Assembly: GCA_027485795.1 (NCBI GenBank)
Contig: JAIXQK010000105.1
Span: 1 to 64,000, forward strand
DNA length: 64,000 nucleotides
Origin: Oxalobacteraceae bacterium
GTDB lineage: Bacteria > Pseudomonadota > Gammaproteobacteria > Burkholderiales > Burkholderiaceae_D
Reading direction: 5' to 3'
This document shows, piece by piece, positions 1-64,000 of the stretch. Made by a program: the position numbers and the translations under genes. The notes beneath the pieces were generated by a model that was not told the DNA's origin, did not search any database, and saw only the letters and a program-made list of their open reading frames with translations. Positions within the stretch are counted from its first letter, which is position 1; each line of letters begins with the position of its first letter.

Positions 1-2
1 TG

Positions 3-1934
3 GCGGGTTCGGTCGGCGATGCAAAAGCAGGGCAAGTAGTCAGCATCGAGTTGACCGAGCAGCCATCTCGTTATTCTCAGCCACTCGGCAAAATCGTCGA
101 AGTATTGGGCGAGATCGATGACCCCGGCATGGAGATCGAGATCGCTGTACGAAAGTACGGCGTCCCACACGAGTTTTCAGCAGCGGCGCAAAAGCTGGCA
201 GCGGCTTTGCCGTCTGAAGTCGGTGATAACGATCTCGATGCACGCGTCGATTTGCGTGATGTGCCATTAGTCACGATTGATGGCGAAGATGCGCGCGACT
301 TTGATGATGCGGTGTACTGCGAACCCTGCAAGATTGGGCGCACCAAAGGCTACCGTTTGATCGTGGCGATCGCCGATGTCAGCCATTATGTGAAACCAAA
401 TGATGCGCTGGATGCGGATGCATTAGAGCGCAGTACCTCGGTCTATTTCCCGCGGCGTGTGATACCGATGCTGCCGGAAAAATTATCGAATGGCTTGTGC
501 TCGCTGAATCCAGAAGTTGACCGACTCACGCTGGTGTGTGATGCCGTCATCACCATGAGCGGAGAAATCCACGCCTACCAGTTCTATCCGGCGGTGATTC
601 ACTCGGCAGCGCGGCTGACCTACACCGAAGTGGCTGCGATTCTTTCCAATACGCGAGGGCCAGAGGCGCAGCGGCGCCCTGGCTTGCTACCGCATCTTCA
701 AGATTTGTATGACTTGTTTCAGGTCTTGCTGGCAGCGCGCAAGCAGCGTGGTGCTATGGACTTTGAAACCACCGAGACCTATATCGTTGTCAATGCTGCT
801 GGCAAGATCGAGAAGATCTTGCCACGCACCCGCAACGATGCGCATCGGGTGATCGAAGAGTGCATGCTTGCCGCTAACGTTTGTGCGGCGGACTTTGTGC
901 ATCGGCATGAGCACCCGGCGCTTTATCGCATCCATGCAAGCCCGTCAGAAGAAAAGCTGAATCAGCTGCGCACCTTCCTGAAACAGCTCGGGTTGTCGCT
1001 CGGCGGTGGCAATTCACCGGCGGCTTCGGATTATGCTCAGCTGATGGAAAAAATTCACGGCCGGCCAGATGCCGTACTGCTACAGACCATGCTGCTGCGG
1101 TCGATGCAGCAAGCGGTTTATAGCCCGGAGAACATCGGCCACTTTGGTTTGTCGTACCAGGCGTATGCGCATTTCACGAGTCCGATTCGTCGCTACCCGG
1201 ATTTGCTGACCCATCGTGCGATCAAGGCGATTTTGCAAGGCAAGCGCTACCATCCGAAGGGTATAGAGACCGAGACGCTCAACACGAGTCTTTCACCGAT
1301 GGCGCGCAAGCTACTCGCGCGTGATCGCGCCAGCGGCAAGAAGCGCGCTGAAGGTGACTTGGCGATATGGGAATCACTCGGTATTCATTGCTCGGCGAAT
1401 GAGCGGCGCGCTGATGAGGCCTCGCGTGATGTAGAAGCTTGGCTCAAGTGTTATTTTGTGCGCGACAAACTCGGTGAAGAATTCACTGGAACGATTTCGG
1501 GTGTCGCGTCCTTCGGTATTTTTGTACAGCTTGATGCGCTGTATATCGAAGGTATGGTGCATGTGACCGATCTGGGCGCTGATTATTTTCAATATGATGA
1601 AGCGCGCCATGAGCTGCGCGGTCAGCGTACCGGTATTCGTTATCAACTGACCGACCGTGTCACGGTGCAAGTCAGTCGGGTGGATCTGGATGCGCGTCGT
1701 ATTGATCTGCGACTTGTACATCAGCCGGATATTCACACGCAAATTAAGAAAGAGTCGCGCCGGGCCGATGCAGAGCATGTGCGTAGTGGTTTATTCGGGG
1801 CTAAAAAAGCCGCGAAGAAAGCTACTAAAAAAGCCGCTGCTGCCAAGCCGGAGAGCGCCAAGGCACGCAAGAGCGCCAAGAAGACGAATGGAAGTGACAG
1901 TGCATCGCGCACTGGCCGTAAAAAGCGCAAGTAG
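3..1934 (+). CDS. rnr: Ribonuclease R, 5'-truncated by window edge
   Basis: Processive 3'-to-5' exoribonuclease of the RNB family, which degrades structured RNA. The frame is open from base 3, so the TTG at 51 is not the true start; the N-terminal helix-turn-helix and first cold-shock domain lie outside the window. Visible in order: the end of a cold-shock domain, the RNB catalytic domain with its Asp cluster (DGEDARDFDDAVY) that binds the two metal ions, a C-terminal S1 domain (GTISGVASFGIFVQ), and a Lys/Ala-rich basic tail after about residue 580 of the visible part. The tail is low-complexity, as is common for RNase R. rlmB starts 6 bp downstream, the usual rnr-rlmB pairing. The assignment is firm; only the N terminus is unseen. 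Confidence 0.96.
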   Translation, partial: AGSVGDAKAGQVVSIELTEQPSRYSQPLGKIVEVLGEIDDPGMEIEIAVRKYGVPHEFSAAAQKLAAALPSEVGDNDLDARVDLRDVPLVTIDGEDARDFDDAVYCEPCKIGRTKGYRLIVAIADVSHYVKPNDALDADALERSTSVYFPRRVIPMLPEKLSNGLCSLNPEVDRLTLVCDAVITMSGEIHAYQFYPAVIHSAARLTYTEVAAILSNTRGPEAQRRPGLLPHLQDLYDLFQVLLAARKQRGAMDFETTETYIVVNAAGKIEKILPRTRNDAHRVIEECMLAANVCAADFVHRHEHPALYRIHASPSEEKLNQLRTFLKQLGLSLGGGNSPAASDYAQLMEKIHGRPDAVLLQTMLLRSMQQAVYSPENIGHFGLSYQAYAHFTSPIRRYPDLLTHRAIKAILQGKRYHPKGIETETLNTSLSPMARKLLARDRASGKKRAEGDLAIWESLGIHCSANERRADEASRDVEAWLKCYFVRDKLGEEFTGTISGVASFGIFVQLDALYIEGMVHVTDLGADYFQYDEARHELRGQRTGIRYQLTDRVTVQVSRVDLDARRIDLRLVHQPDIHTQIKKESRRADAEHVRSGLFGAKKAAKKATKKAAAAKPESAKARKSAKKTNGSDSASRTGRKKRK

Positions 1935-1940
1935 GTAAAT

Positions 1941-2687
1941 TTGAAATCGAAACTTATTTTTGGCTTTCACGCAGTGACCGCGCGTTTGCGGCTGGATGCA
2001 TCGACCGTGGAGGAAATCTACGTCGATTCATCGCGCCATGATCGTCGCATGGGTGATCTGTTACGCGCCGCCAAAGGCGTCAATGTGCGTGTGATCCAAG
2101 CAGACGATCAGCGCCTTGATGCCATGGTGGGTACGCGGCGTCATCAAGGCGTTGTCGCCCGCGCGGGCGAACTCTCGTTGGCGCGCAACCTGGCCGAGCT
2201 GCTGGATATGATTCAGGGTCCGCCACTTTTGCTGCTGTTGGATGGCGTGACTGATCCGCACAACCTCGGCGCGTGCCTGCGTGTGGCGGATGGTGCTGGC
2301 GCGCACGCCGTAATCGCGCCGAAAGATCGTGCAGTCGGGCTGAACGCAACCGCCAGCAAAGTCGCCAGCGGCGCAGCGGAGTCCGTGCCGTATATCACCG
2401 TCACCAATTTGGCACGCACTATGCGTGAGTTGCAAGAGCGCGATATTTGGTTGACCGGCACCACCGATGATGCCGAGCAGAGCATGTTCGATCTTGACTA
2501 CACAGGTGGCACCGCCTTTGTGATGGGCTCGGAAGGCGAGGGGATGCGACGCCTGACTCGCGAGAACTGTGATCGTCTGGTGAGACTGCCGATGATGGGC
2601 ACGGTTGAGAGTCTGAACGTCTCGGTTGCTTCCGGGGTGTGCTTGTATGAGGCGCGCCGCCAGCGGCTGCGTACGGCGGGTGGGTAA
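1941..2687 (+). CDS. rlmB: 23S rRNA (guanosine-2'-O)-methyltransferase RlmB
   Basis: SpoU/TrmH-family methyltransferase, expected to methylate the 2'-O of G2251 of 23S rRNA. At 248 aa it has the normal length. An N-terminal RNA-binding substrate domain ([11 protein letters not shown], about residues 5-75) precedes the knotted SPOUT domain with the family motifs [14 protein letters not shown] (about 100-113), [12 protein letters not shown] and the C-terminal [15 protein letters not shown] that binds the cofactor. The start is TTG at 1941, 6 bp after the rnr stop, so the two genes are probably cotranscribed. No ATG lies nearby in frame. Confidence 0.96.
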
Positions 2688-2716
2688 AATATCTGGATCG
2701 GTCCCGGAGTCCTGAC

Positions 2717-3466
2717 ATGTTCAGCCGCCTTAACGAAGACATCAGCAGCATCATGCAGCGTGATCCCGCAGCGCGTAGTCGCTGGGAGGTCTTGACCTGC
2801 TATCCCGGCCTGCACGCGATTGTGATGCACCGCTGGGCAAATGCTTGCTGGCGTATGGGTCTGAAATGGCTGGGCCGTTTCATCTCGCACATCTCGCGTT
2901 GGCTGACTGGCATCGAGATTCACCCCGGTGCCATCATTGGGCGCCGCGTATTCATTGATCACGGCTTTGGCGTCGTGATCGGCGAGACGGCAGAGATCGG
3001 CGATGATTGCACCATATATCAGGGCGTCACGCTCGGCGGCACATCGTTGAATAAAGGTAGCAAGCGTCATCCAACCTTGGGCCGTGGTGTGATCATTGGT
3101 GCGGGGGCGCAAGTCTTGGGTGGATTCACGGTGGGCGAGGGTGCCAAGGTGGGCTCCAATGCGGTGGTCGTGAAAGAGGTACCTGCTGGCGCGACCGCAA
3201 TCGGTAACCCGGCACGTGTGATCGCGAAAGACACGCATCCCGGGCGGGACGACGCAGCAGCGCGTATGTTTGCGGCGTATGGTCTGACGCCAAATGGTGA
3301 CGATCCCTTGTCCAAAGCCTTGCACGGTTTGATCGATAATGCGGCCTCGCAAGAGACGCAATTACAGAAAATCGTCGCAGCCCTGAAGGCGGCGGGTATT
3401 GCTGTTGAAGAAGTGGCGCCCTCCGATCGTTTCGATGCCGATCAACTCAACAAACTCGTTGAGTAA
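2717..3466 (+). CDS. cysE: Serine O-acetyltransferase
   Basis: Converts L-serine and acetyl-CoA to O-acetylserine, the first step of cysteine synthesis. The 249-aa protein has a short N-terminal helical domain (about 1-65) followed by a left-handed beta-helix of hexapeptide repeats ([16 protein letters not shown] through [23 protein letters not shown] to [19 protein letters not shown]). His and Asp of FIDHG and the GGT motif are the usual active-site elements. It is the short EpsC/CysE type. The C-terminal 60 residues form an extra helical tail. It follows rlmB by 29 bp and may be read from the same transcript. Confidence 0.94.
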
Positions 3467-3535
3467 GTCATTGTCGTCGGTGTCTTGATCCCTTTTTGTT
3501 TGTCAGCTTCTTGAAACGATTTTTCTTATTCGTTT

Positions 3536-3595
3536 CATTGCGATTTGCATTAGCTAACTCATTGAGATTAGCATTAGTTAACTCAGTGCGATTGG
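3536..3595. repeat. 24-bp tandem repeat, two copies plus a partial third
   Basis: Positions 3536-3559 and 3560-3583 are two copies of a 24-bp unit beginning CATTGCGATT / CATTGAGATT and ending AGCTAACT / AGTTAACT, with about three mismatches. A partial third copy (CAGTGCGATT) starts at 3584 and runs into the last codons of the convergent acyl-CoA synthetase gene. The array lies between the 3' ends of cysE and that gene. No function is evident. Confidence 0.8.
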
Positions 3596-5256
3596 TTTTC
3601 GGCAGTTGCGCGATTCAACTCTAATGCTCTGAGTATGTTGCGCTGAACCTTGCCGGTAGTGGTCATCGGCAGCGCATCAATGAACTCGATCTGCTTCGGG
3701 TATTCATACGGCGCTAGCTGGCCGCGCACATGCTGCTGCAATGCCTTGATCAGTTCAGCATCTTGCTGCTCGCCGCGCGGTGTCTCGGGTGTCAGTACAA
3801 TGAATGCCTTCACCAGATTGCCTCGCTCTGCATCAGGTGTGGGTACTACAGCGGCATTCGCGACGGCCGGGTGCTTGACCAGACAGTTCTCGATTTCCGA
3901 TGGCCCGATTCGATAACCTGCAGCCTTGAACATGTCATCCGCACGACCGCGATACCAGAGGTAGCCGTCGGCATCCATCTCCGCTAAATCGCCAGTCATC
4001 AGCCAGTCACCGCGGTACTTGTCTCGACTTGCATCGGGGCGACGCCAGTAGCTGTTGAAAATCACCGGGTCGGGTTGGCCATGAATATCGCGGCGATGCA
4101 ATCCAACTTCGCCGATCTGGCCAGGGCCAAGCGGCTCACCGGTGTCATCCAACACCGCGACGCGATGCCCCGGGTAGGGCTTGCCCATACTGCCCGCGCG
4201 CGCTGGCCAATAGAGTGCGCAGTTACCCACCAAATAATTGGCTTCCGTTTGGCCAAACATTTCATTGACAGTGATGTCGAACGCATCCTGCACCCATTGA
4301 AAGACCGCGTCACCGACAGCCTCGCCTGCACTCATGATGGCGCGTAGCTTGAGTGGGTAATGCTGTTTCGGTGCAGGTACGGCTTTCATCATCATCTTCA
4401 ATGCAGTCGGGAACAAAAACGTGTTTGTTACGCCATGCCGTGCCATCAACTCGAATGCATGCTCGGGAGAGAAGCGGGCACGACTCGCGATGATGGTGCG
4501 ACCGAAGTAGAGCGTGGGTAGAAGTGCGTCCATCAAGCCTCCTGTCCATGCCCAGTCAGCCGGCGACCAGAACACATCACCTTGTTTCGGAAACCAGTTT
4601 TGTGAAGCGACGAAGCCGGGCAGGTTGCCGATCAAGGCCGATTGCGGAATCAATGCGCCCTTGGGTGAGCCGGTGGTGCCACTGGTATAGATCAGGATTG
4701 CCGGGTCGTTGGCGCTGGTAGTCACCGGTGTAAAACGATCGGGTGCGTTGGCTAATGCATTTGTCCAATCGATCAAATCAGCACGCTGAGTATCCAGAGC
4801 GATGACATGCTGGAGCGAGGGACAGTGCGGCAATGCAGCGTCGATCGCTGCCAGCGCACTGGCATCGACGATTGCTACCATGGCTTCACTATCTTGTAGT
4901 CGATACTCGATAGCTTCCGGTCCGAACAGCACCGATAGCGGCATTGCGATCGCCCCGAGTTGCTGGCAACTGATGTGCGCAACGGCGACCTCGGGTCGCT
5001 GCGGCATGACAATCGCTACGCGCGAACCACGTTCAACACCCAGCGAGCGCAGCACATGGCTGAGACGATTAGCATCACGCTGCAAGCTGGCATAGCTCAC
5101 TTCGCGATGACCGTTCAGCGCATCATCGACCACGATAGCGATACGTTCAGGGTCGTCAGACCAGCGCCCACAGCAGAGGTGAGCGATATTGCAATCCTCT
5201 GGAATCATCCAACGAAAGGATTGGTAGAGCGCGTCGTAGTGATCGGTGGCCGGCAT
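3583..5256 (-). CDS. Acyl-CoA synthetase (AMP-binding, acetyl-CoA-synthetase-like)
   Basis: ANL-superfamily adenylating enzyme that activates a carboxylate with ATP and forms its CoA thioester. The A3 motif (IYTSGTTGSPKGAL), the A5-like NEMFGQTE, the A7/A8 region (WLMTGDLAEMDADGYLWYRGRADD) and the C-terminal A10 lysine region (PMTTTGKVQRNILR) are all present. The ATG at 5256 follows AGGGGAC with good spacing and gives 557 aa; a longer frame from 5313 is less likely. Similarity pattern suggests a short- or medium-chain acyl substrate (acetyl-, propionyl- or MACS-like), but the substrate cannot be read from the sequence. It is divergent from the following alpha/beta hydrolase. Confidence 0.9.
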   Translation of the reverse strand: MPATDHYDALYQSFRWMIPEDCNIAHLCCGRWSDDPERIAIVVDDALNGHREVSYASLQRDANRLSHVLRSLGVERGSRVAIVMPQRPEVAVAHISCQQLGAIAMPLSVLFGPEAIEYRLQDSEAMVAIVDASALAAIDAALPHCPSLQHVIALDTQRADLIDWTNALANAPDRFTPVTTSANDPAILIYTSGTTGSPKGALIPQSALIGNLPGFVASQNWFPKQGDVFWSPADWAWTGGLMDALLPTLYFGRTIIASRARFSPEHAFELMARHGVTNTFLFPTALKMMMKAVPAPKQHYPLKLRAIMSAGEAVGDAVFQWVQDAFDITVNEMFGQTEANYLVGNCALYWPARAGSMGKPYPGHRVAVLDDTGEPLGPGQIGEVGLHRRDIHGQPDPVIFNSYWRRPDASRDKYRGDWLMTGDLAEMDADGYLWYRGRADDMFKAAGYRIGPSEIENCLVKHPAVANAAVVPTPDAERGNLVKAFIVLTPETPRGEQQDAELIKALQQHVRGQLAPYEYPKQIEFIDALPMTTTGKVQRNILRALELNRATAENQSH

Positions 5257-5333
5257 CCGGTGTCCCCTATAATTTGATGGTGGGATGCTAGCCTTGGCCG
5301 CAAGTACTGGCAATCCTCATAATCCCCCATCTG

Positions 5334-6221
5334 ATGCCGACACCGTTCAAACCTTCCCGATCCGAGTTTCTGTCCGTGCGCGGCCTGCGAACGCATGTGC
5401 GCCATTGGGGTAGTGCGGATGCGCCTAAACTGTTCATGCTGCATGGTTGGATGGATGTGTCCGCCTCGTTTCAGTTTGTGGTTGACTGCCTGCAGCGTGA
5501 CTGGCGTGTGATTGCGCCGGACTGGCGTGGCTTTGGGCTTTCCGAAAGAGTGCAAGCAGACTGCTACTGGTTTCCCGACTATCTGGGGGATCTGGACACA
5601 CTGCTGGATCAGCTAGCGCCCAACGAATCAATTCGCTTACTCGGACACAGCATGGGCGGCAATGTCGCCACGCTGTACGCTGGTATCCGCCCGCAGCGGG
5701 TATCCAGGCTGATCAATCTCGAAGGCTTTGGCCTCGCGAATGCCGAACCGGCGCAGGCACCAGCACGCTATGCGCAGTGGTTGGACGAATTGCGTGCGCC
5801 ACCGAAGATGCGTAGCTACCCCGACACTGGCGCCGTGGCAGAGAGATTGAGCAAGACAAATCCGCGTCTCACGCCCGAGCGAGCGGCGTTTGTAGCGCAG
5901 CACTGGGCTGCGCAGCATCAAGACGGCGAGTGGCATGTGCAAGGTGACCCGCGGCACAAAGTCGTCAGCGCCAACCTGTACCGGACCGAGGAGGTACTCG
6001 CCTGCTGGCAAAACATCTCGGCACCGGTGTTGTGGGTCGAGGCCGAGCACACCGATGTATGGCGCTGGATGGGGCCAAAGGCTGAGGTGCGCGCCGAGAT
6101 CGATCGGCGCATGCAGGTCATTCCTGACGTCACCCCGGCATTGATCAAAGACGCGGGCCATATGTTGCACCATGATCAGCCCGAGGCGCTGGCAAGTTTG
6201 ATCGAGGATTTCCTCGACTAA
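5334..6221 (+). CDS. Alpha/beta hydrolase
   Basis: A 295-aa single-domain serine hydrolase. The oxyanion-hole region is LHGWMD and the nucleophile elbow GHSMGG spans residues 104-109 with Ser106. A late His in DAGHMLHHDQPEAL completes the triad; an acidic residue near VEAEHTDV is the likely third member. The family includes esterases, haloperoxidase-like enzymes and epoxide hydrolases, and the substrate is not deducible. It is divergently oriented to the acyl-CoA synthetase across about 77 bp, which suggests, but does not prove, a link in acyl metabolism. Confidence 0.88.
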   Translation: MPTPFKPSRSEFLSVRGLRTHVRHWGSADAPKLFMLHGWMDVSASFQFVVDCLQRDWRVIAPDWRGFGLSERVQADCYWFPDYLGDLDTLLDQLAPNESIRLLGHSMGGNVATLYAGIRPQRVSRLINLEGFGLANAEPAQAPARYAQWLDELRAPPKMRSYPDTGAVAERLSKTNPRLTPERAAFVAQHWAAQHQDGEWHVQGDPRHKVVSANLYRTEEVLACWQNISAPVLWVEAEHTDVWRWMGPKAEVRAEIDRRMQVIPDVTPALIKDAGHMLHHDQPEALASLIEDFLD

Positions 6222-6296
6222 GCGTGCGCGCACGTCGAACAGTCGTCGGGCGTACAATCACAGCTTGATTGCTGCAAACCCCGCCCAAGATTCCCC

Positions 6297-7127
6297 ATGT
6301 TAAACGCAGATTTGCACTGCCACTCGATCGTGTCGGATGGCACCCTCACGCCGACCGCGCTGGCGCAGCGCGCCAAAGCGAACGGCGTCGATCTGTGGGC
6401 ATTGACCGACCATGATGAAATCGACGGGATAGCCGAGGCGCGTCGCGCTGCTGACGCGGTCGGGCTGAGATTCGTCGCCGGCGTCGAGGTATCGATCACC
6501 TGGTCGGGCAAGACCGTACACATCGTGGGTCTCGGTGTTGATGAGCACAACCCCTCGCTGCGCGCCGGGCTTGCCTCGGTGCGCGGAGGGCGTGAAAGCC
6601 GCGGACGCGAGATTGCAGAGGATTTGGCGCGCGCCGGTATCCACGGGGCCTTTGAAGGGGCTATGCAGCATGCCGGTAACCCTGAGATGCTGGGCCGCAC
6701 CCATTTCGCTCGGTTTTTGGTCGAGAGCGGCGTGCGACCCACCGTTGCCGATGTGTTCAAGCATTACCTTGTCGAGGGTAAGCCCGGCTATGTGCCACAC
6801 CGCTGGGGCGCGCTGGAGCAGGCAGTCGGGTGGATACGCGGGGCGGGTGGACGCGCGGTAATTGCACATCCCGCACGCTATGCGTTAACCGAATTGCAAC
6901 GCGACGCCTTGATCGACGCCTTCAAAGAGGCCGGCGGTGAGGGGATTGAGGTCGTCACCGGTAGCCACACCCCTGAAGAATATGACAGCTTCGCTCGGGT
7001 GGCGCGGCGGGCCGGCCTGCTGGCCTCGCGCGGCTCGGACTTCCACGGCGTGACGGAATCGGGCGCGGACCTTGGCTCGTTGCCACCGCTGCCGTCTGAT
7101 CTCAAGCCGGTTTGGCATGATTGGTGA
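6297..7127 (+). CDS. PHP-domain phosphoesterase (RNase AM / 3',5'-nucleoside bisphosphate phosphatase family)
   Basis: The PHP fold is shown by DLHCHSIVSDG at the N terminus, LTDHDEIDG (about 35-43) and the late HPARYA and GSDFHG metal-binding motifs. Relatives are E. coli YciV (RNase AM/TrpH) and the Chromobacterium enzyme that dephosphorylates 3',5'-nucleoside bisphosphates. The length of 276 aa is normal. Its association with the yciO-like gene (8192) and trpS further downstream matches the conserved yciV-yciO neighbourhood of proteobacteria, here interrupted by htpX. Confidence 0.9.
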   Translation: MLNADLHCHSIVSDGTLTPTALAQRAKANGVDLWALTDHDEIDGIAEARRAADAVGLRFVAGVEVSITWSGKTVHIVGLGVDEHNPSLRAGLASVRGGRESRGREIAEDLARAGIHGAFEGAMQHAGNPEMLGRTHFARFLVESGVRPTVADVFKHYLVEGKPGYVPHRWGALEQAVGWIRGAGGRAVIAHPARYALTELQRDALIDAFKEAGGEGIEVVTGSHTPEEYDSFARVARRAGLLASRGSDFHGVTESGADLGSLPPLPSDLKPVWHDW

Positions 7128-7128
7128 G

Positions 7129-7182
7129 GAATTCTCTGTTCAGCCCGAAAAAAAACTTCGGCTTAAACTGAGTTGAATTCCT
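7129..7182. repeat. Imperfect inverted repeat between the PHP gene and htpX
   Basis: GGAATTC (7129-7135) is mirrored by GAATTCC (7176-7182), and inside it AGCCCGAA (7143-7150) faces TTCGGCT (7158-7164). It sits directly after the stop codon of the PHP gene. It lacks a clean T-tract, so a terminator role is possible but weak. The remainder of the gap up to 7259 holds nothing I recognise. Confidence 0.35.
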
Positions 7183-7259
7183 GCTTAGGCGTCGCCACAT
7201 CAGGCAACACGTAGCCATAATTGGTTTGATTTCACTGAGTCCTCTTCGGAGACCATCCC

Positions 7260-8129
7260 ATGAAAAGAATTCTGTTGTTCGTACTGACCAACGTCGCGGT
7301 GATCGCGGTCATGTCGATCGTTTTGTCGGTGCTAGGTGTTGATCGTTTCCTGACCTCCCAGGGCCTTAACGTGGGCAGCTTGCTGGTGTTCTCACTGGTA
7401 GTGGGCTTCACCGGCGCCATCTTCTCGCTCCTGATCAGCAAGCCCATGGCCAAGTGGAGCACTGGCGCTACTGTGATCGAGCATCCGCAAAACGAGACCG
7501 AGCGCTGGCTGCTCGATACCGTACGCCGCCTTGCCGATCGCGCTGGCATTGGCATGCCGGAGGTTGCGGTCTACGAAGGTGAGCCGAACGCTTTCGCTAC
7601 CGGCGCTTTCCGCAATGAGGCCTTGGTTGCGGTATCGACCGGGCTGCTGATGAACATGACCCGCGACGAGGTCGAGGCCGTACTCGGTCACGAGGTGGCA
7701 CATATTGCGAATGGCGACATGGTGACCATGACGCTGATCCAAGGTGTGACCAATACCTTCGTGGTTTTCCTGTCGCGCATTGTCGGTTATGTGGTTGATC
7801 GCGCACTGTCGCGCAACGATGAGAGCACGGGCGGTATTGGCTACATGGTGACTGTGATTGTTTGCCAAATCATCTTCGGGCTACTAGCTTCCATGATCGT
7901 GGCGTGGTTCTCACGTCAGCGTGAGTTCCGTGCGGATGCGGGCGCGGCTCAGCTAATGGGTAATCGTCAGCCAATGATCAATGCTTTGCATCGGCTCAGT
8001 AGCTTGCACGAGTCAGCGCTGCCGCAGTCAGTCGCCGCGCTGGGCATTAATCACTCGAGCGGTTTCTTTGAGCTATTCTCTACCCATCCACCGCTTGCGG
8101 AGCGCATTGCAGCGCTGCAGCGCGGTTAA
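7260..8129 (+). CDS. htpX: Membrane zinc metalloprotease HtpX
   Basis: M48B-family inner-membrane protease of the envelope stress response, which degrades misfolded membrane proteins on the cytoplasmic side. Two N-terminal hydrophobic segments (residues about 5-25 and 37-55) are followed by the zinc motif HEVAH ([11 protein letters not shown]), then two further hydrophobic stretches and the third zinc ligand region [10 protein letters not shown]. The length of 289 aa matches the family. A hairpin terminator follows directly after the gene. Confidence 0.95.
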
Positions 8130-8151
8130 CCCCGGCTGCATCAGTACCCCA

Positions 8152-8186
8152 AAGCGACAGCCTGATAGGCTGTCGCTTTTGTTTTG
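8152..8186 (+). terminator. Intrinsic terminator after htpX
   Basis: AAGCGACAGCCT and AGGCTGTCGCTT form a perfect stem around a 3-4-nt loop (GATA), followed by TTGTTTT. It lies only a few bases before the ATG of the yciO-like gene, so that gene either has its start of transcription inside this region or depends on readthrough. Confidence 0.85.
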
Positions 8187-8191
8187 TTCTT

Positions 8192-8812
8192 ATGACCCAA
8201 TACTTTCAAATTCACCCGGACAACCCGCAACCGCGTCTGATCCGGCAGGCTGCAGAGATCATTGACGGTGGTGGGATCGTTGCCTTGCCCACCGACTCCA
8301 GCTACGCATTGGTATGCCGCCTTGATGACAAGGATGCAGTTGATCGGCTACGCCGTATTCGCGGCGTCGACGAGAAACATCACCTGACACTGCTATGTCG
8401 TGATCTTTCAGAGATCGCCAACTATGCGCGTGTCGACAACAAGCAGTACCGCTTGCTGAAAGCTGCCACGCCCGGGCCATTTACCTTCATTCTGGAGGCG
8501 ACGCGCGAAGTACCCCGTCGGCTGTCGCACCCATCGCGTAAAACCATCGGTCTGCGGGTACCAGAAAACACCATTGCACAGTCGCTGCTTGAGCAACTGA
8601 GTCAAGCGCTGATTGGCACCACACTCATCCTGGCCGGCAGCGACACACCGTTGAATGATCCTGATGAAATTCGGGACAGCCTTCAGCGACAGGTAGAGTT
8701 GGTGATTGATGGCGGTAGTTGTGGCTTGGAGCCGACCACCGTGGTTGATCTGACAGGCGATAGCCCGGTGGTATTGCGCAGGGGACGGGGAGATGTCTCG
8801 CTGTTTGCGTAG
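8192..8812 (+). CDS. YciO-type Sua5/YrdC/YwlC-family protein
   Basis: A 206-aa YrdC-fold protein with an N-terminal ALPTDSSYALVC nucleotide-binding segment and a PGPFTFILEATREVPRR motif. Members of the TsaC/Sua5 branch make threonylcarbamoyl-AMP for the t6A modification of ANN-decoding tRNAs. The YciO branch, which this resembles by its N terminus, its C-terminal end (VVLRRGRGDVSLF) and its place near the PHP gene, has weaker or uncertain activity in that reaction. I therefore do not call it tsaC. Confidence 0.85.
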   Translation: MTQYFQIHPDNPQPRLIRQAAEIIDGGGIVALPTDSSYALVCRLDDKDAVDRLRRIRGVDEKHHLTLLCRDLSEIANYARVDNKQYRLLKAATPGPFTFILEATREVPRRLSHPSRKTIGLRVPENTIAQSLLEQLSQALIGTTLILAGSDTPLNDPDEIRDSLQRQVELVIDGGSCGLEPTTVVDLTGDSPVVLRRGRGDVSLFA

Positions 8813-8868
8813 TCGCCAGACCGGCATGGGGCACAGAATCGTGAGAGCGCTCTGATAGAATCCCGTTG

Positions 8869-9525
8869 ATGAGCGACACCATTCAGATCATTGCGGTCTA
8901 TGCATTGCCGATTCTTTTCGCAATCACGCTGCATGAGGCGGCGCATGCGTACGCTGCGCGGTTTTTCGGCGATCTGACGGCCTACTCGCAAGGCCGGATG
9001 AGTCTGAACCCGGCCAAGCACATTGATCCCATCGGTACCATCGTGCTACCGCTGATACTTGCCTTGGTCCAAAGCCCGTTTATTTTCGGCTATGCCAAGC
9101 CGGTACCCGTTGATTTTTCGCGTCTCAATCACCCCAAACGCGACATGCTCTGGGTCGCACTGGCTGGCCCCGCGGCCAACCTGTTCATGGCGCTCGGTTG
9201 GATGATTCTTTATTTCGTGCTGTACGGCGCCTCGTTGCAGGAAGAGTATTTTTTCCGGGTTGCCGAGGCGGGCATCGTAGTGAATCTGGTGCTGTTTGCG
9301 TTTAACTTGTTTCCACTGCCGCCGCTGGATGGTGGCCGAATTCTGACCAGCCTTCTGCCGATGCGCTATGCATTCAAGTTCGCTCGTCTCGAGCCTTACG
9401 GGTTTTTCATTGTGCTTGCGCTCGCCATGCTGAATCTTCTGAAGTTCTGGATGATCCCGGTGGTTGCAGCGGCGAATGGCTTGCTTTCCGTATTGGTCGC
9501 CCCCCTAAAATTTCTCGTCACCTGA
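8869..9525 (+). CDS. Site-2 protease family (M50) membrane metalloprotease
   Basis: Small integral-membrane zinc protease of the RseP-related, PDZ-less type (about 218 aa). HEAAHAYAARFFGD near residue 23 is the HExxH motif in the first membrane segment, and NLFPLPPLDGG carries the second zinc ligand (the usual NxxPxPxLDG). Four to six hydrophobic segments are visible. The ATG at 8869 is preferred to the TTG directly before it. Genes of this type are often found next to trpS or segregation genes in betaproteobacteria, as here. Confidence 0.9.
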   Translation: MSDTIQIIAVYALPILFAITLHEAAHAYAARFFGDLTAYSQGRMSLNPAKHIDPIGTIVLPLILALVQSPFIFGYAKPVPVDFSRLNHPKRDMLWVALAGPAANLFMALGWMILYFVLYGASLQEEYFFRVAEAGIVVNLVLFAFNLFPLPPLDGGRILTSLLPMRYAFKFARLEPYGFFIVLALAMLNLLKFWMIPVVAAANGLLSVLVAPLKFLVT

Positions 9526-9531
9526 TACGCC

Positions 9532-10734
9532 ATGTACCCTGATCGTGTTGTCTCTGGAATGCGTCCCACCGGTGCGATGCACCTTGGCCACTATCATGGC
9601 GCGCTAAAAAACTGGGTAAGGCTGCAGTCCGAGCATCCTTGCTTGTTTTTTGTCGCCGACTGGCATGCGCTGACCACCCACTACGACGACCCGTCCATTA
9701 TCGAAAGTAGTACCTGGGATATGGTGATCGATTGGCTCGCCGCCGGTATCGATCCATCCCAAGCTACGATTTTTATCCAATCAAAAGTGCCTGAGCACGC
9801 CGAGTTGCATCTATTGCTCTCGATGTCGACCCCCTTGGGTTGGTTGGAGCGAGTGCCGACCTACAAAGATCAACAAGAAAAGCTGACCGATCGCGATCTC
9901 GCCACTTACGGCTTCCTCGGTTATCCCTTGCTGCAAGCTGCCGACGTGCTGATTTACCGTGCCAGTATGGTGCCGGTAGGTGAAGATCAGGTGCCGCATA
10001 TCGAAATGATGCGCGAGATTGCGCGTCGATTTAACTACTTGTACGGTCGCGAGAAAGACTTCGAGCAGAAGGCGCAAGAAGCGGTAAAGAAGCTAGGTTC
10101 CAAGCGCGCCAAACTCTACAACGAGTTGCGCTCTGAATTTCAGGAAAAGGGCAATGACGATTCGCTCGCACAGGCCAAGGCCATGCTCGATGATGCGCAG
10201 AATCTTTCCATGATTGATCGCGAGCGCTTGTTCGGTTACTTGGAAGGTAGTCGCAAGCTGATTCTGGTCGAACCACAGGCGCTTTTGACAGAGGCTTCGC
10301 GTTTGCCGGGTCTCGATGGACAGAAAATGTCCAAGAGCTATGGCAACACCATTGCGCTACGCGACGATAGCGATACCATCACCAAAAAAATCCGCACCAT
10401 GCCAACCGATCCGGCACGCGTTCGTCGCACTGATCCAGGTAATCCGGATAAATGTCCTGTCTGGATGTTTCATCAGGTGTACTCTGATCAGAAAACACAG
10501 GACTGGGTGGTGCAGGGATGCAAAACTGCGGGTATCGGTTGCATCGAGTGCAAGCAGCCTGTGATCGATGGCATCCTCAAGGAGCAAGAGCCCATGCGTG
10601 AGCGGGCCCAGCAATATTTGGATGATCCGTCCTTGGTACGTGCCATCGTTGCGGATGGATGTGATCAGGCGCGCAAACTGGCACAAGAGACCATGCGCGA
10701 TGTGCGCGAAGAAATGGGTCTGTCGTACAGCTGA
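9532..10734 (+). CDS. trpS: Tryptophanyl-tRNA synthetase
   Basis: Class I aminoacyl-tRNA synthetase that charges tRNA-Trp. The HIGH-like motif is TGAMHLGHYHGA near residues 13-24 and KMSKS is at QKMSKSYGN. The protein is 400 aa, longer than the 334-aa E. coli type, because of an insertion of about 65 residues before KMSKS (rich in K, E and L). Long TrpRS variants with this insertion are common in betaproteobacteria. Its TGA stop shares a base with the ATG of the following methyltransferase. Confidence 0.96.
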   Translation: MYPDRVVSGMRPTGAMHLGHYHGALKNWVRLQSEHPCLFFVADWHALTTHYDDPSIIESSTWDMVIDWLAAGIDPSQATIFIQSKVPEHAELHLLLSMSTPLGWLERVPTYKDQQEKLTDRDLATYGFLGYPLLQAADVLIYRASMVPVGEDQVPHIEMMREIARRFNYLYGREKDFEQKAQEAVKKLGSKRAKLYNELRSEFQEKGNDDSLAQAKAMLDDAQNLSMIDRERLFGYLEGSRKLILVEPQALLTEASRLPGLDGQKMSKSYGNTIALRDDSDTITKKIRTMPTDPARVRRTDPGNPDKCPVWMFHQVYSDQKTQDWVVQGCKTAGIGCIECKQPVIDGILKEQEPMRERAQQYLDDPSLVRAIVADGCDQARKLAQETMRDVREEMGLSYS

Positions 10735-11303
10735 TGGTGCATAGCTCATCCGACGCTTCACCTTGGGTGAGTCGTTTCGCGTCACTGATTCCCCAGGGCA
10801 GAACACTCGATCTTGCGTGCGGAAGCGGACGTCACTCGCGACTACTGTTGGCGTTGGGCCATTCCGTGCTGGCCATTGATCGCGATGCTGCAGCGCTTGA
10901 ATCCTTAGTTGACACGGGTATCGAGACAAAACAATTCGATTTGGAACACGAAGGTGCCGATGAGGTATCCGGTTGGCCGCTATCGCCATCGTCCTATAGC
11001 GGCGTGGTGGTGACGAATTACCTGCACCGCCCGCTGATGGATGCACTGCTGGCCTCGGTGGTGCCGGGTGGCGTGCTCATCTATGAAACTTTTGCGCAAG
11101 GTAATGGACAATTTGGCAAGCCGGCGAATCCGGATTTCTTGCTCGCGTCGGGCGAGCTGCTGGATAGGGTTTGCCGGGCCGGTGGCTGGCATGTGATCGC
11201 CTTCGAGGACGGTTATGTCAGCACCCCAAAACCGGCCATGATTCAGCGCATTTGCGCGCGTCGAGGGGGCCCGGAGCTAGGGCCGGTCGATGTTGCAATT
11301 TGA
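10734..11303 (+). CDS. Class I SAM-dependent methyltransferase (tellurite-resistance/UbiE-like fold)
   Basis: A 189-aa protein with motif I LDLACGSGRHSRLLLALGH (about residues 22-40) and the acidic ribose-binding LAIDRD at the end of strand 2, so SAM binding is likely. A late hydrophobic strand VVPGGVLIYETFAQGN matches the core of the fold. The substrate is unknown. It overlaps trpS by one base (TGATG), so it is probably translationally coupled to it. Confidence 0.85.
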   Translation: MVHSSSDASPWVSRFASLIPQGRTLDLACGSGRHSRLLLALGHSVLAIDRDAAALESLVDTGIETKQFDLEHEGADEVSGWPLSPSSYSGVVVTNYLHRPLMDALLASVVPGGVLIYETFAQGNGQFGKPANPDFLLASGELLDRVCRAGGWHVIAFEDGYVSTPKPAMIQRICARRGGPELGPVDVAI

Positions 11304-11376
11304 AACCTCATTATCCGACCCCCGGCAGTACTGATCCGATACAATTCACCTTTTGCTTCTCGGCCATACATCAACC

Positions 11377-12255
11377 ATGATCCAAGGCAGCATTGTCGCA
11401 ATCGTGACGCCAATGTTCGAGGATGGCAGCCTCGATTTTCAAAGCTTGAAGGCGCTACTTGATTGGCACATCGCCGAAGGTACCGACGCGATTGTCATTG
11501 TCGGCACCACAGGTGAATCACCAACCGTCACAGTCGAAGAACATTGTGAGTTGATCAAGGTCGCGATCGAACATGTCGCCGGCCGCATTCCGGTGATCGC
11601 TGGCACCGGCGGTAACTCAACATCAGAAGCCATCGAACTTACGGCGTATGCCAAGCAGGCCGGTGCTGATGCTTCCTTGCAGGTGGTGCCTTACTACAAT
11701 CGCCCGACACAAGACGGTATGGTGCAGCACTTCACACGCATCGCTGAGTCGGTGGATTTGCCAGTCATTCTGTATAACGTGCCCGGACGCACTGTTGCCG
11801 ACATGAGTAACGACACCATCGTCCGACTGTCATCCGTACCAGGTATTGTGGGTGTTAAGGATGCGACCGGCAACATCGCACGTGGTACCGAACTACTGCG
11901 TGCCGTGCCGAAATCGTTCGCGGTCTACTCGGGCGATGATGCGACCGCGATGGCGCTCATGTTCTGCGGTGGTAAAGGAAATATCTCGGTCACTGCCAAT
12001 GTGGCGCCACGCGCGATGCATGAACTTTGTGTTGCAGCGATGGCAGGTCGGGTGGCAGAGGCTGTCGCCATCAATGACAAACTAATCCCGCTACATAACC
12101 GGCTATTTGTCGAGCCAAATCCAGTGCCTGTGAAATGGGCACTACAGCAGATGGGGCGTATTCAGAGCGGCATACGATTACCGCTGGTGCCGCTTGGTGC
12201 GGCTAGCCATGAATCGCTGCGCAGTGCGCTGCGCGAATCCGGCGTTCTGAACTGA
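11377..12255 (+). CDS. dapA: 4-hydroxy-tetrahydrodipicolinate synthase
   Basis: Condenses pyruvate with aspartate semialdehyde in lysine and diaminopimelate synthesis. The 292-aa TIM-barrel protein shows GTTGESPTV near residue 44, the catalytic YNVPGRT near 132 and the Schiff-base lysine in VGVKDATGN near 161. The ATG at 11377 gives the canonical N terminus [13 protein letters not shown]; an in-frame TTG 24 bp upstream is ignored. bamC follows by 33 bp, the dapA-bamC pairing also seen in enterobacteria. Confidence 0.96.
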
Positions 12256-12288
12256 CGCCATCACACTCAATATTTTCTTGGTACCAAA

Positions 12289-13455
12289 ATGAACCCTGTA
12301 TTCAAAACACAACGCTTCTGTTCGCACATTGTTCTGCCGTGCTTGTTCGCGACGATGGCCGGCTGCAGCAGCGTGAGCGACATGCTCGAGCCCGAGAAAA
12401 TTGATTACAAGAGTGCGGCGAAGCCTGGCAATAAAAGCAAGCTAGAAGTGCCGCCCGATCTAAGCCCTCCGCGTGCAAACAACGCTTACAGTATTGAGAA
12501 TAATCGTGGCACAGCGACCGCTTCGGAGTACAGCGCACGACAGCCGAATGTCGCTGCAAGACCAGCAGCGACGGCGCCTGATGGCACAGTCGCACCGGTG
12601 GCAGTCTCTGGTATGCGCATCGAGCGCGACGGCAAACAGCGCTGGCTGGTAGCCAAGGAGGCGCCAGAAGTTCTCTGGCCGAAAATTAAGGATTTTTGGC
12701 AAGAGAGTGGATTCCTGATCGCTATCGAAAATCCACAGGCGGGGCTAATGGAGACCGATTGGGCTGAGAACCGCGCCAAGATTCCTCAGGACTTTATCCG
12801 CAACTCTATAGGTAAAGTACTTGATTCTCTTTACTCGACGGGCGAGCGGGATAAGTTCCGCACGCGGCTTGAGCCACGCGCGGACGGTGGTACTGAGGTT
12901 TACATCAGCCACCGCGGAGCGGAGGAAAAGGTCACTGGGCAACCATTCAACCAATCGACGGTTTGGACAGCTCGACCATCTGATCCTGAATTGGAGGCCG
13001 AGTTTTTGCGTCGACTGATGACTGCCATGGGTGCTGATCCTAAAGTCGCGGGGGCGGCTGTGAAAGATGCCAAGCCAGTATCATCAGAGCGAGCGCGAAT
13101 ATCCAAAGACGGCAGTCAGGTCGAAATCGAAGAGGGCTTTGACCGTGCTTGGCGCCGTGTTGGTCTGGCACTGGACCGGGTTGGCTTCACTGTCGAAGAT
13201 CGTGATCGTGCGCGAGGCCTGTACTTTGTGCGTTATGTGGATCAAGGTGACGACGCCAAGAACAAATCAGAGCCTGGTTTCTTTGCCCGCATGTTCCGTT
13301 CCAAGAATGACAAGTCTGATGCTTTGCGTTATCAGATACGTGTTGAAGGTGAAGATTCGCGCAGTAAAGTCTCGGTCCAGAACGATAAAGGCGCGATCGC
13401 AAGCGACCCTAACGCCAAGCGGATTCTCTCCCTGCTTAACGAGCAACTGAAATAA
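12289..13455 (+). CDS. bamC: Outer-membrane assembly lipoprotein BamC
   Basis: Lipoprotein subunit of the BAM complex, which inserts beta-barrel proteins into the outer membrane. A type II signal peptide ends in the lipobox MAGC with Cys26. An unstructured Pro/Ala-rich stretch follows (to about residue 105), then two helix-grip domains (about 110-240 and 265-385). The length of 388 aa is slightly above E. coli BamC. Its position after dapA supports the call. The next gene begins about 30 bp downstream. Confidence 0.92.
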   Translation: MNPVFKTQRFCSHIVLPCLFATMAGCSSVSDMLEPEKIDYKSAAKPGNKSKLEVPPDLSPPRANNAYSIENNRGTATASEYSARQPNVAARPAATAPDGTVAPVAVSGMRIERDGKQRWLVAKEAPEVLWPKIKDFWQESGFLIAIENPQAGLMETDWAENRAKIPQDFIRNSIGKVLDSLYSTGERDKFRTRLEPRADGGTEVYISHRGAEEKVTGQPFNQSTVWTARPSDPELEAEFLRRLMTAMGADPKVAGAAVKDAKPVSSERARISKDGSQVEIEEGFDRAWRRVGLALDRVGFTVEDRDRARGLYFVRYVDQGDDAKNKSEPGFFARMFRSKNDKSDALRYQIRVEGEDSRSKVSVQNDKGAIASDPNAKRILSLLNEQLK

Positions 13456-13487
13456 ACCATGCCTTGCCCGACCGCTTGGGGCGGGGC

Positions 13488-14279
13488 GTGAAGTTTGCCA
13501 GTGTCGGCAGCGGGAGCGAGGGTAATGCGCTCCTGATCTCGGCCACCTCCGGCACCACGACGACCCATGTCATGCTGGACTGCGGTTTTGGTCCACGCGA
13601 GCTATCCCGTCGTTTCAATCGGCTCGATATGTCACCCGATCAGCTGGCGGGTATTGTGGTTACGCATGAGCACTCCGACCACTTGGGCGGTGTATTTCAG
13701 GTCGCGCGGCAATATAAAGTCCCGGTATGGTTAACCCACGGCAGCTTTGAAAGCGCGTCAAAAGACGAGGCTGTCGGTGTCGACGTTCATATTTGTCGGG
13801 ATGGCGAACCATTTGATGTTGGCGATCTCGAGATTCGTCCGTACACGGTCCCGCATGATGCGCGTGAACCGGTTCAATACACGGCTTCCGATGGTCGCTT
13901 CAAGCTGGGTGTGCTGACCGATGTCGGTCACGCGACGCAGCACCTGATCTCCGCACTCGCGGGCTGTGATGCCTTGCTGCTTGAGTTCAATCACGATTCC
14001 GAGATGCTGGCGCGGTCCGGTTACCCGGCCTGGCTTAAATCGCGAATCTCTGGCCCGTATGGCCATCTATCCAACAAGTCGGCCGCAGGCATCTTGCGCG
14101 ACGTGGATAAGACCAAGCTCCACACCTTGATCGCGGCACACCTATCGCAGCGGAACAATACCCCTGAGCTGGTGCGCGCAGCCATTGAGCCGGAAATTGC
14201 GGGGGAAGATATTGCGCTGTTGGTGGCGGACCAGCAGACAGGCTCCGATTGGATCGCTTGTGACGGGCGGCGTGGCTAG
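13488..14279 (+). CDS. Metallo-beta-lactamase-fold hydrolase (YycJ/WalJ-like)
   Basis: The zinc motif HxHxDH appears as THEHSDHLGG near residue 60, preceded by the signature SVGSGSEGNALL and ML-DCGFG. Related YycJ proteins are 5'-to-3' exonucleases that may act in DNA repair, but function is unproven in this group. I chose the GTG at 13488 because GGGGCGGGG lies just upstream and family members begin with (M/V)(K/R)FASLGSGSEGN; TTG at 13464 is an alternative that adds eight residues. Confidence 0.88.
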   Translation: MKFASVGSGSEGNALLISATSGTTTTHVMLDCGFGPRELSRRFNRLDMSPDQLAGIVVTHEHSDHLGGVFQVARQYKVPVWLTHGSFESASKDEAVGVDVHICRDGEPFDVGDLEIRPYTVPHDAREPVQYTASDGRFKLGVLTDVGHATQHLISALAGCDALLLEFNHDSEMLARSGYPAWLKSRISGPYGHLSNKSAAGILRDVDKTKLHTLIAAHLSQRNNTPELVRAAIEPEIAGEDIALLVADQQTGSDWIACDGRRG

Positions 14280-14421
14280 AAGCCCCTTATACAAGATGGC
14301 TTGAACATTGCCATCGCATACTAAAACATCGCCGCAACATCGCTCAAACACTGCCACAGCATCGCTAAAGCATCGCGGATACATCAACTGCTAGGGTGGC
14401 TGATGTCTTGCCACCGGCAAC

Positions 14422-14449
14422 AAAAAAGCCGCCCTAGGGCGGCTTTTTT
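14422..14449. terminator. Bidirectional intrinsic terminator
   Basis: A perfect 28-bp palindrome: A6, then GCCGCCCTAGGGCGGC, then T6. It lies between the convergent hydrolase gene (plus) and the small lipoprotein gene (minus) and can stop transcription from both sides. The 14280-14400 stretch before it contains a loose run of CATCGC repeats (at least five copies at irregular 7-17-bp spacing) with no coding sense that I can see. Confidence 0.9.
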
Positions 14450-14492
14450 ATCGACACACCGACGGATCGGTGTGTTCGTCAGCAACGAGAGA

Positions 14493-14687
14493 TTACTTCT
14501 TCTCTTCTGCAGCTGGTGCGTCAGCTTTCGGTGCTTCTGCAGCAGGAGCGTCAGCCTTAGGTGCTTCTGCAGCTGGAGCTTCAGCCTTAGGTGCCTCAGC
14601 AGGTGCAGGAGCAGCAGCTTCCTCTTTCTTGCCGCAAGCGGCCAGTGCCAGTGCCAGCAGGGAAGCGATCAGCAACGATTTTTTCAT
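14493..14687 (-). CDS. Small Ala/Pro/Glu/Lys-repeat lipoprotein
   Basis: A 64-aa protein with a clear lipoprotein signal, positive N terminus MKKS, hydrophobic stretch and lipobox LAAC with Cys18. The mature part is low-complexity: a 10-residue unit AAEAPKADAP repeated about three times with an EEKK end, mirrored at DNA level by 30-bp repeats (about 14515-14610). No known domain is present. Short lipoproteins of this composition are common in betaproteobacteria and probably sit in the envelope; function is unknown. A terminator follows and a palindrome lies upstream. Confidence 0.85.
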   Translation of the reverse strand: MKKSLLIASLLALALAACGKKEEAAAPAPAEAPKAEAPAAEAPKADAPAAEAPKADAPAAEEKK

Positions 14688-14734
14688 GGTTATCCTTCAG
14701 GTGAGAATGAAAAATGATTCGAAAAGCGAGTTTA

Positions 14735-14752
14735 ATAACTACCGGTAGTTAT
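14735..14752. promoter_or_regulatory. Perfect 18-bp palindrome, possible operator
   Basis: ATAACTACCGGTAGTTAT is its own reverse complement and lies 48-65 bp upstream of the lipoprotein start. The position and dyad symmetry fit the binding site of a dimeric regulator overlapping the promoter. I cannot assign it to a named regulator. The remaining sequence to 14918 shows nothing else I recognise. Confidence 0.45.
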
Positions 14753-14918
14753 CGCACTTTCAGGTTGCCCTGTCGAAAAGACACTGCCTAATTGCGCACT
14801 GCCGCATCGACAAAACTTCCTAAACGGAAATTATACCGGTGTTGTTGAAGGGCTTGCAAGTGATTTTGGGCGTACTTGACGTAGGTTCAGGCCATTTGCC
14901 CGCATGAAACCGTCTATC

Positions 14919-16040
14919 TCAGAGGAATCTGATCCAACCCTGCTGGTACCAGTCGTAAAGCGTCTCCATCAAGTCATCAGATCCCGCGTTGGCCGAGCCA
15001 GCTACCAATGCGCGATTATCGGCCAATCCCTGCAAAATCAGCCTATCTGCGCCACCCGCCTGCAAGGATTCGCCGTTAATAAAAATATATTTGTCGCGGT
15101 GCAGCATGCGGCTCTGGCGGCTGAGTCGCAGTCCTTTGTTGCCCACGGTAGCACTGAAGCGCGCCAACGAGAGCGGTCGCTCGACGGGACTAAACCAGAC
15201 CGACGTTTTCGGCTCTGAGAGGTGCTCACCCAAAAAAATCACTACATCTTGAGTTCGACCGCCCAGCTTACCCAAGTGCTGGTGCGCCTGTTTCAGCATA
15301 TCGTTTCCAAGCCGAGCCGGATGCGCATTCGGGGTCAGTTGACTGTCTTGATAGCGTCCGCGCAGATCTACTTGCTCAGCCAAAAATCCCAGATAAGACT
15401 CACCGAGTTCTTGCCAAGTGGGTGCGCGGAAGCCGATTGAGTAGGTCATGCACTCGCCCTCGGCAACGCCTTCGTGCGCCCACTGCGGCGGCAAATAAAG
15501 CATGTCGCCAGGCTCCAGCAGGTACTCGGTGGTTGGCGCAAAGTTGCGCAGTAACTTGAGCGGCACCCCGTCAATCAGGGAATGATCACGCTGCCGGCCG
15601 ATGCGCCAGCGTCTGCAACCCTCGGCTTGGAGCAGGAAGACATCGTACGAGTCAAGGTGAGCGCCGACGCCGCCGGTGTCGGTGGCGTAGCTGATCATCA
15701 AATCGTCTAGCCGCGCGTCGGGAATGAAGCGAAACCGGCTGAGCAAATCATCGGCGCCATCATCATGCAAGTTCACGCCCTGAACCAGCACGGTCCATCC
15801 CTTGCGATTCGTCGAGGGCAGCGATGCCAGGGGCCCATGGCTCAGCTTCCATTGGGAACGGAAGTGCGTGATCAGGCGCGACTCAACCTCTTCGCGGGCG
15901 GTCAGCGCAAACAAAGCATCGCGTGATAGCACCGGCTTGAATCCGGGGATCGCTTTCCGGATTAGTACGGGTTTCTTCTGCCAATAGTTGCGCAAAAACT
16001 CGCGGGGTGTCAGATCGCCAAGTACGTTGTTAACTTTCAT
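14919..16040 (-). CDS. Ribosomal protein 2-oxoglutarate oxygenase, RoxA/YcfD-like cupin
   Basis: JmjC/cupin-fold Fe(II)- and 2-oxoglutarate-dependent oxygenase. E. coli YcfD (RoxA) hydroxylates Arg81 of ribosomal protein L16. The N-terminal PREFLRNYWQKKPVLIRKA motif, the HxD iron motif in VGAHLDSYDVFLLQ (near residue 130) and the distal iron-binding His in WAHEGVAEG followed by TYSIGFRAPT match the family. At 373 aa it has the usual length, including the C-terminal dimerisation and winged-helix part. Confidence 0.92.
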   Translation of the reverse strand: MKVNNVLGDLTPREFLRNYWQKKPVLIRKAIPGFKPVLSRDALFALTAREEVESRLITHFRSQWKLSHGPLASLPSTNRKGWTVLVQGVNLHDDGADDLLSRFRFIPDARLDDLMISYATDTGGVGAHLDSYDVFLLQAEGCRRWRIGRQRDHSLIDGVPLKLLRNFAPTTEYLLEPGDMLYLPPQWAHEGVAEGECMTYSIGFRAPTWQELGESYLGFLAEQVDLRGRYQDSQLTPNAHPARLGNDMLKQAHQHLGKLGGRTQDVVIFLGEHLSEPKTSVWFSPVERPLSLARFSATVGNKGLRLSRQSRMLHRDKYIFINGESLQAGGADRLILQGLADNRALVAGSANAGSDDLMETLYDWYQQGWIRFL

Positions 16041-16137
16041 GCACCGATTATATCGGCGCTTACCAAGCTAAGGCATGGTCTGGCCGTGCCTTGGAGCGCC
16101 CCCTTATAATGCGCGCTGGCTTACTGAGAGGATGAGC

Positions 16138-16671
16138 ATGAACATTTCTAAGGATACGGTCGTTACCTTGCACTACAAGTTGTCCGATGCGCAGGGTAAC
16201 CTGATCGAAGAGAGCAGTGAGCCGATGGTTTACCTGCACGGCGGCTACAACAACACGCTACCGAAGATTGAAGAAGCGCTGGAAGGCAAGGCTGTCGGCG
16301 AGCACATCTCGGTGCAGGTCGAGCCGGCGGATGGTTTTGGTGAATATGACGCCGATTTGGTCAAGGTCGAGCCGCGCAGTTTGTTTCCGGCAGAGCTTGA
16401 GGTTGGCATGCAGTTCGAAGGCTCGCCAGATGATGTGCCGAACGCCGAAATGCGTCTTTTCACCGTAACGGATATCGCCGACGGCAAAGTGGTTTTAGAC
16501 GGTAATCATCCACTCGCAGGCATGGCGCTGCGCTTTGCATTAAATGTGGTCGAGGTACGCAAGGCGGCGGAAGAAGAAATCGCCCACGGCCATGTACACG
16601 GTCCGCACGGTCATCATCACCATGACGATGATGATGATGGCGATCAATTCCGCAGCATACAGTTGCAATAA
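16138..16671 (+). CDS. slyD: FKBP-type peptidyl-prolyl isomerase SlyD
   Basis: Proline isomerase and metallochaperone; in E. coli it delivers nickel to hydrogenase. The FKBP core (VTLHYKLSD..G) is interrupted by the insert-in-flap chaperone domain (about 70-120), and the C terminus is a His/Asp-rich metal-binding tail (HGHVHGPHGHHHHDDDD). GAGAGG at about 16126-16131 favours the ATG at 16138, giving 177 aa; ATG at 16132 is an alternative. TATAAT at 16105 could be a -10 element, though no good -35 is seen. Confidence 0.93.
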   Translation: MNISKDTVVTLHYKLSDAQGNLIEESSEPMVYLHGGYNNTLPKIEEALEGKAVGEHISVQVEPADGFGEYDADLVKVEPRSLFPAELEVGMQFEGSPDDVPNAEMRLFTVTDIADGKVVLDGNHPLAGMALRFALNVVEVRKAAEEEIAHGHVHGPHGHHHHDDDDDGDQFRSIQLQ

Positions 16672-16708
16672 GCCAGTACCGCGCCGCGTGACGCGGTAGC
16701 GGCTTATT
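16667..16708. terminator. Bidirectional terminator shared by slyD and mutS
   Basis: AATAAGCC (16667-16674) pairs with GGCTTATT (16701-16708), and inside it TACCGCG (16677-16683) pairs with CGCGGTA (16692-16698), separated by a symmetrical 2-nt internal loop. The hairpin overlaps both convergent stop codons, and its A/T-rich ends supply a T-run for either strand. Confidence 0.85.
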
Positions 16709-19382
16709 GATCGGCGTTGGAATCGTCGGCGAGACGTTTTAGCCGATAGAGTGCGTCGAGTGCATCGCGCGGGCTGAGTTGATCAGGGTCGATCTCGGCT
16801 AGCGCGTTGAGTAGCATCTCATTCGGCTGAGTCTCATCAGGCATGACGCTGCTCGCTGGCGAATCAGGTTCCGGCGCGGATGCCATGGATTCCATCGAGA
16901 ACAGATCAAACTGTCCCTCGGATCGCGTCGACTGCGCCTCGAGTAACGCGAGGTGCCGACGCGCTGCCCGAATCACAGTGGTTGGTACGCCTGCCAACTG
17001 CGCTACCTGCAGACCATAGCTTTGCGACGCCGGGCCTTCTTGTACTGCGTGTAGAAACACGATGCTGTCTTTATGTTCAACCGCTGACAAATGCACATTG
17101 GCACAGCCCAGATGTCGCTGAGGTAATTGCGTCAGTTCGAAATAATGCGTTGCAAAGAGTGTGAAGCAGCGCGTCTCCTGCAATAGCGCGGTTGCGATCG
17201 CCCATGCAAGAGCCAGCCCATCAAAGGTTGATGTACCGCGTCCGACTTCATCCATCAGCACGAGTGATCGCTCGCTGGCGCCATTCAGGATAGCGGCCGA
17301 TTCCATCATCTCGACCATGAAGGTGGAATGACCACTGGCGAGGTCATCGGCGGCACCAATGCGCGTAAAAATTCGGTCGATGGGGCCAATATTCGCCTCG
17401 AGTGCGGGCACATAGCTACCCATGTAAGCGAGCAATGTAATCAGTGCTAGTTGCCGCATATAGGTTGATTTGCCACCCATATTCGGACCCGTGATGAGCA
17501 GCAGTCGTCGATCTGTCGTCAGCTGACAATCGTTGGCAATAAAGCGCTCTATCACCGTCTCGACGACCGGATGACGCCCTTGCGCGATGTGAATGCCGGC
17601 CTGTTCTACCAACTGAGGTTTGCACCATTGATGGCGCGCTGCATGTGAGGCTAGCGACACCAACACATCAAGCAGCGATACCGCTTGCGCGACACGCTGT
17701 AATTCGCTGATGTGCACTGCTAAGGCTTGCAATAGTGTTTCGTACAAATGTTTTTCGCGGGTGAGGGCGCGATCTTGTGCCGACAAAGCTTTGTCTTCGA
17801 AGGCTTTCAGTTCCGGCGTGATGTAGCGCTCGGCATTTTTGAGTGTTTGACGGCGGCGGTAATCGTCGGGAACCTTCGCCACCTGACCATGCGTGACCTC
17901 GATATAGAAGCCATGCACCTTGTTGTACTCCACCCGTAAATTGGTAATACCTGTACGTTCACGTTCGCGCGTCTCCAGATCAACCAAAAACTGGCCGGCG
18001 TTTTCGGAGAGGCTGCGTAATTCATCAAGCTCGGTATCGTAGCCCTGCGCGATCACGCCACCGTCCCGAATCATCGCCGCTGGCTCTGGCGCAATCGCAC
18101 GTTCAAGCAATGCTAGCGATTCATCGGGCGTTGCGAGTGATGTGCGCGTTTGCTCGATCAGGTCAGGCATCCCCAGCGAAGTCGCTGCGCTTAACGCTTG
18201 CTGTAATGCGGGGAGTTGTTGCAAGCCAGCGCGCAGCGCTGACAGGTCTCTCGGTCGCGCTGAAAGCAGGGCGATGCGCGTGCTGATGCGCTCAATATCA
18301 GGCACGCTGGCCAGTAGCTCGGTCACCGCCTCCGAGACGTTTCCTTGAATCAGAAATTCGATGGCGCTATGGCGTGACTGCGCAGTGATCTGATCGCGCG
18401 GCGCATGATGTAACCAGTGACGCAGCAAGCGCGATCCCATCGCCGTGCGGCAGTGATCCAATAACGAGAACAAGGTCGGTGAGGCAGTGTCACTACCACG
18501 CAAGGGCTCAGTCAGCTCCAGGTTGCGTCGAGTCGCCGCGTCGATACCAATGAACTCATCTTCGCGTTCCACCTGCAAGCCGGTGACATGCTTTAACTGC
18601 TTGCCCTGAGTATTGCGTGCATAAAGCAGTAGTGCGCCGGCGGCGCCAATCGCTGCCTCCAGCGCGTCCGCGCCATAGCCCGCCAGCGTGACCACGCCGA
18701 GTTGCTCACACAATGCTTTGCGTGCGGCAGGAATTTCAAAATGCCAATCGGCGACCTGCGTTGGACGCGGACTGTTGCTCGAGTTGAGCAGGTCGGCGGC
18801 GCGCGCATCCACCAAAATCTCTGCGGGTGCGATACGCTCAAGTTCATGCCGCAGCCGAGAAGACAGATTGCGCTCATCCATCATCAGTTCGGTAAGCCGC
18901 AGACGCCCGCTGGACAGGGACAGCCATGCCAATCCCAACACAACACCTTTCCGGTGCTGGAACACATTCAGCGCAAGCAGAGGGCGCTCGGTTTTTTCGG
19001 GTAACAGCTCGGCATCGGTCAGTGTGCCGGGGGTGACAATGCGCTGCACCTTGCGCTCGACCGGACCTTTACTGGTGGCAGGGTCGCCGACTTGCTCACA
19101 GATGGCGACGGACTCGCCAAGCTTCACCAGCTTGGCAAGGTATTGATCGGCTGCGTGGTAAGGCACACCGGCCATCTTGATCGCTTGCCCGGCCGATGCA
19201 CCGCGTTGCGTTAGCGTGATGCCGAGCAGACGCGCAGCACGCTCGGCATCTTCAAAGAACAACTCGTAGAAATCACCCATCCGGTAGAACAGCATCAGGT
19301 CCGGGTAGTCGGCCTTGATGCGCAGGTACTGCTGCATCATCGGCGTGTGCTTGTCGGCACTGATCCGGTCGGAAGCGTTCAT
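16704..19382 (-). CDS. mutS: DNA mismatch repair protein MutS
   Basis: Recognises mismatches and small loops as a clamp and signals through MutL. At 892 aa it has the normal MutS1 length. The N-terminal mismatch-binding motif FYELFF (in [13 protein letters not shown]) provides the Phe and Glu that contact the mismatch. The ATPase Walker A is [13 protein letters not shown] (about residue 635), followed by Walker [16 protein letters not shown] and the C-terminal HTH. A basic start region ([19 protein letters not shown]) is typical. It is monocistronic, ending in the terminator shared with slyD. Confidence 0.97.
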
Positions 19383-19484
19383 GTGTTCAGAGTGAAGAAA
19401 CGAACAGGCCGTGCAAACGACGGCCTGTTGATTGGCATGCCGCGAAATTTAGCACAGCCAGCAACACACTTTCGTGAGAATGAC

Positions 19485-20822
19485 TTAGCGCTCGCCGCTA
19501 CGCTGCTTGCGACTCTGCGCATTGGCAGCTGAGCGATTCATTAGCGCTGAGCCGCGTTGAGCGGGTCGAGGCCCACCGGCGGCAGGCCGTGGTGCTGTAG
19601 CTGCCTTCTTGGGCTGATTACTACGCGGAGCATTGTTGCGCCGACCGCCCGGCTGACTGCGCAGTTGTATTGGTTGAGGTTTGGCGCTGGGATCCGGCTC
19701 GAAGCCGACGATCACCTCGCGCGGGATCTCGCGCTTGATGAAGCGCTCGATATCACGCAGCAGGTCACGCTCATCAACGCACACCAACGATACAGCTTCG
19801 CCGGTAGCGCCCGCGCGGCCGGTACGGCCGATTCGGTGTACGTAGTCCTCCGGGACGTTCGGCAAATCGAAGTTGACAACATAGGGTAGCTGATCGATAT
19901 CGATACCGCGTGCCGCGATATCAGTTGCAACCAGGGCCTGCAGCTTGCCGCTCTTGAATTCGGATAAAGCGCGTGTGCGCGCTGCCTGGCTCTTGTTACC
20001 GTGGATCGCCATTGCGCTAATTCCCGATTTGCCAAGCTGCTCGGCGAGTCGGTTAGCGCCATGTTTGGTGCGTGTGAAGACCAGCACCTGAAACCAGTTA
20101 TGTTCAGTGATCAGGTGAGCGAGTAATTGATGCTTCTTGTCGCGATCGACTGGGTGAATTTTCTGACCAATGACCTCGACGGTTGAGTTGCGGCGTGCCA
20201 CTTCAATCGTTTGCGGCTGATTCAGCAAGCTATCGGCGAGTGCTTTGATCTCATCGGCAAACGTTGCCGAGAACAGCAGATTTTGTCGCTTCGGGGGCAG
20301 GGCGGCCAGCACCTTGCGTATGTCGCGGATGAAGCCCATATCCAGCATACGATCGGCCTCATCCAGCACCAAGATTTCTACCGCTGAGAGGTTGAGCGCA
20401 CCCTGCTGCATTAGATCAAGCAGTCGGCCGGGTGTGGCCACCAGAATATCGACACCACGGGCGAGTTTCTGGATTTGTGGGTTGATGTTGACGCCACCAA
20501 ACACCACCTCGGACGATAGCTTCAAGTATTTGCCGTAAGTGACAACACTCTCGTTTACTTGTGCTGCAAGTTCGCGGGTTGGGGTCAACACCAGTGCGCG
20601 CACATGGCGTGGTGCAGGGCGTTTGCCACCGTTGAGCCGTTGCAGCATCGGCAGTGTGAAGCCGGCTGTTTTGCCAGTGCCGGTTTGAGCACCAGCTAGT
20701 AAGTCGCCGCCCTTGAGCACGGCGGGGATCGCCTGAGCTTGAATAGGGGTGGGTTGGGTATAGCCGTGTTCTGTGACGGCGCGCACGAGTGGTTCGGCCA
20801 AGCCGAGTTCAGCAAAAGACAT
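19485..20822 (-). CDS. DEAD-box RNA helicase, RhlE-like
   Basis: ATP-dependent RNA helicase acting in rRNA maturation, mRNA decay or cold response. All core motifs are visible: Q motif ([14 protein letters not shown]), Walker A ([11 protein letters not shown]), [12 protein letters not shown] ([13 protein letters not shown]), SAT (LFSATF), and the second RecA domain with ARGIDI and [11 protein letters not shown] basic, Pro/Ala-rich C-terminal tail of about 75 residues follows, as in RhlE. The ATG at 20822 gives MSFAELGL, the conserved start; a TTG 30 bp upstream is unlikely. The Shine-Dalgarno is weak. Confidence 0.92.
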
Positions 20823-21107
20823 AGGAAATAGAAATAGTCGAACCGCCGCCAAGAAAGGCGCCAGTCAAGGGCTCGAGGGGGTAAATCGGAGGGGCAGCAA
20901 GGAGACTGGAACTATCGCCGCGGGCGCATTTTAACAGCTATGCGCTAATCTCGTTAAGTCGCCTCATCAAGTTGCTTGGTCAAGTCGCTGGCATTACTGG
21001 CGGCCCTTGCCATGCGTCTCGTGCTGCCTTAGGCGCTGCGCTTTGCCATCGACCTATGATGATTAGGCTGGAACCAATGCGGGCAGCCATGGCCGCCCTA
21101 TACGGTC
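20823..21107. other. Intergenic region between the helicase gene and suhB, no gene seen
   Basis: The 285 bp upstream of the helicase gene and downstream of suhB (both on minus) presumably hold the helicase promoter and leader. I see no hairpin with a T-run and no credible ORF. Long leaders are common for cold-regulated DEAD-box genes, but nothing here demonstrates that. Confidence 0.5.
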
Positions 21108-21899
21108 TTATGCGAAGGGTGAGAGCACTGCCAGCATCTGCGCGAACACCTTGGGTGATGCGGCAATGACGTCGCCGGTGTCAAAGTAATCTGCTTCGCC
21201 CGAGAACCCGGTGACGATGCCGCCCGCCTCGCTAACCAGTAGCGCCCCAGCCGCCATATCCCATGGCTTCAGCTTCTTCTCGAAAAATCCGTCGAGACGG
21301 CCTGCGGCGACATAGGCCAGATCGAGTGCAGCCGATCCCGGCCGGCGCAGACCGGCAGATTTTTCAGTCATGAGTTTGAACATCTTCAAATACGCATCCA
21401 AACCCGAGAGGTCACTGTACGGAAAACCGGTGCCGATCAGCGCGTCAGCAAGTTTGTCGCGCTTGGCCACCCGGATGCGCTTGTTATTCATGAAGGCGCC
21501 ATCGCCCTTGCTGGCGGTGAATAGCTCATTGCGATTGGGGTCGTAAATGACGGCTTGTGTGATCTGGCCACGCTGCCTGAGCGCGATCGAGACCGCATAC
21601 TGCGGAAAGCCGTGAATGAAGTTGGTAGTGCCGTCGAGCGGATCAATGATCCATACGTTTTCGGCGTTACTCTCCGCCGCTTTCGAGATGCCGGACTCTT
21701 CAGCAATGAAGCCATGATCTGGGTAGGCTTGCTGCAACACCTCAATGATGGCTTGCTCGGCCGCCTGATCGACTTCGCTGACGAAATCGTTAGGCCCCTT
21801 GCGCGTGACACGTACCTGATCGAGATCGAATGAGGCACGGTTGATGATGGTGGCGGCACGACGCGCGGCTTTCACCGCGGTGTTGAGCATGGGTTGCAT
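21108..21899 (-). CDS. suhB: Inositol-1-monophosphatase family protein SuhB
   Basis: Mg-dependent phosphatase of the FIG superfamily; E. coli SuhB also acts in rRNA transcription antitermination and ribosome assembly. Metal-binding motifs are [13 protein letters not shown] (FIAEESG) and [17 protein letters not shown], with the C-terminal [16 protein letters not shown]. Length is 263 aa. The gene is divergent from trmJ across about 80 bp, a neighbourhood conserved in proteobacteria. Confidence 0.95.
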
Positions 21900-21980
21900 G
21901 GTGGTTCCGTTAGAATCCAGCGTCAGAGAAAAGGAGCGGTGCAGCGACAGCGATGTCGCCTGCGATGCGCACTATTGTAA

Positions 21981-22754
21981 ATGAAGTCAACTACGGCCCC
22001 GATGGCGAATACTTTCGAGCGCATCCGCTTTGTTTTGGTCGAGACTAGCCACCCCGGAAATGTCGGCTCTACCGCGCGCGCGATGAAAACCATGGGGTTT
22101 TCCGATCTGGTGTTGGTCAATCCGCGCGATCCAGACGTACTTGCCAAGGATGAGGCAATCGCACTTGCCAGCGGAGCAGTAGATGTACTTGCTGCCGCGC
22201 GCATCGTTCCGACGCTGGATGAGGCTCTGGCTGGTTGCAACTTCAGTGTTGCGCTATCCGCGCGCGAGAGAGAGTTCTCGCCACCCTTATTCGAGCCGCG
22301 TCAAATGGCAGAGCACCTCGCTGCAGACACTTCATTGAGGACGGCGCTGGTATTCGGTAGTGAGCGTTACGGCCTGTCGAATGAGCAGGTGAGCAAATGC
22401 AGCGCGCTGGTCAGCGTACCCGCCAACCCGGACTACTCATCGCTGAATTTATCGCAGGCGGTCCAAGTACTCGCCTATGAGTGCCGTATGGCCGCACTGG
22501 GTGATATTCGCTGTGATAGCACCATCGGATTTCGCGGAGAGCGAGCTAGCGCAGAGCAGGTCGAAGGCATGTTTACTCACCTTGAAAAAGCCCTGGTTGA
22601 GATTGAGTTTTTGGATGCGGATAATCCAAAGAAGCTGATGCCGCGACTGCGGAGGTTGTTCGCGCGCGCTCAGCTGGAGACTGAAGAGGTTAATATCTTG
22701 CGCGGGATTGCGACGCAGTTGATTTCCAAGCGGCAGAGAATACGAAAAGACTGA
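21981..22754 (+). CDS. trmJ: tRNA (cytidine/uridine-2'-O)-methyltransferase TrmJ
   Basis: SPOUT-class enzyme that methylates the 2'-O of position 32 in the tRNA anticodon loop. The N-terminal RFVLVETSHPGNVGSTARAM, LVLVNPRDP and the knot motifs VFGSERYGLSNEQ and YSSLNLSQAVQVLAYE are characteristic. The 257-aa length includes the C-terminal helical extension that distinguishes TrmJ from TrmL. ATG at 21981 is used; ATG at 22002 would remove seven residues. Confidence 0.94.
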   Translation: MKSTTAPMANTFERIRFVLVETSHPGNVGSTARAMKTMGFSDLVLVNPRDPDVLAKDEAIALASGAVDVLAAARIVPTLDEALAGCNFSVALSAREREFSPPLFEPRQMAEHLAADTSLRTALVFGSERYGLSNEQVSKCSALVSVPANPDYSSLNLSQAVQVLAYECRMAALGDIRCDSTIGFRGERASAEQVEGMFTHLEKALVEIEFLDADNPKKLMPRLRRLFARAQLETEEVNILRGIATQLISKRQRIRKD

Positions 22755-22839
22755 CGTCGCTCGCAATACGAAAAGTCTCTACCCGCTGGTCGCTCAGCTG
22801 CCTAGCATCCGGCAAGCTGCTTCAACTAACGCGATTTGC

Positions 22840-23508
22840 TCAACCCCACGCCCGCAGTAGTCCGACCGCCAAACCTTCCAGCGCAAACTCATGCCGACCA
22901 GGCTCGACGCGAATCATCTCGAAATCCGGGTTTTCAGGCAGTAGTTCGATAGCGCTGCCATTACGACGAAAACGTTTGACGGTGACCTCATCATCCACCC
23001 GAGCGACAACGATCTGGCCATCGCGCGCAGACTCCGCTTTCTTGACCGCGAGCAGATCGCCATCCAGGATGCCAGCGTCGCGCATCGACATGCCGCGCAC
23101 TTTCAACAAGTAGTCAGGGCGTGCGGTGAAAAGCGCCGGGTCGACGTTGTAGTTGGCGGTCACATGCTCCTGCGCCAAGATGGGGGAGCCTGCCGCAACC
23201 CGACCCACCAATGGCAAAGAAAACTGCGCCAGATCTGGGTGGGGTAGGGACATTTGACCGATACCGAATCGGGACAAACGAGCGCCATCTGCCAGCCGCT
23301 CCAGCAGGCGAATGCCGCGCGATGCGCCCGGTGTGATCTCGATGGCCCCCTTGCGGGCAAGTGCCTGCAGGTGTTCCTCAGCCGCATTCGCAGACCGGAA
23401 ACCCAATGTTTGTGCGATCTCGGCACGGGTGGGGGGGAAGCCGGTGTTCTCGATCGCTTCGCGGATAAGCACGAGGATCTGTTCTTGCCTGGCGGTGAGT
23501 TTATTCAT
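22840..23508 (-). CDS. lexA: SOS repressor LexA
   Basis: Transcriptional repressor that self-cleaves with RecA filaments. The N-terminal winged helix contains [20 protein letters not shown]. The peptidase domain has the Ala-Gly cleavage site in GRVAAGSPI (about 93-101), the catalytic Ser in [15 protein letters not shown] and the Lys in [14 protein letters not shown] use the ATG at 23508 (222 aa), which has AAAGG seven bases upstream, rather than the TTG two codons earlier. A LexA box lies 35-50 bp upstream, showing autoregulation. Confidence 0.96.
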
Positions 23509-23542
23509 TGACAACCTTTGCGGTGCTGGTTGAATACACAGC

Positions 23543-23558
23543 CTGTAGTTTTATACAG
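23543..23558 (-). promoter_or_regulatory. LexA (SOS) box upstream of lexA
   Basis: CTGT-N8-ACAG (CTGTATAAAACTACAG on the minus strand) matches the CTGT-N8-ACAG consensus exactly, with the usual AT-rich centre. It lies about 35 bp from the lexA start and would repress lexA. The plus-strand rpsF gene starts 162 bp away and is not obviously controlled by it. Confidence 0.93.
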
Positions 23559-23719
23559 CGCTCACAAAATTGCAAGCTTTTTGTGCGGAGAAGTCCGCTA
23601 AGCCGCTGTCTCGATTGAGTTTTCGTCAGGAAAGGGTTATCATCTTTGGCTTTCCTCTTCCCACACTCGTCCTGACGCCGGGGTGGGCGATTTTTACAAT
23701 CCGACCACAAGGAGATTCA

Positions 23720-24088
23720 ATGCGTCACTATGAAATAGTTTTTATTGTCCATCCGGACCAAAGCGAGCAAGTGCCCGCGATGATCGAGCGCTACAAGACT
23801 TTGGTTTCTGGTCGCGGCGGCAAGGTTCACCGCGTCGAGGACTGGGGTCGTCGCCAGATGGCCTACATGATCCAGAAGCTCGCCAAAGCGCACTATGTGT
23901 GCATGAACATCGAGTGCGACGGTGAAACACTGGCCGAACTCGAGACGGGCTTCAAGTTCAATGATGCCGTGCTGCGTCACCTGACCGTTCGCATGAAGAA
24001 GGCGGAAACCGCGCCTTCGCCGATCATGAAGAGCGTTCAGAAAGAAGATGCTGCCAAGGCAGCGCGCGCAGAGGCACCCGCAGCCTGA
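23720..24088 (+). CDS. rpsF: 30S ribosomal protein S6
   Basis: Small-subunit protein that binds the central domain of 16S rRNA as a heterodimer with S18. The start [19 protein letters not shown], the [20 protein letters not shown] segment and the C-terminal acidic/Ala-rich extension (122 aa in all) are typical. The ATG at 23720 follows AAGGAGATTCA, a strong Shine-Dalgarno. First gene of the rpsF-priB-rpsR-rplI operon. Confidence 0.97.
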
Positions 24089-24096
24089 ACGGCGCT

Positions 24097-24411
24097 GTGT
24101 CCTTGACCGAGCGAGGAGAGAACCACTTTCAGTGCATCGCGACCTTAGCCGAGCGTGAAGTTAAGCGCTACACACCGGCGGGTATTCCGATTGTCGCAGC
24201 AAAACTGCTGCATGCATCGGAGCAGGTCGAGGCAAGCACCCGGCGGCAAGTCGAATTCGAAGTTGCGGTCATCGCAGCCGGAGAAATCGCTGACCAACTG
24301 GAGCGCATTGAGATGGGAAAAATGTTCAGATTCACTGGCTTTATGGCCCGCAAGAATCGCAACAGCAGATCCCTGGTTTTTCATCTTTCGGCGATTGAAA
24401 CCATTTATTGA
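24097..24411 (+). CDS. priB: Primosomal replication protein N
   Basis: Small OB-fold single-stranded DNA-binding protein of the PriA-PriB-DnaT restart primosome. Recognised by [16 protein letters not shown], the central [17 protein letters not shown] and the C-terminal [19 protein letters not shown], and by its fixed place between rpsF and rpsR. The length is 104 aa from the GTG at 24097; a TTG at 24103 is a possible alternative start. No dnaT is seen nearby. Confidence 0.93.
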
Positions 24412-24428
24412 ATACAGGAGCCAACGTC

Positions 24429-24713
24429 ATGGCATTTGGCAAAAAGTTCGACAAGAGCAAGCTCAAAGAAAAACGTAAGCAACAAAACCCGCTGTTCAAG
24501 CGCAAGAAGTTTTGCCGCTTCACCGTAGCGAAGGTGGAGCAGGTGGACTACAAGGATGTCGACACGCTGAAGGACTTCATCCAGGAAAACGGCAAGATCA
24601 TGCCGGCGCGACTGACCGGTACACGCGCGCATTACCAACGCCAGGTAGATACCGCGATCAAACGCGCTCGCTACCTTGCACTGCTGCCGTACACCGATCT
24701 GCACAACGCTTGA
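24429..24713 (+). CDS. rpsR: 30S ribosomal protein S18
   Basis: Basic 94-aa ribosomal protein. The core [20 protein letters not shown], the [20 protein letters not shown] motif and the C-terminal [11 protein letters not shown] identify it. The ATG at 24429 has AGGAG nearby. The N-terminal basic extension ([17 protein letters not shown]) is typical of betaproteobacteria. The CxxC zinc ligands of some S18 forms are reduced to a single Cys. Confidence 0.97.
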
Positions 24714-24747
24714 TAAGCGCTGACTGACGAAATACCTGGAGAACGAT

Positions 24748-25194
24748 ATGCAAGTCATTTTGCTCGAAAAAGTGGCGCACCTGGGCAACCTGGGTGACGT
24801 CGTACGCGTCAAGGACGGTTACGGTCGTAACTTCCTGATCCCTCAACGTATCGCGCGCCGTGCAACCGCAGAGGCGATTGCCGAGTTCGAAGCAAAGCGC
24901 GCCGATCTGGAAAAGGCAGCTGCAGAAAGACTGACGGCGGCACAGGCTCAATCCGAAAAACTGGGCGGTTTGCGCGTTCCGGTCTCGCAGAAAGCCGGTG
25001 TTGACGGTCGCTTGTTCGGCTCTGTTACCAACCACGATATTTCCGAGGCCCTGGGCAAACAAGGCTTCACCGTGGACAAGTCGCAGATCCGCATGCCGCA
25101 CGGCCCATTGAAAGCAGTCGGCGAGTATCCACTCTCGGTGTCGCTGCACACGGATGTGATCGCTGAGGTCGTGGTTGTGGTGACAGGCGAGTAA
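24748..25194 (+). CDS. rplI: 50S ribosomal protein L9
   Basis: Two-domain 23S rRNA-binding protein (148 aa). The N-terminal [19 protein letters not shown], the YGRNFLIPQ motif, the long central helix (about 41-75) and the C-terminal domain with [12 protein letters not shown] are all canonical. It is the last gene of the operon and is followed by an intrinsic terminator. Confidence 0.97.
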
Positions 25195-25220
25195 GCCTGG
25201 CGGCGCTAAAACGGGATGCG

Positions 25221-25247
25221 AAAAACCGCCTTCGGGCGGTTTTTTTA
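25221..25247 (+). terminator. Intrinsic terminator after rplI
   Basis: AAAAACCGCC-TTCG-GGCGGTTTTTTT: a GC-rich stem with a stable UUCG tetraloop and a seven-base T-run, 27 bp after the rplI stop. The following stretch to dnaB contains short runs of GCATT/GCTTTT direct repeats and then TATAAT at 25363-25368. Confidence 0.93.
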
Positions 25248-25376
25248 TTGGCATTGGCATTTGCATCGGGATTCGCTTTTGCTTTTGCTTCTACCAATCG
25301 ACCGCTTTCGACAATAACATTCAAGCTTATCAATGTTGAAATTTTTGCTTGATGGTAAGCGGTATAATGCGGGGCT

Positions 25377-26765
25377 ATGAACGACCGTTCTGATCCCCAA
25401 CTCGACTCCCTCCGCGTGCCCCCTCATTCGATTGAGGCGGAGCAATCCGTCTTGGGTGGTTTGCTGTTGGATAACGCGGCCTATGATCGTGTCATTGATC
25501 TGGTCAGTGCCGAAGATTTTTATCGCTTCGACCACCGCCTGATCTTCCAAAGCATCACCAAGTTGGTGGCCGGGAGCAAGCCAGCCGATGTCATCACCGT
25601 GTTTGAGTCGCTGTCCTTGATTGGTAAAGCGGAAGAGGTGGGTGGTCTCGCCTACCTAAACGCTCTGGCTCAGAATACGCCGTCGGCAGCCAACATCCGA
25701 CGTTATGCCGAGATTGTGCGCGACCGCGGCGTGCTGCGTAAGTTGATCACCGTCTCCGATGAAATCGCCGGCGACGCTTTTAATCCGCAGGGTAAGGAAG
25801 TCAAGCAGATGCTTGACGCCGCCGAATCAAAAATTTTCGCCATCGCCGAAGAGGGTGCGCGTGGCGCGGTGGGCTTTGTCGATATTCAGCCCTTACTTGC
25901 GCGTGTGGTCGAACGTATCGACGAATTGTTCAGCCGCGATGGCAGCAACGACATCACGGGTGTACCCACTGGGATGATGGATCTGGACCGGATGACCTCC
26001 GGCTTGCAGCAAGGTGATCTGATTATCGTTGCTGGCCGACCTTCGATGGGTAAGACGGCCTTTTCAGTGAACATTGGCGAGAATGTCGCGATAGAGAGTG
26101 GTTTGCCGGTAGCCATCTTCTCGATGGAAATGGGCGGAACTCAACTCGCGATGCGTATGCTGGGCTCGGTGGGTCGGATTGATCAGCAGCGATTGAAAAC
26201 AGGCCGTCTGAATGAGGAAGACTGGCCAAAGCTCACGCATGCCATTCAAAAAATGAATGATGCGCAAATCTATATTGATGAAACGCCTGCGCTATCGTCG
26301 ATTGAACTGCGCTCGCGCTCACGGCGTCTAGCCAGAAAATGCGGCCAGCTTGGGCTCATCATCGTCGATTACTTACAGCTGATGTCAGCGAACTCACCAG
26401 GAGAAAACCGGGCCACTGAGATATCGGAAATTTCCCGAAATCTGAAAAGCTTGGCTAAAGAATTGAATTGCCCGGTGATTGCGTTGTCGCAGCTCAACCG
26501 CTCTCTGGAGCAACGACCCAATCGCCGACCTGTCATGTCTGATCTGAGAGAATCTGGCGCGATTGAGCAGGATGCTGATCTTATTTTGTTTATTTATCGG
26601 GACGAGGTGTATAACCCGGATTCGCCGGATAAGGGCACCGCAGAAATCATCATCGGTAAGCAGCGTAATGGCCCGATTGGCCAGGTTCGCATGACCTTTC
26701 TGGGCCAGTTTACGAAATTTGAAAATTACACCGGTGCATCCAGCAGCTATGGCGCTGGTGATTAA
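25377..26765 (+). CDS. dnaB: Replicative DNA helicase DnaB
   Basis: Hexameric 5'-to-3' helicase of the replication fork. An N-terminal collar domain (PPHSIEAEQSVLGGLLLD) is followed by a linker and the RecA-like domain with Walker A GRPSMGKTAF (about 220-229), Walker B LIIVDYLQLM, and SLKxLAKEL and QxxNRPxxSDLRESGAIEQDAD-type motifs. The length of 462 aa is normal. The only strong -10-like element ends just eight bases before the ATG at 25377, so the mRNA would have almost no leader if that promoter is used. Confidence 0.96.
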   Translation: MNDRSDPQLDSLRVPPHSIEAEQSVLGGLLLDNAAYDRVIDLVSAEDFYRFDHRLIFQSITKLVAGSKPADVITVFESLSLIGKAEEVGGLAYLNALAQNTPSAANIRRYAEIVRDRGVLRKLITVSDEIAGDAFNPQGKEVKQMLDAAESKIFAIAEEGARGAVGFVDIQPLLARVVERIDELFSRDGSNDITGVPTGMMDLDRMTSGLQQGDLIIVAGRPSMGKTAFSVNIGENVAIESGLPVAIFSMEMGGTQLAMRMLGSVGRIDQQRLKTGRLNEEDWPKLTHAIQKMNDAQIYIDETPALSSIELRSRSRRLARKCGQLGLIIVDYLQLMSANSPGENRATEISEISRNLKSLAKELNCPVIALSQLNRSLEQRPNRRPVMSDLRESGAIEQDADLILFIYRDEVYNPDSPDKGTAEIIIGKQRNGPIGQVRMTFLGQFTKFENYTGASSSYGAGD

Positions 26766-26815
26766 TCGAGTGGAAAAAATAAGTTGTTAGTTTCTGCAGG
26801 GGGAAGGAGCGCAAG

Positions 26816-27442
26816 ATGTTCGGGCGATTGATGCCGACTGAAGACAGGTTCTTTGACTATTTCATCCAGCACGGAGAGCTGTGCGTCAGAGGTGGCAAGG
26901 AGATGGTCGCGTTGATGACCAACTTCGACGATCTCGAGCACCGTGTGCATGCCATCGAATCGATCGAGAAGCAGGCCGACAAAATTACCTACGCAGCGCT
27001 CGATCTGCTGCACAAGACATTCATAACGCCGATAGATCGCGAGGACATTCACAAGCTGATCAACAGCATGGATGACATCCTCGATCTGATGGAAGACGCG
27101 GCGCAGACAATTTCTCTGTATGACATCAAGGCGATTACGCCGGAAGCCAAGCGTCTCGCCGAGCTGAGTCAGGCGTGCTGCGAGAAGGTGCTGGCCGCCG
27201 TTTCACTGCTGAATAGGATGGACAATGCGAGTGAGATTCTCGCGATTTGTTCAGAGATTGATCGTCTCGAATCCGATGCCGATCATGTGATGCGCGCTGC
27301 CATGTCCAAGCTGTTCCGTGAGGAACCCGACGTTCGTAACCTGATCAAGTTGAAAGCGATTTATGAAATCCTCGAGAGCGTGACTGATCGTTGCGAGGAT
27401 GTCGCCAACATTGTCGAGGGCATTATTGTCGAGAACGCCTGA
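26816..27442 (+). CDS. DUF47 (PhoU-like) family protein, Pit accessory
   Basis: An all-helical 208-aa protein of the DUF47/PhoU_div group, starting MFGRLMPTEDRFFDYFIQH and containing the acidic repeat regions IEKQADKITY and DRLESDADHVMRAAMSKLF that bind metal in PhoU-type proteins. Such genes nearly always precede a pit transporter, as here (37 bp gap), and are thought to regulate low-affinity phosphate or metal-phosphate uptake. Confidence 0.92.
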   Translation: MFGRLMPTEDRFFDYFIQHGELCVRGGKEMVALMTNFDDLEHRVHAIESIEKQADKITYAALDLLHKTFITPIDREDIHKLINSMDDILDLMEDAAQTISLYDIKAITPEAKRLAELSQACCEKVLAAVSLLNRMDNASEILAICSEIDRLESDADHVMRAAMSKLFREEPDVRNLIKLKAIYEILESVTDRCEDVANIVEGIIVENA

Positions 27443-27478
27443 TCCGGCTTACCCGAATCATCTCGCATCAATCGATCC

Positions 27479-28489
27479 ATGCAGACCCTCAATATCAGCC
27501 TGTACACGCTGGCGCTGTTAGTCATGCTGGCACTGCTGTTCGATTTCATGAATGGCTTCCATGATGCAGCAAATGCGATTGCCACCGTAGTTTCCACCGG
27601 CGTGCTCAAGCCTCATCAGGCTGTCGTGTTGGCCGCTTTCTTCAATTTCTTCGCCATTGCTGTATTTCAGTTGAATGTGGCCACGACCGTCGGCAAGGGT
27701 ACGATCGAGCCATCCATTGTTGATCACTACGTCGTCTTCGGCGCACTGGTCGGCGCCATCACATGGAATCTACTGACCTGGTATTACGGTATTCCCTCAT
27801 CATCGTCGCACGCGCTGATCGGTGGCTTGGTCGGCGCAGCAGTCGCGAAAGGTGGAACCAGCGCGCTGATCGCCTCCGGACTCATCAAGACAATTATGTT
27901 CATTGTTTTGTCGCCGACGCTGGGGTTTCTTTTCGGGTCCTTGATGATGTTGCTGGTCTCTTGGCTGTTCGTGCGTAGTCATCCGCAACGTATCGATAAG
28001 TGGTTCCGACGCATGCAATTAGTTTCTGCGTCGATGTATAGCTTGGGCCACGGCGGCAATGATGCGCAAAAAACTATGGGCATCATCTGGATGCTAATGA
28101 TCGCTGCAGGGATGGTAGCTGCTGAGGAGGCAAGTCCACCGACTTGGGTGATCGTGAGTTGCTACCTCGCCATTAGTGTCGGCACCTTGTTTGGTGGATG
28201 GCGTATTGTGAAAACCATGGGTCAGCGAATCACAAAGCTCAGACCAGTCGGGGGCTTCTGCGCCGAGACAGGCGGCGCAATGACGTTGTTCATGGCAACG
28301 GCGCTGGGCATTCCGGTGTCGACCACACACACCATAACTGGCGCCATCGTTGGTGTGGGCTCATCGCAAAAAATGTCAGCAGTGCGCTGGGGCATCGCGG
28401 GCAACATCGTATGGGCATGGGTGTTTACGATCCCTGCCTCGGCTTTTGTGGCTGCTATTGCTTGGTGGGTAGGGCGCCAAATTCTGTAA
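27479..28489 (+). CDS. pit: Low-affinity inorganic phosphate transporter, Pit family
   Basis: PiT-family (PF01384) membrane protein of 336 aa with about ten hydrophobic segments. The two inverted signature repeats are GFHDAANAIATVVSTG near residue 27 and the C-terminal GIPVSTTHTITGAIVGVG; GHGGNDAQKTMGII lies between them. It transports phosphate as a metal-phosphate complex with protons. It is paired with the DUF47 gene and convergent with the phoH-type gene, with no clear terminator in the 30-bp gap. Confidence 0.93.
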   Translation: MQTLNISLYTLALLVMLALLFDFMNGFHDAANAIATVVSTGVLKPHQAVVLAAFFNFFAIAVFQLNVATTVGKGTIEPSIVDHYVVFGALVGAITWNLLTWYYGIPSSSSHALIGGLVGAAVAKGGTSALIASGLIKTIMFIVLSPTLGFLFGSLMMLLVSWLFVRSHPQRIDKWFRRMQLVSASMYSLGHGGNDAQKTMGIIWMLMIAAGMVAAEEASPPTWVIVSCYLAISVGTLFGGWRIVKTMGQRITKLRPVGGFCAETGGAMTLFMATALGIPVSTTHTITGAIVGVGSSQKMSAVRWGIAGNIVWAWVFTIPASAFVAAIAWWVGRQIL

Positions 28490-28519
28490 ACGCGCCAAGG
28501 AAATGAGCGTAGCTGTCTT

Positions 28520-30148
28520 TCAGAGCACCTCACTCGCGTGATCCGCCAACCGGGATCGTTCGCCACGCGCCAGCGTCACATGCCCACTGTGTGACCAACC
28601 TTTGAATCTATCAACCACATAGGTCAAGCCGCTCGAGCCCTCGGTGAGGTAAGGCGTATCGATCTGCGCGATATTACCTAAGCAGACGATCTTGGTGCCG
28701 GGGCCGGCACGTGTCACCAACGTCTTCACTTGTTTGGGCGTCAGGTTTTGTGCTTCGTCGATGATCAGGTACTTGTTGACGAAGGTGCGACCGCGCATGA
28801 AGTTGAGCGATTTGATCTTGATCCGCGAGCGAATCAATTCCTGCGTCGCTGCACGTCCCCAATCACCAGCGTCTGAATCCGATTTGTTGAGTACTTCCAG
28901 GTTATCGTCGAACGCGCCCATCCAGGGCCCCATTTTTTCTTCTTCGGTACCTGGCAAGAAGCCGATATCTTCGCCAACGGGTACGGTGACGCGGGTGACG
29001 ATAATCTCGTTATAGACCTTCGCCTCCAACACTTGTGCCAAACCTGCAGCGAGTGCGAGCAAGGTCTTGCCGGTACCAGCTTGCCCGAGCAGAGTAACGA
29101 AGTCGCACTCGGGATCCATCAGCAGGTTGAGCGCGAAATTTTGCTCGCGGTTACGAGCGGTGATACCCCAGACATTGTTTCTGCTATGGCCGTAATCGCG
29201 CAGGGTACGCAGGACGGCGGTCTTACCGTTGATCTGTACCACCTGACCATTAAACGGTGCTTCACCGTTTTTAGGTTCGGTGTAAACAAACTGGTTAACC
29301 AGCATCGCCGGCACCATAGGACCAGTGACTCGGTAATAGGTTGTGCTAAACCCGTGACGATTTTCTTGCCACGACTCCATGCCCTTGCCGTGCTTGACCC
29401 AGAAATCGTCGGGCAGCTGCAGGATGCCACCATAGAGCAAGTCGGTGTCTTCAAGCACATGGTCGTTGAAGTACTCTTCAGCCGGCAGGCCGAGCGCACG
29501 CGCTTTGATCCGCATGTTGATGTCTTTCGACACCAGCACCACCGGACGCCCCTGCTGGGATTGCAGCGCGCGCACGACACCTAGAATCTGGTTATCTGCC
29601 TTACCCTCGGGAAGGCCCTCAGGCAGCGCCCAGTTCTGCAACTTGGTCTGGAAATACAAACGGCCACCAGCATCTTTGTTGCCCAACTTACTGAGCGGGA
29701 TGCCGCTATCAATCGCACCCTCAGACACGTCGGCTACCAGCGCATCCAGCGAGCGCGACACTTGACGGGCGTTACGAGCGACCTCGGACATCCCCTTTTT
29801 GTGGTTGTCCAACTCTTCCAGCGTGATCATCGGCAGATAGACATCGTGTTCCTCGAAACGGAACAGTGAGGTCGGGTCATGCATCAGGACATTAGTGTCG
29901 AGTACGAACAGCTTAGTGATGCCGCGCTTGTCGGCGAGTTTGCTGGTCTGTGATTTACCGGCGCTATCCGACCGTGCTTTGCGCTCGGCGGGTTTTTCAG
30001 CGGCAAGCAACTCGGTCTTGGCCTTCGCCACCGGCGTGTTACTCACCAGCGCGATCGCTGGTCGGACGGTTCTGCCTTTTTCTGCCTTCGGGTAATCAGC
30101 CTGAGAGAGTAATGCTGCGGGTTTGCTGGGCATTTTAGGCAGTGGCAT
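28520..30148 (-). CDS. PIN domain-PhoH family ATPase
   Basis: A 542-aa protein. The N-terminal PIN nuclease domain begins FVLDTNVLMHDP (about residue 80) with later acidic residues, and the C-terminal PhoH ATPase has Walker A GQAGTGKTLLALAAG (about 355) and Walker B YLIIDEAQNLTPKQVKTLVTR. This PhoH2-like architecture is typical of toxin-like RNA helicase/RNase proteins such as mycobacterial PhoH2 and B. subtilis YlaK. The first 75 residues are an Ala/Lys-rich linker. The ATG at 30148 has AGAGG upstream. Biological role uncertain. Confidence 0.92.
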   Translation of the reverse strand: MPLPKMPSKPAALLSQADYPKAEKGRTVRPAIALVSNTPVAKAKTELLAAEKPAERKARSDSAGKSQTSKLADKRGITKLFVLDTNVLMHDPTSLFRFEEHDVYLPMITLEELDNHKKGMSEVARNARQVSRSLDALVADVSEGAIDSGIPLSKLGNKDAGGRLYFQTKLQNWALPEGLPEGKADNQILGVVRALQSQQGRPVVLVSKDINMRIKARALGLPAEEYFNDHVLEDTDLLYGGILQLPDDFWVKHGKGMESWQENRHGFSTTYYRVTGPMVPAMLVNQFVYTEPKNGEAPFNGQVVQINGKTAVLRTLRDYGHSRNNVWGITARNREQNFALNLLMDPECDFVTLLGQAGTGKTLLALAAGLAQVLEAKVYNEIIVTRVTVPVGEDIGFLPGTEEEKMGPWMGAFDDNLEVLNKSDSDAGDWGRAATQELIRSRIKIKSLNFMRGRTFVNKYLIIDEAQNLTPKQVKTLVTRAGPGTKIVCLGNIAQIDTPYLTEGSSGLTYVVDRFKGWSHSGHVTLARGERSRLADHASEVL

Positions 30149-30211
30149 CAGAACCTCTTTCTGAAAATAGACGCTGGAAAAAAACCGGTGGTATTTGAAT
30201 ACCGTCCGGAA

Positions 30212-30263
30212 AAAAAGAAAGGCTGTTCAAGCCGAAGGTGAGTCACCTTCTTCTCAAACAGCC
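30212..30263 (-). terminator. Intrinsic terminator downstream of bcp
   Basis: GGCTGTT (30221-30227) pairs with AACAGCC (30257-30263), and inside it GAAGGTG (30234-30240) pairs with CACCTTC (30244-30250). Read on the minus strand, the stem is followed by TTTCTTTTTTT, the expected U-tract for the transcript of bcp coming from the right. Confidence 0.75.
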
Positions 30264-30305
30264 GCTTTTGTAAATACTTTATAAGTTTCAATGGCTTAGA
30301 TAATC

Positions 30306-30782
30306 TCAGCCGAGTCCCTCGATGAATTCAAGCACCTCATCAACATGACCCGGAACTTTCACTCCTCGCCATTCTTTCACTATTTTGCCGTCAGCGTCAA
30401 TCACGAATGTAGAGCGCTCGACGCCACGAACTTTTTTGCCGTACAAAGATTTCATGACGATGACATCAAACATGGTGCAAACTTTTTCATCGCTATCCGA
30501 AATCAACTCGAAAGGTAGTCCGAGTTTTCCCTTGAACCCATCGTGCGAGCGCAAGCTATCGCGACTGATACCGAAGATTTCGGCACCTGCACGGGTGAAG
30601 CGGTCGTGCAGATCGCGGAATTGCAGGCTCTCGGCCGTGCAGCCGGGCGTATTGTCCTTGGGGTAGAAATACAAAACCACTTTTTTGCCCCGGTGTTCGG
30701 ACAGGCGAAAGCCGTCGCCGCCCGTCATTTCAGCGGTGAAATCCGGCACGGTCATGTTCAGGATGGAGGGACGGTCGTTCAT
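30306..30782 (-). CDS. bcp: Thioredoxin-dependent thiol peroxidase (Bcp/PrxQ)
   Basis: Peroxiredoxin that reduces hydrogen peroxide and organic peroxides. The peroxidatic Cys lies in PKDNTPGCTAE. The second Cys usually five residues later in E. coli Bcp is absent (Leu), so resolution must use another Cys, such as the one in EKVCTMFDV, or the enzyme works as a 1-Cys type. The length of 158 aa is normal. It begins nine bases after the Mth938-like gene and is probably cotranscribed with it. Confidence 0.93.
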   Translation of the reverse strand: MNDRPSILNMTVPDFTAEMTGGDGFRLSEHRGKKVVLYFYPKDNTPGCTAESLQFRDLHDRFTRAGAEIFGISRDSLRSHDGFKGKLGLPFELISDSDEKVCTMFDVIVMKSLYGKKVRGVERSTFVIDADGKIVKEWRGVKVPGHVDEVLEFIEGLG

Positions 30783-30791
30783 GAATACCCT

Positions 30792-31181
30792 TTACGTCAT
30801 TGATTCTGTTTGCCGCATGATTAAAGCCAGCGCCACCTTGCGACCCTCGGTCATCAGTATGTTATAAGTCCGACATGCTGCTTGATTGTCCATGCATTCC
30901 ACCCCGATACCGCGCGTCAGAAGTCCGCACATCAGTCGGGGGTGCGCAAATCGTTGCTTCTTGCCAGTCCCGAGAATGAGCAGATCGGGCGAATGCGCCG
31001 CGATCGCTTCCAGATCGCTGGCTTCCAGGGCCTCGAAGGACGTCACCGGCCACGCCATGGGCGCGATCTCTGGCAGGACGATCAGGCTGTAATCAAAACG
31101 GATCGCATTGATTTCGATCCAGTCATCGTCGTAGCCGGTGACCGTCTGGTATTGCTGGGTCGATGTGGCATGCAGCTTCAT
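30792..31181 (-). CDS. Mth938-like domain protein (DUF498/NDUFAF3 family)
   Basis: A 129-aa protein from the ATG at 31181, starting MKLHATSTQQYQTVTGYD; an in-frame upstream start at 31244 is less likely. The central LLILGTGKKQRFAHPRLM and the C-terminal ACRTYNILMTEGRKVALALI motifs are the signature of the Mth938 fold, whose eukaryotic member NDUFAF3 assists complex I assembly. Bacterial function is not known. It forms a probable two-gene operon with bcp and is divergent from alaA. Confidence 0.88.
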   Translation of the reverse strand: MKLHATSTQQYQTVTGYDDDWIEINAIRFDYSLIVLPEIAPMAWPVTSFEALEASDLEAIAAHSPDLLILGTGKKQRFAHPRLMCGLLTRGIGVECMDNQAACRTYNILMTEGRKVALALIMRQTESMT

Positions 31182-31307
31182 GGCAGGGCAGATTTTATCC
31201 CGAACCCAAGTGTCTGCATGGAAAAACGAGCCAACTTGGGGCAAAATGGCTGTTTACCGTGCGGCAGCGCAGCTGTCCGGCCGGTCCATTCCCTTGAAGA
31301 GTCGGCA

Positions 31308-32534
31308 GTGAAAACAATTCAGAAATCCCTCAAGTTGGCAGACGTCTGCTACGACATCCGCGGACCGGTGCTGGAGAAAGCCCGCCAGATGGAGGAAGAG
31401 GGCCACAAGATCATCAAGCTCAACATCGGTAATCTGGCGCCCTTTGGCTTTGACGCGCCCGAAGAGATTGTGCAGGACATGATCCGCAACATGGGCAATG
31501 CAGCGGGCTACACCGACTCCAAGGGTTTGTTCGCACCGCGCAAGGCGATTATGCAGTACTGCCAGGAAAAGAAAATCGCCGGTGTCTCGATCGACGATAT
31601 CTATCTGGGCAACGGCGCCTCCGAGTTGATCGTCATGAGCATGAATGCCTTGCTGAATAGTGGTGATGAGGTACTGGTGCCGGCGCCCGACTACCCATTA
31701 TGGACGGCCGCAGTCAGTCTCTCGGGTGGTAACCCTGTGCATTACCTGTGTGATGAGCAGGCCAGCTGGTATCCCGATATTGACGATATCAAGCGCAAGA
31801 TCACGCCGAACACACGCGCGATCGTCGTTATCAACCCAAATAACCCGACAGGTGCGCTGTACCCCACCGAGGTCCTGCAGCAAATTGTTGAACTTGCGCG
31901 CCAGAACGAACTGATTATATTTGCCGATGAGATTTACGATCGCGTTCTGTACGATGGCAGTACCCATACCTCAATCGCTTCGCTGGCAGATGACGTGCTC
32001 TTCATTACGCTCAACGGGCTCTCAAAAAATTATCGCTCCTGCGGCTACCGCGCTGGGTGGATGATCGTCTCGGGTGAAAAGCGTCTGGCGAAGGACTACA
32101 TCGAGGGCTTGAACATGCTGGCGTCGATGCGGCTATGTGCCAATGTGCCCGGCCAGTTCGCAATCCAGACCGCACTCGGCGGCTACCAAAGCATCAATGA
32201 TCTGGTAGCGCCGCAAGGTCGTTTAACCCGACAGCGCGATTTGGCTCACAAGCTGTTGACCGAGATTCCGGGCGTCACCTGCGTCAAGCCAAAGTCGGCG
32301 CTGTATATGTTTCCCCGCCTGGATCCGAAGATTTATCCGATCGAGAACGATCAGCAGTTCGCCTACGATTTATTAGCCGAGGAGCGTGTGCTGATTGTGC
32401 AGGGGACAGGCTTTAATTGGCCGAAACCGGATCATTTCCGCGTCGTGTTCTTGCCGAACGTCGATGATCTCGAAGTCGCTTTTGGCCGTATCGTTCATTT
32501 TCTAGACGGCTACCGTCGGCGCCACGCGCGCTAG
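31308..32534 (+). CDS. alaA: Alanine/glutamate-pyruvate transaminase, AlaA-like
   Basis: PLP-dependent fold-type I aminotransferase (408 aa) that makes alanine from pyruvate and glutamate. The N terminus MKTIQKSLKLADVCYDIRG (GTG start at 31308), the NPNNPTGALYP substrate motif and the PLP lysine in LNGLSKNYRSCGYRAGW match AlaA/YfbQ. The reading frame is open well upstream, but the family start and the absence of similarity there exclude the longer form. hom follows within 12 bp, the usual betaproteobacterial arrangement. Confidence 0.93.
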   Translation: MKTIQKSLKLADVCYDIRGPVLEKARQMEEEGHKIIKLNIGNLAPFGFDAPEEIVQDMIRNMGNAAGYTDSKGLFAPRKAIMQYCQEKKIAGVSIDDIYLGNGASELIVMSMNALLNSGDEVLVPAPDYPLWTAAVSLSGGNPVHYLCDEQASWYPDIDDIKRKITPNTRAIVVINPNNPTGALYPTEVLQQIVELARQNELIIFADEIYDRVLYDGSTHTSIASLADDVLFITLNGLSKNYRSCGYRAGWMIVSGEKRLAKDYIEGLNMLASMRLCANVPGQFAIQTALGGYQSINDLVAPQGRLTRQRDLAHKLLTEIPGVTCVKPKSALYMFPRLDPKIYPIENDQQFAYDLLAEERVLIVQGTGFNWPKPDHFRVVFLPNVDDLEVAFGRIVHFLDGYRRRHAR

Positions 32535-32545
32535 AGGGCCATGAC

Positions 32546-33871
32546 ATGAAAGCATCTGTGATGAAACCGATCAGAGTCGGCATACTGGGTATTGGTACCG
32601 TGGGTAGCGGCACCTTCAACGTATTACGTCGTAATCAGGAAGAGATACGGCGTCGAGCGGGCAGGGCGATCGAGGTGGTGATGGTGGCTGATCTAGATAC
32701 CGAGCGCGCCAGGCAGATCACCGGTGGCTCTGTTGAGATCGTGAGCGATGCGCGGCTGGTTGTTGCTCACCCTGACATCGATATCGTGATCGAATTGATC
32801 GGTGGCGATGGTATCGCCCGCGAACTGATGATGACGGCGATCGCCAATGGCAAGCATGTCGTGACGGCGAACAAGGCACTGTTGGCCAAGCACGGTACTG
32901 AAATCTTTCGCGCCGCCGAAGAAAAAGGGGTGATGGTCGCCTTCGAGGCGGCTGTCGCGGGGGGTATTCCGATCATCAAAGCGCTGCGTGAGGGCTTGAC
33001 TGCGAATCGCATACAGTGGATCGCCGGCATCATTAACGGCACCACCAACTTCATCTTGTCCGAGATGCGCGACAAAGGTCTCGACTTCGATGTCGTGCTG
33101 AAGCAGGCCCAAGCACTTGGTTATGCCGAAGCCGATCCGACCTTTGATATCGAGGGCGTCGACGCTGCGCACAAGGCAACCATCATGTCCGCCATCGCTT
33201 TCGGGGTGCCGGTGCAGTTTGACAAGGCTCATGTCGAGGGCATTACCAAGCTGTCAGCAACCGACATCCGGTACGCCGAGCAACTCGGCTATCGAATCAA
33301 ACTGCTCGGTATTGCACGTCGCGTCGAGGCCGGGATTGAGTTGCGAGTGCACCCCACGCTGATCCCGGCGAGTCGACTGATTGCCAATGTCGAGGGCGCC
33401 ATGAACGCGGTACTGGTACAAGGCGATGCCGTCGGCGCAACCCTCTACTACGGCAAAGGCGCTGGCTCAGAGCCCACCGCTTCTGCGGTCATCGCTGATC
33501 TAGTAGATATCACCCGCCTTGCCACTGCCGATCCTGAGCATCGGGTGCCCTACCTGGCCTTCCAGTCGAATCAGATGGCAGATACGCCGATTCTGCCGAT
33601 GTCAGAAGTCACCACCAGCTACTATCTACGAATGCGGGTCGCTGACAAGCCGGGCGTGCTGGCTGACGTGACCCGGATCCTGGCAGATGCATCGATCTCA
33701 ATCGATGCCATGCTGCAGAAAGAAGCCGGTGAGGGCGAGACCCAAACCGACTTAATCATCCTGACGCATGAAACGAAAGAGAAGCAAGTCAACCGCGCCA
33801 TCGATGCAATCGAAGACCTGAGCACAGTCGCTGGCAAAGTCCATAGGATCCGGCTTGAGCACCTAGGTTGA
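32546..33871 (+). CDS. hom: Homoserine dehydrogenase
   Basis: Reduces aspartate semialdehyde to homoserine for threonine and methionine synthesis. The NAD(P)-binding motif VGILGIGTVGSGT is at the N terminus, the catalytic region INGTTNFILSEM and the GKGAGSEPTASAV motif are mid-protein, and a C-terminal ACT domain (YYLRMRVADKPGVLADV) is present for feedback control. The 441-aa length is normal. The ATG at 32546 has GAGGG upstream; ATG at 32561 is an alternative. thrC, which normally follows, is absent: the T3SS locus begins 21 bp later. Confidence 0.95.
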   Translation: MKASVMKPIRVGILGIGTVGSGTFNVLRRNQEEIRRRAGRAIEVVMVADLDTERARQITGGSVEIVSDARLVVAHPDIDIVIELIGGDGIARELMMTAIANGKHVVTANKALLAKHGTEIFRAAEEKGVMVAFEAAVAGGIPIIKALREGLTANRIQWIAGIINGTTNFILSEMRDKGLDFDVVLKQAQALGYAEADPTFDIEGVDAAHKATIMSAIAFGVPVQFDKAHVEGITKLSATDIRYAEQLGYRIKLLGIARRVEAGIELRVHPTLIPASRLIANVEGAMNAVLVQGDAVGATLYYGKGAGSEPTASAVIADLVDITRLATADPEHRVPYLAFQSNQMADTPILPMSEVTTSYYLRMRVADKPGVLADVTRILADASISIDAMLQKEAGEGETQTDLIILTHETKEKQVNRAIDAIEDLSTVAGKVHRIRLEHLG

Positions 33872-33892
33872 TGTGACGAGCCAGTCAGCGAC

Positions 33893-34135
33893 TCAACCAA
33901 TTTTTGCTGCGACGCCTTTCAGTGAATCAGACATTTCTTTAATAATGTTGGCGAAAGTCGTCGCAGTCACCGTATACCGGGCAATCAGATACTGCAAACG
34001 AAGTAACTGAGCGGTGGTCACCTCGCTGCCATCGTTGATGGCGCCAAGCTCTGTTCGTAATAAATCTTCGTTATCCCGCATCTTCGGGTCAATTTTTTCG
34101 TAGATGTTTTTTAGTCCTGTGCTGGCAAGTGACAT
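33893..34135 (-). CDS. sctF: T3SS needle protein SctF
   Basis: An 80-aa helical-hairpin protein with the needle-subunit C terminus: LLRLQYLIARYT followed by IIKEMSDSLKGVAAKI, aligning by eye with SPI-2 SsaG (IKAQFALQQYS ... IKDMLSGIIAKI). Needle subunits polymerise into the extracellular hollow needle. An inner-rod identity is less likely because a separate sctI is present at 44044. A strong Shine-Dalgarno (AAAGGAG) precedes the ATG. It follows the co-chaperone and sctD on minus, an order (D-E-F) also seen in chlamydial and Bordetella loci. Confidence 0.85.
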   Translation of the reverse strand: MSLASTGLKNIYEKIDPKMRDNEDLLRTELGAINDGSEVTTAQLLRLQYLIARYTVTATTFANIIKEMSDSLKGVAAKIG

Positions 34136-34168
34136 AATTTTCTCCTTTGGTCGATCGGTGTTTGCTAA

Positions 34169-34459
34169 TCAATGACTATCATCTTTATGTCCAGCGTGAT
34201 ACAGCTGCATCGCTAGCGCTGCTGCCTGTACCGCTTGTCGCGCAGCACTAAGCTGTCGATATTCCTCACTCGGTTTCATTTCACGGCTCTGTTGCTCAAG
34301 TCGACGTTCGAGTCGAGTAAGCATGTCGTCGATTGTCTTGGATAGTGACTCAGCATTTTTTTCGGAATCCTTACTTCCGTCCAAATAATGCGCCAAATCG
34401 GCGACCATATCATCGGTAACGTCGACATAGTCGGTGGATTGGTTCATGTTTGCATTCAT
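34169..34459 (-). CDS. Putative needle co-chaperone, SctE-like (YscE/CdsE position)
   Basis: A 96-aa, Asp/Glu-rich helical protein from the ATG at 34459 with AAAGG seven bases upstream. Two long helices are predicted by composition (about 30-60 and 65-90) with no hydrophobic segment. Sequence similarity to YscE-type proteins is too weak to prove by eye; the assignment rests on size, fold and its place between sctD and sctF. YscE-type proteins keep needle monomers unpolymerised in the cytoplasm. Confidence 0.55.
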   Translation of the reverse strand: MNANMNQSTDYVDVTDDMVADLAHYLDGSKDSEKNAESLSKTIDDMLTRLERRLEQQSREMKPSEEYRQLSAARQAVQAAALAMQLYHAGHKDDSH

Positions 34460-34478
34460 GGTCGAACCTTTCAATCAT

Positions 34479-35849
34479 TTATCGAGGTAATCGGTAACGA
34501 AGCGTGCCATCAAAAATAACCTCATCATCTCGAATAGCCGTGATGGTGTGGCCATTGGCTTCGCCACCTACGCCAAGTCGTTGGCCGGTGTCAGTGATTA
34601 CAAAAGGCATCGCGCCACTGACGACAGTTTGAATATTGATTGGAGGACGTTTTTGCTGCACAGTGATCATGGCGCGAATTGGCAATAGTCGACCGAACTC
34701 CTCATCAAACTGAACTAGCAGTGTTTCCCAGCGACGTAATTCCTCCTCGGTCAGACTGCCTCTTACCGTAAATTCGGGTTGCTTCGACAAAATCTGAAAT
34801 TTTTTTGATAGGTCAGCAATGTTCAGTCGATCAGAAAGCAGTGAGGGTAACTCCTCAGTGGTTTGAAGTGATGCATCAACACTTCTCAGTCCGGGCACTG
34901 CCGATCGTAAGTTTTCAAGTAGCTCATCTCGTGCTACTTTCGAAACCACAACGCCACGAAGGTTGGCTACGCCATTTTTCAGATCGACTATCTGCACCAT
35001 GGCGCGCGTGCCTTCTTGGCGGTACTTTTGTACCACCGTAGCTGCACTTTCCTGCATCACATCATCCTGATAAATCTGCGTGACCGCTGTGTTGTCGTAT
35101 TTACGAATCAGCATCTGCATGCGATTGGCCATGGCTTTGTCACTGGCATAGGCAGTCACTTGAAGTACGCCACCATTTCGGGAAGTCACTCGAATTTCTC
35201 GGCCAGGGAAAGCCTCGGTCAGGCGCTCACTGAGCGTGCCGCTGGCGGGGGGCTCAGCGTTTTGTACGACAAGCTCGTTGTCAAGATGCGCAGGCTGATT
35301 GACTAGCCATAAAGCGCCAGCAATACCAAGAACAGCAATGGTGGCGAGTCCGATCAACGAGAAAATCAGTACGCGCCTTGCCCGTGCACGTTGCGATATG
35401 AGATCGGTCTCCTCTTGCGTAAGTGGCGCTTCATGAAACGTTGCCGCTGAGGTTTCTGCTACCGCGGGTGATGCTGGCGCAGGACTCGGTTGGGGAATCA
35501 GCGCCTCAGTCGATGGCCATGGTGCATCCACCTCGTCGATACTGATCCAGATACCGCCCAGTTCCACCGGCATGCCGAGTGCCAGTGGTGCATCCTCAGA
35601 AATCGGACTGCCATGTGCATCGAGCACACCACCGTCAACAGGGCCAATAGATGCCAGATCACCGTCGATTTTTAGCTTGGCGTGCGTGCCCTTCAATCGT
35701 GGGCCAGCGAGCATCACATCGCATTCATCGTCGGTGCCGAGCAGATACTCACCGACAGAGAGAGTCAGGCGGCTACCAGATTGCGGGCCATGCAGTACCC
35801 GCAATTCCAGTTGGGGCAGCAAAGTCTCCAGATGTGGCTCAATTTTCAT
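34479..35849 (-). CDS. sctD: T3SS inner-membrane ring protein SctD
   Basis: A 456-aa bitopic protein of the YscD/MxiG/PrgH group. The N-terminal FHA-like cytoplasmic domain (LRVLHGPQSGSRLTL, about 15-110) is followed by a Pro/Ala linker, a single membrane segment (about 160-180, LIFSLIGLATIAVLG) and a large periplasmic part with repeated ring-building motifs (about 200-450). It forms the outer of the two inner-membrane rings with SctJ. GGAGG precedes the ATG at 35849. First gene of the minus-strand sctD-E-F operon, divergent from the STAS gene; I found no GGAAC box for it. Confidence 0.9.
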   Translation of the reverse strand: MKIEPHLETLLPQLELRVLHGPQSGSRLTLSVGEYLLGTDDECDVMLAGPRLKGTHAKLKIDGDLASIGPVDGGVLDAHGSPISEDAPLALGMPVELGGIWISIDEVDAPWPSTEALIPQPSPAPASPAVAETSAATFHEAPLTQEETDLISQRARARRVLIFSLIGLATIAVLGIAGALWLVNQPAHLDNELVVQNAEPPASGTLSERLTEAFPGREIRVTSRNGGVLQVTAYASDKAMANRMQMLIRKYDNTAVTQIYQDDVMQESAATVVQKYRQEGTRAMVQIVDLKNGVANLRGVVVSKVARDELLENLRSAVPGLRSVDASLQTTEELPSLLSDRLNIADLSKKFQILSKQPEFTVRGSLTEEELRRWETLLVQFDEEFGRLLPIRAMITVQQKRPPINIQTVVSGAMPFVITDTGQRLGVGGEANGHTITAIRDDEVIFDGTLRYRLPR

Positions 35850-35861
35850 AAGCCTCCAGCA

Positions 35862-35890
35862 AGAACTTTCGTCTTAGACACGCTACAATC
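35862..35890 (+). promoter_or_regulatory. Putative ECF-type T3SS promoter upstream of the STAS gene (variant)
   Basis: AGAAC (35862-35866), 16 bases, CTACAATC (35883-35890). It matches the GGAAC-N16-NNAC pattern of the other boxes except for the first base, and lies about 30 bp before the STAS start. Weakest member of the set. Confidence 0.45.
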
Positions 35891-35918
35891 CCGGAAACAA
35901 TGAAAATTCTTTCTTTGC

Positions 35919-36281
35919 ATGCACATACAATCTGAATCGCATGGCACCCTCTTCGTTGTACGACCCGAGGGTGATATCAGTAACGCGGCGGCGACAGCAC
36001 TCGATGAACTGCTCGAGGCAGCCATTGATGATGGCGCGCGACTGATGGTATTTGACTGCACCGGGCTGTCATATATTTCCAGTGATGGTTTGCGGGTATT
36101 GCTGAAGACACTGCGCCGCTTGCGTGATACCGACGGTCGGGCGGTACTGGCTGCAACGGGTGACAAGGTTCGCAGTGTTCTCGAGGCGAGCGGCCTGATG
36201 GCACTGATTGAAGAATTCGATTCTCCTGAAGCTGCGGTGGCTGCACTGACTGGCGGGCACGGCCAGCCGAACAGCCACTGA
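35919..36281 (+). CDS. STAS-domain anti-sigma factor antagonist (BtrV-like)
   Basis: A 120-aa SpoIIAA/RsbV-type protein: RPEGDISNAAATALDELL near the N terminus and the phosphorylatable serine motif FDCTGLSYISSDGLRVLL with Ser54/Ser55. In Bordetella, BtrV with the kinase BtrW and phosphatase BtrU forms a partner switch that controls T3S expression and secretion. This gene sits alone between sctD and sctV; no BtrW or BtrU homologue is in the window, so they would have to be elsewhere. A regulatory role for this T3SS is inference from position. Confidence 0.85.
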   Translation: MHIQSESHGTLFVVRPEGDISNAAATALDELLEAAIDDGARLMVFDCTGLSYISSDGLRVLLKTLRRLRDTDGRAVLAATGDKVRSVLEASGLMALIEEFDSPEAAVAALTGGHGQPNSH

Positions 36282-36324
36282 TGACAGCGATCGTCCCGAA
36301 CAGCATAGTCGCTACTTGTACAGT

Positions 36325-38427
36325 TCAAAGCTCGACCCTTGCAAGCGGTTGGATATTGACCTCCGGCGTTAACTCCTGATACGACAGTACCGGTAACTCA
36401 TACAAATCTTGCTCGATCATCTTGCGCAAATAGCGTCGTATATCCATGGAAGTCAGAAGCACGGGTTTTTGCATCGAGCGGCTCAGATCACCGACAGTTG
36501 CCTTGATACTGTCGAGCAGCTGTCGCGAGGTCCCTGGATCGAGCGCCAAATAGGATCCACCGGACGTCTGGCGAACCGCTCCTCGAACCGTATCTTCAAC
36601 CGAGGGCGCGAGCAGATAGGCTGGCAGAAGATTATTGCCGGCTGAGTATCTGAAACTGATATGCCTTTTCAGGGCAACGCGTACATACTCGGTCAGCATC
36701 ACGGAATCCTTCTCCTTTTGTCCCCATTCGATTAACGCCTCCATCACCGCCCGCAAGTTACGCACTGATACACCCTCGCCAACCAGTCGTTGCAGTATTT
36801 CGGCAATTTTATGTATCGGCATGACGCGTTGGACTTCTTTGGCCAACTCGGGAAGTCGATTTTCCATATCGGTAAGTATGGTACGCGTCTCTTGAATGCC
36901 GATGAATTCCGCTGCGTGTTTCTTGAGTACTAAAGCAATGTGGTAAGAAAGCAGCGAGTTGGGCTCTAGAAAAGGAACGCCGGCATTAATAAGTAGTTGC
37001 TTCAACTCAACCCCGGCCCACAATGTCGATAGCCCCGGCAGAAAGGGGTCGCCCGTCTCAAAAGGAATGGCGAGTGATCTCAGATTCTCTGGTGCCTCTT
37101 TCACAAATAAATGGCGAGGACGCAATCTGCCTTGCGATACTGGAATCTCAGAAACCATAATGACGTAGGTTTCTTCGCTCATACTCTGGTTGAAACGCAG
37201 CGCGATACCCGGAAAAACTAGCCCCAAGTCCTCAAACAAGGCGCGCCGTACTTTGGCGAGTTCTTCGTTCAGGAACTCAGTCGAAAAAGCCTTTTCAAGC
37301 CCCGGATGCAGGTCGACCAATAAAGGGACGGCAGGGGAGAATCCATCGGCATCAGAGGCTTTTTGGCCTTCTTCCTTATCACCAGAGGCAATAGCCGGGA
37401 TACTGCTGACTTTACCGGTCTTGGGATCAATTACCGTGCGCTCGCCTTTGAAGAAGACGTAGCCGACGATGCCGACCACTACAGCCAGCACCAGAAAGGT
37501 CGCCGTCGGCATGCCGGGTATCGCAGCAAAACCCAGCATCACGACTGAGCCAATCAGAAAAGCTTTGGGCTGAGCCAAAAGCTGTGCCCCAATATCACTA
37601 CCCACATTAGATGGGCCGCCATCAGCGCCAGTCACCCGCGTGACAATCATGCCGGCACAGATAGAGACAAACAGCGCAGGAATCTGCGCGATCAAACCAT
37701 CGCCAATCGTGAGGATAGAATAAATTCTGATCGAATCTGAGGCGGTCAAGCCCTTCATCAATACGCCAATCAGAACCCCGCCCAAAAGATTGACTGCAAC
37801 GATAATCAAGCCGGCGATCGCATCGCCCTTGACGAATTTCATCGCGCCATCCATCGCGCCGTACAGCTGACTCTCCTTTGACACGATGTCGCGTCGACGT
37901 CGTGCTTCATTCATATCGATAGTGCCGGCACGAAGGTCGCCATCGATAGACATCTGCTTACCCGGCATCGCATCAAGCGAAAAACGCGCTGCGACCTCTG
38001 CAACACGCTCAGACCCCTTGGTGATCACGACAAACTGAACGATCGTCAGGATAAGAAAAACCACCAGACCCACCACAAGATTACCGCCCACTACAAAGTT
38101 ACCAAAGGTATAAATAATATGACCAGCATCGCCATTCAACAGAATCAGTCGTGTGGTTGCAATACCAATGGCCAACCTGAATAAGGTGGTGACCAACAAA
38201 ACCGATGGGAAGGATGAGAATGCAAGCGGCGTAGGAAGATACATCGCCACCATCAGCAGAATCGCTGACAGACACATATTCGTGGCGATCAGCGCATCAA
38301 TCAGCCAGGTAGGTAGCGGCAAGATCATCATAAAAATAATGCAGACGATCAAAGTTGCCAGCACCAGGTCGTTACGCTTAACGACCTTTTGCAAAAAGGA
38401 TTGAATATGCGCTGTGATTGCGTCCAT
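36325..38427 (-). CDS. sctV: T3SS export gate protein SctV
   Basis: FHIPEP-family (FlhA/LcrD/InvA) export gate, 700 aa. About seven or eight N-terminal membrane segments (residues 15-330) include the conserved loop EARRRRDIVSKESQLYGAMDGAMKFVKGDA; the cytoplasmic domain (about 360-700) forms the nonameric ring that receives chaperone-effector complexes. The ATG at 38427 overlaps the sctY stop (TGATGG); a GTG one codon earlier is possible. Ends close to the STAS gene on the opposite strand. Confidence 0.97.
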   Translation of the reverse strand: MDAITAHIQSFLQKVVKRNDLVLATLIVCIIFMMILPLPTWLIDALIATNMCLSAILLMVAMYLPTPLAFSSFPSVLLVTTLFRLAIGIATTRLILLNGDAGHIIYTFGNFVVGGNLVVGLVVFLILTIVQFVVITKGSERVAEVAARFSLDAMPGKQMSIDGDLRAGTIDMNEARRRRDIVSKESQLYGAMDGAMKFVKGDAIAGLIIVAVNLLGGVLIGVLMKGLTASDSIRIYSILTIGDGLIAQIPALFVSICAGMIVTRVTGADGGPSNVGSDIGAQLLAQPKAFLIGSVVMLGFAAIPGMPTATFLVLAVVVGIVGYVFFKGERTVIDPKTGKVSSIPAIASGDKEEGQKASDADGFSPAVPLLVDLHPGLEKAFSTEFLNEELAKVRRALFEDLGLVFPGIALRFNQSMSEETYVIMVSEIPVSQGRLRPRHLFVKEAPENLRSLAIPFETGDPFLPGLSTLWAGVELKQLLINAGVPFLEPNSLLSYHIALVLKKHAAEFIGIQETRTILTDMENRLPELAKEVQRVMPIHKIAEILQRLVGEGVSVRNLRAVMEALIEWGQKEKDSVMLTEYVRVALKRHISFRYSAGNNLLPAYLLAPSVEDTVRGAVRQTSGGSYLALDPGTSRQLLDSIKATVGDLSRSMQKPVLLTSMDIRRYLRKMIEQDLYELPVLSYQELTPEVNIQPLARVEL

Positions 38428-38840
38428 CACGTCGTCACCTGGCGGTCAAATTCGCGGCGAAGCCTGATAAAAAGGCGGGTGGAACGCGCTGCCTCGGACG
38501 TGCGTCCAAGACCAGACAGCGCCTGACTCTGTAGCCAGTAAAAACAAGGATCACGTAGAAGGCTAGCGGGGTCGGCCGCGTCTTCAGGTTCGATCTGGAT
38601 CGATTCCAACACGGCGTATGCGGCTTGAGGATCGCCGAAGCGCAGCCAGGCAAGTGCAAGCGACAGCGCGATCTTATGATCAGCCGGTGCAAGAACGCGA
38701 AGCGCATCAAACAGCGTCACTGCTTCCGCAGATTTCCCATGCTGCAGAAGCAAAAACCCAATCACTTTTAGAACGTCTACGTCAGCAGTCACTGGCGGCG
38801 TGGCGAGATGAGTCTCGCTGAAAACGACTGAATGGGGCAT
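38427..38840 (-). CDS. sctY: T3SS TPR chaperone SctY (YscY-like)
   Basis: A 137-aa TPR-type helical protein from the ATG at 38840, preceded by AAGGGTGAT; an in-frame start further upstream at 38894 is unlikely. TPR-like pairs such as VIGFLLLQHGKSAEAVTLFDAL and LALAWLRFGDPQAAYAVLES are visible. In Ysc-family systems YscY binds YscX and the pair contacts SctV. The gene lies directly between sctX and sctV with overlapping or abutting ends, as in yscX-yscY-lcrD. Confidence 0.85.
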   Translation of the reverse strand: MPHSVVFSETHLATPPVTADVDVLKVIGFLLLQHGKSAEAVTLFDALRVLAPADHKIALSLALAWLRFGDPQAAYAVLESIQIEPEDAADPASLLRDPCFYWLQSQALSGLGRTSEAARSTRLFIRLRREFDRQVTT

Positions 38841-38841
38841 A

Positions 38842-39258
38842 TCACCCTTGTAAGAGTGCTGAGGAATACATCTGAGCAAGTCGGGAAAGGGCATCCCTCT
38901 GAGTTAGCAGATTGGCTAATCTGCCAAATTTCCGAGCATCAGGATGTCGTCGCAGTGCAAGCACCTGAAGCTCATCTTGCCATGCGGAAAGTGCGTCACG
39001 AAATTGGCTAGGTGAAAAAATGATTGGATTAACAGCAGACGGGCGCAGTTGCTCAATGACATAGTCGGCGATCGAGGAGAGCGGGAAAAGCAAATCTAGC
39101 TGCAGCCGGTCTGGCGAGTCAGCTGAAACCAGAGAAAACTGGTTGGGCAGTAGTGCCTCTCTGTTGGAGAGATGGGATATTCCAACAAGACCCTCAAAAA
39201 CATTCGACTCATCACCAAGCTCTTTCGAAGCAAGCCGAGTGATCGCAATCTTATCCAT
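38842..39258 (-). CDS. sctX: T3SS early-secreted protein SctX (YscX-like)
   Basis: A 138-aa protein with no membrane segment. The C-terminal half (FRDALSAWQDELQVLALRRH, then LANLLTQRDALSRLAQMYSSALL) matches by pattern the C terminus of YscX, including the LYP/LFP motif at about residue 58. YscX is an export substrate needed for secretion of early substrates. It is the first gene of the sctX-sctY-sctV operon; a GGAAC-N16-CAAC box lies 43-67 bp upstream. Confidence 0.8.
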   Translation of the reverse strand: MDKIAITRLASKELGDESNVFEGLVGISHLSNREALLPNQFSLVSADSPDRLQLDLLFPLSSIADYVIEQLRPSAVNPIIFSPSQFRDALSAWQDELQVLALRRHPDARKFGRLANLLTQRDALSRLAQMYSSALLQG

Positions 39259-39295
39259 CAGAAATAATCCCGAAATAGTTGATCGCTAGGAATCC

Positions 39296-39325
39296 AATCA
39301 GTTGCGAACGGCAGACAAATGTTCC
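39296..39325 (-). promoter_or_regulatory. Putative ECF-type promoter of sctX-sctY-sctV
   Basis: On the minus strand GGAAC (39325-39321), 16 bases, CAACTGATT (39304-39296), about 40 bp before the sctX start. It is arranged back to back with the box for the filament operon (39348-39377). Confidence 0.6.
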
Positions 39326-39347
39326 AAATAACCGACAAATCAGAGCT

Positions 39348-39377
39348 GGAACTGATGAAACAGCAAGGTTACATAGC
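39348..39377 (+). promoter_or_regulatory. Putative ECF-type promoter of the filament/translocator operon
   Basis: GGAAC (39348-39352), 16 bases, TTACATAGC (39369-39377), about 69 bp before the start at 39446. The downstream half is identical to that of the box upstream of sctO (55172-55180), although the spacers differ. It would drive filament, chaperone and translocator genes through sctL. Confidence 0.7.
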
Positions 39378-39445
39378 GCATGACGGCAAGAAACCATGAG
39401 CTGCTTTCCGGATAAGCATGCCGTAAAAAAGTGAGGAAGTTTTCT

Positions 39446-40048
39446 ATGATGAATCAGATCGACCTTGAGGCATTACGAAATAACTACGACTCAAGAAAAG
39501 GGCCACAATCAGTAGACGAGTGGCTATATCTCGGGGGGAATTCAACCAATGTATTGAATAACCTTGCTATCGCAAATGCGAGATTGGCTAATGCGATAGC
39601 GAAGTCTATAAACAATCAAAGAAACCTGGTCGAAGAAGTGGCGAACATCCTTGAGGTAGTCGCTAACTTAAAAACAGATATAGACGCCTTCAAGCCAGCA
39701 AATCCTGATTTTGGCCAAACTTCCAAATTAGGAAAAACGATCGAGGAGGCACGATCCCTCGTTCAGCGTTTAAAGGCTCAAGTCGAATTACCCCAAGCCC
39801 AAAAAGAAAAAATAGAGACAAGCTTGAATAAAAACGAAATACCTGAACTCGACAATAAGGACTACAACATTTTAAGCACGGTTTTGATGACCAGAACTGA
39901 GACGCTTACAACCATATCCCATCAGGAATCATTACGTTTACAAACCTTGACCACTCGTTATACACAGGGCAACGACCAAGCGGGTACCGTGCAACAGAAA
40001 GATGCTCAAAGCAAAGACAGGGCAAGTGCAAATCTACGCGGCGCATAA
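39446..40048 (+). CDS. Putative T3SS tip/filament protein (Bsp22-like position)
   Basis: A 200-aa hydrophilic, helical, Asn/Gln-rich protein without membrane segments. ATG at 39446 follows GAGGAAG at good spacing; an upstream GTG at 39431 is not favoured. Coiled-coil potential is high at about 40-70 and 85-120. In Bordetella the equivalent place, just before the LcrH-type chaperone and translocators, is held by Bsp22, a secreted filament protein of similar size. I cannot confirm homology by eye; the role is inferred from position, size and composition. Start of the translocator operon with a GGAAC box. Confidence 0.6.
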   Translation: MMNQIDLEALRNNYDSRKGPQSVDEWLYLGGNSTNVLNNLAIANARLANAIAKSINNQRNLVEEVANILEVVANLKTDIDAFKPANPDFGQTSKLGKTIEEARSLVQRLKAQVELPQAQKEKIETSLNKNEIPELDNKDYNILSTVLMTRTETLTTISHQESLRLQTLTTRYTQGNDQAGTVQQKDAQSKDRASANLRGA

Positions 40049-40059
40049 GGAATAAGCCA

Positions 40060-40530
40060 ATGCTTGATACTTTCAAATCCGAACAAGTCAGAAAAATATC
40101 GAAAGATCTATTGGAAAAGCTCGTAGGTCAGCCGGCGGATTTGGAAGCTATGGTGGATGTTGTAAGCGGAATTGAAAGTGGCAAGATTATCGGCCAAGGA
40201 TTTTCGTTGACTGAGTCTGAATTAGATGGCGTGATGGGATTGGCATCTATGCATTACCAGTCAGGTCGATATGAGGATGCGGCACGGTTGTATTCATTTG
40301 TGGCCTTGATGAATCACCTTGACATTCGGGCTTTCAAAGGGGCTGCTATGTGTCTACAGAAGCTAGGTTTTCATGCGGAAGCACTGCAATGTCTCGGCGT
40401 TGCACTCCTGCAAGCGCCTGATAACCAAGAATTAGCCCAAATGGCATCTGAAAGTTTCGTACTCACTGGGGATACCGAGAAAGCACAAGACATTATCGAA
40501 CGCTTAAAAACAGCAGGTGGTTACCAATGA
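40060..40530 (+). CDS. Translocator chaperone, SycD/LcrH family
   Basis: A 156-aa class II T3S chaperone with three TPR repeats (YQSGRYEDAARLYSFVALMN, GAAMCLQKLGFHAEALQCLG and the final EKAQDIIERLK). Such chaperones hold the hydrophobic translocators in the cytoplasm. It overlaps the start of the first translocator gene (ATGA), and corresponds to BcrH1/LcrH/SycD by position. Confidence 0.9.
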   Translation: MLDTFKSEQVRKISKDLLEKLVGQPADLEAMVDVVSGIESGKIIGQGFSLTESELDGVMGLASMHYQSGRYEDAARLYSFVALMNHLDIRAFKGAAMCLQKLGFHAEALQCLGVALLQAPDNQELAQMASESFVLTGDTEKAQDIIERLKTAGGYQ

Positions 40531-41753
40531 ATGAAATCAAAGGAGCTCCGGCAGGGGCAGGGCAGCCTGTTCCCGCCGTTGTAACGCCAGATGCTCTACA
40601 GCGACCAAATCCGGCGGGCGCGCAACCATCTCCACCGCTGGACCAAGGCGTTCAGGTTTTGAAATATTCTCAGGATGGAGATCGACTATTTGGCCAGCCA
40701 CCCTATCGCCTACCCCCAGGGGACCGATTGATAACGATGGATCCGGCGGTTCTGATTGCGATGGTTAATGATGTTTTCAGCAAGCTGGATGAAAAGCAGC
40801 TTGCTGCATTCTCCAGTCAATTAGAAAAAGCACAACCGAAATATCAACAAATTCTAGACAGCCGAATTCAGACGATTGAGAAACAATTTCAAAAGCAAAA
40901 AGAAGCCAAGGAAACCGAGCGGAAAAATCAGATCGCGGCAGACGTTCAGTTAGGCCTTGGGGTTGCGATGACAGTTTTCGGCATTATCGCAAGTATTCTC
41001 TCTGCGGGTGCATTAAGCGGGCTCATGGTTGCCGGCCTCGCAGTTGGTGCAGCAATGACTACGGTTGATGTGGTTAACCGTGGCTTGAAAGCCGGCGAGG
41101 TTAAATACAATGATCCGCTCGATAAAACAGGAGCGAAAAAAAACCAACTCGATATCTCTATCGGGGGCTTGGTTAAGATGGCGGTAGAGGCCTCGGCTGC
41201 AAACAACACATTTGACTACCCTCCCGAAATAGTCAAAGGTGGTAAGGCGGCGATGGACAAATACCGAAATGAAGTCATTATGGGTGTGACTATCTTCCTC
41301 AGCATTGCAATCGCCGCCGGGAGTGTTGCCATGGGTGCAGGTGGAATCGCGCAGCTTAAAAATGCCGCAAAGGCAGGTAAAGATGTAGCAGGGGCAGTGA
41401 AGGATACAGCCAGTAATGCTTCAAAATTTGCACAATTCGCTGAAGCGAATGCGTCAAGAATTCAATTAATTTCTCAAGTTGCGGATGTCGGGGGTGACGT
41501 AATCAATGCATCTGCCTCGATCTATCAAGGCGCAAACACTGTTGTCATGGCTGATACGACATTTGATATGAAAATGGCTGAGGCGCAGGTGAATCGACTT
41601 GATGCCTATGCGGATGCAGAGGCAGCTAATATACAAAGAATAAGAGAAGCCATGCGTAATTCCTCCAGCAGCGTAAATCAGACAAAGCAGATGTTAGCAG
41701 ATACTACATCAATGCTGAACAAAGCAAATTCAAATTTAATCAATATGTCCTGA
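40527..41753 (+). CDS. sctE: T3SS major translocator SctE (YopB/BopB-like)
   Basis: A 408-aa pore-forming translocator. Two hydrophobic helical segments (about 140-178, LGLGVAMTVFGIIASILSAG, and 249-275, VTIFLSIAIAAGSVAM) are the hallmark of YopB/IpaB/SctE proteins; the N-terminal region (1-70) is Pro/Gln-rich and disordered, and the C terminus is a long amphipathic helix. It would insert with SctB in the host membrane. The gene order (SctE before SctB) is the reverse of bopD-bopB as I recall it for Bordetella and like yopB-yopD. Confidence 0.85.
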   Translation: MNEIKGAPAGAGQPVPAVVTPDALQRPNPAGAQPSPPLDQGVQVLKYSQDGDRLFGQPPYRLPPGDRLITMDPAVLIAMVNDVFSKLDEKQLAAFSSQLEKAQPKYQQILDSRIQTIEKQFQKQKEAKETERKNQIAADVQLGLGVAMTVFGIIASILSAGALSGLMVAGLAVGAAMTTVDVVNRGLKAGEVKYNDPLDKTGAKKNQLDISIGGLVKMAVEASAANNTFDYPPEIVKGGKAAMDKYRNEVIMGVTIFLSIAIAAGSVAMGAGGIAQLKNAAKAGKDVAGAVKDTASNASKFAQFAEANASRIQLISQVADVGGDVINASASIYQGANTVVMADTTFDMKMAEAQVNRLDAYADAEAANIQRIREAMRNSSSSVNQTKQMLADTTSMLNKANSNLINMS

Positions 41754-41777
41754 ATCAGAGTCATTAGGAGTTAGCAA

Positions 41778-42992
41778 ATGAAACTAGAGCAAGTTTCCAC
41801 CGACCTTAGTTCGCGTCTTGTTGATATCGCGCAAGTTGCGCATGATTCATCGCTTTCAACAGCAGAGCGTAGTGAAAAATTAAATCAGATGAAAGGAGTG
41901 ACACTAGAAAAAATAGCGTCTGAGTCCGGAGAGGTAAGCATTCTTGCGCAATCAATTTTAGACAACATTCGGCATATTGTCGAAAACGAAGATTGGGCAA
42001 AATTACCGCCACCAGTGAACTTATCATCGAACCTAGCTGCTGCAGCTTCGGTTACATCTGAGCTCAATACGCTTGCGACAAAAGTACTGCCGGATATTCA
42101 AGCCATGCAGCGCGTTTACGTAGAAACCATGCTTAAGCTGTTGCAGACCGTTTCTAATTCCGAAGTACTTTCAATGAATCATCAGTGGGTGGCAGCAGAA
42201 ACTCAATTCGCGAAGTCGAAACTCGCTGCAGAGCAGGAGAAGACTAGCGGTATTGTTTCTGGAGCGGTTGGAATTGCTACTGCTACGGCTTCGATTGCGG
42301 CAAAAGTCGTTGTGACTGGATTAACAAAGAAGAAATTTGATCGTAACTCACCGAGTTCTGAAGAGAATGCGGAATTGAAAAGAACCAAAGATCTGCATCT
42401 TGAAACGGGGACGGAGCTGAAGAAAGAAAAGGCTAACCTCGACAAACTTAAGCTTGAACTCGCCGAGAATGAAAAACAGATTCGCAATCTCAAAGATCAG
42501 CAACAAAACAATAATCTAAGTCAATCCGCTTCAAAAAAATTAGCTGAAGAAATTTCTGTTCGCGAAGCTGTCGCTAAGGATAGTAGGTCAAAGATTGCAA
42601 TTGCCGAAAATAAATTAATAAATATAAAAGCAGATCATGAGCTTGCATCAGCCGGCTTATCGGCGATTAATTCAAGTATGGATTTTAAGGCTGGATCCGC
42701 AAACAGATACGCCCAAGAAATGAGGGCTTATAACGATATAACGGATCAAGGAGCGAACTTAGTACAGAACGCTACAAAGGTGGGCACAAGCTTCGTCGAC
42801 GCTTCTGCAAAAGAACACAGGATTGAATCAGAAAAAGCATCGTTCATGACTAACTTTGCTAATTCGGTTCAGCAAACCGCCCAGAAAGAGAAAAGAGACC
42901 TTTTAGATGGTATTAATTCGTCGGGCTCAATGCTGACAGCGGTTATTCAAGGTAATGATAGTTCACATACTCATATCATTAGATCGGCATGA
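41778..42992 (+). CDS. sctB: T3SS minor translocator SctB (YopD/BopD-like)
   Basis: A 404-aa protein with one hydrophobic segment (about 155-180, GIVSGAVGIATATASIAAKV), as in YopD/SctB, followed by a long coiled-coil region (about 200-290, K/E/L-rich) and an amphipathic C terminus. The C-terminal half is AT-rich. It has AGGAG nine bases before the ATG. Its last codons overlap the next chaperone gene (ATGA). The coiled coil is longer than I would expect for YopD, so part of it may be lineage-specific. Confidence 0.78.
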   Translation: MKLEQVSTDLSSRLVDIAQVAHDSSLSTAERSEKLNQMKGVTLEKIASESGEVSILAQSILDNIRHIVENEDWAKLPPPVNLSSNLAAAASVTSELNTLATKVLPDIQAMQRVYVETMLKLLQTVSNSEVLSMNHQWVAAETQFAKSKLAAEQEKTSGIVSGAVGIATATASIAAKVVVTGLTKKKFDRNSPSSEENAELKRTKDLHLETGTELKKEKANLDKLKLELAENEKQIRNLKDQQQNNNLSQSASKKLAEEISVREAVAKDSRSKIAIAENKLINIKADHELASAGLSAINSSMDFKAGSANRYAQEMRAYNDITDQGANLVQNATKVGTSFVDASAKEHRIESEKASFMTNFANSVQQTAQKEKRDLLDGINSSGSMLTAVIQGNDSSHTHIIRSA

Positions 42993-43501
42993 AAAGTTCT
43001 GCTCCAAGTCAATTACCCGACATAAATTCAGAATTCGATATGGTGTTGTTTCGTGAGGTCATCCGCGATTTACATACGACATTTTCACAGTATGAATTTC
43101 ATAAAAGGCTGAGCGATGAACAAGCCGAGGTGGTGTATTTTGTAGGTCATACCTTGTTTACCCAGGGAAAATTTGAAAAAGCTTTGAATGTCTTTAAGCT
43201 CATTCTGCTGTATCGACCTTTTGACCCCAGGAACTTAGAGGCTTACGCAACCACCTTAAAACGGCTTGGGCGATTTGAGGAGGCGATACCGGTATATGTT
43301 TCTGCGCTTATCTTTGGGGAGCTTTCTAGTCCGTCACCGTCGATTCATATTGCAGAATGTTTAGCAGCGCTAGGACGTTCGGATGAGTCCGAGAAGATGC
43401 TACGTCCGATACTGGATTTGACTGAGTTGAATTCTGCATATGCTGGCGTTCGTACCAGAGCTGAGAATTTGCTCTCCGTTCTCAAGGCGAGCGCTCGATG
43501 A
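42989..43501 (+). CDS. TPR translocator chaperone, SycD-like (BcrH2 position)
   Basis: A second class II-type chaperone, 170 aa, with tandem TPR units: VYFVGHTLFTQGKFEKALNVF, LEAYATTLKRLGRFEEAIPVY and IAECLAALGRSDESEKML. It follows both translocator genes with overlapping ends, the place held by bcrH2 in Bordetella. Two SycD-like chaperones in one locus suggest one for each translocator or a filament/translocator split. Confidence 0.85.
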   Translation: MKSSAPSQLPDINSEFDMVLFREVIRDLHTTFSQYEFHKRLSDEQAEVVYFVGHTLFTQGKFEKALNVFKLILLYRPFDPRNLEAYATTLKRLGRFEEAIPVYVSALIFGELSSPSPSIHIAECLAALGRSDESEKMLRPILDLTELNSAYAGVRTRAENLLSVLKASAR

Positions 43502-43995
43502 AAGCAACGCTACCAACTGCAACGGCAGAACAGCATGCCGATTTTGATGGTGCTTCGCGCGAGCTAGTTTCAGCCAACGAGCTAAGACTACTGTCTGCTA
43601 TTGGCTTCTTCGCGGCCAAGTCGGGTTGCTTGGCGGTTGCGATCAGGATTTTCGAGTCACTGCGTACTTTGCGTCCCGGCGCAACCTTCCCGTTTATTGG
43701 TCTTGCAGTTGCCTACTTGGCAGTCGGCATGGATTCAGAGGCAGTTCATGTGCTTCGGGATAGGGGAGTGCGCGAGTGTGAAGACGACAACGAGCTTCGC
43801 CTTTGGCTTGCGCTTGCCTATCACCAGTCTGGAAATCACACACAAGCCATCGCCGAGTTACAAGCCTTGCTTAAGCGTGAGCCGGCAGAGGCTTCACATC
43901 CATTGGCTGAGCGTCTTTCCATACTACTCGGATCAAGGTCGATGAAATTAGATTGGCCAAGTCCAGCTCCGATTTCCGAAGTGCCCGAGGCATAA
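43498..43995 (+). CDS. TPR T3SS chaperone, HrpB1/Bcr4-like
   Basis: A 165-aa protein of the HrpB1/HrpK-YscG type: LRLLSAIGFFAAKSGCLAVAIRIFESLR, then LAVAYLAVGMDSEAVHVLRD and LWLALAYHQSGNHTQAIAELQALL form two to three TPR-like helical hairpins. It ends before sctI by 48 bp; in Bordetella the protein in this place, Bcr4, is reported to be a chaperone of the inner-rod protein. The exact partner here is inference. Confidence 0.78.
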   Translation: MKATLPTATAEQHADFDGASRELVSANELRLLSAIGFFAAKSGCLAVAIRIFESLRTLRPGATFPFIGLAVAYLAVGMDSEAVHVLRDRGVRECEDDNELRLWLALAYHQSGNHTQAIAELQALLKREPAEASHPLAERLSILLGSRSMKLDWPSPAPISEVPEA

Positions 43996-44043
43996 GTCGA
44001 TGCCGCTCGTAAGAGGCAGATCTGCGCATAGTGGGAGTGCACG

Positions 44044-44499
44044 ATGAATGAAGTTTTTGGTGCTTCACCAGGTATCGCAACTTATTTGGAACCCGCGCCC
44101 AGTTTGGGCGATGATGTCAACGTCACGCTCCCGGCGGCGACCTCAGGCGATCAGGTATCTGGCCTTCGGTTATTGGATATGCTGAACTTAGAGCGTATTG
44201 AGCCCAATACACCGATACCCGCGACCCATGGGTCATCAACTGCAGTGGGAAATGAAGGTTCTACGACGAAAACGCTGGGTGATGCCATTCTTGCGCGTAT
44301 TGATGCCGTCGGCGCTAACTACAAGCAAAACGTTAACCGTGCCTATGCCGCACTTGAAAAATCCCCACGCGAGAATACGGTCGAAGATCTACTGAAAATG
44401 CAGTTAGATCTTGCGGTTGTTTCATTAGAGGTTGAGGTGGTTGGAAAAGGGGTGCAGAAGGCAGTTCAGCACGTTGATACCCTTTCAAAACTGCAATAA
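44044..44499 (+). CDS. sctI: T3SS inner-rod protein SctI
   Basis: A 151-aa protein whose C-terminal 70 residues match the YscI/SctI family: a helix after ILARIDAVGANYKQNVNRAY, then LLKMQLDLAVVSLEVEVVGKGVQKAVQHVDTL, the conserved rod motif. The N-terminal half is low in helix and Thr/Pro-rich. It is directly followed by sctJ, as in other ysc/bsc loci. Confidence 0.88.
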   Translation: MNEVFGASPGIATYLEPAPSLGDDVNVTLPAATSGDQVSGLRLLDMLNLERIEPNTPIPATHGSSTAVGNEGSTTKTLGDAILARIDAVGANYKQNVNRAYAALEKSPRENTVEDLLKMQLDLAVVSLEVEVVGKGVQKAVQHVDTLSKLQ

Positions 44500-44508
44500 G
44501 CCGCCGAT

Positions 44509-45387
44509 ATGCATTGCTACTTTCGTATTTTTTCCTGCATGAGCATCGCGCTCATCCTGTTTGCATGCGGCGCAAAGGTTGAACTATTACATGATATATC
44601 CGAAGTTGAGGCCAATGAGGTCATGGCAGCATTACTCGAAGCAGGATTAAGCGCTGAAAAATATCCCGGAAAGGATGGCCTCGTAAGCCTTAGCATCGAG
44701 CAATCCCAGTTTTCCCGCGCCATTTCACTCTTGAATGCGGAAGGATTACCCCACGAAAAATACGTCAAGATGGGCGATGTTTTCCGTAAAGAGGGAATGA
44801 TCTCATCACCGCTTGAGGAGCGTGCTCGCTACTTGTGGGCCTTGTCTCAGGAGCTTTCTGCCACGGTTTCCCAGATTGATGGCGTAATCAAAGCCCGCGT
44901 TCATGTTGTGCTTCCTGAGCGTGGAAATGGCGCTGATCCGTCGCTACCGTCGTCGGCTGCCGTATTCATCAAGCACAAACCCGGATTCACCTACGATGAC
45001 GTCATCCCGCAGGTCAAACGGCTAATATCAAACAGTATTCCTGGCCTTAGCCAGGAAAAGGTGACGGTGGTCATGCTGCCCAGTGTGGTTCAGTCAGATC
45101 TAACGCATCAGGCGCCACACACCGATACAGTGAAATCACAAAAATCATCGGTGACAGCGATAAACCCTGCTGATAAATCACTTTCGGATAACTTCATTTG
45201 GGCTGCTTGCGCCAGCCTGTTAGCGCTACTGAGTGCTGTAGCTTTTCTCGTTTGGAAAAAGTGGTCGAAATCGCTTAAAGCGACAGTATCACCGGGCCCT
45301 GCTCAACGGTCTCACGCTAACGTACCCCCCGCTATGTCGGCGCCGGTTAATCAAAGTATGTCGACTGATGCAATGACCGATGATTGA
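44509..45387 (+). CDS. sctJ: T3SS inner-membrane ring lipoprotein SctJ
   Basis: A 292-aa lipoprotein of the YscJ/PrgK/FliF family. The signal peptide ends in the lipobox LFAC (Cys20). Two ring-building domains (about 22-80 and 110-190; RARYLWALSQELSATVSQIDGV and VHVVLPER visible) are followed by one C-terminal membrane segment (about 228-248) and a short cytoplasmic tail. Its stop overlaps the start of sctK. Confidence 0.95.
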   Translation: MHCYFRIFSCMSIALILFACGAKVELLHDISEVEANEVMAALLEAGLSAEKYPGKDGLVSLSIEQSQFSRAISLLNAEGLPHEKYVKMGDVFRKEGMISSPLEERARYLWALSQELSATVSQIDGVIKARVHVVLPERGNGADPSLPSSAAVFIKHKPGFTYDDVIPQVKRLISNSIPGLSQEKVTVVMLPSVVQSDLTHQAPHTDTVKSQKSSVTAINPADKSLSDNFIWAACASLLALLSAVAFLVWKKWSKSLKATVSPGPAQRSHANVPPAMSAPVNQSMSTDAMTDD

Positions 45388-46048
45388 GATGTTGAATCAC
45401 TTTGAATCATTGCAGCTGCTTTTAAAAAAATCGCCCGACAGTGCTGCTCGCATCATAGATTTTAACTGCAATATTGCTGCTGGGCTGCATCCTGATCGTC
45501 AAAAACTTTTGTTTCCCGATCTAACATCTAATTTATGGCGAAACCCAAGATTTTTTGATCGACTATCAAAAATAATTTTGAATAAAACAGGGATCGATCA
45601 AGTCAGCTATATTGAAGTACCGAATTCACTGTGGCCGCTCTTTTTGCTGCCAACAGACCGTCTGCAGCGACTGATCGTACTCGTCGGCGCATTGATTCTT
45701 GGAGTTCGAATTCGTGCCAGTTTGTCGCGTGAGCATGTGACGAACTGGAAGAAAAAACTAGGGGAAGAGGCGTATCGCTTTGCAATGAATAGTGCATCGT
45801 TGCTTCCCGCAGCCCAGATCCCTTTACCGGCAATCGCGTCTGATTCAGCCCAAGATATCGGTGCCAGCGCAATCATTTCGGCAGTATCCGGCGAACCAGA
45901 GGCGCTCAAGTCAAGAGTAAGCTTAAAGCTGGCATCCGACGTCAATGTAATCCCAATGGAACCGGAGAAAGCGAGACGTACGCTCCTATTAGTGATGCAG
46001 ATCGTGGAGGCAGAATGGTGTTCATCGCACGCAATACTCAGGGTCTAG
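45380..46048 (+). CDS. sctK: T3SS sorting-platform protein SctK
   Basis: A 222-aa protein located between sctJ and sctL and overlapping both. Sequence conservation is low, as in all SctK proteins, but the length, absence of signal and membrane segments, and composition fit. SctK is the peripheral adaptor between SctD's cytoplasmic domain and the SctQ-SctL pods. The call rests mainly on position. Confidence 0.78.
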   Translation: MIEMLNHFESLQLLLKKSPDSAARIIDFNCNIAAGLHPDRQKLLFPDLTSNLWRNPRFFDRLSKIILNKTGIDQVSYIEVPNSLWPLFLLPTDRLQRLIVLVGALILGVRIRASLSREHVTNWKKKLGEEAYRFAMNSASLLPAAQIPLPAIASDSAQDIGASAIISAVSGEPEALKSRVSLKLASDVNVIPMEPEKARRTLLLVMQIVEAEWCSSHAILRV

Positions 46049-46668
46049 CTAGGCCAATTCCAAAAACAAAGATTCTGGTGGCTGAGGATGTATGGGCCTT
46101 CACGAGTGCACGCCAAGCAATCGCTGCAGCAAATGCTCGGCGTATAGAGATAGAGGCGGCGGCGGTTGCGGCATTCGAAGCCGAACAGAAGCGTGGATAT
46201 CTGGAAGGTCGCGAGGAGGCGCGTATTGAGCAATCGGGCAATATGATCGAGATTATCAGCCAGACGGTTGATTACTTTGCGAAAGTCGAAGCTCAAATGG
46301 TCGATTTAGTGCTGGAAGCGGTACGAAGAATCGCTAATGATTTCGACGATCGACAAAAAATAGAAAAAGTCGTGATGAACTGCCTTTCGCTTGTTCGTAA
46401 TCAACAAAAAATTATGATTAAAGTACATCCGGATCAGCAGCAAAGCATTTCATACGAGATAAAAAAATTCCAAGAGAAGTTTCCGGGCATTGAGCAGATT
46501 GAAGTCGCACCGGATGCTCAGCTATCTCATGATGCTTGCGTGGTTGAATCCGATATTGGCCGAGTCGAAGCAAGTTTGTCTGGCCAAGTGGAAGCGCTTC
46601 GATCAACGCTAGAGCGGGTATTCAAGACGCCTCGAGAAGACGGGGTAGCGGCATCAATAAAGAATTAG
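46015..46668 (+). CDS. sctL: T3SS ATPase stator SctL
   Basis: A 217-aa FliH/YscL-type protein with the central helix ending ESLEGREEARIEQSG-like acidic coil (about 40-80), the V-type-ATPase-subunit-E-like middle, and the C-terminal domain (DACVVESDIGRVEASLSGQVEALR). It bridges the ATPase SctN to SctQ. Its 5' end lies inside sctK, so the two are coupled. The transcript could end after it: a GGAAC box starts six bases after its stop. Confidence 0.9.
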   Translation: MVFIARNTQGLARPIPKTKILVAEDVWAFTSARQAIAAANARRIEIEAAAVAAFEAEQKRGYLEGREEARIEQSGNMIEIISQTVDYFAKVEAQMVDLVLEAVRRIANDFDDRQKIEKVVMNCLSLVRNQQKIMIKVHPDQQQSISYEIKKFQEKFPGIEQIEVAPDAQLSHDACVVESDIGRVEASLSGQVEALRSTLERVFKTPREDGVAASIKN

Positions 46669-46674
46669 ATGGGT

Positions 46675-46704
46675 GGAACACGGTGCCGATTTGTGTCACC
46701 TACC
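46675..46704 (+). promoter_or_regulatory. Putative ECF-type promoter of the chaperone operon
   Basis: GGAAC (46675-46679), 16 bases, TCACCTACC (46696-46704), 25 bp before the ATG at 46729. It would give the CesT-type chaperone genes their own transcript, apart from the long sctI-L operon. Confidence 0.6.
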
Positions 46705-46728
46705 GACGCGACTCATCCGGAGAGATCA

Positions 46729-47208
46729 ATGAATACAAAGTCATGGCGCGCCACATATATCGATTTATGTGAGTCCGTGTTTCGCGAGCTAGGTTTTGAC
46801 CCTCCGGCGATGCTGCACGACGATAACTTGCCGTTAGCCATGGAGATCGAGGTTGATGAGCGGAATTTCGAATTACTGCATTCATCAGCTGACCGGCCGC
46901 ATCAGATTCTAATTCTTTGCCAACTAGACAGCGCTGCCGAGAACATCAGTCGTTCTGAGCTATCGTCAATGCTCTCAAAAAATCTCGACAATATCCGCCG
47001 CTTTCTTCCGTACTACGGCATCAATAGTGATACTCAGACAGTTGTATCGATTTCTGTTGCAGCCTTGGCCGATTTGCAAGCTAACACTTTATTGGAAAAA
47101 TTAAAGTCCATTGCACAAGATGTGCTTTTTTGGCGCGAGCAGCTCGATACATCTTCGGCCGATGCTCGGGGTGTGAAAGCCGATTCCCAGGGGGTAATGC
47201 TCGCATGA
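46729..47208 (+). CDS. CesT-family T3SS chaperone
   Basis: A 159-aa protein from the ATG at 46729 (GGAGAG precedes it); the longer frame from 46669 would cover the promoter box. It has the small class I chaperone pattern: N-terminal helix with LGFDPPAMLHDDNLPLAMEI, acidic beta strands, and the C-terminal helix. Such proteins dimerise and bind effector N termini. It overlaps the next chaperone gene by four bases (ATGA). Its client is not shown. Confidence 0.78.
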   Translation: MNTKSWRATYIDLCESVFRELGFDPPAMLHDDNLPLAMEIEVDERNFELLHSSADRPHQILILCQLDSAAENISRSELSSMLSKNLDNIRRFLPYYGINSDTQTVVSISVAALADLQANTLLEKLKSIAQDVLFWREQLDTSSADARGVKADSQGVMLA

Positions 47209-47690
47209 ATCCTTACGCAATAAGTGGTCCAAGATACCGGTTTTTGAATGTTGTGAATGAGCTGAGGATTGCGCTTGGCTATTCAATGCGTTCAGAAGAG
47301 CAAGAGGACGGAGAAGAAGTTGCTATGGAAATGATGTATGGCGGCTTCGATTTTTCCATCGTTCACTCCTTGGTGAATAAGCCAGATTCTGTCCTGCTGG
47401 AATGCATATTTGGCCCATTGCCCGAGGCGCGCGCTGAAAAAATTATGCGCCGCTTATTGGAAATGAATGCAGCCCTTGCGGAACTAGATGGTTCCTCATT
47501 TAGCCTAGATGCAACAAGACAATTGCTCATGTATACGCTGGAGCTTGAGCTTGGCCAGCTTGATGGCAATGTGCTGCTTCGCAAGCTAACTGAGACCGTT
47601 TGGCACGGTCAGCGGTGGCAGCAATCTTATTTTATGAATGCTGTGGAATCAAAACCGACTGAGTTAATGAATCCGGTTCAGCTTGCCTGA
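47205..47690 (+). CDS. CesT-family T3SS chaperone
   Basis: A 161-aa second class I-type chaperone from the ATG at 47205, overlapping the previous stop. The acidic strand region DGEEVAMEMMYGGFDFSIVH and the C-terminal helix with LLRKLTETVWHGQRW fit the fold. The two overlapping genes suggest a heterodimer or two chaperones made in equal amounts. The AT-rich coiled-coil gene 22 bp downstream is the nearest candidate client. Confidence 0.75.
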   Translation: MNPYAISGPRYRFLNVVNELRIALGYSMRSEEQEDGEEVAMEMMYGGFDFSIVHSLVNKPDSVLLECIFGPLPEARAEKIMRRLLEMNAALAELDGSSFSLDATRQLLMYTLELELGQLDGNVLLRKLTETVWHGQRWQQSYFMNAVESKPTELMNPVQLA

Positions 47691-47711
47691 TAAATTTCCC
47701 TGGAGATTAAA

Positions 47712-48395
47712 ATGTCGACTCCTGTATCAAATACAACCTTATCGAATAGATCGACTACAGACAATATTGATGGAACAGCAGATCCGACTACAGTAAAAAA
47801 AGTCGATGGTAGTGTTAAGCTTGGAAAAAAAATCGATGGGGCAAAGGGAAAAGAAATCAAAAATGATTGGCTAACATCCATTTCTAATGTCAATAAACAG
47901 TTGACGGAAATCTCTAAAGAATTGGATGAAATTTCTAAAGAAATCGAAAAAATGTCTAAACGATTTGATGAAATTAAAAAAAATGCTGCTTCAAAATCAA
48001 GCACCAAAAATACGACAACTTCTTCATCTAGTAGTGACCCACTGGTCGCAAGTTCTCGAACTGACCAAGTCGACGGAGATAGTGCAGAAGAATCTGAAGA
48101 TGATGTCAAAAATTATTTAGACGATGCTTTAAAGAGCATCCAAAAAGCCTCTACAGCTTCTAAATCAATAGCAAATAATTTTAAAGAAAAAGTTCAGACC
48201 AAAGTCGAAAAAGCAGTAACTGCTTTAAATAATTTTGATAGTAATGAATCTTCTGCAAAAGATAAAGAATTAAAAAAAATGAAAAATAACTTAAACCAGA
48301 GATTACAAGCAATATTGCACGGCCTCGAGGAGATTGATTTGTCTCCAGGTAAAACTTATCTAGAACACGATCTGACAGTTGAGAAAAGCATGTAA
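47712..48395 (+). CDS. Ser/Thr-rich coiled-coil protein, candidate T3S substrate
   Basis: A 227-aa protein I do not recognise. The first 35 residues are rich in Ser, Thr and Asn, typical of T3S signals. A heptad-patterned coiled coil (about 50-92, K/E/I/L-rich) is followed by a Ser-rich linker (SSTKNTTTSSSSS) and a second helical region (about 130-205). The codons are much more AT-rich than those of the flanking genes. It lies 22 bp after two overlapping CesT-type chaperone genes, the usual place for their client. No known effector domain is seen. Confidence 0.6.
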   Translation: MSTPVSNTTLSNRSTTDNIDGTADPTTVKKVDGSVKLGKKIDGAKGKEIKNDWLTSISNVNKQLTEISKELDEISKEIEKMSKRFDEIKKNAASKSSTKNTTTSSSSSDPLVASSRTDQVDGDSAEESEDDVKNYLDDALKSIQKASTASKSIANNFKEKVQTKVEKAVTALNNFDSNESSAKDKELKKMKNNLNQRLQAILHGLEEIDLSPGKTYLEHDLTVEKSM

Positions 48396-48621
48396 AATTC
48401 TAGCTGCCGAGAGCATTCGGCAATTCAACACATATTGTAGTTGTAATTGATTACCGTTGAGATCGTCTCTGATCGTCAAGGTAAGGATTTTCGGCGCTAC
48501 ACCAAACTATGCCTTGCGCTTAGTTCTGAATAGCGCTTACAGTCATAGCTTTTCTCATCACTCGTTTATTGAATTTCAATTGTTCTTAGGCCGATAATCA
48601 AGGTCGATATGTCTCCGGAAT
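48396..48621. other. Intergenic region with a weak hairpin, no gene seen
   Basis: The gap lies between the coiled-coil gene (plus) and the sycN-like gene (minus), which converge. TGCCGA (48405-48410) and TCGGCA (48417-48422) form a 6-bp stem with a 6-base loop but have no T-run, so a terminator is only possible. The rest is unremarkable. Confidence 0.5.
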
Positions 48622-49005
48622 TTACAGAGCATTTGAAACTTGGTTTGAAATTTCACCTAAATCATCTAAGGCTTTTTCCATATCGCTGAGCATGAATGCC
48701 CGTTCGGGTATCCTGAACGCGAGGATGAGTTCTCGCTGGTCGTAAGCAATCTGTAATGGCCAACGCCGTGCAAATCGGTAGTGGGTCAATTTAAGTGCGT
48801 TACGATATTGTTGTGCGGTTAGGTAGTTCGCGGGAATTGTTCGATAAATGATGACGTCCGAAGCTGCCTCGGATGCCTTGTAAAAGAGACTGATACTTGA
48901 CAGATCGCCTGTGCCCAGTCTTATCGCTCCGTCATGGTCAAATGAAAGTTCAGGGATCCCAATGCGTCTCCCAAATTCTGCAACGACTTGTTCTACCCAG
49001 TTCAT
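48622..49005 (-). CDS. SycN-like chaperone of SctW
   Basis: A 127-aa class I-type chaperone starting MNWVEQVVAEFGRRIGIPEL, close in pattern to Yersinia SycN (MSWIEPIISHFCQDLGVP). In Yersinia SycN with YscB binds YopN. Its ATG overlaps the tyeA-like stop (ATGA). The order sctW-tyeA-sycN equals yopN-tyeA-sycN. A YscB partner is not identified, unless one of the CesT-type proteins takes that part. Confidence 0.78.
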   Translation of the reverse strand: MNWVEQVVAEFGRRIGIPELSFDHDGAIRLGTGDLSSISLFYKASEAASDVIIYRTIPANYLTAQQYRNALKLTHYRFARRWPLQIAYDQRELILAFRIPERAFMLSDMEKALDDLGEISNQVSNAL

Positions 49006-49340
49006 ACGCCACCTGCTATTTTTGCATCGGCTGAACCTTCAGCCAGTTTGGGTACTTCAGCATCTGATTCCTCGCGCAAAATTGCATTATCCAAGGCAGC
49101 TTGAGCGGCATCTATGATTGCGGATCGTGAATGATCGTCTTGATAAACCTTAAAAGGCAGCTCCCGCAGGATTTGCTGTAATCCCGTAAGAAAGTAGACT
49201 TCAGGTGCACCGGGCGGGATCTTCAAGTTATGGATCATTCGGTCGAAATGGGTGGGAGATACCCAGCCATCGGACAGAATTTTTATGATCGCTTGAAGGA
49301 GTTCCTGCTCATTAATCTCAGACGGCAGCGGGCTGGCCAT
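49002..49340 (-). CDS. TyeA-like T3SS gatekeeper subunit
   Basis: A 112-aa helical protein with the TyeA pattern: ILSDGWVSPTHFDRMIHNLKI, then YFLTGLQQILRELPFKVYQDD and a last helix IDAAQAALDNAILREE. TyeA completes the YopN gatekeeper. It overlaps the 3' end of sctW by 23 bp in another frame, so a YopN-TyeA frameshift fusion, as known in Yersinia, is conceivable. The last 25 residues are an Ala/Gly tail. Confidence 0.85.
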   Translation of the reverse strand: MASPLPSEINEQELLQAIIKILSDGWVSPTHFDRMIHNLKIPPGAPEVYFLTGLQQILRELPFKVYQDDHSRSAIIDAAQAALDNAILREESDAEVPKLAEGSADAKIAGGV

Positions 49341-50409
49341 AGATTCTTTGTAAGCCTTTGAGGAGTGAGTCTATTTTTTCAATCAAGGTTGTAGAGATAT
49401 GCATGAATGAGAGCTCAGACAACAAACTCTCGAGTTTGATTTTGTCGGTTGATCTTTCCTCTTGATCAAGCTGCAATTCATCCGCGAGCGTTTGTTTCAT
49501 AAGAGGAATGATATGTCTAAGCTCTGCTGTAGTGTGCCGTTTAATCAAAGCTGTAAATGTGTGCAAGAAATTACCGGCATGTTGTAGTGCGCCAGAATAA
49601 CTTTCAATAAACCGCTCTGGGTCGCCTGTCTCAAATCCTTTTTCGATACTGTTTCTGGCAAGCTTGATTCTGCTACCGTCGTCAATTTCAAGCTGAAGCA
49701 GCGCATCGTCAAGATGTTCGCGTAATGCTTTTAGCTGGTTCTGGTCTAAGTCCGGCAATCCTTGAGCATCGCGTAGCTTGTTCTTGAGTGCCTCAGGGTT
49801 GAACCTCAGGGTCTTCATCATGGCGTGTAATTCATCAGGATCCTCCGGTAAGCCCTCAGTCTCAGCCAGTAGGGCTTTCATCTTGGCAGGATCGTCCCCG
49901 GCTTCCTGTAGTTGCTGGGCCAAGACCTCTAGCTTGGCATCAGCCCAATTTCCCGGTGTCATTTTGGCGATGAAGTCACCTTGATTGCCTTGAAGCGCGC
50001 TTGATAGTTTATTTAGCGCAACATAATGCTGTAGGAGGTTGTTTAGACTGCCGTCCTGCTTTGGCATCGATTGTTGACCCAAGAAATGCTTCAGGTAGCT
50101 CTGTGCCAGCTTGGTAGTTTCTATATCACCACCGAAGACCTTCGCAAGCTTCCCGAGTGTGTCTGCAGAGATAGGCAGACTTCGGGCGTCAAGACTTAAG
50201 GTGCGCTCCCCCAGAGTCTTTCGATCAGTCGGTGCGTCTAGACCAGACCGCTGGCGGTACTCGGTTTTTCGGATTTCACTGTCGATATCTTTTTCCTGCC
50301 GAACGCGCACCGTCAGGCCGTTCCATGTGCCGCTAGCTAGGTGATCTTTGGCCTCCCTGAGTGTTTGACTGCCAAAGGCCCTTCTTGCGTTGATGACTTG
50401 TTCAACCAT
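49318..50409 (-). CDS. sctW: T3SS gatekeeper SctW (YopN/InvE/BopN-like)
   Basis: A 363-aa all-helical gatekeeper that blocks effector export until contact and orders translocator before effector secretion. The N-terminal 80 residues are polar; the HrpJ/InvE domain follows at about 100-310 (LAQSYLKHFLGQQ, FETGDPERFIESYSGALQHAGNF). A separate tyeA-like gene follows, so this is the short, YopN-type version. The ATG at 50409 lies about 50 bp downstream of a GGAAC-N16-ATAC box. Confidence 0.85.
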   Translation of the reverse strand: MVEQVINARRAFGSQTLREAKDHLASGTWNGLTVRVRQEKDIDSEIRKTEYRQRSGLDAPTDRKTLGERTLSLDARSLPISADTLGKLAKVFGGDIETTKLAQSYLKHFLGQQSMPKQDGSLNNLLQHYVALNKLSSALQGNQGDFIAKMTPGNWADAKLEVLAQQLQEAGDDPAKMKALLAETEGLPEDPDELHAMMKTLRFNPEALKNKLRDAQGLPDLDQNQLKALREHLDDALLQLEIDDGSRIKLARNSIEKGFETGDPERFIESYSGALQHAGNFLHTFTALIKRHTTAELRHIIPLMKQTLADELQLDQEERSTDKIKLESLLSELSFMHISTTLIEKIDSLLKGLQRIYGQPAAV

Positions 50410-50455
50410 TTTTATATCCTTGCGCTAGGGTAGCTATTCCTTTACTGCACTTGCC

Positions 50456-50485
50456 AATAAGTATCTGGGGAGGCTGTCTTGTTCC
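50456..50485 (-). promoter_or_regulatory. Putative ECF-type promoter of sctW-tyeA-sycN
   Basis: On the minus strand GGAAC (50485-50481), 16 bases, ATACTTATT (50464-50456), 47 bp before the sctW start. The bases after the -10-like core resemble those of the sctX box (NNACTNATT). Confidence 0.6.
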
Positions 50486-50503
50486 CGCATCACAAAGGGC
50501 CTA

Positions 50504-50533
50504 GGAACTCGAAATTCTCAAATGTTACCGAGG
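50504..50533 (+). promoter_or_regulatory. Putative ECF-type promoter of the 50582-sctN operon
   Basis: GGAAC (50504-50508), 16 bases, TTACCGAGG (50525-50533), 49 bp before the TTG at 50582. The box would leave the upstream ATG at 50522 outside the transcript, which supports the TTG start. It is divergent from the sctW box 18 bp to the left. Confidence 0.62.
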
Positions 50534-50581
50534 TTTGGCTACCATAAATTCCGCGTCGAAGCATCGTTTAGGAGAGCTAGC

Positions 50582-50893
50582 TTGGCAGTCCCAGATGAAC
50601 AGACCGTCATGAATAACGCGAAGCATGCCGTAATTGCGGCGCGTAAAGCAGTCGATGAGGCACGTCGTGCTATTGAAAATGCTGAGTATTTTTTTAGAGA
50701 AGTTGGTATCGATTCAGAGTCTCCGGAACTGGCACTAGCTCATCTCGTTGACCCTACTAAGCGCGAAGAAGTCGACGGTATCGTCGCGGCTGCCCTGCAG
50801 GAGATAGACCGGCAAGCTGAAGAAGCGATTCGAGGAGCGCGAGGGCAGCATCTGAATCCTGCCATCAAGCGTGCACCACGTTCGCTGATATGA
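50582..50893 (+). CDS. Small helical T3SS-locus protein, unrecognised
   Basis: A 103-aa protein from TTG at 50582, which has AGGAG seven bases upstream; an ATG at 50522 is in frame but lies inside the promoter box. Two Ala/Glu/Arg-rich helices (about 8-40 and 60-92) flank a short loop. It is charged, has no signal peptide or membrane segment, and I do not recognise a family. Size and place ahead of two putative secreted proteins would suit a chaperone or regulator. First gene of the 50582-sctN operon. Confidence 0.65.
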   Translation: MAVPDEQTVMNNAKHAVIAARKAVDEARRAIENAEYFFREVGIDSESPELALAHLVDPTKREEVDGIVAAALQEIDRQAEEAIRGARGQHLNPAIKRAPRSLI

Positions 50894-50932
50894 GTTTTTG
50901 AAATACAGAAATAATTTTGTTGGGGGGGTATT

Positions 50933-52003
50933 GTGTCAATAAGTCAAACGCCTTCGTTGTCTAATTTATCGACAACATCAATTACTGTCCCGAGTTCAGC
51001 CAGTTTTATTGGAGGAAGTGAAGATGCTTTGTTGATGCAATCAGTGGTATTGATATCAACTACAGATCGACTACGTGACAATATTCGCCGAAATGTTAGC
51101 GCCGCTGGTGTACTAGTAGAGAATTTCAACACACTGGCAAGCAGGTTAAGCAATTTGGGTAAGGTTATAAAAAACGACTGGACGCCTGTCACTTACGACG
51201 CGCTGAAAGCCTCTGATAAAGATGCGGTTTCGCTACGAAGTCTATTTGCGAAAGATGGCCCAAATTTGGGTGACTCACTTAGCCAGAGCACCAATGTGCT
51301 TGCCAGATTGGTTGCAGACGGTATTTCCCTGAACGCGCCCAAACGGACACCCGTAATGGAGGAACACTTCACTGCGGTCGGTGGCAAGATTGATTTCAGC
51401 ACCCGTCCAGGAAAAGCCAGTGTTGACTGGCGGTCTGATCAGGACCTGGTAAGCATTGGGCCAGTCACCACGGCGGGTAGTTTTGCTGGAAGTTTTGTAA
51501 AAACTTCAGAGGTGCGTGATGCCAAAGGAAGCTTGATTTCAGCGACACGCTACACAGTATTTGTTGACTATCCAAACCTTCGGCCGAGCAAATCCGATCT
51601 TGACACGTCATTCTTAGGCTATCTTCAAAGACTTTCGCCTATCTTGTCGGACTTAGAGTCGCTGTTTTCAAATATTTCCGAAGATACAGATTTGCTTGAT
51701 GAGCGTATTCGTCAAGAAATAAACAAGTCGAATTTGGATCAGCAGGATTATTTGAAAAATCAGCAGCAAAAGTTCACAAACCTGTTAGAGATAAACCGAC
51801 TACTTAAGATTTATCGTTCAGAAATCCTGAATATGAGTTTTATGCGGTCACAAAATTCCCCCGATACGATTACAGACCTTTTGCCGTTACAAAAAAATGA
51901 AACTGCGGCAGAGCTCGACAAGATTTCCTTGCTTCGCCCAGTGGTTGATCAATTGTATCGGTATGCAAACGATCAGGCCGATGATGTATTGAACAGCAAA
52001 TAA
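50933..52003 (+). CDS. Putative secreted T3SS-locus protein, unrecognised (356 aa)
   Basis: Starts with GTG at 50933 after a G-rich Shine-Dalgarno. The first 30 residues are Ser/Thr-rich with few charges, typical of a T3S signal. An N-terminal helical part (about 32-75, with LRDNIRRNVSAAGVLVENF) leads to a beta-rich middle (about 140-215) and a C-terminal helical part (about 220-300). There is no Sec signal or membrane segment. The helix-beta-helix plan recalls tip or gatekeeper-like secreted proteins, but I see no family match. The gene is AT-rich like others of the island. Confidence 0.6.
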   Translation: MSISQTPSLSNLSTTSITVPSSASFIGGSEDALLMQSVVLISTTDRLRDNIRRNVSAAGVLVENFNTLASRLSNLGKVIKNDWTPVTYDALKASDKDAVSLRSLFAKDGPNLGDSLSQSTNVLARLVADGISLNAPKRTPVMEEHFTAVGGKIDFSTRPGKASVDWRSDQDLVSIGPVTTAGSFAGSFVKTSEVRDAKGSLISATRYTVFVDYPNLRPSKSDLDTSFLGYLQRLSPILSDLESLFSNISEDTDLLDERIRQEINKSNLDQQDYLKNQQQKFTNLLEINRLLKIYRSEILNMSFMRSQNSPDTITDLLPLQKNETAAELDKISLLRPVVDQLYRYANDQADDVLNSK

Positions 52004-52020
52004 GTATCGGAGTTTATTCA

Positions 52021-53379
52021 ATGCCATCTAATACGACATCTATCCTTATTTCTGAAGGATTTTCACAACGATCTCCATGGCTAATTGAGGAGCTTGATAC
52101 CAATTTAAAGAACTATACAGTGGCATCTTTTGCCTCGTCGGGCGCAAATCAAAGTACCGCCATGAAGACTCAGACTCAAGTGCTAGTAGAACAAACCAAT
52201 CAGCTTGAAAAAATGCAGATATTTGCTGAAAAAATTAGCTTGGGAAGTCCTACAGCAGTTGTTGTTGATGCCTCGGGCAGAGTGCTGGTCAGCAATGCAA
52301 GACAATTCTCGGATTTGATTGGACGTTCGGTGGAAAGCTTGGCCAAGTCAGACTCAGAGGTTGATCGATTGATTGAATTGACAAATAACCTCAGAAATAG
52401 CGTACCAGCAGTAAATCTTGGTGGGCAAGCGTATGTATCAGTAACTGTAAACACCGGAACGCCACCAGTCGATCGGATAATCGCTGTCCCGCTGAGAGTT
52501 TGGGGTAGTGATCTTTCCGCGATATCTGGTACGTCTTTACAAGCGTTTACCTGCTACGCGTACAAAGCAGCTAATGGAACAATTACCTACCGAATTTTGG
52601 ATGAAGATAAACAAAATTTAACAGTCACCAAGGTTGAGGCACTCACGAACCCCGATCCTAGTCGGGCTTATGACGCTTTTCGCATTAATACGGGTACTTC
52701 CGATTCGCCTAGCTACAAGGTTTTTGCTCCACAAGATATCTCTAAGACTTTCCCTACGAGCGCCTCCCAGGAGATACTTTATCGGAATGTCTTTACCGGA
52801 GAACTTAGGCTCGTAGGGCCTTCCAAAGCAAATATTGCATTCACGAATACTCAGGGTTTTGTCGTGCCTGCTGACCAAAATGAACTGAACTACTGGTTCG
52901 GGCAGTCCGGTGCAGCTCGACTAATCGCGACAAATACCCAGTTGCTAGCCGATGGTGTCAAGATGCCTATCCCACCCGATACATTCCAATGGAAGTACAA
53001 AGACTTTACAGGAGGTGGTTTTGGAAACTATCCGCCAAAAAAAGGATTGCCGTCTGATGTCACCCTTGCGGTCGGTAGCCTTGTGGAGGACTCTAACGTC
53101 GGAAAAATCTACTTCATCAGCGGAAAGCTAAATAATGTAAATACATTCGTCGAGGTTGAAAAAGTCGGCGATCCATTTGTTTTACGGTTATCAAATGAAA
53201 ATCTTTTGAATATCAGGGGTCAATATACGGAGCGAATCGCGCAAATGACTCAACGTACTACCGAGCAACAATTATTTTTAAATTCACTTTTACAAAGGCT
53301 TAATTTGTACTTCGATGCGGCTTCGAATGTCCTGAAAGCGTTTTCAGATCTCAACAGCAAGTTATCTAATACCCGCTGA
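52021..53379 (+). CDS. Putative secreted T3SS-locus protein, unrecognised (452 aa)
   Basis: ATG at 52021 with GGAG nine bases upstream. The N terminus is Ser/Thr-rich and uncharged, a T3S-signal pattern. A helical stretch (about 45-75) is followed by a long beta-rich middle (about 75-395), with a segment [18 protein letters not shown] that vaguely recalls a sensor-domain strand pair, and a C-terminal amphipathic helix pair (about 400-450) resembling the polymerising coil of tip, needle or EspA-type proteins. No enzymatic motif is seen. It abuts sctN, so it is made with core export parts. Confidence 0.6.
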
Positions 53380-53390
53380 CTGAAGTGACG

Positions 53391-54734
53391 ATGGGTTCAA
53401 CCGGAAGTCCACATCACTTTCAGTATATTACTGACATGCTTCAGTCTGCGTTAGCGCAGGCGAAGGTCGCACAGGTAAAAGGCCGGGTAGTACAAGTGAC
53501 CGGCACCATTATTCGAGCAGTCATTCCCTCCGTAAAAATTGGCGAGATCTGCATTCTTCGTAGTCCGAGCGATGATATCGGGATGAAGGCGGAGGTAGTC
53601 GGTTTTTCCCTCGGATCCGCGCTGCTGATGCCGATGGGAGATATGCAAGGCATCTCGTCCGACACCGAAGTAATTCCCACCGGTCAGGTTCATCTGGTTC
53701 CCGTTGGGAATACGCTTCTCGGCCGGGTGCTAGATGGAATGGGCGACCCTATCGATATCTCCACCCGAGGCCCGTTGAACGTTACACGCTATTACCCGGT
53801 GCTCACTGGCGCTCCAGATCCGCTGCGCCGACGAATCATTAAACAGCCACTATCTCTGGGCATTCGCGCGCTCGATGGGCTGCTGACGTGTGGAGAGGGT
53901 CAGCGTCTGGGAGTATTCGCTGCGGCGGGTGGGGGTAAATCTACTTTGATGGCGATGCTGGTAAAGGGCGCAGATGTTGATGTGACTGTAGTGGCGCTGA
54001 TTGGTGAGCGGGGGCGTGAGGTGCGCGAGTTCCTGGAGCATGAGCTCGGGGAGGAGGGAATGCAGCGTGCGGTGATCATTTGTGCAACGTCTGATAAATC
54101 TTCTATGGAGCGCTCAAAGGCTGCCTATGTGGCGACCGCTATCGCAGAGTATTTCCGCGATCAGGGAAAAAGGGTGCTGTTTCTGATGGACTCAGTAACG
54201 CGATTTGCTCGCGCTCAGCGAGAAATTGGTCTGGCTGCTGGCGAGCCTCCGACGCGACGTGGATTTCCGCCCAGCGTTTTCGCTACATTACCGAGGTTGA
54301 TGGAGCGCGTAGGGATGGGGCACAAGGGTTCGATCACCGCACTCTACACCGTATTGGTAGAGGGTGACGATATGACTGAGCCAATTGCGGACGAAACTCG
54401 CTCTATTCTGGATGGGCACATAATTTTGTCGAGAAAATTGGCCTCGGCAAACCATTACCCGGCCATTGATATTCTTTCCTCGGTGTCGCGGGTAATGAAT
54501 ATGGTCGTATCAGACGATCATAAAGCGATTGCGGGTCGTTTTCGGGAGTTAATGGCAAAGTATTACGAAGTAGAACTTTTGGTCAAAATTGGTGAATACA
54601 AACGAGGTGCGGATCCATTGGCGGATCAGGCTATTGATCGGATTGAAAAACTTCGTACTTTCTTGCGGCAGAGGACCGATGAACGGATTAGTTTCGAAGA
54701 TACCCTCTCGCAAATGAAAGCAGTGGTAGCCTGA
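53391..54734 (+). CDS. sctN: T3SS ATPase SctN
   Basis: Hexameric ATPase of the FliI/YscN family that unfolds substrates and strips chaperones. Walker [10 protein letters not shown] is near residue 178, Walker [13 protein letters not shown] follows, and the ATPase signature [22 protein letters not shown] is present. An N-terminal V/F-ATPase-like domain and C-terminal helical domain complete 447 aa. ATG at 53391 is used; a GTG six bases upstream is an alternative. It sits 11 bp after the 452-aa gene, so it depends on the upstream operon or a close promoter. Confidence 0.97.
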
Positions 54735-54760
54735 CCGAAATATTCTGCTCCGTTATCAAC

Positions 54761-54856
54761 GTGGCCCTATCGATCAAACGAACTGAATTATTAGTTTATT
54801 TATTAGCGTTTAATGGCGACCTGGTACCAGTCAACGTACTGGCCCAGCATACATGA
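54761..54856 (+). pseudogene. Possible remnant of an OmpR/HilA-type winged-helix regulator
   Basis: The frame from GTG at 54761 encodes KRTELLVYLLAFNGDLVPVN and ends VLAQHT plus stop. This matches the pattern of the first helices of OmpR/PhoB or SARP-type winged-helix domains (LT..E..LL..L..N.G..V....L). About 30 codons before the stop exist, so it cannot be an intact regulator. T3SS loci often carry such regulators (HilA type), so decay of one is possible; chance similarity is also possible. Confidence 0.3.
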
Positions 54857-55150
54857 TTGCCTTAAGTCCGCTATTTTCCTCATTTGAAATTCACGAAAAT
54901 TCGCTTGGCCTGCTGCGTGAGCTGATATTGAAGTAAAGGCATACTCGAAGCTCAGAAGTGGCTAAACGCTTCGCAGTACAAGGCGTGACAATACAGCGCC
55001 ACTAAGGAACGGCTTACCACTCCAGCGGGTAGTGATGACCTTGGTGAATCTCCAAAAAAGTCATCAGACTTACCCGCGTCGCTTTGCTCGCGAAATGGTT
55101 TTTCTTGAGGGCATTGGTTCATTTCCGTTGCAAGTGTTGTAAATAAGTCA

Positions 55151-55180
55151 GGAACCCTGACTAGTGGTGCGTTACATAGC
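55151..55180 (+). promoter_or_regulatory. Putative ECF-type promoter of sctO and downstream genes
   Basis: GGAAC (55151-55155), 16 bases, TTACATAGC (55172-55180), 77 bp before the sctO start. Its downstream half is identical to that of the filament-operon box at 39348-39377. It splits the sctN-C gene run into two transcription units. Confidence 0.7.
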
Positions 55181-55256
55181 GACAAGATGTATGTTTTTTC
55201 CAACTAATTTTATCGTTATTTAATCCCCGGGCATATTTTCTATTCAGATGTGAAAA

Positions 55257-55736
55257 ATGAATGTTTTGACAGATTTGCTCCGGATAAAAATTTTTCGAGA
55301 GCAACAAGCCGAACGAGCTTTACTTAAGGCGAGACTGATCTTGAAAGAAGCGGATGGTGCGTTAAAAGATGCCAAAGCTTCCTTAAAAAAATTTTTGGAA
55401 GAAAGTATCGAACGTGAAAAATTAATGTATAGCGATTTATGTTCTCGCCTTGTATTTTTAAAAGAAATAGAAAATGTACGCCTTGATGTCGACTTGATGA
55501 AAGAGAAGTCTGATCAATTAAAACAAAAAGTGGAAGATGCCGAGACCGCAAGGAAAGAGGCTGCTGAGCGTGAAGACTTAGCAAGGCAAGTTCATATTGT
55601 TGCGATACGTGAGCGAGAAAAGTTTGATGAGCTGAATAGTACATTGTTGGAAGAGCATGAGCGAAAGGTGGCGCAGTTTGAGGAATTGGAGATTGAAGAG
55701 TCAGCCAATAGTCGTTTCAACTTTCAAGACGTATAA
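55257..55736 (+). CDS. sctO: T3SS ATPase stalk protein SctO
   Basis: A 159-aa, almost entirely coiled-coil protein (Glu, Lys, Arg and Leu in heptads) beginning MNVLTDLLRIKIFREQQAERAL, the size and composition of FliJ/YscO stalks that insert into the SctN hexamer. Sequence conservation in this family is minimal; the call relies on fold and its place between sctN and sctP. Confidence 0.85.
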   Translation: MNVLTDLLRIKIFREQQAERALLKARLILKEADGALKDAKASLKKFLEESIEREKLMYSDLCSRLVFLKEIENVRLDVDLMKEKSDQLKQKVEDAETARKEAAEREDLARQVHIVAIREREKFDELNSTLLEEHERKVAQFEELEIEESANSRFNFQDV

Positions 55737-55885
55737 AACCTGGAGTAATTCGATTTTTATGCCGTTCGGCTTAGGTGTGTATTTATGTCTGCAGAAATTT
55801 TCTTTCCGTGCTTGCTAGAGGAATTCTTTTACTTGTATTTTTGATCGACTGTTTTTAAGAATATTTAAAAAACAAAATTAAAAAA

Positions 55886-56446
55886 ATGAAAAAGCGTTCA
55901 TCACCGATTGATTTTGGACCAATTTCCTTAGCATTTGCTGATCATTTTGTTGAGAGCATTGATGGAAATACGGCTCGCACGTCGGTTTCCCCGAGGGATG
56001 CAGAAAGGCTTCAGCACCTCATTAATGACTACCGAGGTGCTTCAACTGATGGAAAAGGCTTACAAGATATTGATCCGGATGTTTCCGTGAATTCTGATCT
56101 GCGCGCGGCATTCAAGCGGACTCAGTCCGCTGACATCATGCAGGTTCTCAAGTTGGCTGTTTCAGTGGCAACGACATCTCGCCAAATCGCGACATCGGTC
56201 GCTCTTAAGCTGAATTCTGAGTTACTTCCGAACAGTCATCTCGTAATTGAAAAAAATAGCGAAGAGATAAGTTTTGATCTCTATGTGGCTGAACGATCTG
56301 TAGTCAATAGCTTAGTTAAAACCCTTGACCTGATGACTCAGGAGTTGGGCGAATTGTTAGGTTGTTCCATAAAGCTTCGCTTATTTGATGTCGAGCAGGA
56401 TTGCTTGCGTAGGTCATCTGTTTGGCGATGGGAGCAGCATAGGTGA
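55886..56446 (+). CDS. sctP: T3SS needle-length/substrate-switch protein SctP (short type)
   Basis: A 186-aa protein whose C-terminal half (about 95-180, VATTSRQIATSVALKLNSELLPNSHLVIEK...) fits the T3S4 domain that contacts SctU and switches export from needle to translocators. The N-terminal ruler portion is short compared with YscP (over 450 aa). Position between sctO and sctQ supports it. It overlaps sctQ by four bases. Confidence 0.75.
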   Translation: MKKRSSPIDFGPISLAFADHFVESIDGNTARTSVSPRDAERLQHLINDYRGASTDGKGLQDIDPDVSVNSDLRAAFKRTQSADIMQVLKLAVSVATTSRQIATSVALKLNSELLPNSHLVIEKNSEEISFDLYVAERSVVNSLVKTLDLMTQELGELLGCSIKLRLFDVEQDCLRRSSVWRWEQHR

Positions 56447-57576
56447 TGCGTATCTCAGATCAGAAGGAAATTCATCAACTGGTTGTTAAAGACGCTAAAC
56501 GTGATTTGTGGCGCATACCTAGCTTGCGCCGTATTGAGAGGGAGCATGTCCATTATCTGAACCAAATTAGCTCGACCAGGGCGCCACTCGTCTTTGAATG
56601 GTTATCGCGGTCTTGGCGAATGACGATGCAGCCAATTTCGTCGCCTGCACTGACGTACGCCGAGAAGGCGCTGATTGACTGGGGCGGGGCGGAGGTAGTT
56701 CTCAGGCTGGAGCACGCCTTGGTTGGTGCTGCCATGAACAGCCTGCTGGAAACCCAAAGTGTGGGTGCCCTTGAGGGTGAAATTCGGAATCTAGTGATTG
56801 ACGGTGCATTTGTTGGCTTGTCAGAAATGATCGAGGAAAGATTCCGTAAGCGATTTAGGCTAATACAGACGAGTCCTGAAAGTGATTCTTCGGTTGGTCA
56901 TGTTCCCCGATCAAAGAAAAACAGCACCTTACATGGATTTATGGTTTTTCTTAGTGATGGCGATACAGATTACACCTGTGAGGCGTGGATTGATGACTTG
57001 GCATTGGGTTTTCTGGCAGATGCCATTCGCTTTTGGCCTATTCGAACCAACGGTGGCCCCAATTGGGAAGGGTTGTCAATCCCACTCATGATCACTGCCG
57101 GATGGACAACCTTGTCACTTCAAACGATAAGGCGACTGAATTTGAATGATGTGATTCTGCTGGATGAGTGTCTGCTCGGCGGGGATCCAGAGCGCATCCT
57201 GATCAGGTTGGGCGAGCGCTTTGGATTAGAAGCTGAATTGCACAAGTCCAGTATCACTGTCACCCATTGTTTGGAAGGAATTATGGAAGATATCGATGAA
57301 TTAGATGAATCAGGCGAAGATTTTCCGCAAGTTGATTCTGGTAATGAGGCAATAGAGCAAATCCCTGTCCGGCTCTACTTTGATTTGGGTGAGCGCGTAA
57401 TGACGCTTGGGGAGTTGAAGACGCTTGGGCCGGGGTATGTCATTGAGCTTGGCCGGGAACTCAGGCGCTCTGTTGCAATTCGTGTGAATGGAAAAAAGAT
57501 TGGAGAAGGAGAGTTAGTCGATATTGATGGAAGTATTGGCGTTTCGGTGCTTGCTATCAATACACCTATGCAATGA
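56443..57576 (+). CDS. sctQ: T3SS sorting-platform C-ring protein SctQ
   Basis: A 377-aa YscQ/SpaO-type protein with the N-terminal FliM-like region and two SPOA (FliN) domains, the last at about 305-375 (IPVRLYFDLGERVMTLGELK, then IRVNGKKIGEGELVDIDGSI). It forms pods that load chaperone-substrate complexes. An in-frame internal ATG at 57283 with a strong ribosome-binding site would make a separate C-terminal fragment, as for YscQ. Confidence 0.92.
   Translation: MMRISDQKEIHQLVVKDAKRDLWRIPSLRRIEREHVHYLNQISSTRAPLVFEWLSRSWRMTMQPISSPALTYAEKALIDWGGAEVVLRLEHALVGAAMNSLLETQSVGALEGEIRNLVIDGAFVGLSEMIEERFRKRFRLIQTSPESDSSVGHVPRSKKNSTLHGFMVFLSDGDTDYTCEAWIDDLALGFLADAIRFWPIRTNGGPNWEGLSIPLMITAGWTTLSLQTIRRLNLNDVILLDECLLGGDPERILIRLGERFGLEAELHKSSITVTHCLEGIMEDIDELDESGEDFPQVDSGNEAIEQIPVRLYFDLGERVMTLGELKTLGPGYVIELGRELRRSVAIRVNGKKIGEGELVDIDGSIGVSVLAINTPMQ
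57283..57576 (+). CDS. Probable internal translation product SctQ-C
   Basis: In-frame ATG, codon 281 of sctQ, preceded by GGAAGGA (57273-57279), encodes about 97 residues including the complete last SPOA domain. Yersinia YscQ and several homologues make a short C-terminal product of about 90 residues from such an internal start, required for a functional sorting platform. The site is seen in the sequence; translation is inferred. Confidence 0.55.
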   Translation: MEDIDELDESGEDFPQVDSGNEAIEQIPVRLYFDLGERVMTLGELKTLGPGYVIELGRELRRSVAIRVNGKKIGEGELVDIDGSIGVSVLAINTPMQ

Positions 57577-57610
57577 CCTAAGCGAATAATCCAAGGGTAA
57601 AAACGATCTT

Positions 57611-58261
57611 ATGAGAACCATAGACCCAGTTGCACTTGCCTTCGCGCTTGGTCTATTTGCCTTGCTGCCGCTCTTGCTAGTTACGACAACTTCATTCTTG
57701 AAAATTTCGATTGTTCTCGCACTTGTAAGAAATGCACTCGGCGTTCAACAAGCGCCACCCAATATGGCTATTTATGCCCTTGCTATTCTACTTTCTGCTT
57801 ATGTGATGGCGCCTATTGGTCATCGTATCGTTCAAGCCGTTGCTGACGAAAAAGATCCCACCATGTCAGTCAAGGCCTTGCTGCAGGTTGCGCGTAAATC
57901 AAGTGAACCGATTCGTGAATTTTTGGTGAATAATAGCAAGCCCCAGCAGCGCGAGTTTTTCTTTTCCACAGCAAAGAAACTGTGGCCCCCCGATCTGGCA
58001 AGCGAGAGTAGCAAAACGGATCTGCTGATTGTTACGCCAGCGTTCGTAGTTTCTGAGCTGACAGCAGCATTTGAAATCGGGTTTTTACTTTTTCTTCCAT
58101 TCATCATCATCGATTTGGTCATCTCGAATATCTTGATGGCAATGGGGATGATGATGGTGTCGCCAGTGACAATTTCCCTGCCATTGAAGTTGTTTCTGTT
58201 TGTGATGGTTGATGGCTGGTCACGCTTGATCCATGGGTTGGTTGACACCTATATCCACTAA
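57611..58261 (+). CDS. sctR: T3SS export apparatus protein SctR
   Basis: FliP/YscR family, 216 aa. Four membrane segments (about 8-28, 45-65, 150-172, 186-205) and the conserved motifs LLPLLLVTTTSFLKISIVLALVRNALG-type start, then TPAFVVSELTAAFEIGFLLFLPFIIIDLVI. It forms a 5:4:1 export gate with SctS and SctT in the periplasmic ring. Confidence 0.97.
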   Translation: MRTIDPVALAFALGLFALLPLLLVTTTSFLKISIVLALVRNALGVQQAPPNMAIYALAILLSAYVMAPIGHRIVQAVADEKDPTMSVKALLQVARKSSEPIREFLVNNSKPQQREFFFSTAKKLWPPDLASESSKTDLLIVTPAFVVSELTAAFEIGFLLFLPFIIIDLVISNILMAMGMMMVSPVTISLPLKLFLFVMVDGWSRLIHGLVDTYIH

Positions 58262-58276
58262 GCAGGCGCCCGAACG

Positions 58277-58546
58277 ATGGAAATCAATGATCTCAGTTCT
58301 AACTTGATTCAGGCCATGCTGCTGGTGCTGTGGCTATCTTTGCCACCGATTGTGGTCGCGTCTGTGGTCGGCATCTTGTTCAGTTTGATCCAGGCGCTCA
58401 CGCAAATTCAGGAGCAGACCTTGTCTTTTGGGGTCAAGTTGATTGCAGTTGGACTGACACTTTATCTGACTGCCCGATGGGTGGGTGGCGAGATTTTCAA
58501 TTTTACGCAGATGCTTTTCGATGGTTTTCCGTCGATGATCCGGTGA
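58277..58546 (+). CDS. sctS: T3SS export apparatus protein SctS
   Basis: FliQ/YscS family, 89 aa, with two membrane hairpin helices (about 15-40 and 50-78). The motif SLIQALTQIQEQTLSFGVKL is diagnostic. It lies 15 bp after sctR and only two bases before sctT. Confidence 0.96.
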   Translation: MEINDLSSNLIQAMLLVLWLSLPPIVVASVVGILFSLIQALTQIQEQTLSFGVKLIAVGLTLYLTARWVGGEIFNFTQMLFDGFPSMIR

Positions 58547-58547
58547 T

Positions 58548-59354
58548 ATGGAAACCATCATTATCGAGTACCCGTCAGCCGTTATGTTGGCTGCATTTTA
58601 TGCATTACCACGAATGCTAGCGATGTTCTCAATGCTTCCGATGTTTAACCGACAGGCTTTGCCTGGTTTGCTTCGAATCGGTGTTGCCGCAGCTTTCGCC
58701 ATATTTCTTGTACCTTCGCTTCTCGGTAGTTCGCTTGAGCAGTTGCGGCATGGCGGCCTGATGATCTCAATTCTCGCAAAAGAGGCGTTGGTTGGATTTT
58801 TGATTGGATTTCTGGTAGCGATTCCGCTGTGGGCGGTCGACATTATGGGGGCGTATGTTGATAACCAGCGTGGCGCAAGTATTGCGGCCACGATTAATCC
58901 GCTGACAGGTCATGATACTTCCCCGCTGGGCGAGTTGTTTTCCCAGGCAGCACTCGTGCTTTTGCTGATTTCGGGTGGCATGTTGATGCTACTGGATCTT
59001 GTGTATGCAAGTTATGTCCTTTGGCCGGTATTCAAACTTTTGCCGACTTTCAGCGATCAGACACCGATGCTACTGCTCGCTCAGCTCGATCGTTTGGCAT
59101 TGCTGGCGGTGTTGTTTAGTGCACCTGTCATTTTCGCGATGTTTTTGGCAGAGGTTGGACTTGCAATCGTAAGCCGATTTGTACCGCAGCTTCAGGTTTT
59201 TTTCATGGCGATGCCAATTAAAAGTGCAATCGCCATGTATGTGTTTGCGGTCTATGCAGCGACGCTGCTTGGCTATATATCTACTGAGATAGCAGGGTTT
59301 CCTGATGGCGTTAGTACGCTAATTAAGGCGATTTTTTCAGGAGCCGATCGATGA
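58548..59354 (+). CDS. sctT: T3SS export apparatus protein SctT
   Basis: FliR/YscT family, 268 aa, with about six to seven membrane segments. Motifs include the FYALPRMLAMFSMLPMFN start, IKEALVGFLIGFLVAIPLWA-like segment and the MGAYVDNQRGASIAATINPLTG loop typical of SctT. Its stop overlaps the start of sctU (ATGA). Confidence 0.96.
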   Translation: METIIIEYPSAVMLAAFYALPRMLAMFSMLPMFNRQALPGLLRIGVAAAFAIFLVPSLLGSSLEQLRHGGLMISILAKEALVGFLIGFLVAIPLWAVDIMGAYVDNQRGASIAATINPLTGHDTSPLGELFSQAALVLLLISGGMLMLLDLVYASYVLWPVFKLLPTFSDQTPMLLLAQLDRLALLAVLFSAPVIFAMFLAEVGLAIVSRFVPQLQVFFMAMPIKSAIAMYVFAVYAATLLGYISTEIAGFPDGVSTLIKAIFSGADR

Positions 59355-60418
59355 GCTCTGAAAAGACAGAACAGCCCACCGAGCACAAGATCAGGAAGGC
59401 TCGGGAAGAGGGCCAAGTCGCCAAGAGCAAGGACTTTACTCAGGCGTTACTCGTGGGGGCGCTGTTCGGTTACATGTTGCTCGATGCGGAGGGCTTGATT
59501 CAATCGTTTATTGAGATCATGGAGCTTCCGTCTCAACTGTACGGTTTGGAATTCAGGGATGCGATCAGGATTGAGATCAACCAGCTAATACGCGCAGGCG
59601 TTGTTATTTTGTTGCCCTTTATTTTATTGGTTGTTGTTGTTGCGATTTTTGGTGAAATGATTCAAACCGGTGTCTTGTTGGCCTTCAAGGCATTGATTCC
59701 GAAGGGTGATCGCCTGAATCCAGTGGGTAATTTGAAACAGATGTTCTCGATGAAGAATTTTGTTGAGTTCTGTAAATCGATTTTAAAGGTGTGCTTCCTA
59801 GCCGTTCTCATTTGGATGGTTCTGTCCGATTCATTGCAAAGTTTGATTCTGCTCCCCGCAAATGGTCTTGGTGCTTTTGGCGTGGCATTGGGTGGCATGC
59901 TCAAGACGCTAATCATTTACTCGTTTATTGCTTTTTTTGCGATTGCACTCGCAGACCTCGTCTTCCAACGTTACAACCATCGTAAGCAACTGATGATGTC
60001 GATGGACGAGATCAAACAGGAGTACAAGCAATTGGAAGGTGACCCCCATATGAAAGGTCATCGTAAAGGTTTGGCCAAAGAGATTGCAATGGGTGAAATG
60101 GTGATGAAGACCCGGAAGTCAAACGCAGTCGTCACTAATCCCACCCACCTCGCTGTCGCCTTGTTTTATGACGAGGCGGTTACGCCTCTACCCGTCGTGG
60201 TGGCGAAAGGGAAAGACGAGGTGGCGCATCAAATGGTGCGAATGGCACGCTCATGTGGAATTCCGGTCATGCAAAACATCGAGTTAGCCCGCTCGCTGAC
60301 GGAATTGTCCAGAGTTGACCAGTACATTCCTTCTGAGTTGATAGAGCCGATTGCCGAGTTTTTGATTGCCCTACGGCGCTACGCCGGCCGATCATCAGCG
60401 GGAGGCTCCATTGCTTAA
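59351..60418 (+). CDS. sctU: T3SS autoproteolytic switch protein SctU
   Basis: FlhB/YscU family, 355 aa. The opening SSEKTEQPTEHKIRKAREEG, four membrane segments (about 30-200) and a cytoplasmic domain cleaved at N263-P264-T265-H266 are visible; the cleavage residue has the same number as in YscU. Self-cleavage there is needed for the needle-to-translocator switch with SctP. Confidence 0.97.
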   Translation: MSSEKTEQPTEHKIRKAREEGQVAKSKDFTQALLVGALFGYMLLDAEGLIQSFIEIMELPSQLYGLEFRDAIRIEINQLIRAGVVILLPFILLVVVVAIFGEMIQTGVLLAFKALIPKGDRLNPVGNLKQMFSMKNFVEFCKSILKVCFLAVLIWMVLSDSLQSLILLPANGLGAFGVALGGMLKTLIIYSFIAFFAIALADLVFQRYNHRKQLMMSMDEIKQEYKQLEGDPHMKGHRKGLAKEIAMGEMVMKTRKSNAVVTNPTHLAVALFYDEAVTPLPVVVAKGKDEVAHQMVRMARSCGIPVMQNIELARSLTELSRVDQYIPSELIEPIAEFLIALRRYAGRSSAGGSIA

Positions 60419-60809
60419 CTACGTTCACAATGGTCTGGCCGGCTACCTCGCGCGGCATCGTAAGCAGCAGCCAGTTGAGCGCGTTGATGGTGCGATCGTG
60501 TTGTTTTTTGATAGGCGCTATCGGGTGTTCTGCCGTCCAGCCCCACATGGTGATCTGGTGCTAGAAAGTCGGATCATTGACCTGCCTTCTGATCCGTATC
60601 AGGCAGAGGATATGGTACGGGAATGCCTATTGGCTTCGTGGGTAAGGATGTTGGACTCTTCGGATATTCCGACCTTATCCGATGATGAATTATCAATCGT
60701 CATCCAACAACGAATACCGTCCGACGCTAGCGTCGATGAAACTGAGTCTGCACTCGAGTCCTATATCAATGCGCTGTCGGATTGGCGCAGAATTTTCAAG
60801 ATTGTCTGA
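60411..60809 (+). CDS. CesT-fold T3SS protein, BscW position
   Basis: A 132-aa protein from TTG at 60411, with GGAGG at 60401-60405, overlapping the sctU stop; an upstream TTG at 60366 lies far inside sctU and has no Shine-Dalgarno. The N-terminal helix, the strands around AIVLFFDRRYRVFCRPAP and DLVLESRIIDLP and the final helix fit a class I chaperone-like fold. In Bordetella a similarly placed gene between bscU and bscC is named bscW. Client or role, for example in secretin assembly, is unknown. Confidence 0.65.
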   Translation: MLNYVHNGLAGYLARHRKQQPVERVDGAIVLFFDRRYRVFCRPAPHGDLVLESRIIDLPSDPYQAEDMVRECLLASWVRMLDSSDIPTLSDDELSIVIQQRIPSDASVDETESALESYINALSDWRRIFKIV

Positions 60810-60821
60810 GCTTTGGCCAAG

Positions 60822-62486
60822 ATGCGATTTTATCGACACTGCCGCTTAGTATTTTTCTCTCTGGTGATATTCGTTTCACTCGTCATGCCTGCTTTTGCGG
60901 CGCCTCCGCCTTGGCCTGATGCGAAATTCACTTACCTTGCAGATCGGCAGGAGCTAGTAGACGTATTGGGTTCTTTCGCACGTTCTTTCGGTCTGCAGTT
61001 ATCACTGTCTGATGCAGTGATTGCGCACAAGGAGAAGGTGACCGGCAAGTTCTATACAGCCACTCCCACAGAATTTTTGAATCAACTCAGCGCCAGCTAT
61101 GGACTTCAATGGTTTTACTACAGCGGAATGCTCTACGTATGCAGAAATTTTGAGAACTCGACGCGGTCAGTGTCACCACAGGGCATTAGTTTGCAGGAGT
61201 TTCGCAAGGCATTGATCGATTTGGGTGTTGTTGAGGCCAAATTCGGCTGGGGCGAATTACCAGATCGGGGGGTTGCCATGGTGTCCGGCCCGCCCGCCTA
61301 TGTCGACTTGGTGGCCTGGGCAGTTGCGACACTTCCGCTTCCTCAACCGGCGCAGCAAATTCGGGTTTTTCGCTTGAAGCATGCACAAGTCAATGACCGT
61401 GTGATCTCCTACCGTGACCAGCAAATCACGACTGCAGGGGTTGCAACTATTCTGCGTAACCTAGTGACCGGGCAGGGGGGCACTGGGGGCACTAATCTGA
61501 CCAATCTGCCGCAGCTCGCGGCCATCGCAGCGCCGATGCGGGAAATCGTCCCTGCGCCTGTCGTCGAGGATGGTCGTGGCGGGCCCGGTACGAATCCGTC
61601 CTCCGGCTCAGGCCCGCAGTCTGGTCCACGACCACAAAACCAGCCGTTGCGCCCTGTGATCCAGGCAGATTCACGTTTAAATGCCCTGATCATTAAGGAC
61701 ATTCCACCCCATATGCCAGCGTATGAGGAATTGATCAAACTGCTGGACGTGCCGACCAAGCTGATTGAGATCGAGGCCGTGATTGTCGACGTCAACTCGA
61801 GCAATGTGGCTGATCTTGGCATTGATTGGGGCGCACGCGCAGGTTCTGTTGCGGGTGGATTTGGCAGGCCCGCTACGACACCCGACAACATTACCGGCAC
61901 CATCATCTACGGGCGTGATGTCAACCCGACGACGGTCATTCCGAATGCGGGTAACTTTCTCATGGCACGTGTGCGCGCACTGGAGGGAAAAGGTAGCGCT
62001 CGCATAGTGTCCCGGCCCTCTGTGCTTACGGTAGACAACCTTGGCGCACTGATTGATTTATCCGAGACCCTGTATGTTCAATCAATTGGCGAGCGGGTAG
62101 CGACGGTGGTGCCGATTTCAGTCGGCACAACGCTGAAGGTTACGCCCCATATTATCGATACAGCGAATGGCCAAGCAGTCCATTTGGTGGTTGATATCGA
62201 GGATGGTGCGATACAGGACACGAGTAGCCAGACCTTGCCCCGTATCCGGCGAAGCACGATCGGTACCCAGGCAGTGATGAACGTGCGCGAAAGTCTTCTC
62301 ATTGGTGGATTTAATGCGGAGTCGGATATACGCGCGACCGACAAGGTTCCCGGGCTTAGTGATCTGCCCGCAATTGGTGCATTTTTCAAAAAGAAGTCAA
62401 CCAAAGTCGAGAAGCGAGAAAGGTTGTTTCTCATTACACCAAAAATTCTCTCGGCAGGCGTCGGCGAAGAGATCGCAGCGCAGTGA
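60822..62486 (+). CDS. sctC: T3SS outer-membrane secretin SctC
   Basis: GspD/YscC-family secretin, 554 aa from the ATG at 60822 (TTG at 60813 is an alternative). A Sec signal peptide ends near MPAFA-A (about residue 26). The N0 domain (about 30-110, DVLGSFARSFGLQLSLSDAV) and N1/N3 domains with IRVFRLKHAQVNDR follow. A Gly/Pro-rich loop (about 245-275) precedes the beta-barrel secretin domain (to about 545) with VPGLSDLPAIGAFFKKKS near the end. It forms the outer-membrane ring around the needle. No SctC pilotin is identified. Confidence 0.95.
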   Translation: MRFYRHCRLVFFSLVIFVSLVMPAFAAPPPWPDAKFTYLADRQELVDVLGSFARSFGLQLSLSDAVIAHKEKVTGKFYTATPTEFLNQLSASYGLQWFYYSGMLYVCRNFENSTRSVSPQGISLQEFRKALIDLGVVEAKFGWGELPDRGVAMVSGPPAYVDLVAWAVATLPLPQPAQQIRVFRLKHAQVNDRVISYRDQQITTAGVATILRNLVTGQGGTGGTNLTNLPQLAAIAAPMREIVPAPVVEDGRGGPGTNPSSGSGPQSGPRPQNQPLRPVIQADSRLNALIIKDIPPHMPAYEELIKLLDVPTKLIEIEAVIVDVNSSNVADLGIDWGARAGSVAGGFGRPATTPDNITGTIIYGRDVNPTTVIPNAGNFLMARVRALEGKGSARIVSRPSVLTVDNLGALIDLSETLYVQSIGERVATVVPISVGTTLKVTPHIIDTANGQAVHLVVDIEDGAIQDTSSQTLPRIRRSTIGTQAVMNVRESLLIGGFNAESDIRATDKVPGLSDLPAIGAFFKKKSTKVEKRERLFLITPKILSAGVGEEIAAQ

Positions 62487-64000
62487 CCCTTGTTCCCAAA
62501 AAAGCTATGGCTCAGAAAACCGAATCTAACGGCGAGATCAAGCTGTCACCCCCTGCTGATACGGATACCCTAGGCCGAGCATCATTACCCCTGCACCCGA
62601 GTGTTTTTGGCCCTGCTATCGCGGATCAATTTGCGGCACTGATTGTCCGTCATTGGCGAGAACTGATCCGCTCCGGTGAATTTAACGCAGCATGTGATCT
62701 TGACATAATCGATCTCTGTCCCGGCGACGGCGCTAGTGGCAGCATGTTATGCGCTGCTATCGCGCGCCGTACCAAGGGTATGCCGCCGCTACGTTTTCGA
62801 TATCTCCCCGTAGTGCCCGCAGCGGATATCGATCCGCATGTGATGCGCACATTGTCGGAGCCACCCGGTATCGTCTGCAAGCTACACTGGAACATCGCCG
62901 ATCCTGCGGGTCAGCCTCATTTGAGTAGCGATGATGAAGTCTACCGACCAGGTAATGCCGTTGTGTTGTTAGCGCAAGATGCTTGGTCGCAGTTGCCGCA
63001 AGAACTGTATGCCGTGCATTACGGTAAGCTACTGCGGGCCAATACTGCACTGATCGAAGCGAGTGAGCATAAGTCGTCTGAGCAGCAACTCTGGTCGGAC
63101 GCAGACCCCTTGGCTTGGGGTGAGCGGCTTACACCGCTCGTCGATCACTACTTACGGGAGTTGAATAGCTCGCCAGTCGCTTTTTCCGCCATTGCGATTG
63201 ATGTGCTCAGCAAGACCCTTGAGCTATCCGGTAGAAACGCGTTCATTATTTCTGTTGGTGATGGACATTCGCGTGAAAAGCGTCTGAGGCTGAACTCATT
63301 CGCCCAAGTGATTGATAGTTACCGCAAGTCTCGAAAGCTACCCGTCAATTTTCAACTGATTGCCGAGTGGATGCGCGCCAATGGCGGTGAGGTTGTTGAT
63401 GTAGCGATTTCGACTTCAATAAATCTTCAGCTAACACTCATCAGCCCTTCTGCGACAAAAGAGCGCCTGCAGTCAATCTCACGTTGTGTCGATACGGCAT
63501 TGTTTTCGTCAAGCCATCATCTGATTGAAGCCTGCAAAAGCCTGGGTACCTCGGTTAGCCTAGAGACACGTTTGAACTTACTTCAAATGTCGCGTCACGA
63601 TCCCCGTGTGTTTGCGGTGGCGGACGTGCAAATCGTACAGGGGCTCAGAAAAAATGCACTAATCGATCGTGATGCCTGGCGCAGCGCATTAATGCAGGTC
63701 TGGCAAAACCATCGTATGTATCCTACGGATCAATCTTTGCACCGACGGATCGCAACCGTTGCTATGCATTGCAATCTTTGGGGGCTGGCACGCAAGATTC
63801 TTAGAGTAGGTTTGCAGACTGTTGGAGAGAATGCGGAAGACCTCGCTAATTTCGCCTGGTGCGAGGCAAGGACGGGTCAGTTACGCGAGGCAAAGTCACT
63901 CGTTGCGCGGGCGCTGGCCCTAGACTCATCGAGTGAACTGGCGCTAGAGATTGATCGCCGACTCTCGCATCGACTAGCCGCTCGCGATCATCAATGGTTG
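62483..64000 (+). CDS. Methyltransferase-like/TPR protein, 3' end outside the window
   Basis: The frame is open from GTG at 62483 (overlapping the sctC stop) to the edge; an ATG at 62507 is an alternative start. Counting from that ATG, residues 67-78 read IIDLCPGDGASG, a G-rich motif I of a SAM-methyltransferase-like fold, and the middle (AVVLLAQDAWSQLPQELYAVH) fits a Rossmann-type strand. The C-terminal part carries TPR-like helices (ANFAWCEARTGQLREAKSLVARALALD). No known T3SS role; catalytic activity is uncertain. It may be cotranscribed with sctC. Confidence 0.65.
   Translation, partial: MTLVPKKAMAQKTESNGEIKLSPPADTDTLGRASLPLHPSVFGPAIADQFAALIVRHWRELIRSGEFNAACDLDIIDLCPGDGASGSMLCAAIARRTKGMPPLRFRYLPVVPAADIDPHVMRTLSEPPGIVCKLHWNIADPAGQPHLSSDDEVYRPGNAVVLLAQDAWSQLPQELYAVHYGKLLRANTALIEASEHKSSEQQLWSDADPLAWGERLTPLVDHYLRELNSSPVAFSAIAIDVLSKTLELSGRNAFIISVGDGHSREKRLRLNSFAQVIDSYRKSRKLPVNFQLIAEWMRANGGEVVDVAISTSINLQLTLISPSATKERLQSISRCVDTALFSSSHHLIEACKSLGTSVSLETRLNLLQMSRHDPRVFAVADVQIVQGLRKNALIDRDAWRSALMQVWQNHRMYPTDQSLHRRIATVAMHCNLWGLARKILRVGLQTVGENAEDLANFAWCEARTGQLREAKSLVARALALDSSSELALEIDRRLSHRLAARDHQWL

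What the first reader, a model, noticed from the sequence alone, without database searches (positions are those of the whole stretch)
35862..55180. A shared GGAAC-N16-NNAC element marks seven T3SS transcription units
Seven boxes with invariant 16-base spacing lie 25-80 bp upstream of starts and in the right orientation: 35862 (AGAAC variant, STAS gene), 39325 minus (sctX), 39348 plus (filament operon), 46675 plus (chaperones), 50485 minus (sctW), 50504 plus (50582 gene), 55151 plus (sctO). Two of them, 16 kb apart, share an identical TTACATAGC downstream half with unrelated spacers. By simple arithmetic, GGAAC-N16-NNAC is expected about once per 16 kb per strand by chance, so six GGAAC copies each in front of an operon is not random. 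The element resembles the HrpL-type box (GGAAC-N16-CCAC) with a different -10, fitting an ECF sigma factor such as Bordetella BtrS.
Basis: partly seen in the sequence, partly recalled or inferred. Interest (0 to 1): 0.85.

Follow-up and report, generated by a model that had tools for sequence, protein, structure and literature searches.

The report
Sigma-factor switch of a secretion machine
Six of the seven proposed DNA boxes share one exact pattern that recurs in front of the same secretion genes in related bacteria, so they are likely the on-switches read by a sigma factor encoded just past the window; many relatives lack most of that secretion machine, with a joint at one exact point inside the same sigma gene.

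Summary
Six of the seven boxes hold up; the STAS one (35862) does not. The sharper form is GGAAC-N15-GNNAC-NNA: 17 matches in the 3.24-Mb genome, 6 in this T3SS. Of the other 11, 7 lie just upstream of ORFs of 150 aa or more, among them a CesT chaperone and two ankyrin-repeat proteins; of 30 control-spacing matches none do. In 11 T3SS stretches the pattern occurs 30 times at spacer 15 and 0-2 times at each other spacer from 8 to 23. An ECF sigma gene ends the cluster 1.65 kb past the window; in five genomes of other genera it lies inside the cluster. I read this as an HrpL/BtrS-like regulon with its own -10 half; that this sigma reads the boxes is inferred.

Unexpected: in 11 of the 18 same-genus genomes with this sigma gene, it is cut exactly after region 2 and joined in frame to the tail of SctV or SctF, the T3SS between being absent. 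The capped protein lists hold 121 such joined proteins. Near-identical N-parts occur both intact and joined. Active excision or old deletion alleles: open.

The parts
39298..39325 (-). box before sctX-sctY-sctV
   Evidence: strict match, 39 nt before ATG 39258; box at the same place in G272, G066 and G097
39348..39375 (+). box before the filament/translocator operon
   Evidence: strict match, 55 nt before GTG 39431 or 70 before ATG 39446; same place in G272, L012 and G066
46675..46702 (+). box before the chaperone pair 46729-47690
   Evidence: strict match, 26 nt before ATG 46729; same gene in G272, L012, L013, G066, G097
50458..50485 (-). box before sctW and the TyeA/CesT-family genes after it
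   Evidence: strict match, 48 nt before ATG 50409; same place in G272, L013 and G097
50504..50531 (+). box before orf50582/50609 and the genes up to sctN
   Evidence: strict match, 50 nt before TTG 50582 or 77 before ATG 50609; same place in G272, L013 and G097
55151..55178 (+). box before sctO and the following operon
   Evidence: strict match, 78 nt before ATG 55257; same place in L013 and G066 and in G189
35862..35889 (+). claimed seventh box before the STAS gene: rejected, likely a sigma-70 promoter
   Evidence: first and last bases deviate; conserved part is [AT]GAACT-N16-TACAAT in 5 of 7 genomes
35919..36281 (+). STAS-domain protein (anti-sigma-antagonist type)
   Evidence: PF01740
36325..38430 (-). 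sctV; its Tyr667 codon (36430-36432) is where related genomes join to the sigma gene
33893..34135 (-). sctF needle gene, alternative partner of the joint (G004)
   Evidence: PF09392, 25.9 bits, below its cut-off of 29.4; joint
33893..62486 (.). T3SS cluster within the window; it continues to the ECF sigma gene at contig position 65650-66381 (-), outside the window

Best explanation
The element is likely a -35/-10 promoter, GGAAC-N15-G(T)(T/C)AC-NNA, predicted to be read by an ECF sigma factor whose gene ends the same type III secretion cluster 1.65 kb past the window. Region 4 of the sigma would bind GGAAC and region 2 the GTYAC-NNA half, so that one protein would switch on apparatus, chaperone and translocator units together with scattered effector-like genes. 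Shown: the pattern, its fixed spacing, its position before the same genes in relatives, its genome-wide distribution, and the sigma gene in or at the end of the cluster. Inferred: that transcription starts there, and that this sigma rather than another reads it.
For: Strict pattern 17 times in the genome, 6 in the T3SS; the same pattern with spacers 16-19 occurs 45 times, none in the T3SS. In 11 T3SS stretches spacer 15 gives 30 matches, 24 of them outside the own genome; each other spacer from 8 to 23 gives 0-2. Same positions before the same genes in relatives. Outside the T3SS 7 of 11 matches front ORFs of at least 150 aa, against 0 of 30 control loci; the eight ORFs looked at include a CesT chaperone and two ankyrin-repeat proteins. 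ECF gene with regions 2 and 4 at the cluster end; its relatives (63-73% identity over the matched piece) follow sctL inside the T3SS of five genomes of other genera.
Against: No transcript data. G055 has the cluster and the ECF but no strict box, only one with spacer 14; G272 has no strict box before sctO. At least two of the 30 matches lie inside sctK (G066, G088). The refined G and A were taken from the own sites, so only the other loci test them. Relatives with a truncated sigma still keep boxes before long ORFs: 15 of 30 loci sampled from 39 matches. The genome has other ECF-type genes (9 region-4 matches, 6 over the cut-off). No box was found near the sigma gene itself.
Confidence: 0.8

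Rival explanations
1. The boxes are read by another ECF of the genome, such as the RpoE-like one on contig C162, because GGAAC is a common -35 of that family (recalled); the cluster's own ECF does something else.
For: RpoE-like paralogue present. Boxes before long ORFs persist in four relatives whose cluster sigma is truncated.
Against: The sigma gene lies in or next to the T3SS in own, G272, G189, G135 and five genomes of other genera; 6 of 17 strict matches in the genome fall in the T3SS.
Confidence: 0.15
2. The boxes are binding sites of an activator with two half-sites, not a sigma promoter.
For: Two conserved half-sites at fixed distance could also suit a dimeric activator.
Against: [quoted passage not shown] I made no search for such an activator.
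Confidence: 0.04
3. Chance: the motif is common and the reader picked sites in front of genes.
For: The loose pattern is reached by 7 of 100 shuffles of the window; 11 strict matches outside the T3SS are about as many as one control spacing gives (45 over four spacings).
Against: 24 matches at spacer 15 against 0-2 at each other spacer in loci not used to build the pattern; orthologous positions.
Confidence: 0.01

Closest known systems
HrpL / hrp-box regulon of Pseudomonas syringae (ECF32)
   Same: ECF-driven T3SS and effector regulon; GGAAC -35; NNA after the -10 half; box GGAACC-N15/16-CCACNNA (passages of PMC6647874; PMC8999054).
   Different: The -10 half here is mostly GTTAC or GTCAC: of 30 strict sites position 22 is T in 23 and position 23 is T in 20 and C in 9, not CCAC. 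The base after GGAAC is C in 15 of 30. Sequence orthology to HrpL not tested.
Bordetella BtrS (BrpL) system
   Same: ECF gene adjoining a T3SS cluster of similar gene content (my reading), a STAS gene beside it, gatekeeper and translocator units among the targets (passages of PMC7498569).
   Different: In Bordetella bscC-bscO and bcrD-bscF depend little on BtrS; here the sctO unit and the unit with sctV have boxes. The secreted regulator gene lies directly upstream of btrS (passages of PMC3372540); here thrC does. No SpoIIE phosphatase found. The passages I saw of PMC7498569, PMC10732220 and PMC3372540 give no BtrS promoter sequence.
Loss of islands by recombination with an empty site (transformation as 'chromosomal curing')
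   Same: A cluster present or absent at a fixed place among near-identical relatives. PMC4774983 and PMC12637031: search listing with abstract start only.
   Different: The empty site here is an in-frame gene joint with one fixed end inside the sigma gene and several partners.

Membership tests
HrpL / hrp-box regulon | ECF sigma with regions 2 and 4 encoded with the T3SS | tested here: met
   PF04542 and PF08281 over cut-off; gene at the cluster end
HrpL / hrp-box regulon | box with -35 GGAAC and NNA after the -10 half at fixed spacing | tested here: met
   30 matches at spacer 15, 0-2 at others
HrpL / hrp-box regulon | -10 half CCAC | tested here: not met
   positions 22-23 are mostly TT or TC; C at position 22 in 3 of 30 and at 23 in 9 of 30; the Motiliproteus locus L014 does have CCAC in both its boxes
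HrpL / hrp-box regulon | sequence membership of ECF32 | not tested
   no ECF32 model in hand; the 25 best NCBIfam models shown pass the cut-off only for the general ECF superfamily model
Bordetella BtrS system | T3SS units driven by an ECF encoded beside the cluster | tested here: inconclusive
   gene and boxes found; which sigma reads them needs an experiment
Bordetella BtrS system | partner-switch set with SpoIIE phosphatase (BtrU), kinase (BtrW) and STAS (BtrV) | tested here: not met
   STAS present; 0 PF07228 matches in a 95%-complete draft; six PF13581 matches in long open frames of 434-762 aa, not examined further
Bordetella BtrS system | secreted anti-sigma gene directly upstream of the sigma gene | tested here: not met
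   the gene upstream is thrC; a secreted anti-sigma elsewhere was not looked for
Bordetella BtrS system | sequence orthology to BtrS | not tested
   no BtrS sequence was fetched

The most novel reading that the evidence does not exclude
The sigma factor and its secretion machine form a DNA-level on/off system: the chromosome is cut at one fixed codon between regions 2 and 4 of the sigma gene and joined to the tail of sctV or sctF. One event removes the region that would read GGAAC together with the T3SS and its boxes, so that populations of one species hold both armed and disarmed cells.
Probability: 0.3. Interest if true: 0.88.

Novelty: new variant of a known kind. Interest (0 to 1): 0.72.

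Why it matters
If right, the box is a ready probe for secreted proteins in uncultured freshwater and related Burkholderiales, as the hrp box was in Pseudomonas; my searches listed no description of such a regulon there. The joint makes a question testable: how and how often bacteria discard a secretion machine, and why one codon of its own regulator is used each time.

Tried and rejected
Rejected: the seventh box (35862), likely a sigma-70 promoter. Not supported: a conserved DNA site at the joint; synonymous codons there vary among 12 intact sigma genes, and in the sites printed only the Tyr codon is common to all partners. No recombinase family was reported for the 20 ORFs scanned with Pfam; the other cluster genes were not scanned. 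The tail of P0237 matched nothing convincing in the loci given. Two searches on precise excision or fusion-type loss of T3SS clusters listed no paper whose title or abstract start describes it; I did not open those papers. The first script for downstream ORFs failed after one row and was redone.

Full report
WHAT IS THERE. The window is contig C178:1-64000 of a 3.24-Mb draft genome in 183 contigs. The named relatives found with SctJ are two Oxalobacteraceae MAGs, a Betaproteobacteria MAG and a Motiliproteus. A T3SS lies between hom and thrC, from sctF at 33893 past the window end to an ECF sigma gene at C178:65650-66381. Several sct names rest on gene order and length as I recall them.

THE BOXES. 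All carry G before NNAC and A three bases after. GGAAC-N15-GNNAC-NNA occurs 17 times in the genome, 6 of them the T3SS boxes. With spacers 16-19 it occurs 45 times, none in the T3SS. The loose form occurs 163 times in the genome and 9 times in the window, three inside genes; 7 of 100 shuffles reach 9.

SPACING AND CONSERVATION. In 11 T3SS stretches (222 kb) the strict pattern at spacer 15 gives 30 matches, 24 outside the own genome; every other spacer from 8 to 23 gives 0-2. Counts by stretch: own 6, G272 5, G189 2 and 0, L013 4, G135 0, G066 6, G097 6, G055 0, G017 0, G088 1. The G135 and second G189 stretches were partial; matches further along the same contigs were listed later. Five more distant loci in hand were left out of that count (G013, G162, G379, G315, L014); the listing shows 1, 0, 3, 2 and 2 strict matches there. 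The boxes sit before the same genes: the sctX/filament pair in G272 and G066 (the filament gene of G066 was not found by tblastn), one side in L012 and in G097; the chaperones in five relatives; the sctW/orf50609 region in G272, L013 and G097; sctO in L013 and G066 and G189. Against: G055 has cluster and ECF but no strict box, one with spacer 14 aside; G272 has none before sctO; at least two matches lie inside sctK (G066, G088).

THE SEVENTH BOX. 35862 deviates in its first and last bases. In 5 of 7 genomes the conserved part is [AT]GAACT-N16-TACAAT. I read it as a housekeeping promoter.

THE WIDER REGULON. Of the 11 strict matches outside the T3SS, 7 have a start codon of an ORF of at least 150 aa 31-114 nt after the first base of the box and no ORF of 150 aa over the site; of the 30 control loci fetched (of 45 matches) none do. 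By Fisher's test this is about 1.5e-5 (my arithmetic). An eighth (L022) precedes a long ORF but lies under another. Pfam on these eight ORFs, four of them cut by the end of the fetched stretch: one CesT chaperone, two ankyrin-repeat proteins, two weak matches under the cut-off, three without a match. That they are secreted is untested. Of the first 30 loci (of 39 matches) in four T3SS-minus relatives, 15 front long ORFs by the same rule; of the first 30 (of 60) in four relatives with an intact sigma gene, 12. Some of these may be promoters of other ECF factors.

THE SIGMA. It has regions 2 and 4. Of the 25 best NCBIfam models only the general ECF superfamily model passes its cut-off. About 70 residues before region 2 are rich in Asp and Glu (sequence). 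In G097, G066, G055, G017 and G088 the best match (63-73% identity) lies right after sctL inside the T3SS. No loose box was found in the 19 kb around the gene.

THE JOINT. Of 21 same-genus genomes 18 hold this gene (G278 matches only through the RpoE-like paralogue, G229 and G266 not at all). Seven are full length: own, G272, G189, G135, G211, G200, G220. T3SS genes adjoin it in the first four; in the last three the contig ends in the neighbouring cluster gene orfP1484. In eight (G178, G145, G167, G122, G255, G249, G236, G047) the gene is cut after region 2 (...MVRNY) and runs on in frame as the last 34 residues of SctV. In G004 it runs on as the end of SctF. In G243 and G156 the sigma contig ends at the joint, and the contig with the SctV tail begins with the same 114 or 121 nt and then shows the joint. 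A break exactly there is what an assembly branch between intact and joined forms would give; that is inference. In own coordinates the joint is SctV Tyr667 and sigma Tyr140 of the 243-residue form. G178 matches own DNA at 96.5% on the SctV side and 94.6% on the sigma side and lacks about 29.5 kb between; it keeps sctF, sctD and STAS at 99, 97 and 95% protein identity. In the joined genomes SctJ and SctV searches gave only flagellar-like matches and the SctV tail; T3SS contigs that were not binned cannot be excluded.

HOW COMMON. The search with the G178 joined protein lists the best 120 of 558; 98 are joined at the same sigma residue (97 to SctV 667, P0201 to SctV 582) and 22 are intact. The search with the sigma N-part lists the best 120 of 413; 26 are new: 23 with the SctF tail, P0237 and P0244 with tails I could not place, and P0224 with the normal linker and then an end. 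So 121 listed proteins have an SctV or SctF tail beginning at that residue; these are capped lists. On a quick tree of 258 N-parts (of 267; 9 short rows dropped) the fewest changes between intact and not intact are 61, against 75-92 in 30 shuffles (49 against 65-82 on 232 rows). Twelve disjoint pairs of SctV-joined and intact N-parts are identical over 110 residues or more, 28 are at least 95% identical. SctF-joined and SctV-joined forms do not pair at 80% or more, so the partner goes with the clade. Near the joint the DNA follows species, not form: G255 joined and G189 intact differ at 3 of 102 positions, own and G178 at 9 of 102 (13 of 14 tails retrieved).

HOW IT MIGHT WORK. (A) Active deletion at the region 2/4 boundary. 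For: one fixed sigma breakpoint with several partners, and DNA that follows species up to the joint. Against: no conserved DNA site, no recombinase seen in the ORFs scanned, the reciprocal joint not examined. (B) A few old deletion alleles kept and spread by homologous recombination. For: clade-specific partners, and lower own-G178 identity in the first two 150-nt windows on the SctV side (0.80, 0.88; these include intergenic DNA) than on the sigma side (0.98, 0.97). Against: it does not explain why different partners share one sigma breakpoint. I put A at 0.3.

COMPARISON. The hrp box is GGAACC-N15/16-CCACNNA (passages of PMC6647874), and substitution of any base of its GGAAC is stated to abolish HrpL function (passages of PMC5263251). 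BtrS drives bscN-bsp22 and bopN-orf2 and little else of the bsc locus (passages of PMC7498569). The system here works like these; membership in either family is not claimed.

Noticed in passing
window 36430-36432 (sctV) and contig position 65962-65964 (sigma gene); L115 10448-10969: In eight same-genus genomes the sigma gene is joined in frame, after region 2, to the last 34 residues of SctV; about 29.5 kb of T3SS is absent between them in G178.
   Followed up: yes
L119 (G004) 5656-6156; P0219-P0243: A second partner of the same sigma breakpoint: the end of the needle protein SctF (G004 and 23 database proteins).
   Followed up: partly
P0237, P0244, P0201: Rarer tails at the same breakpoint: two that I could not place and one at SctV Tyr582.
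   Followed up: partly
L125/L169 (G243) and L126/L170 (G156): Contigs end exactly at the joint with 114 and 121 nt overlap, as if intact and joined forms coexist in the sample.
   Followed up: partly
window 35850-35918: Between sctD and STAS a conserved [AT]GAACT-N16-TACAAT, a sigma-70-like promoter, in 5 of 7 genomes.
   Followed up: yes
L015, L024, L025: Far from the T3SS, boxes stand before a CesT chaperone gene and two ankyrin-repeat genes.
   Followed up: partly
L010 4651-5511 (-): The ECF sigma carries an acidic, poorly conserved N-terminal extension before region 2; function unknown.
   Followed up: no
L010 1484-3619 (+): A 711-aa protein with a GNAT domain adjoins sctC and is conserved in the T3SS clusters of other genera.
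   Followed up: no
window 38001-60000: The T3SS part has lower GC (0.44-0.49) than the first 34 kb of the window (0.52-0.60).
   Followed up: no
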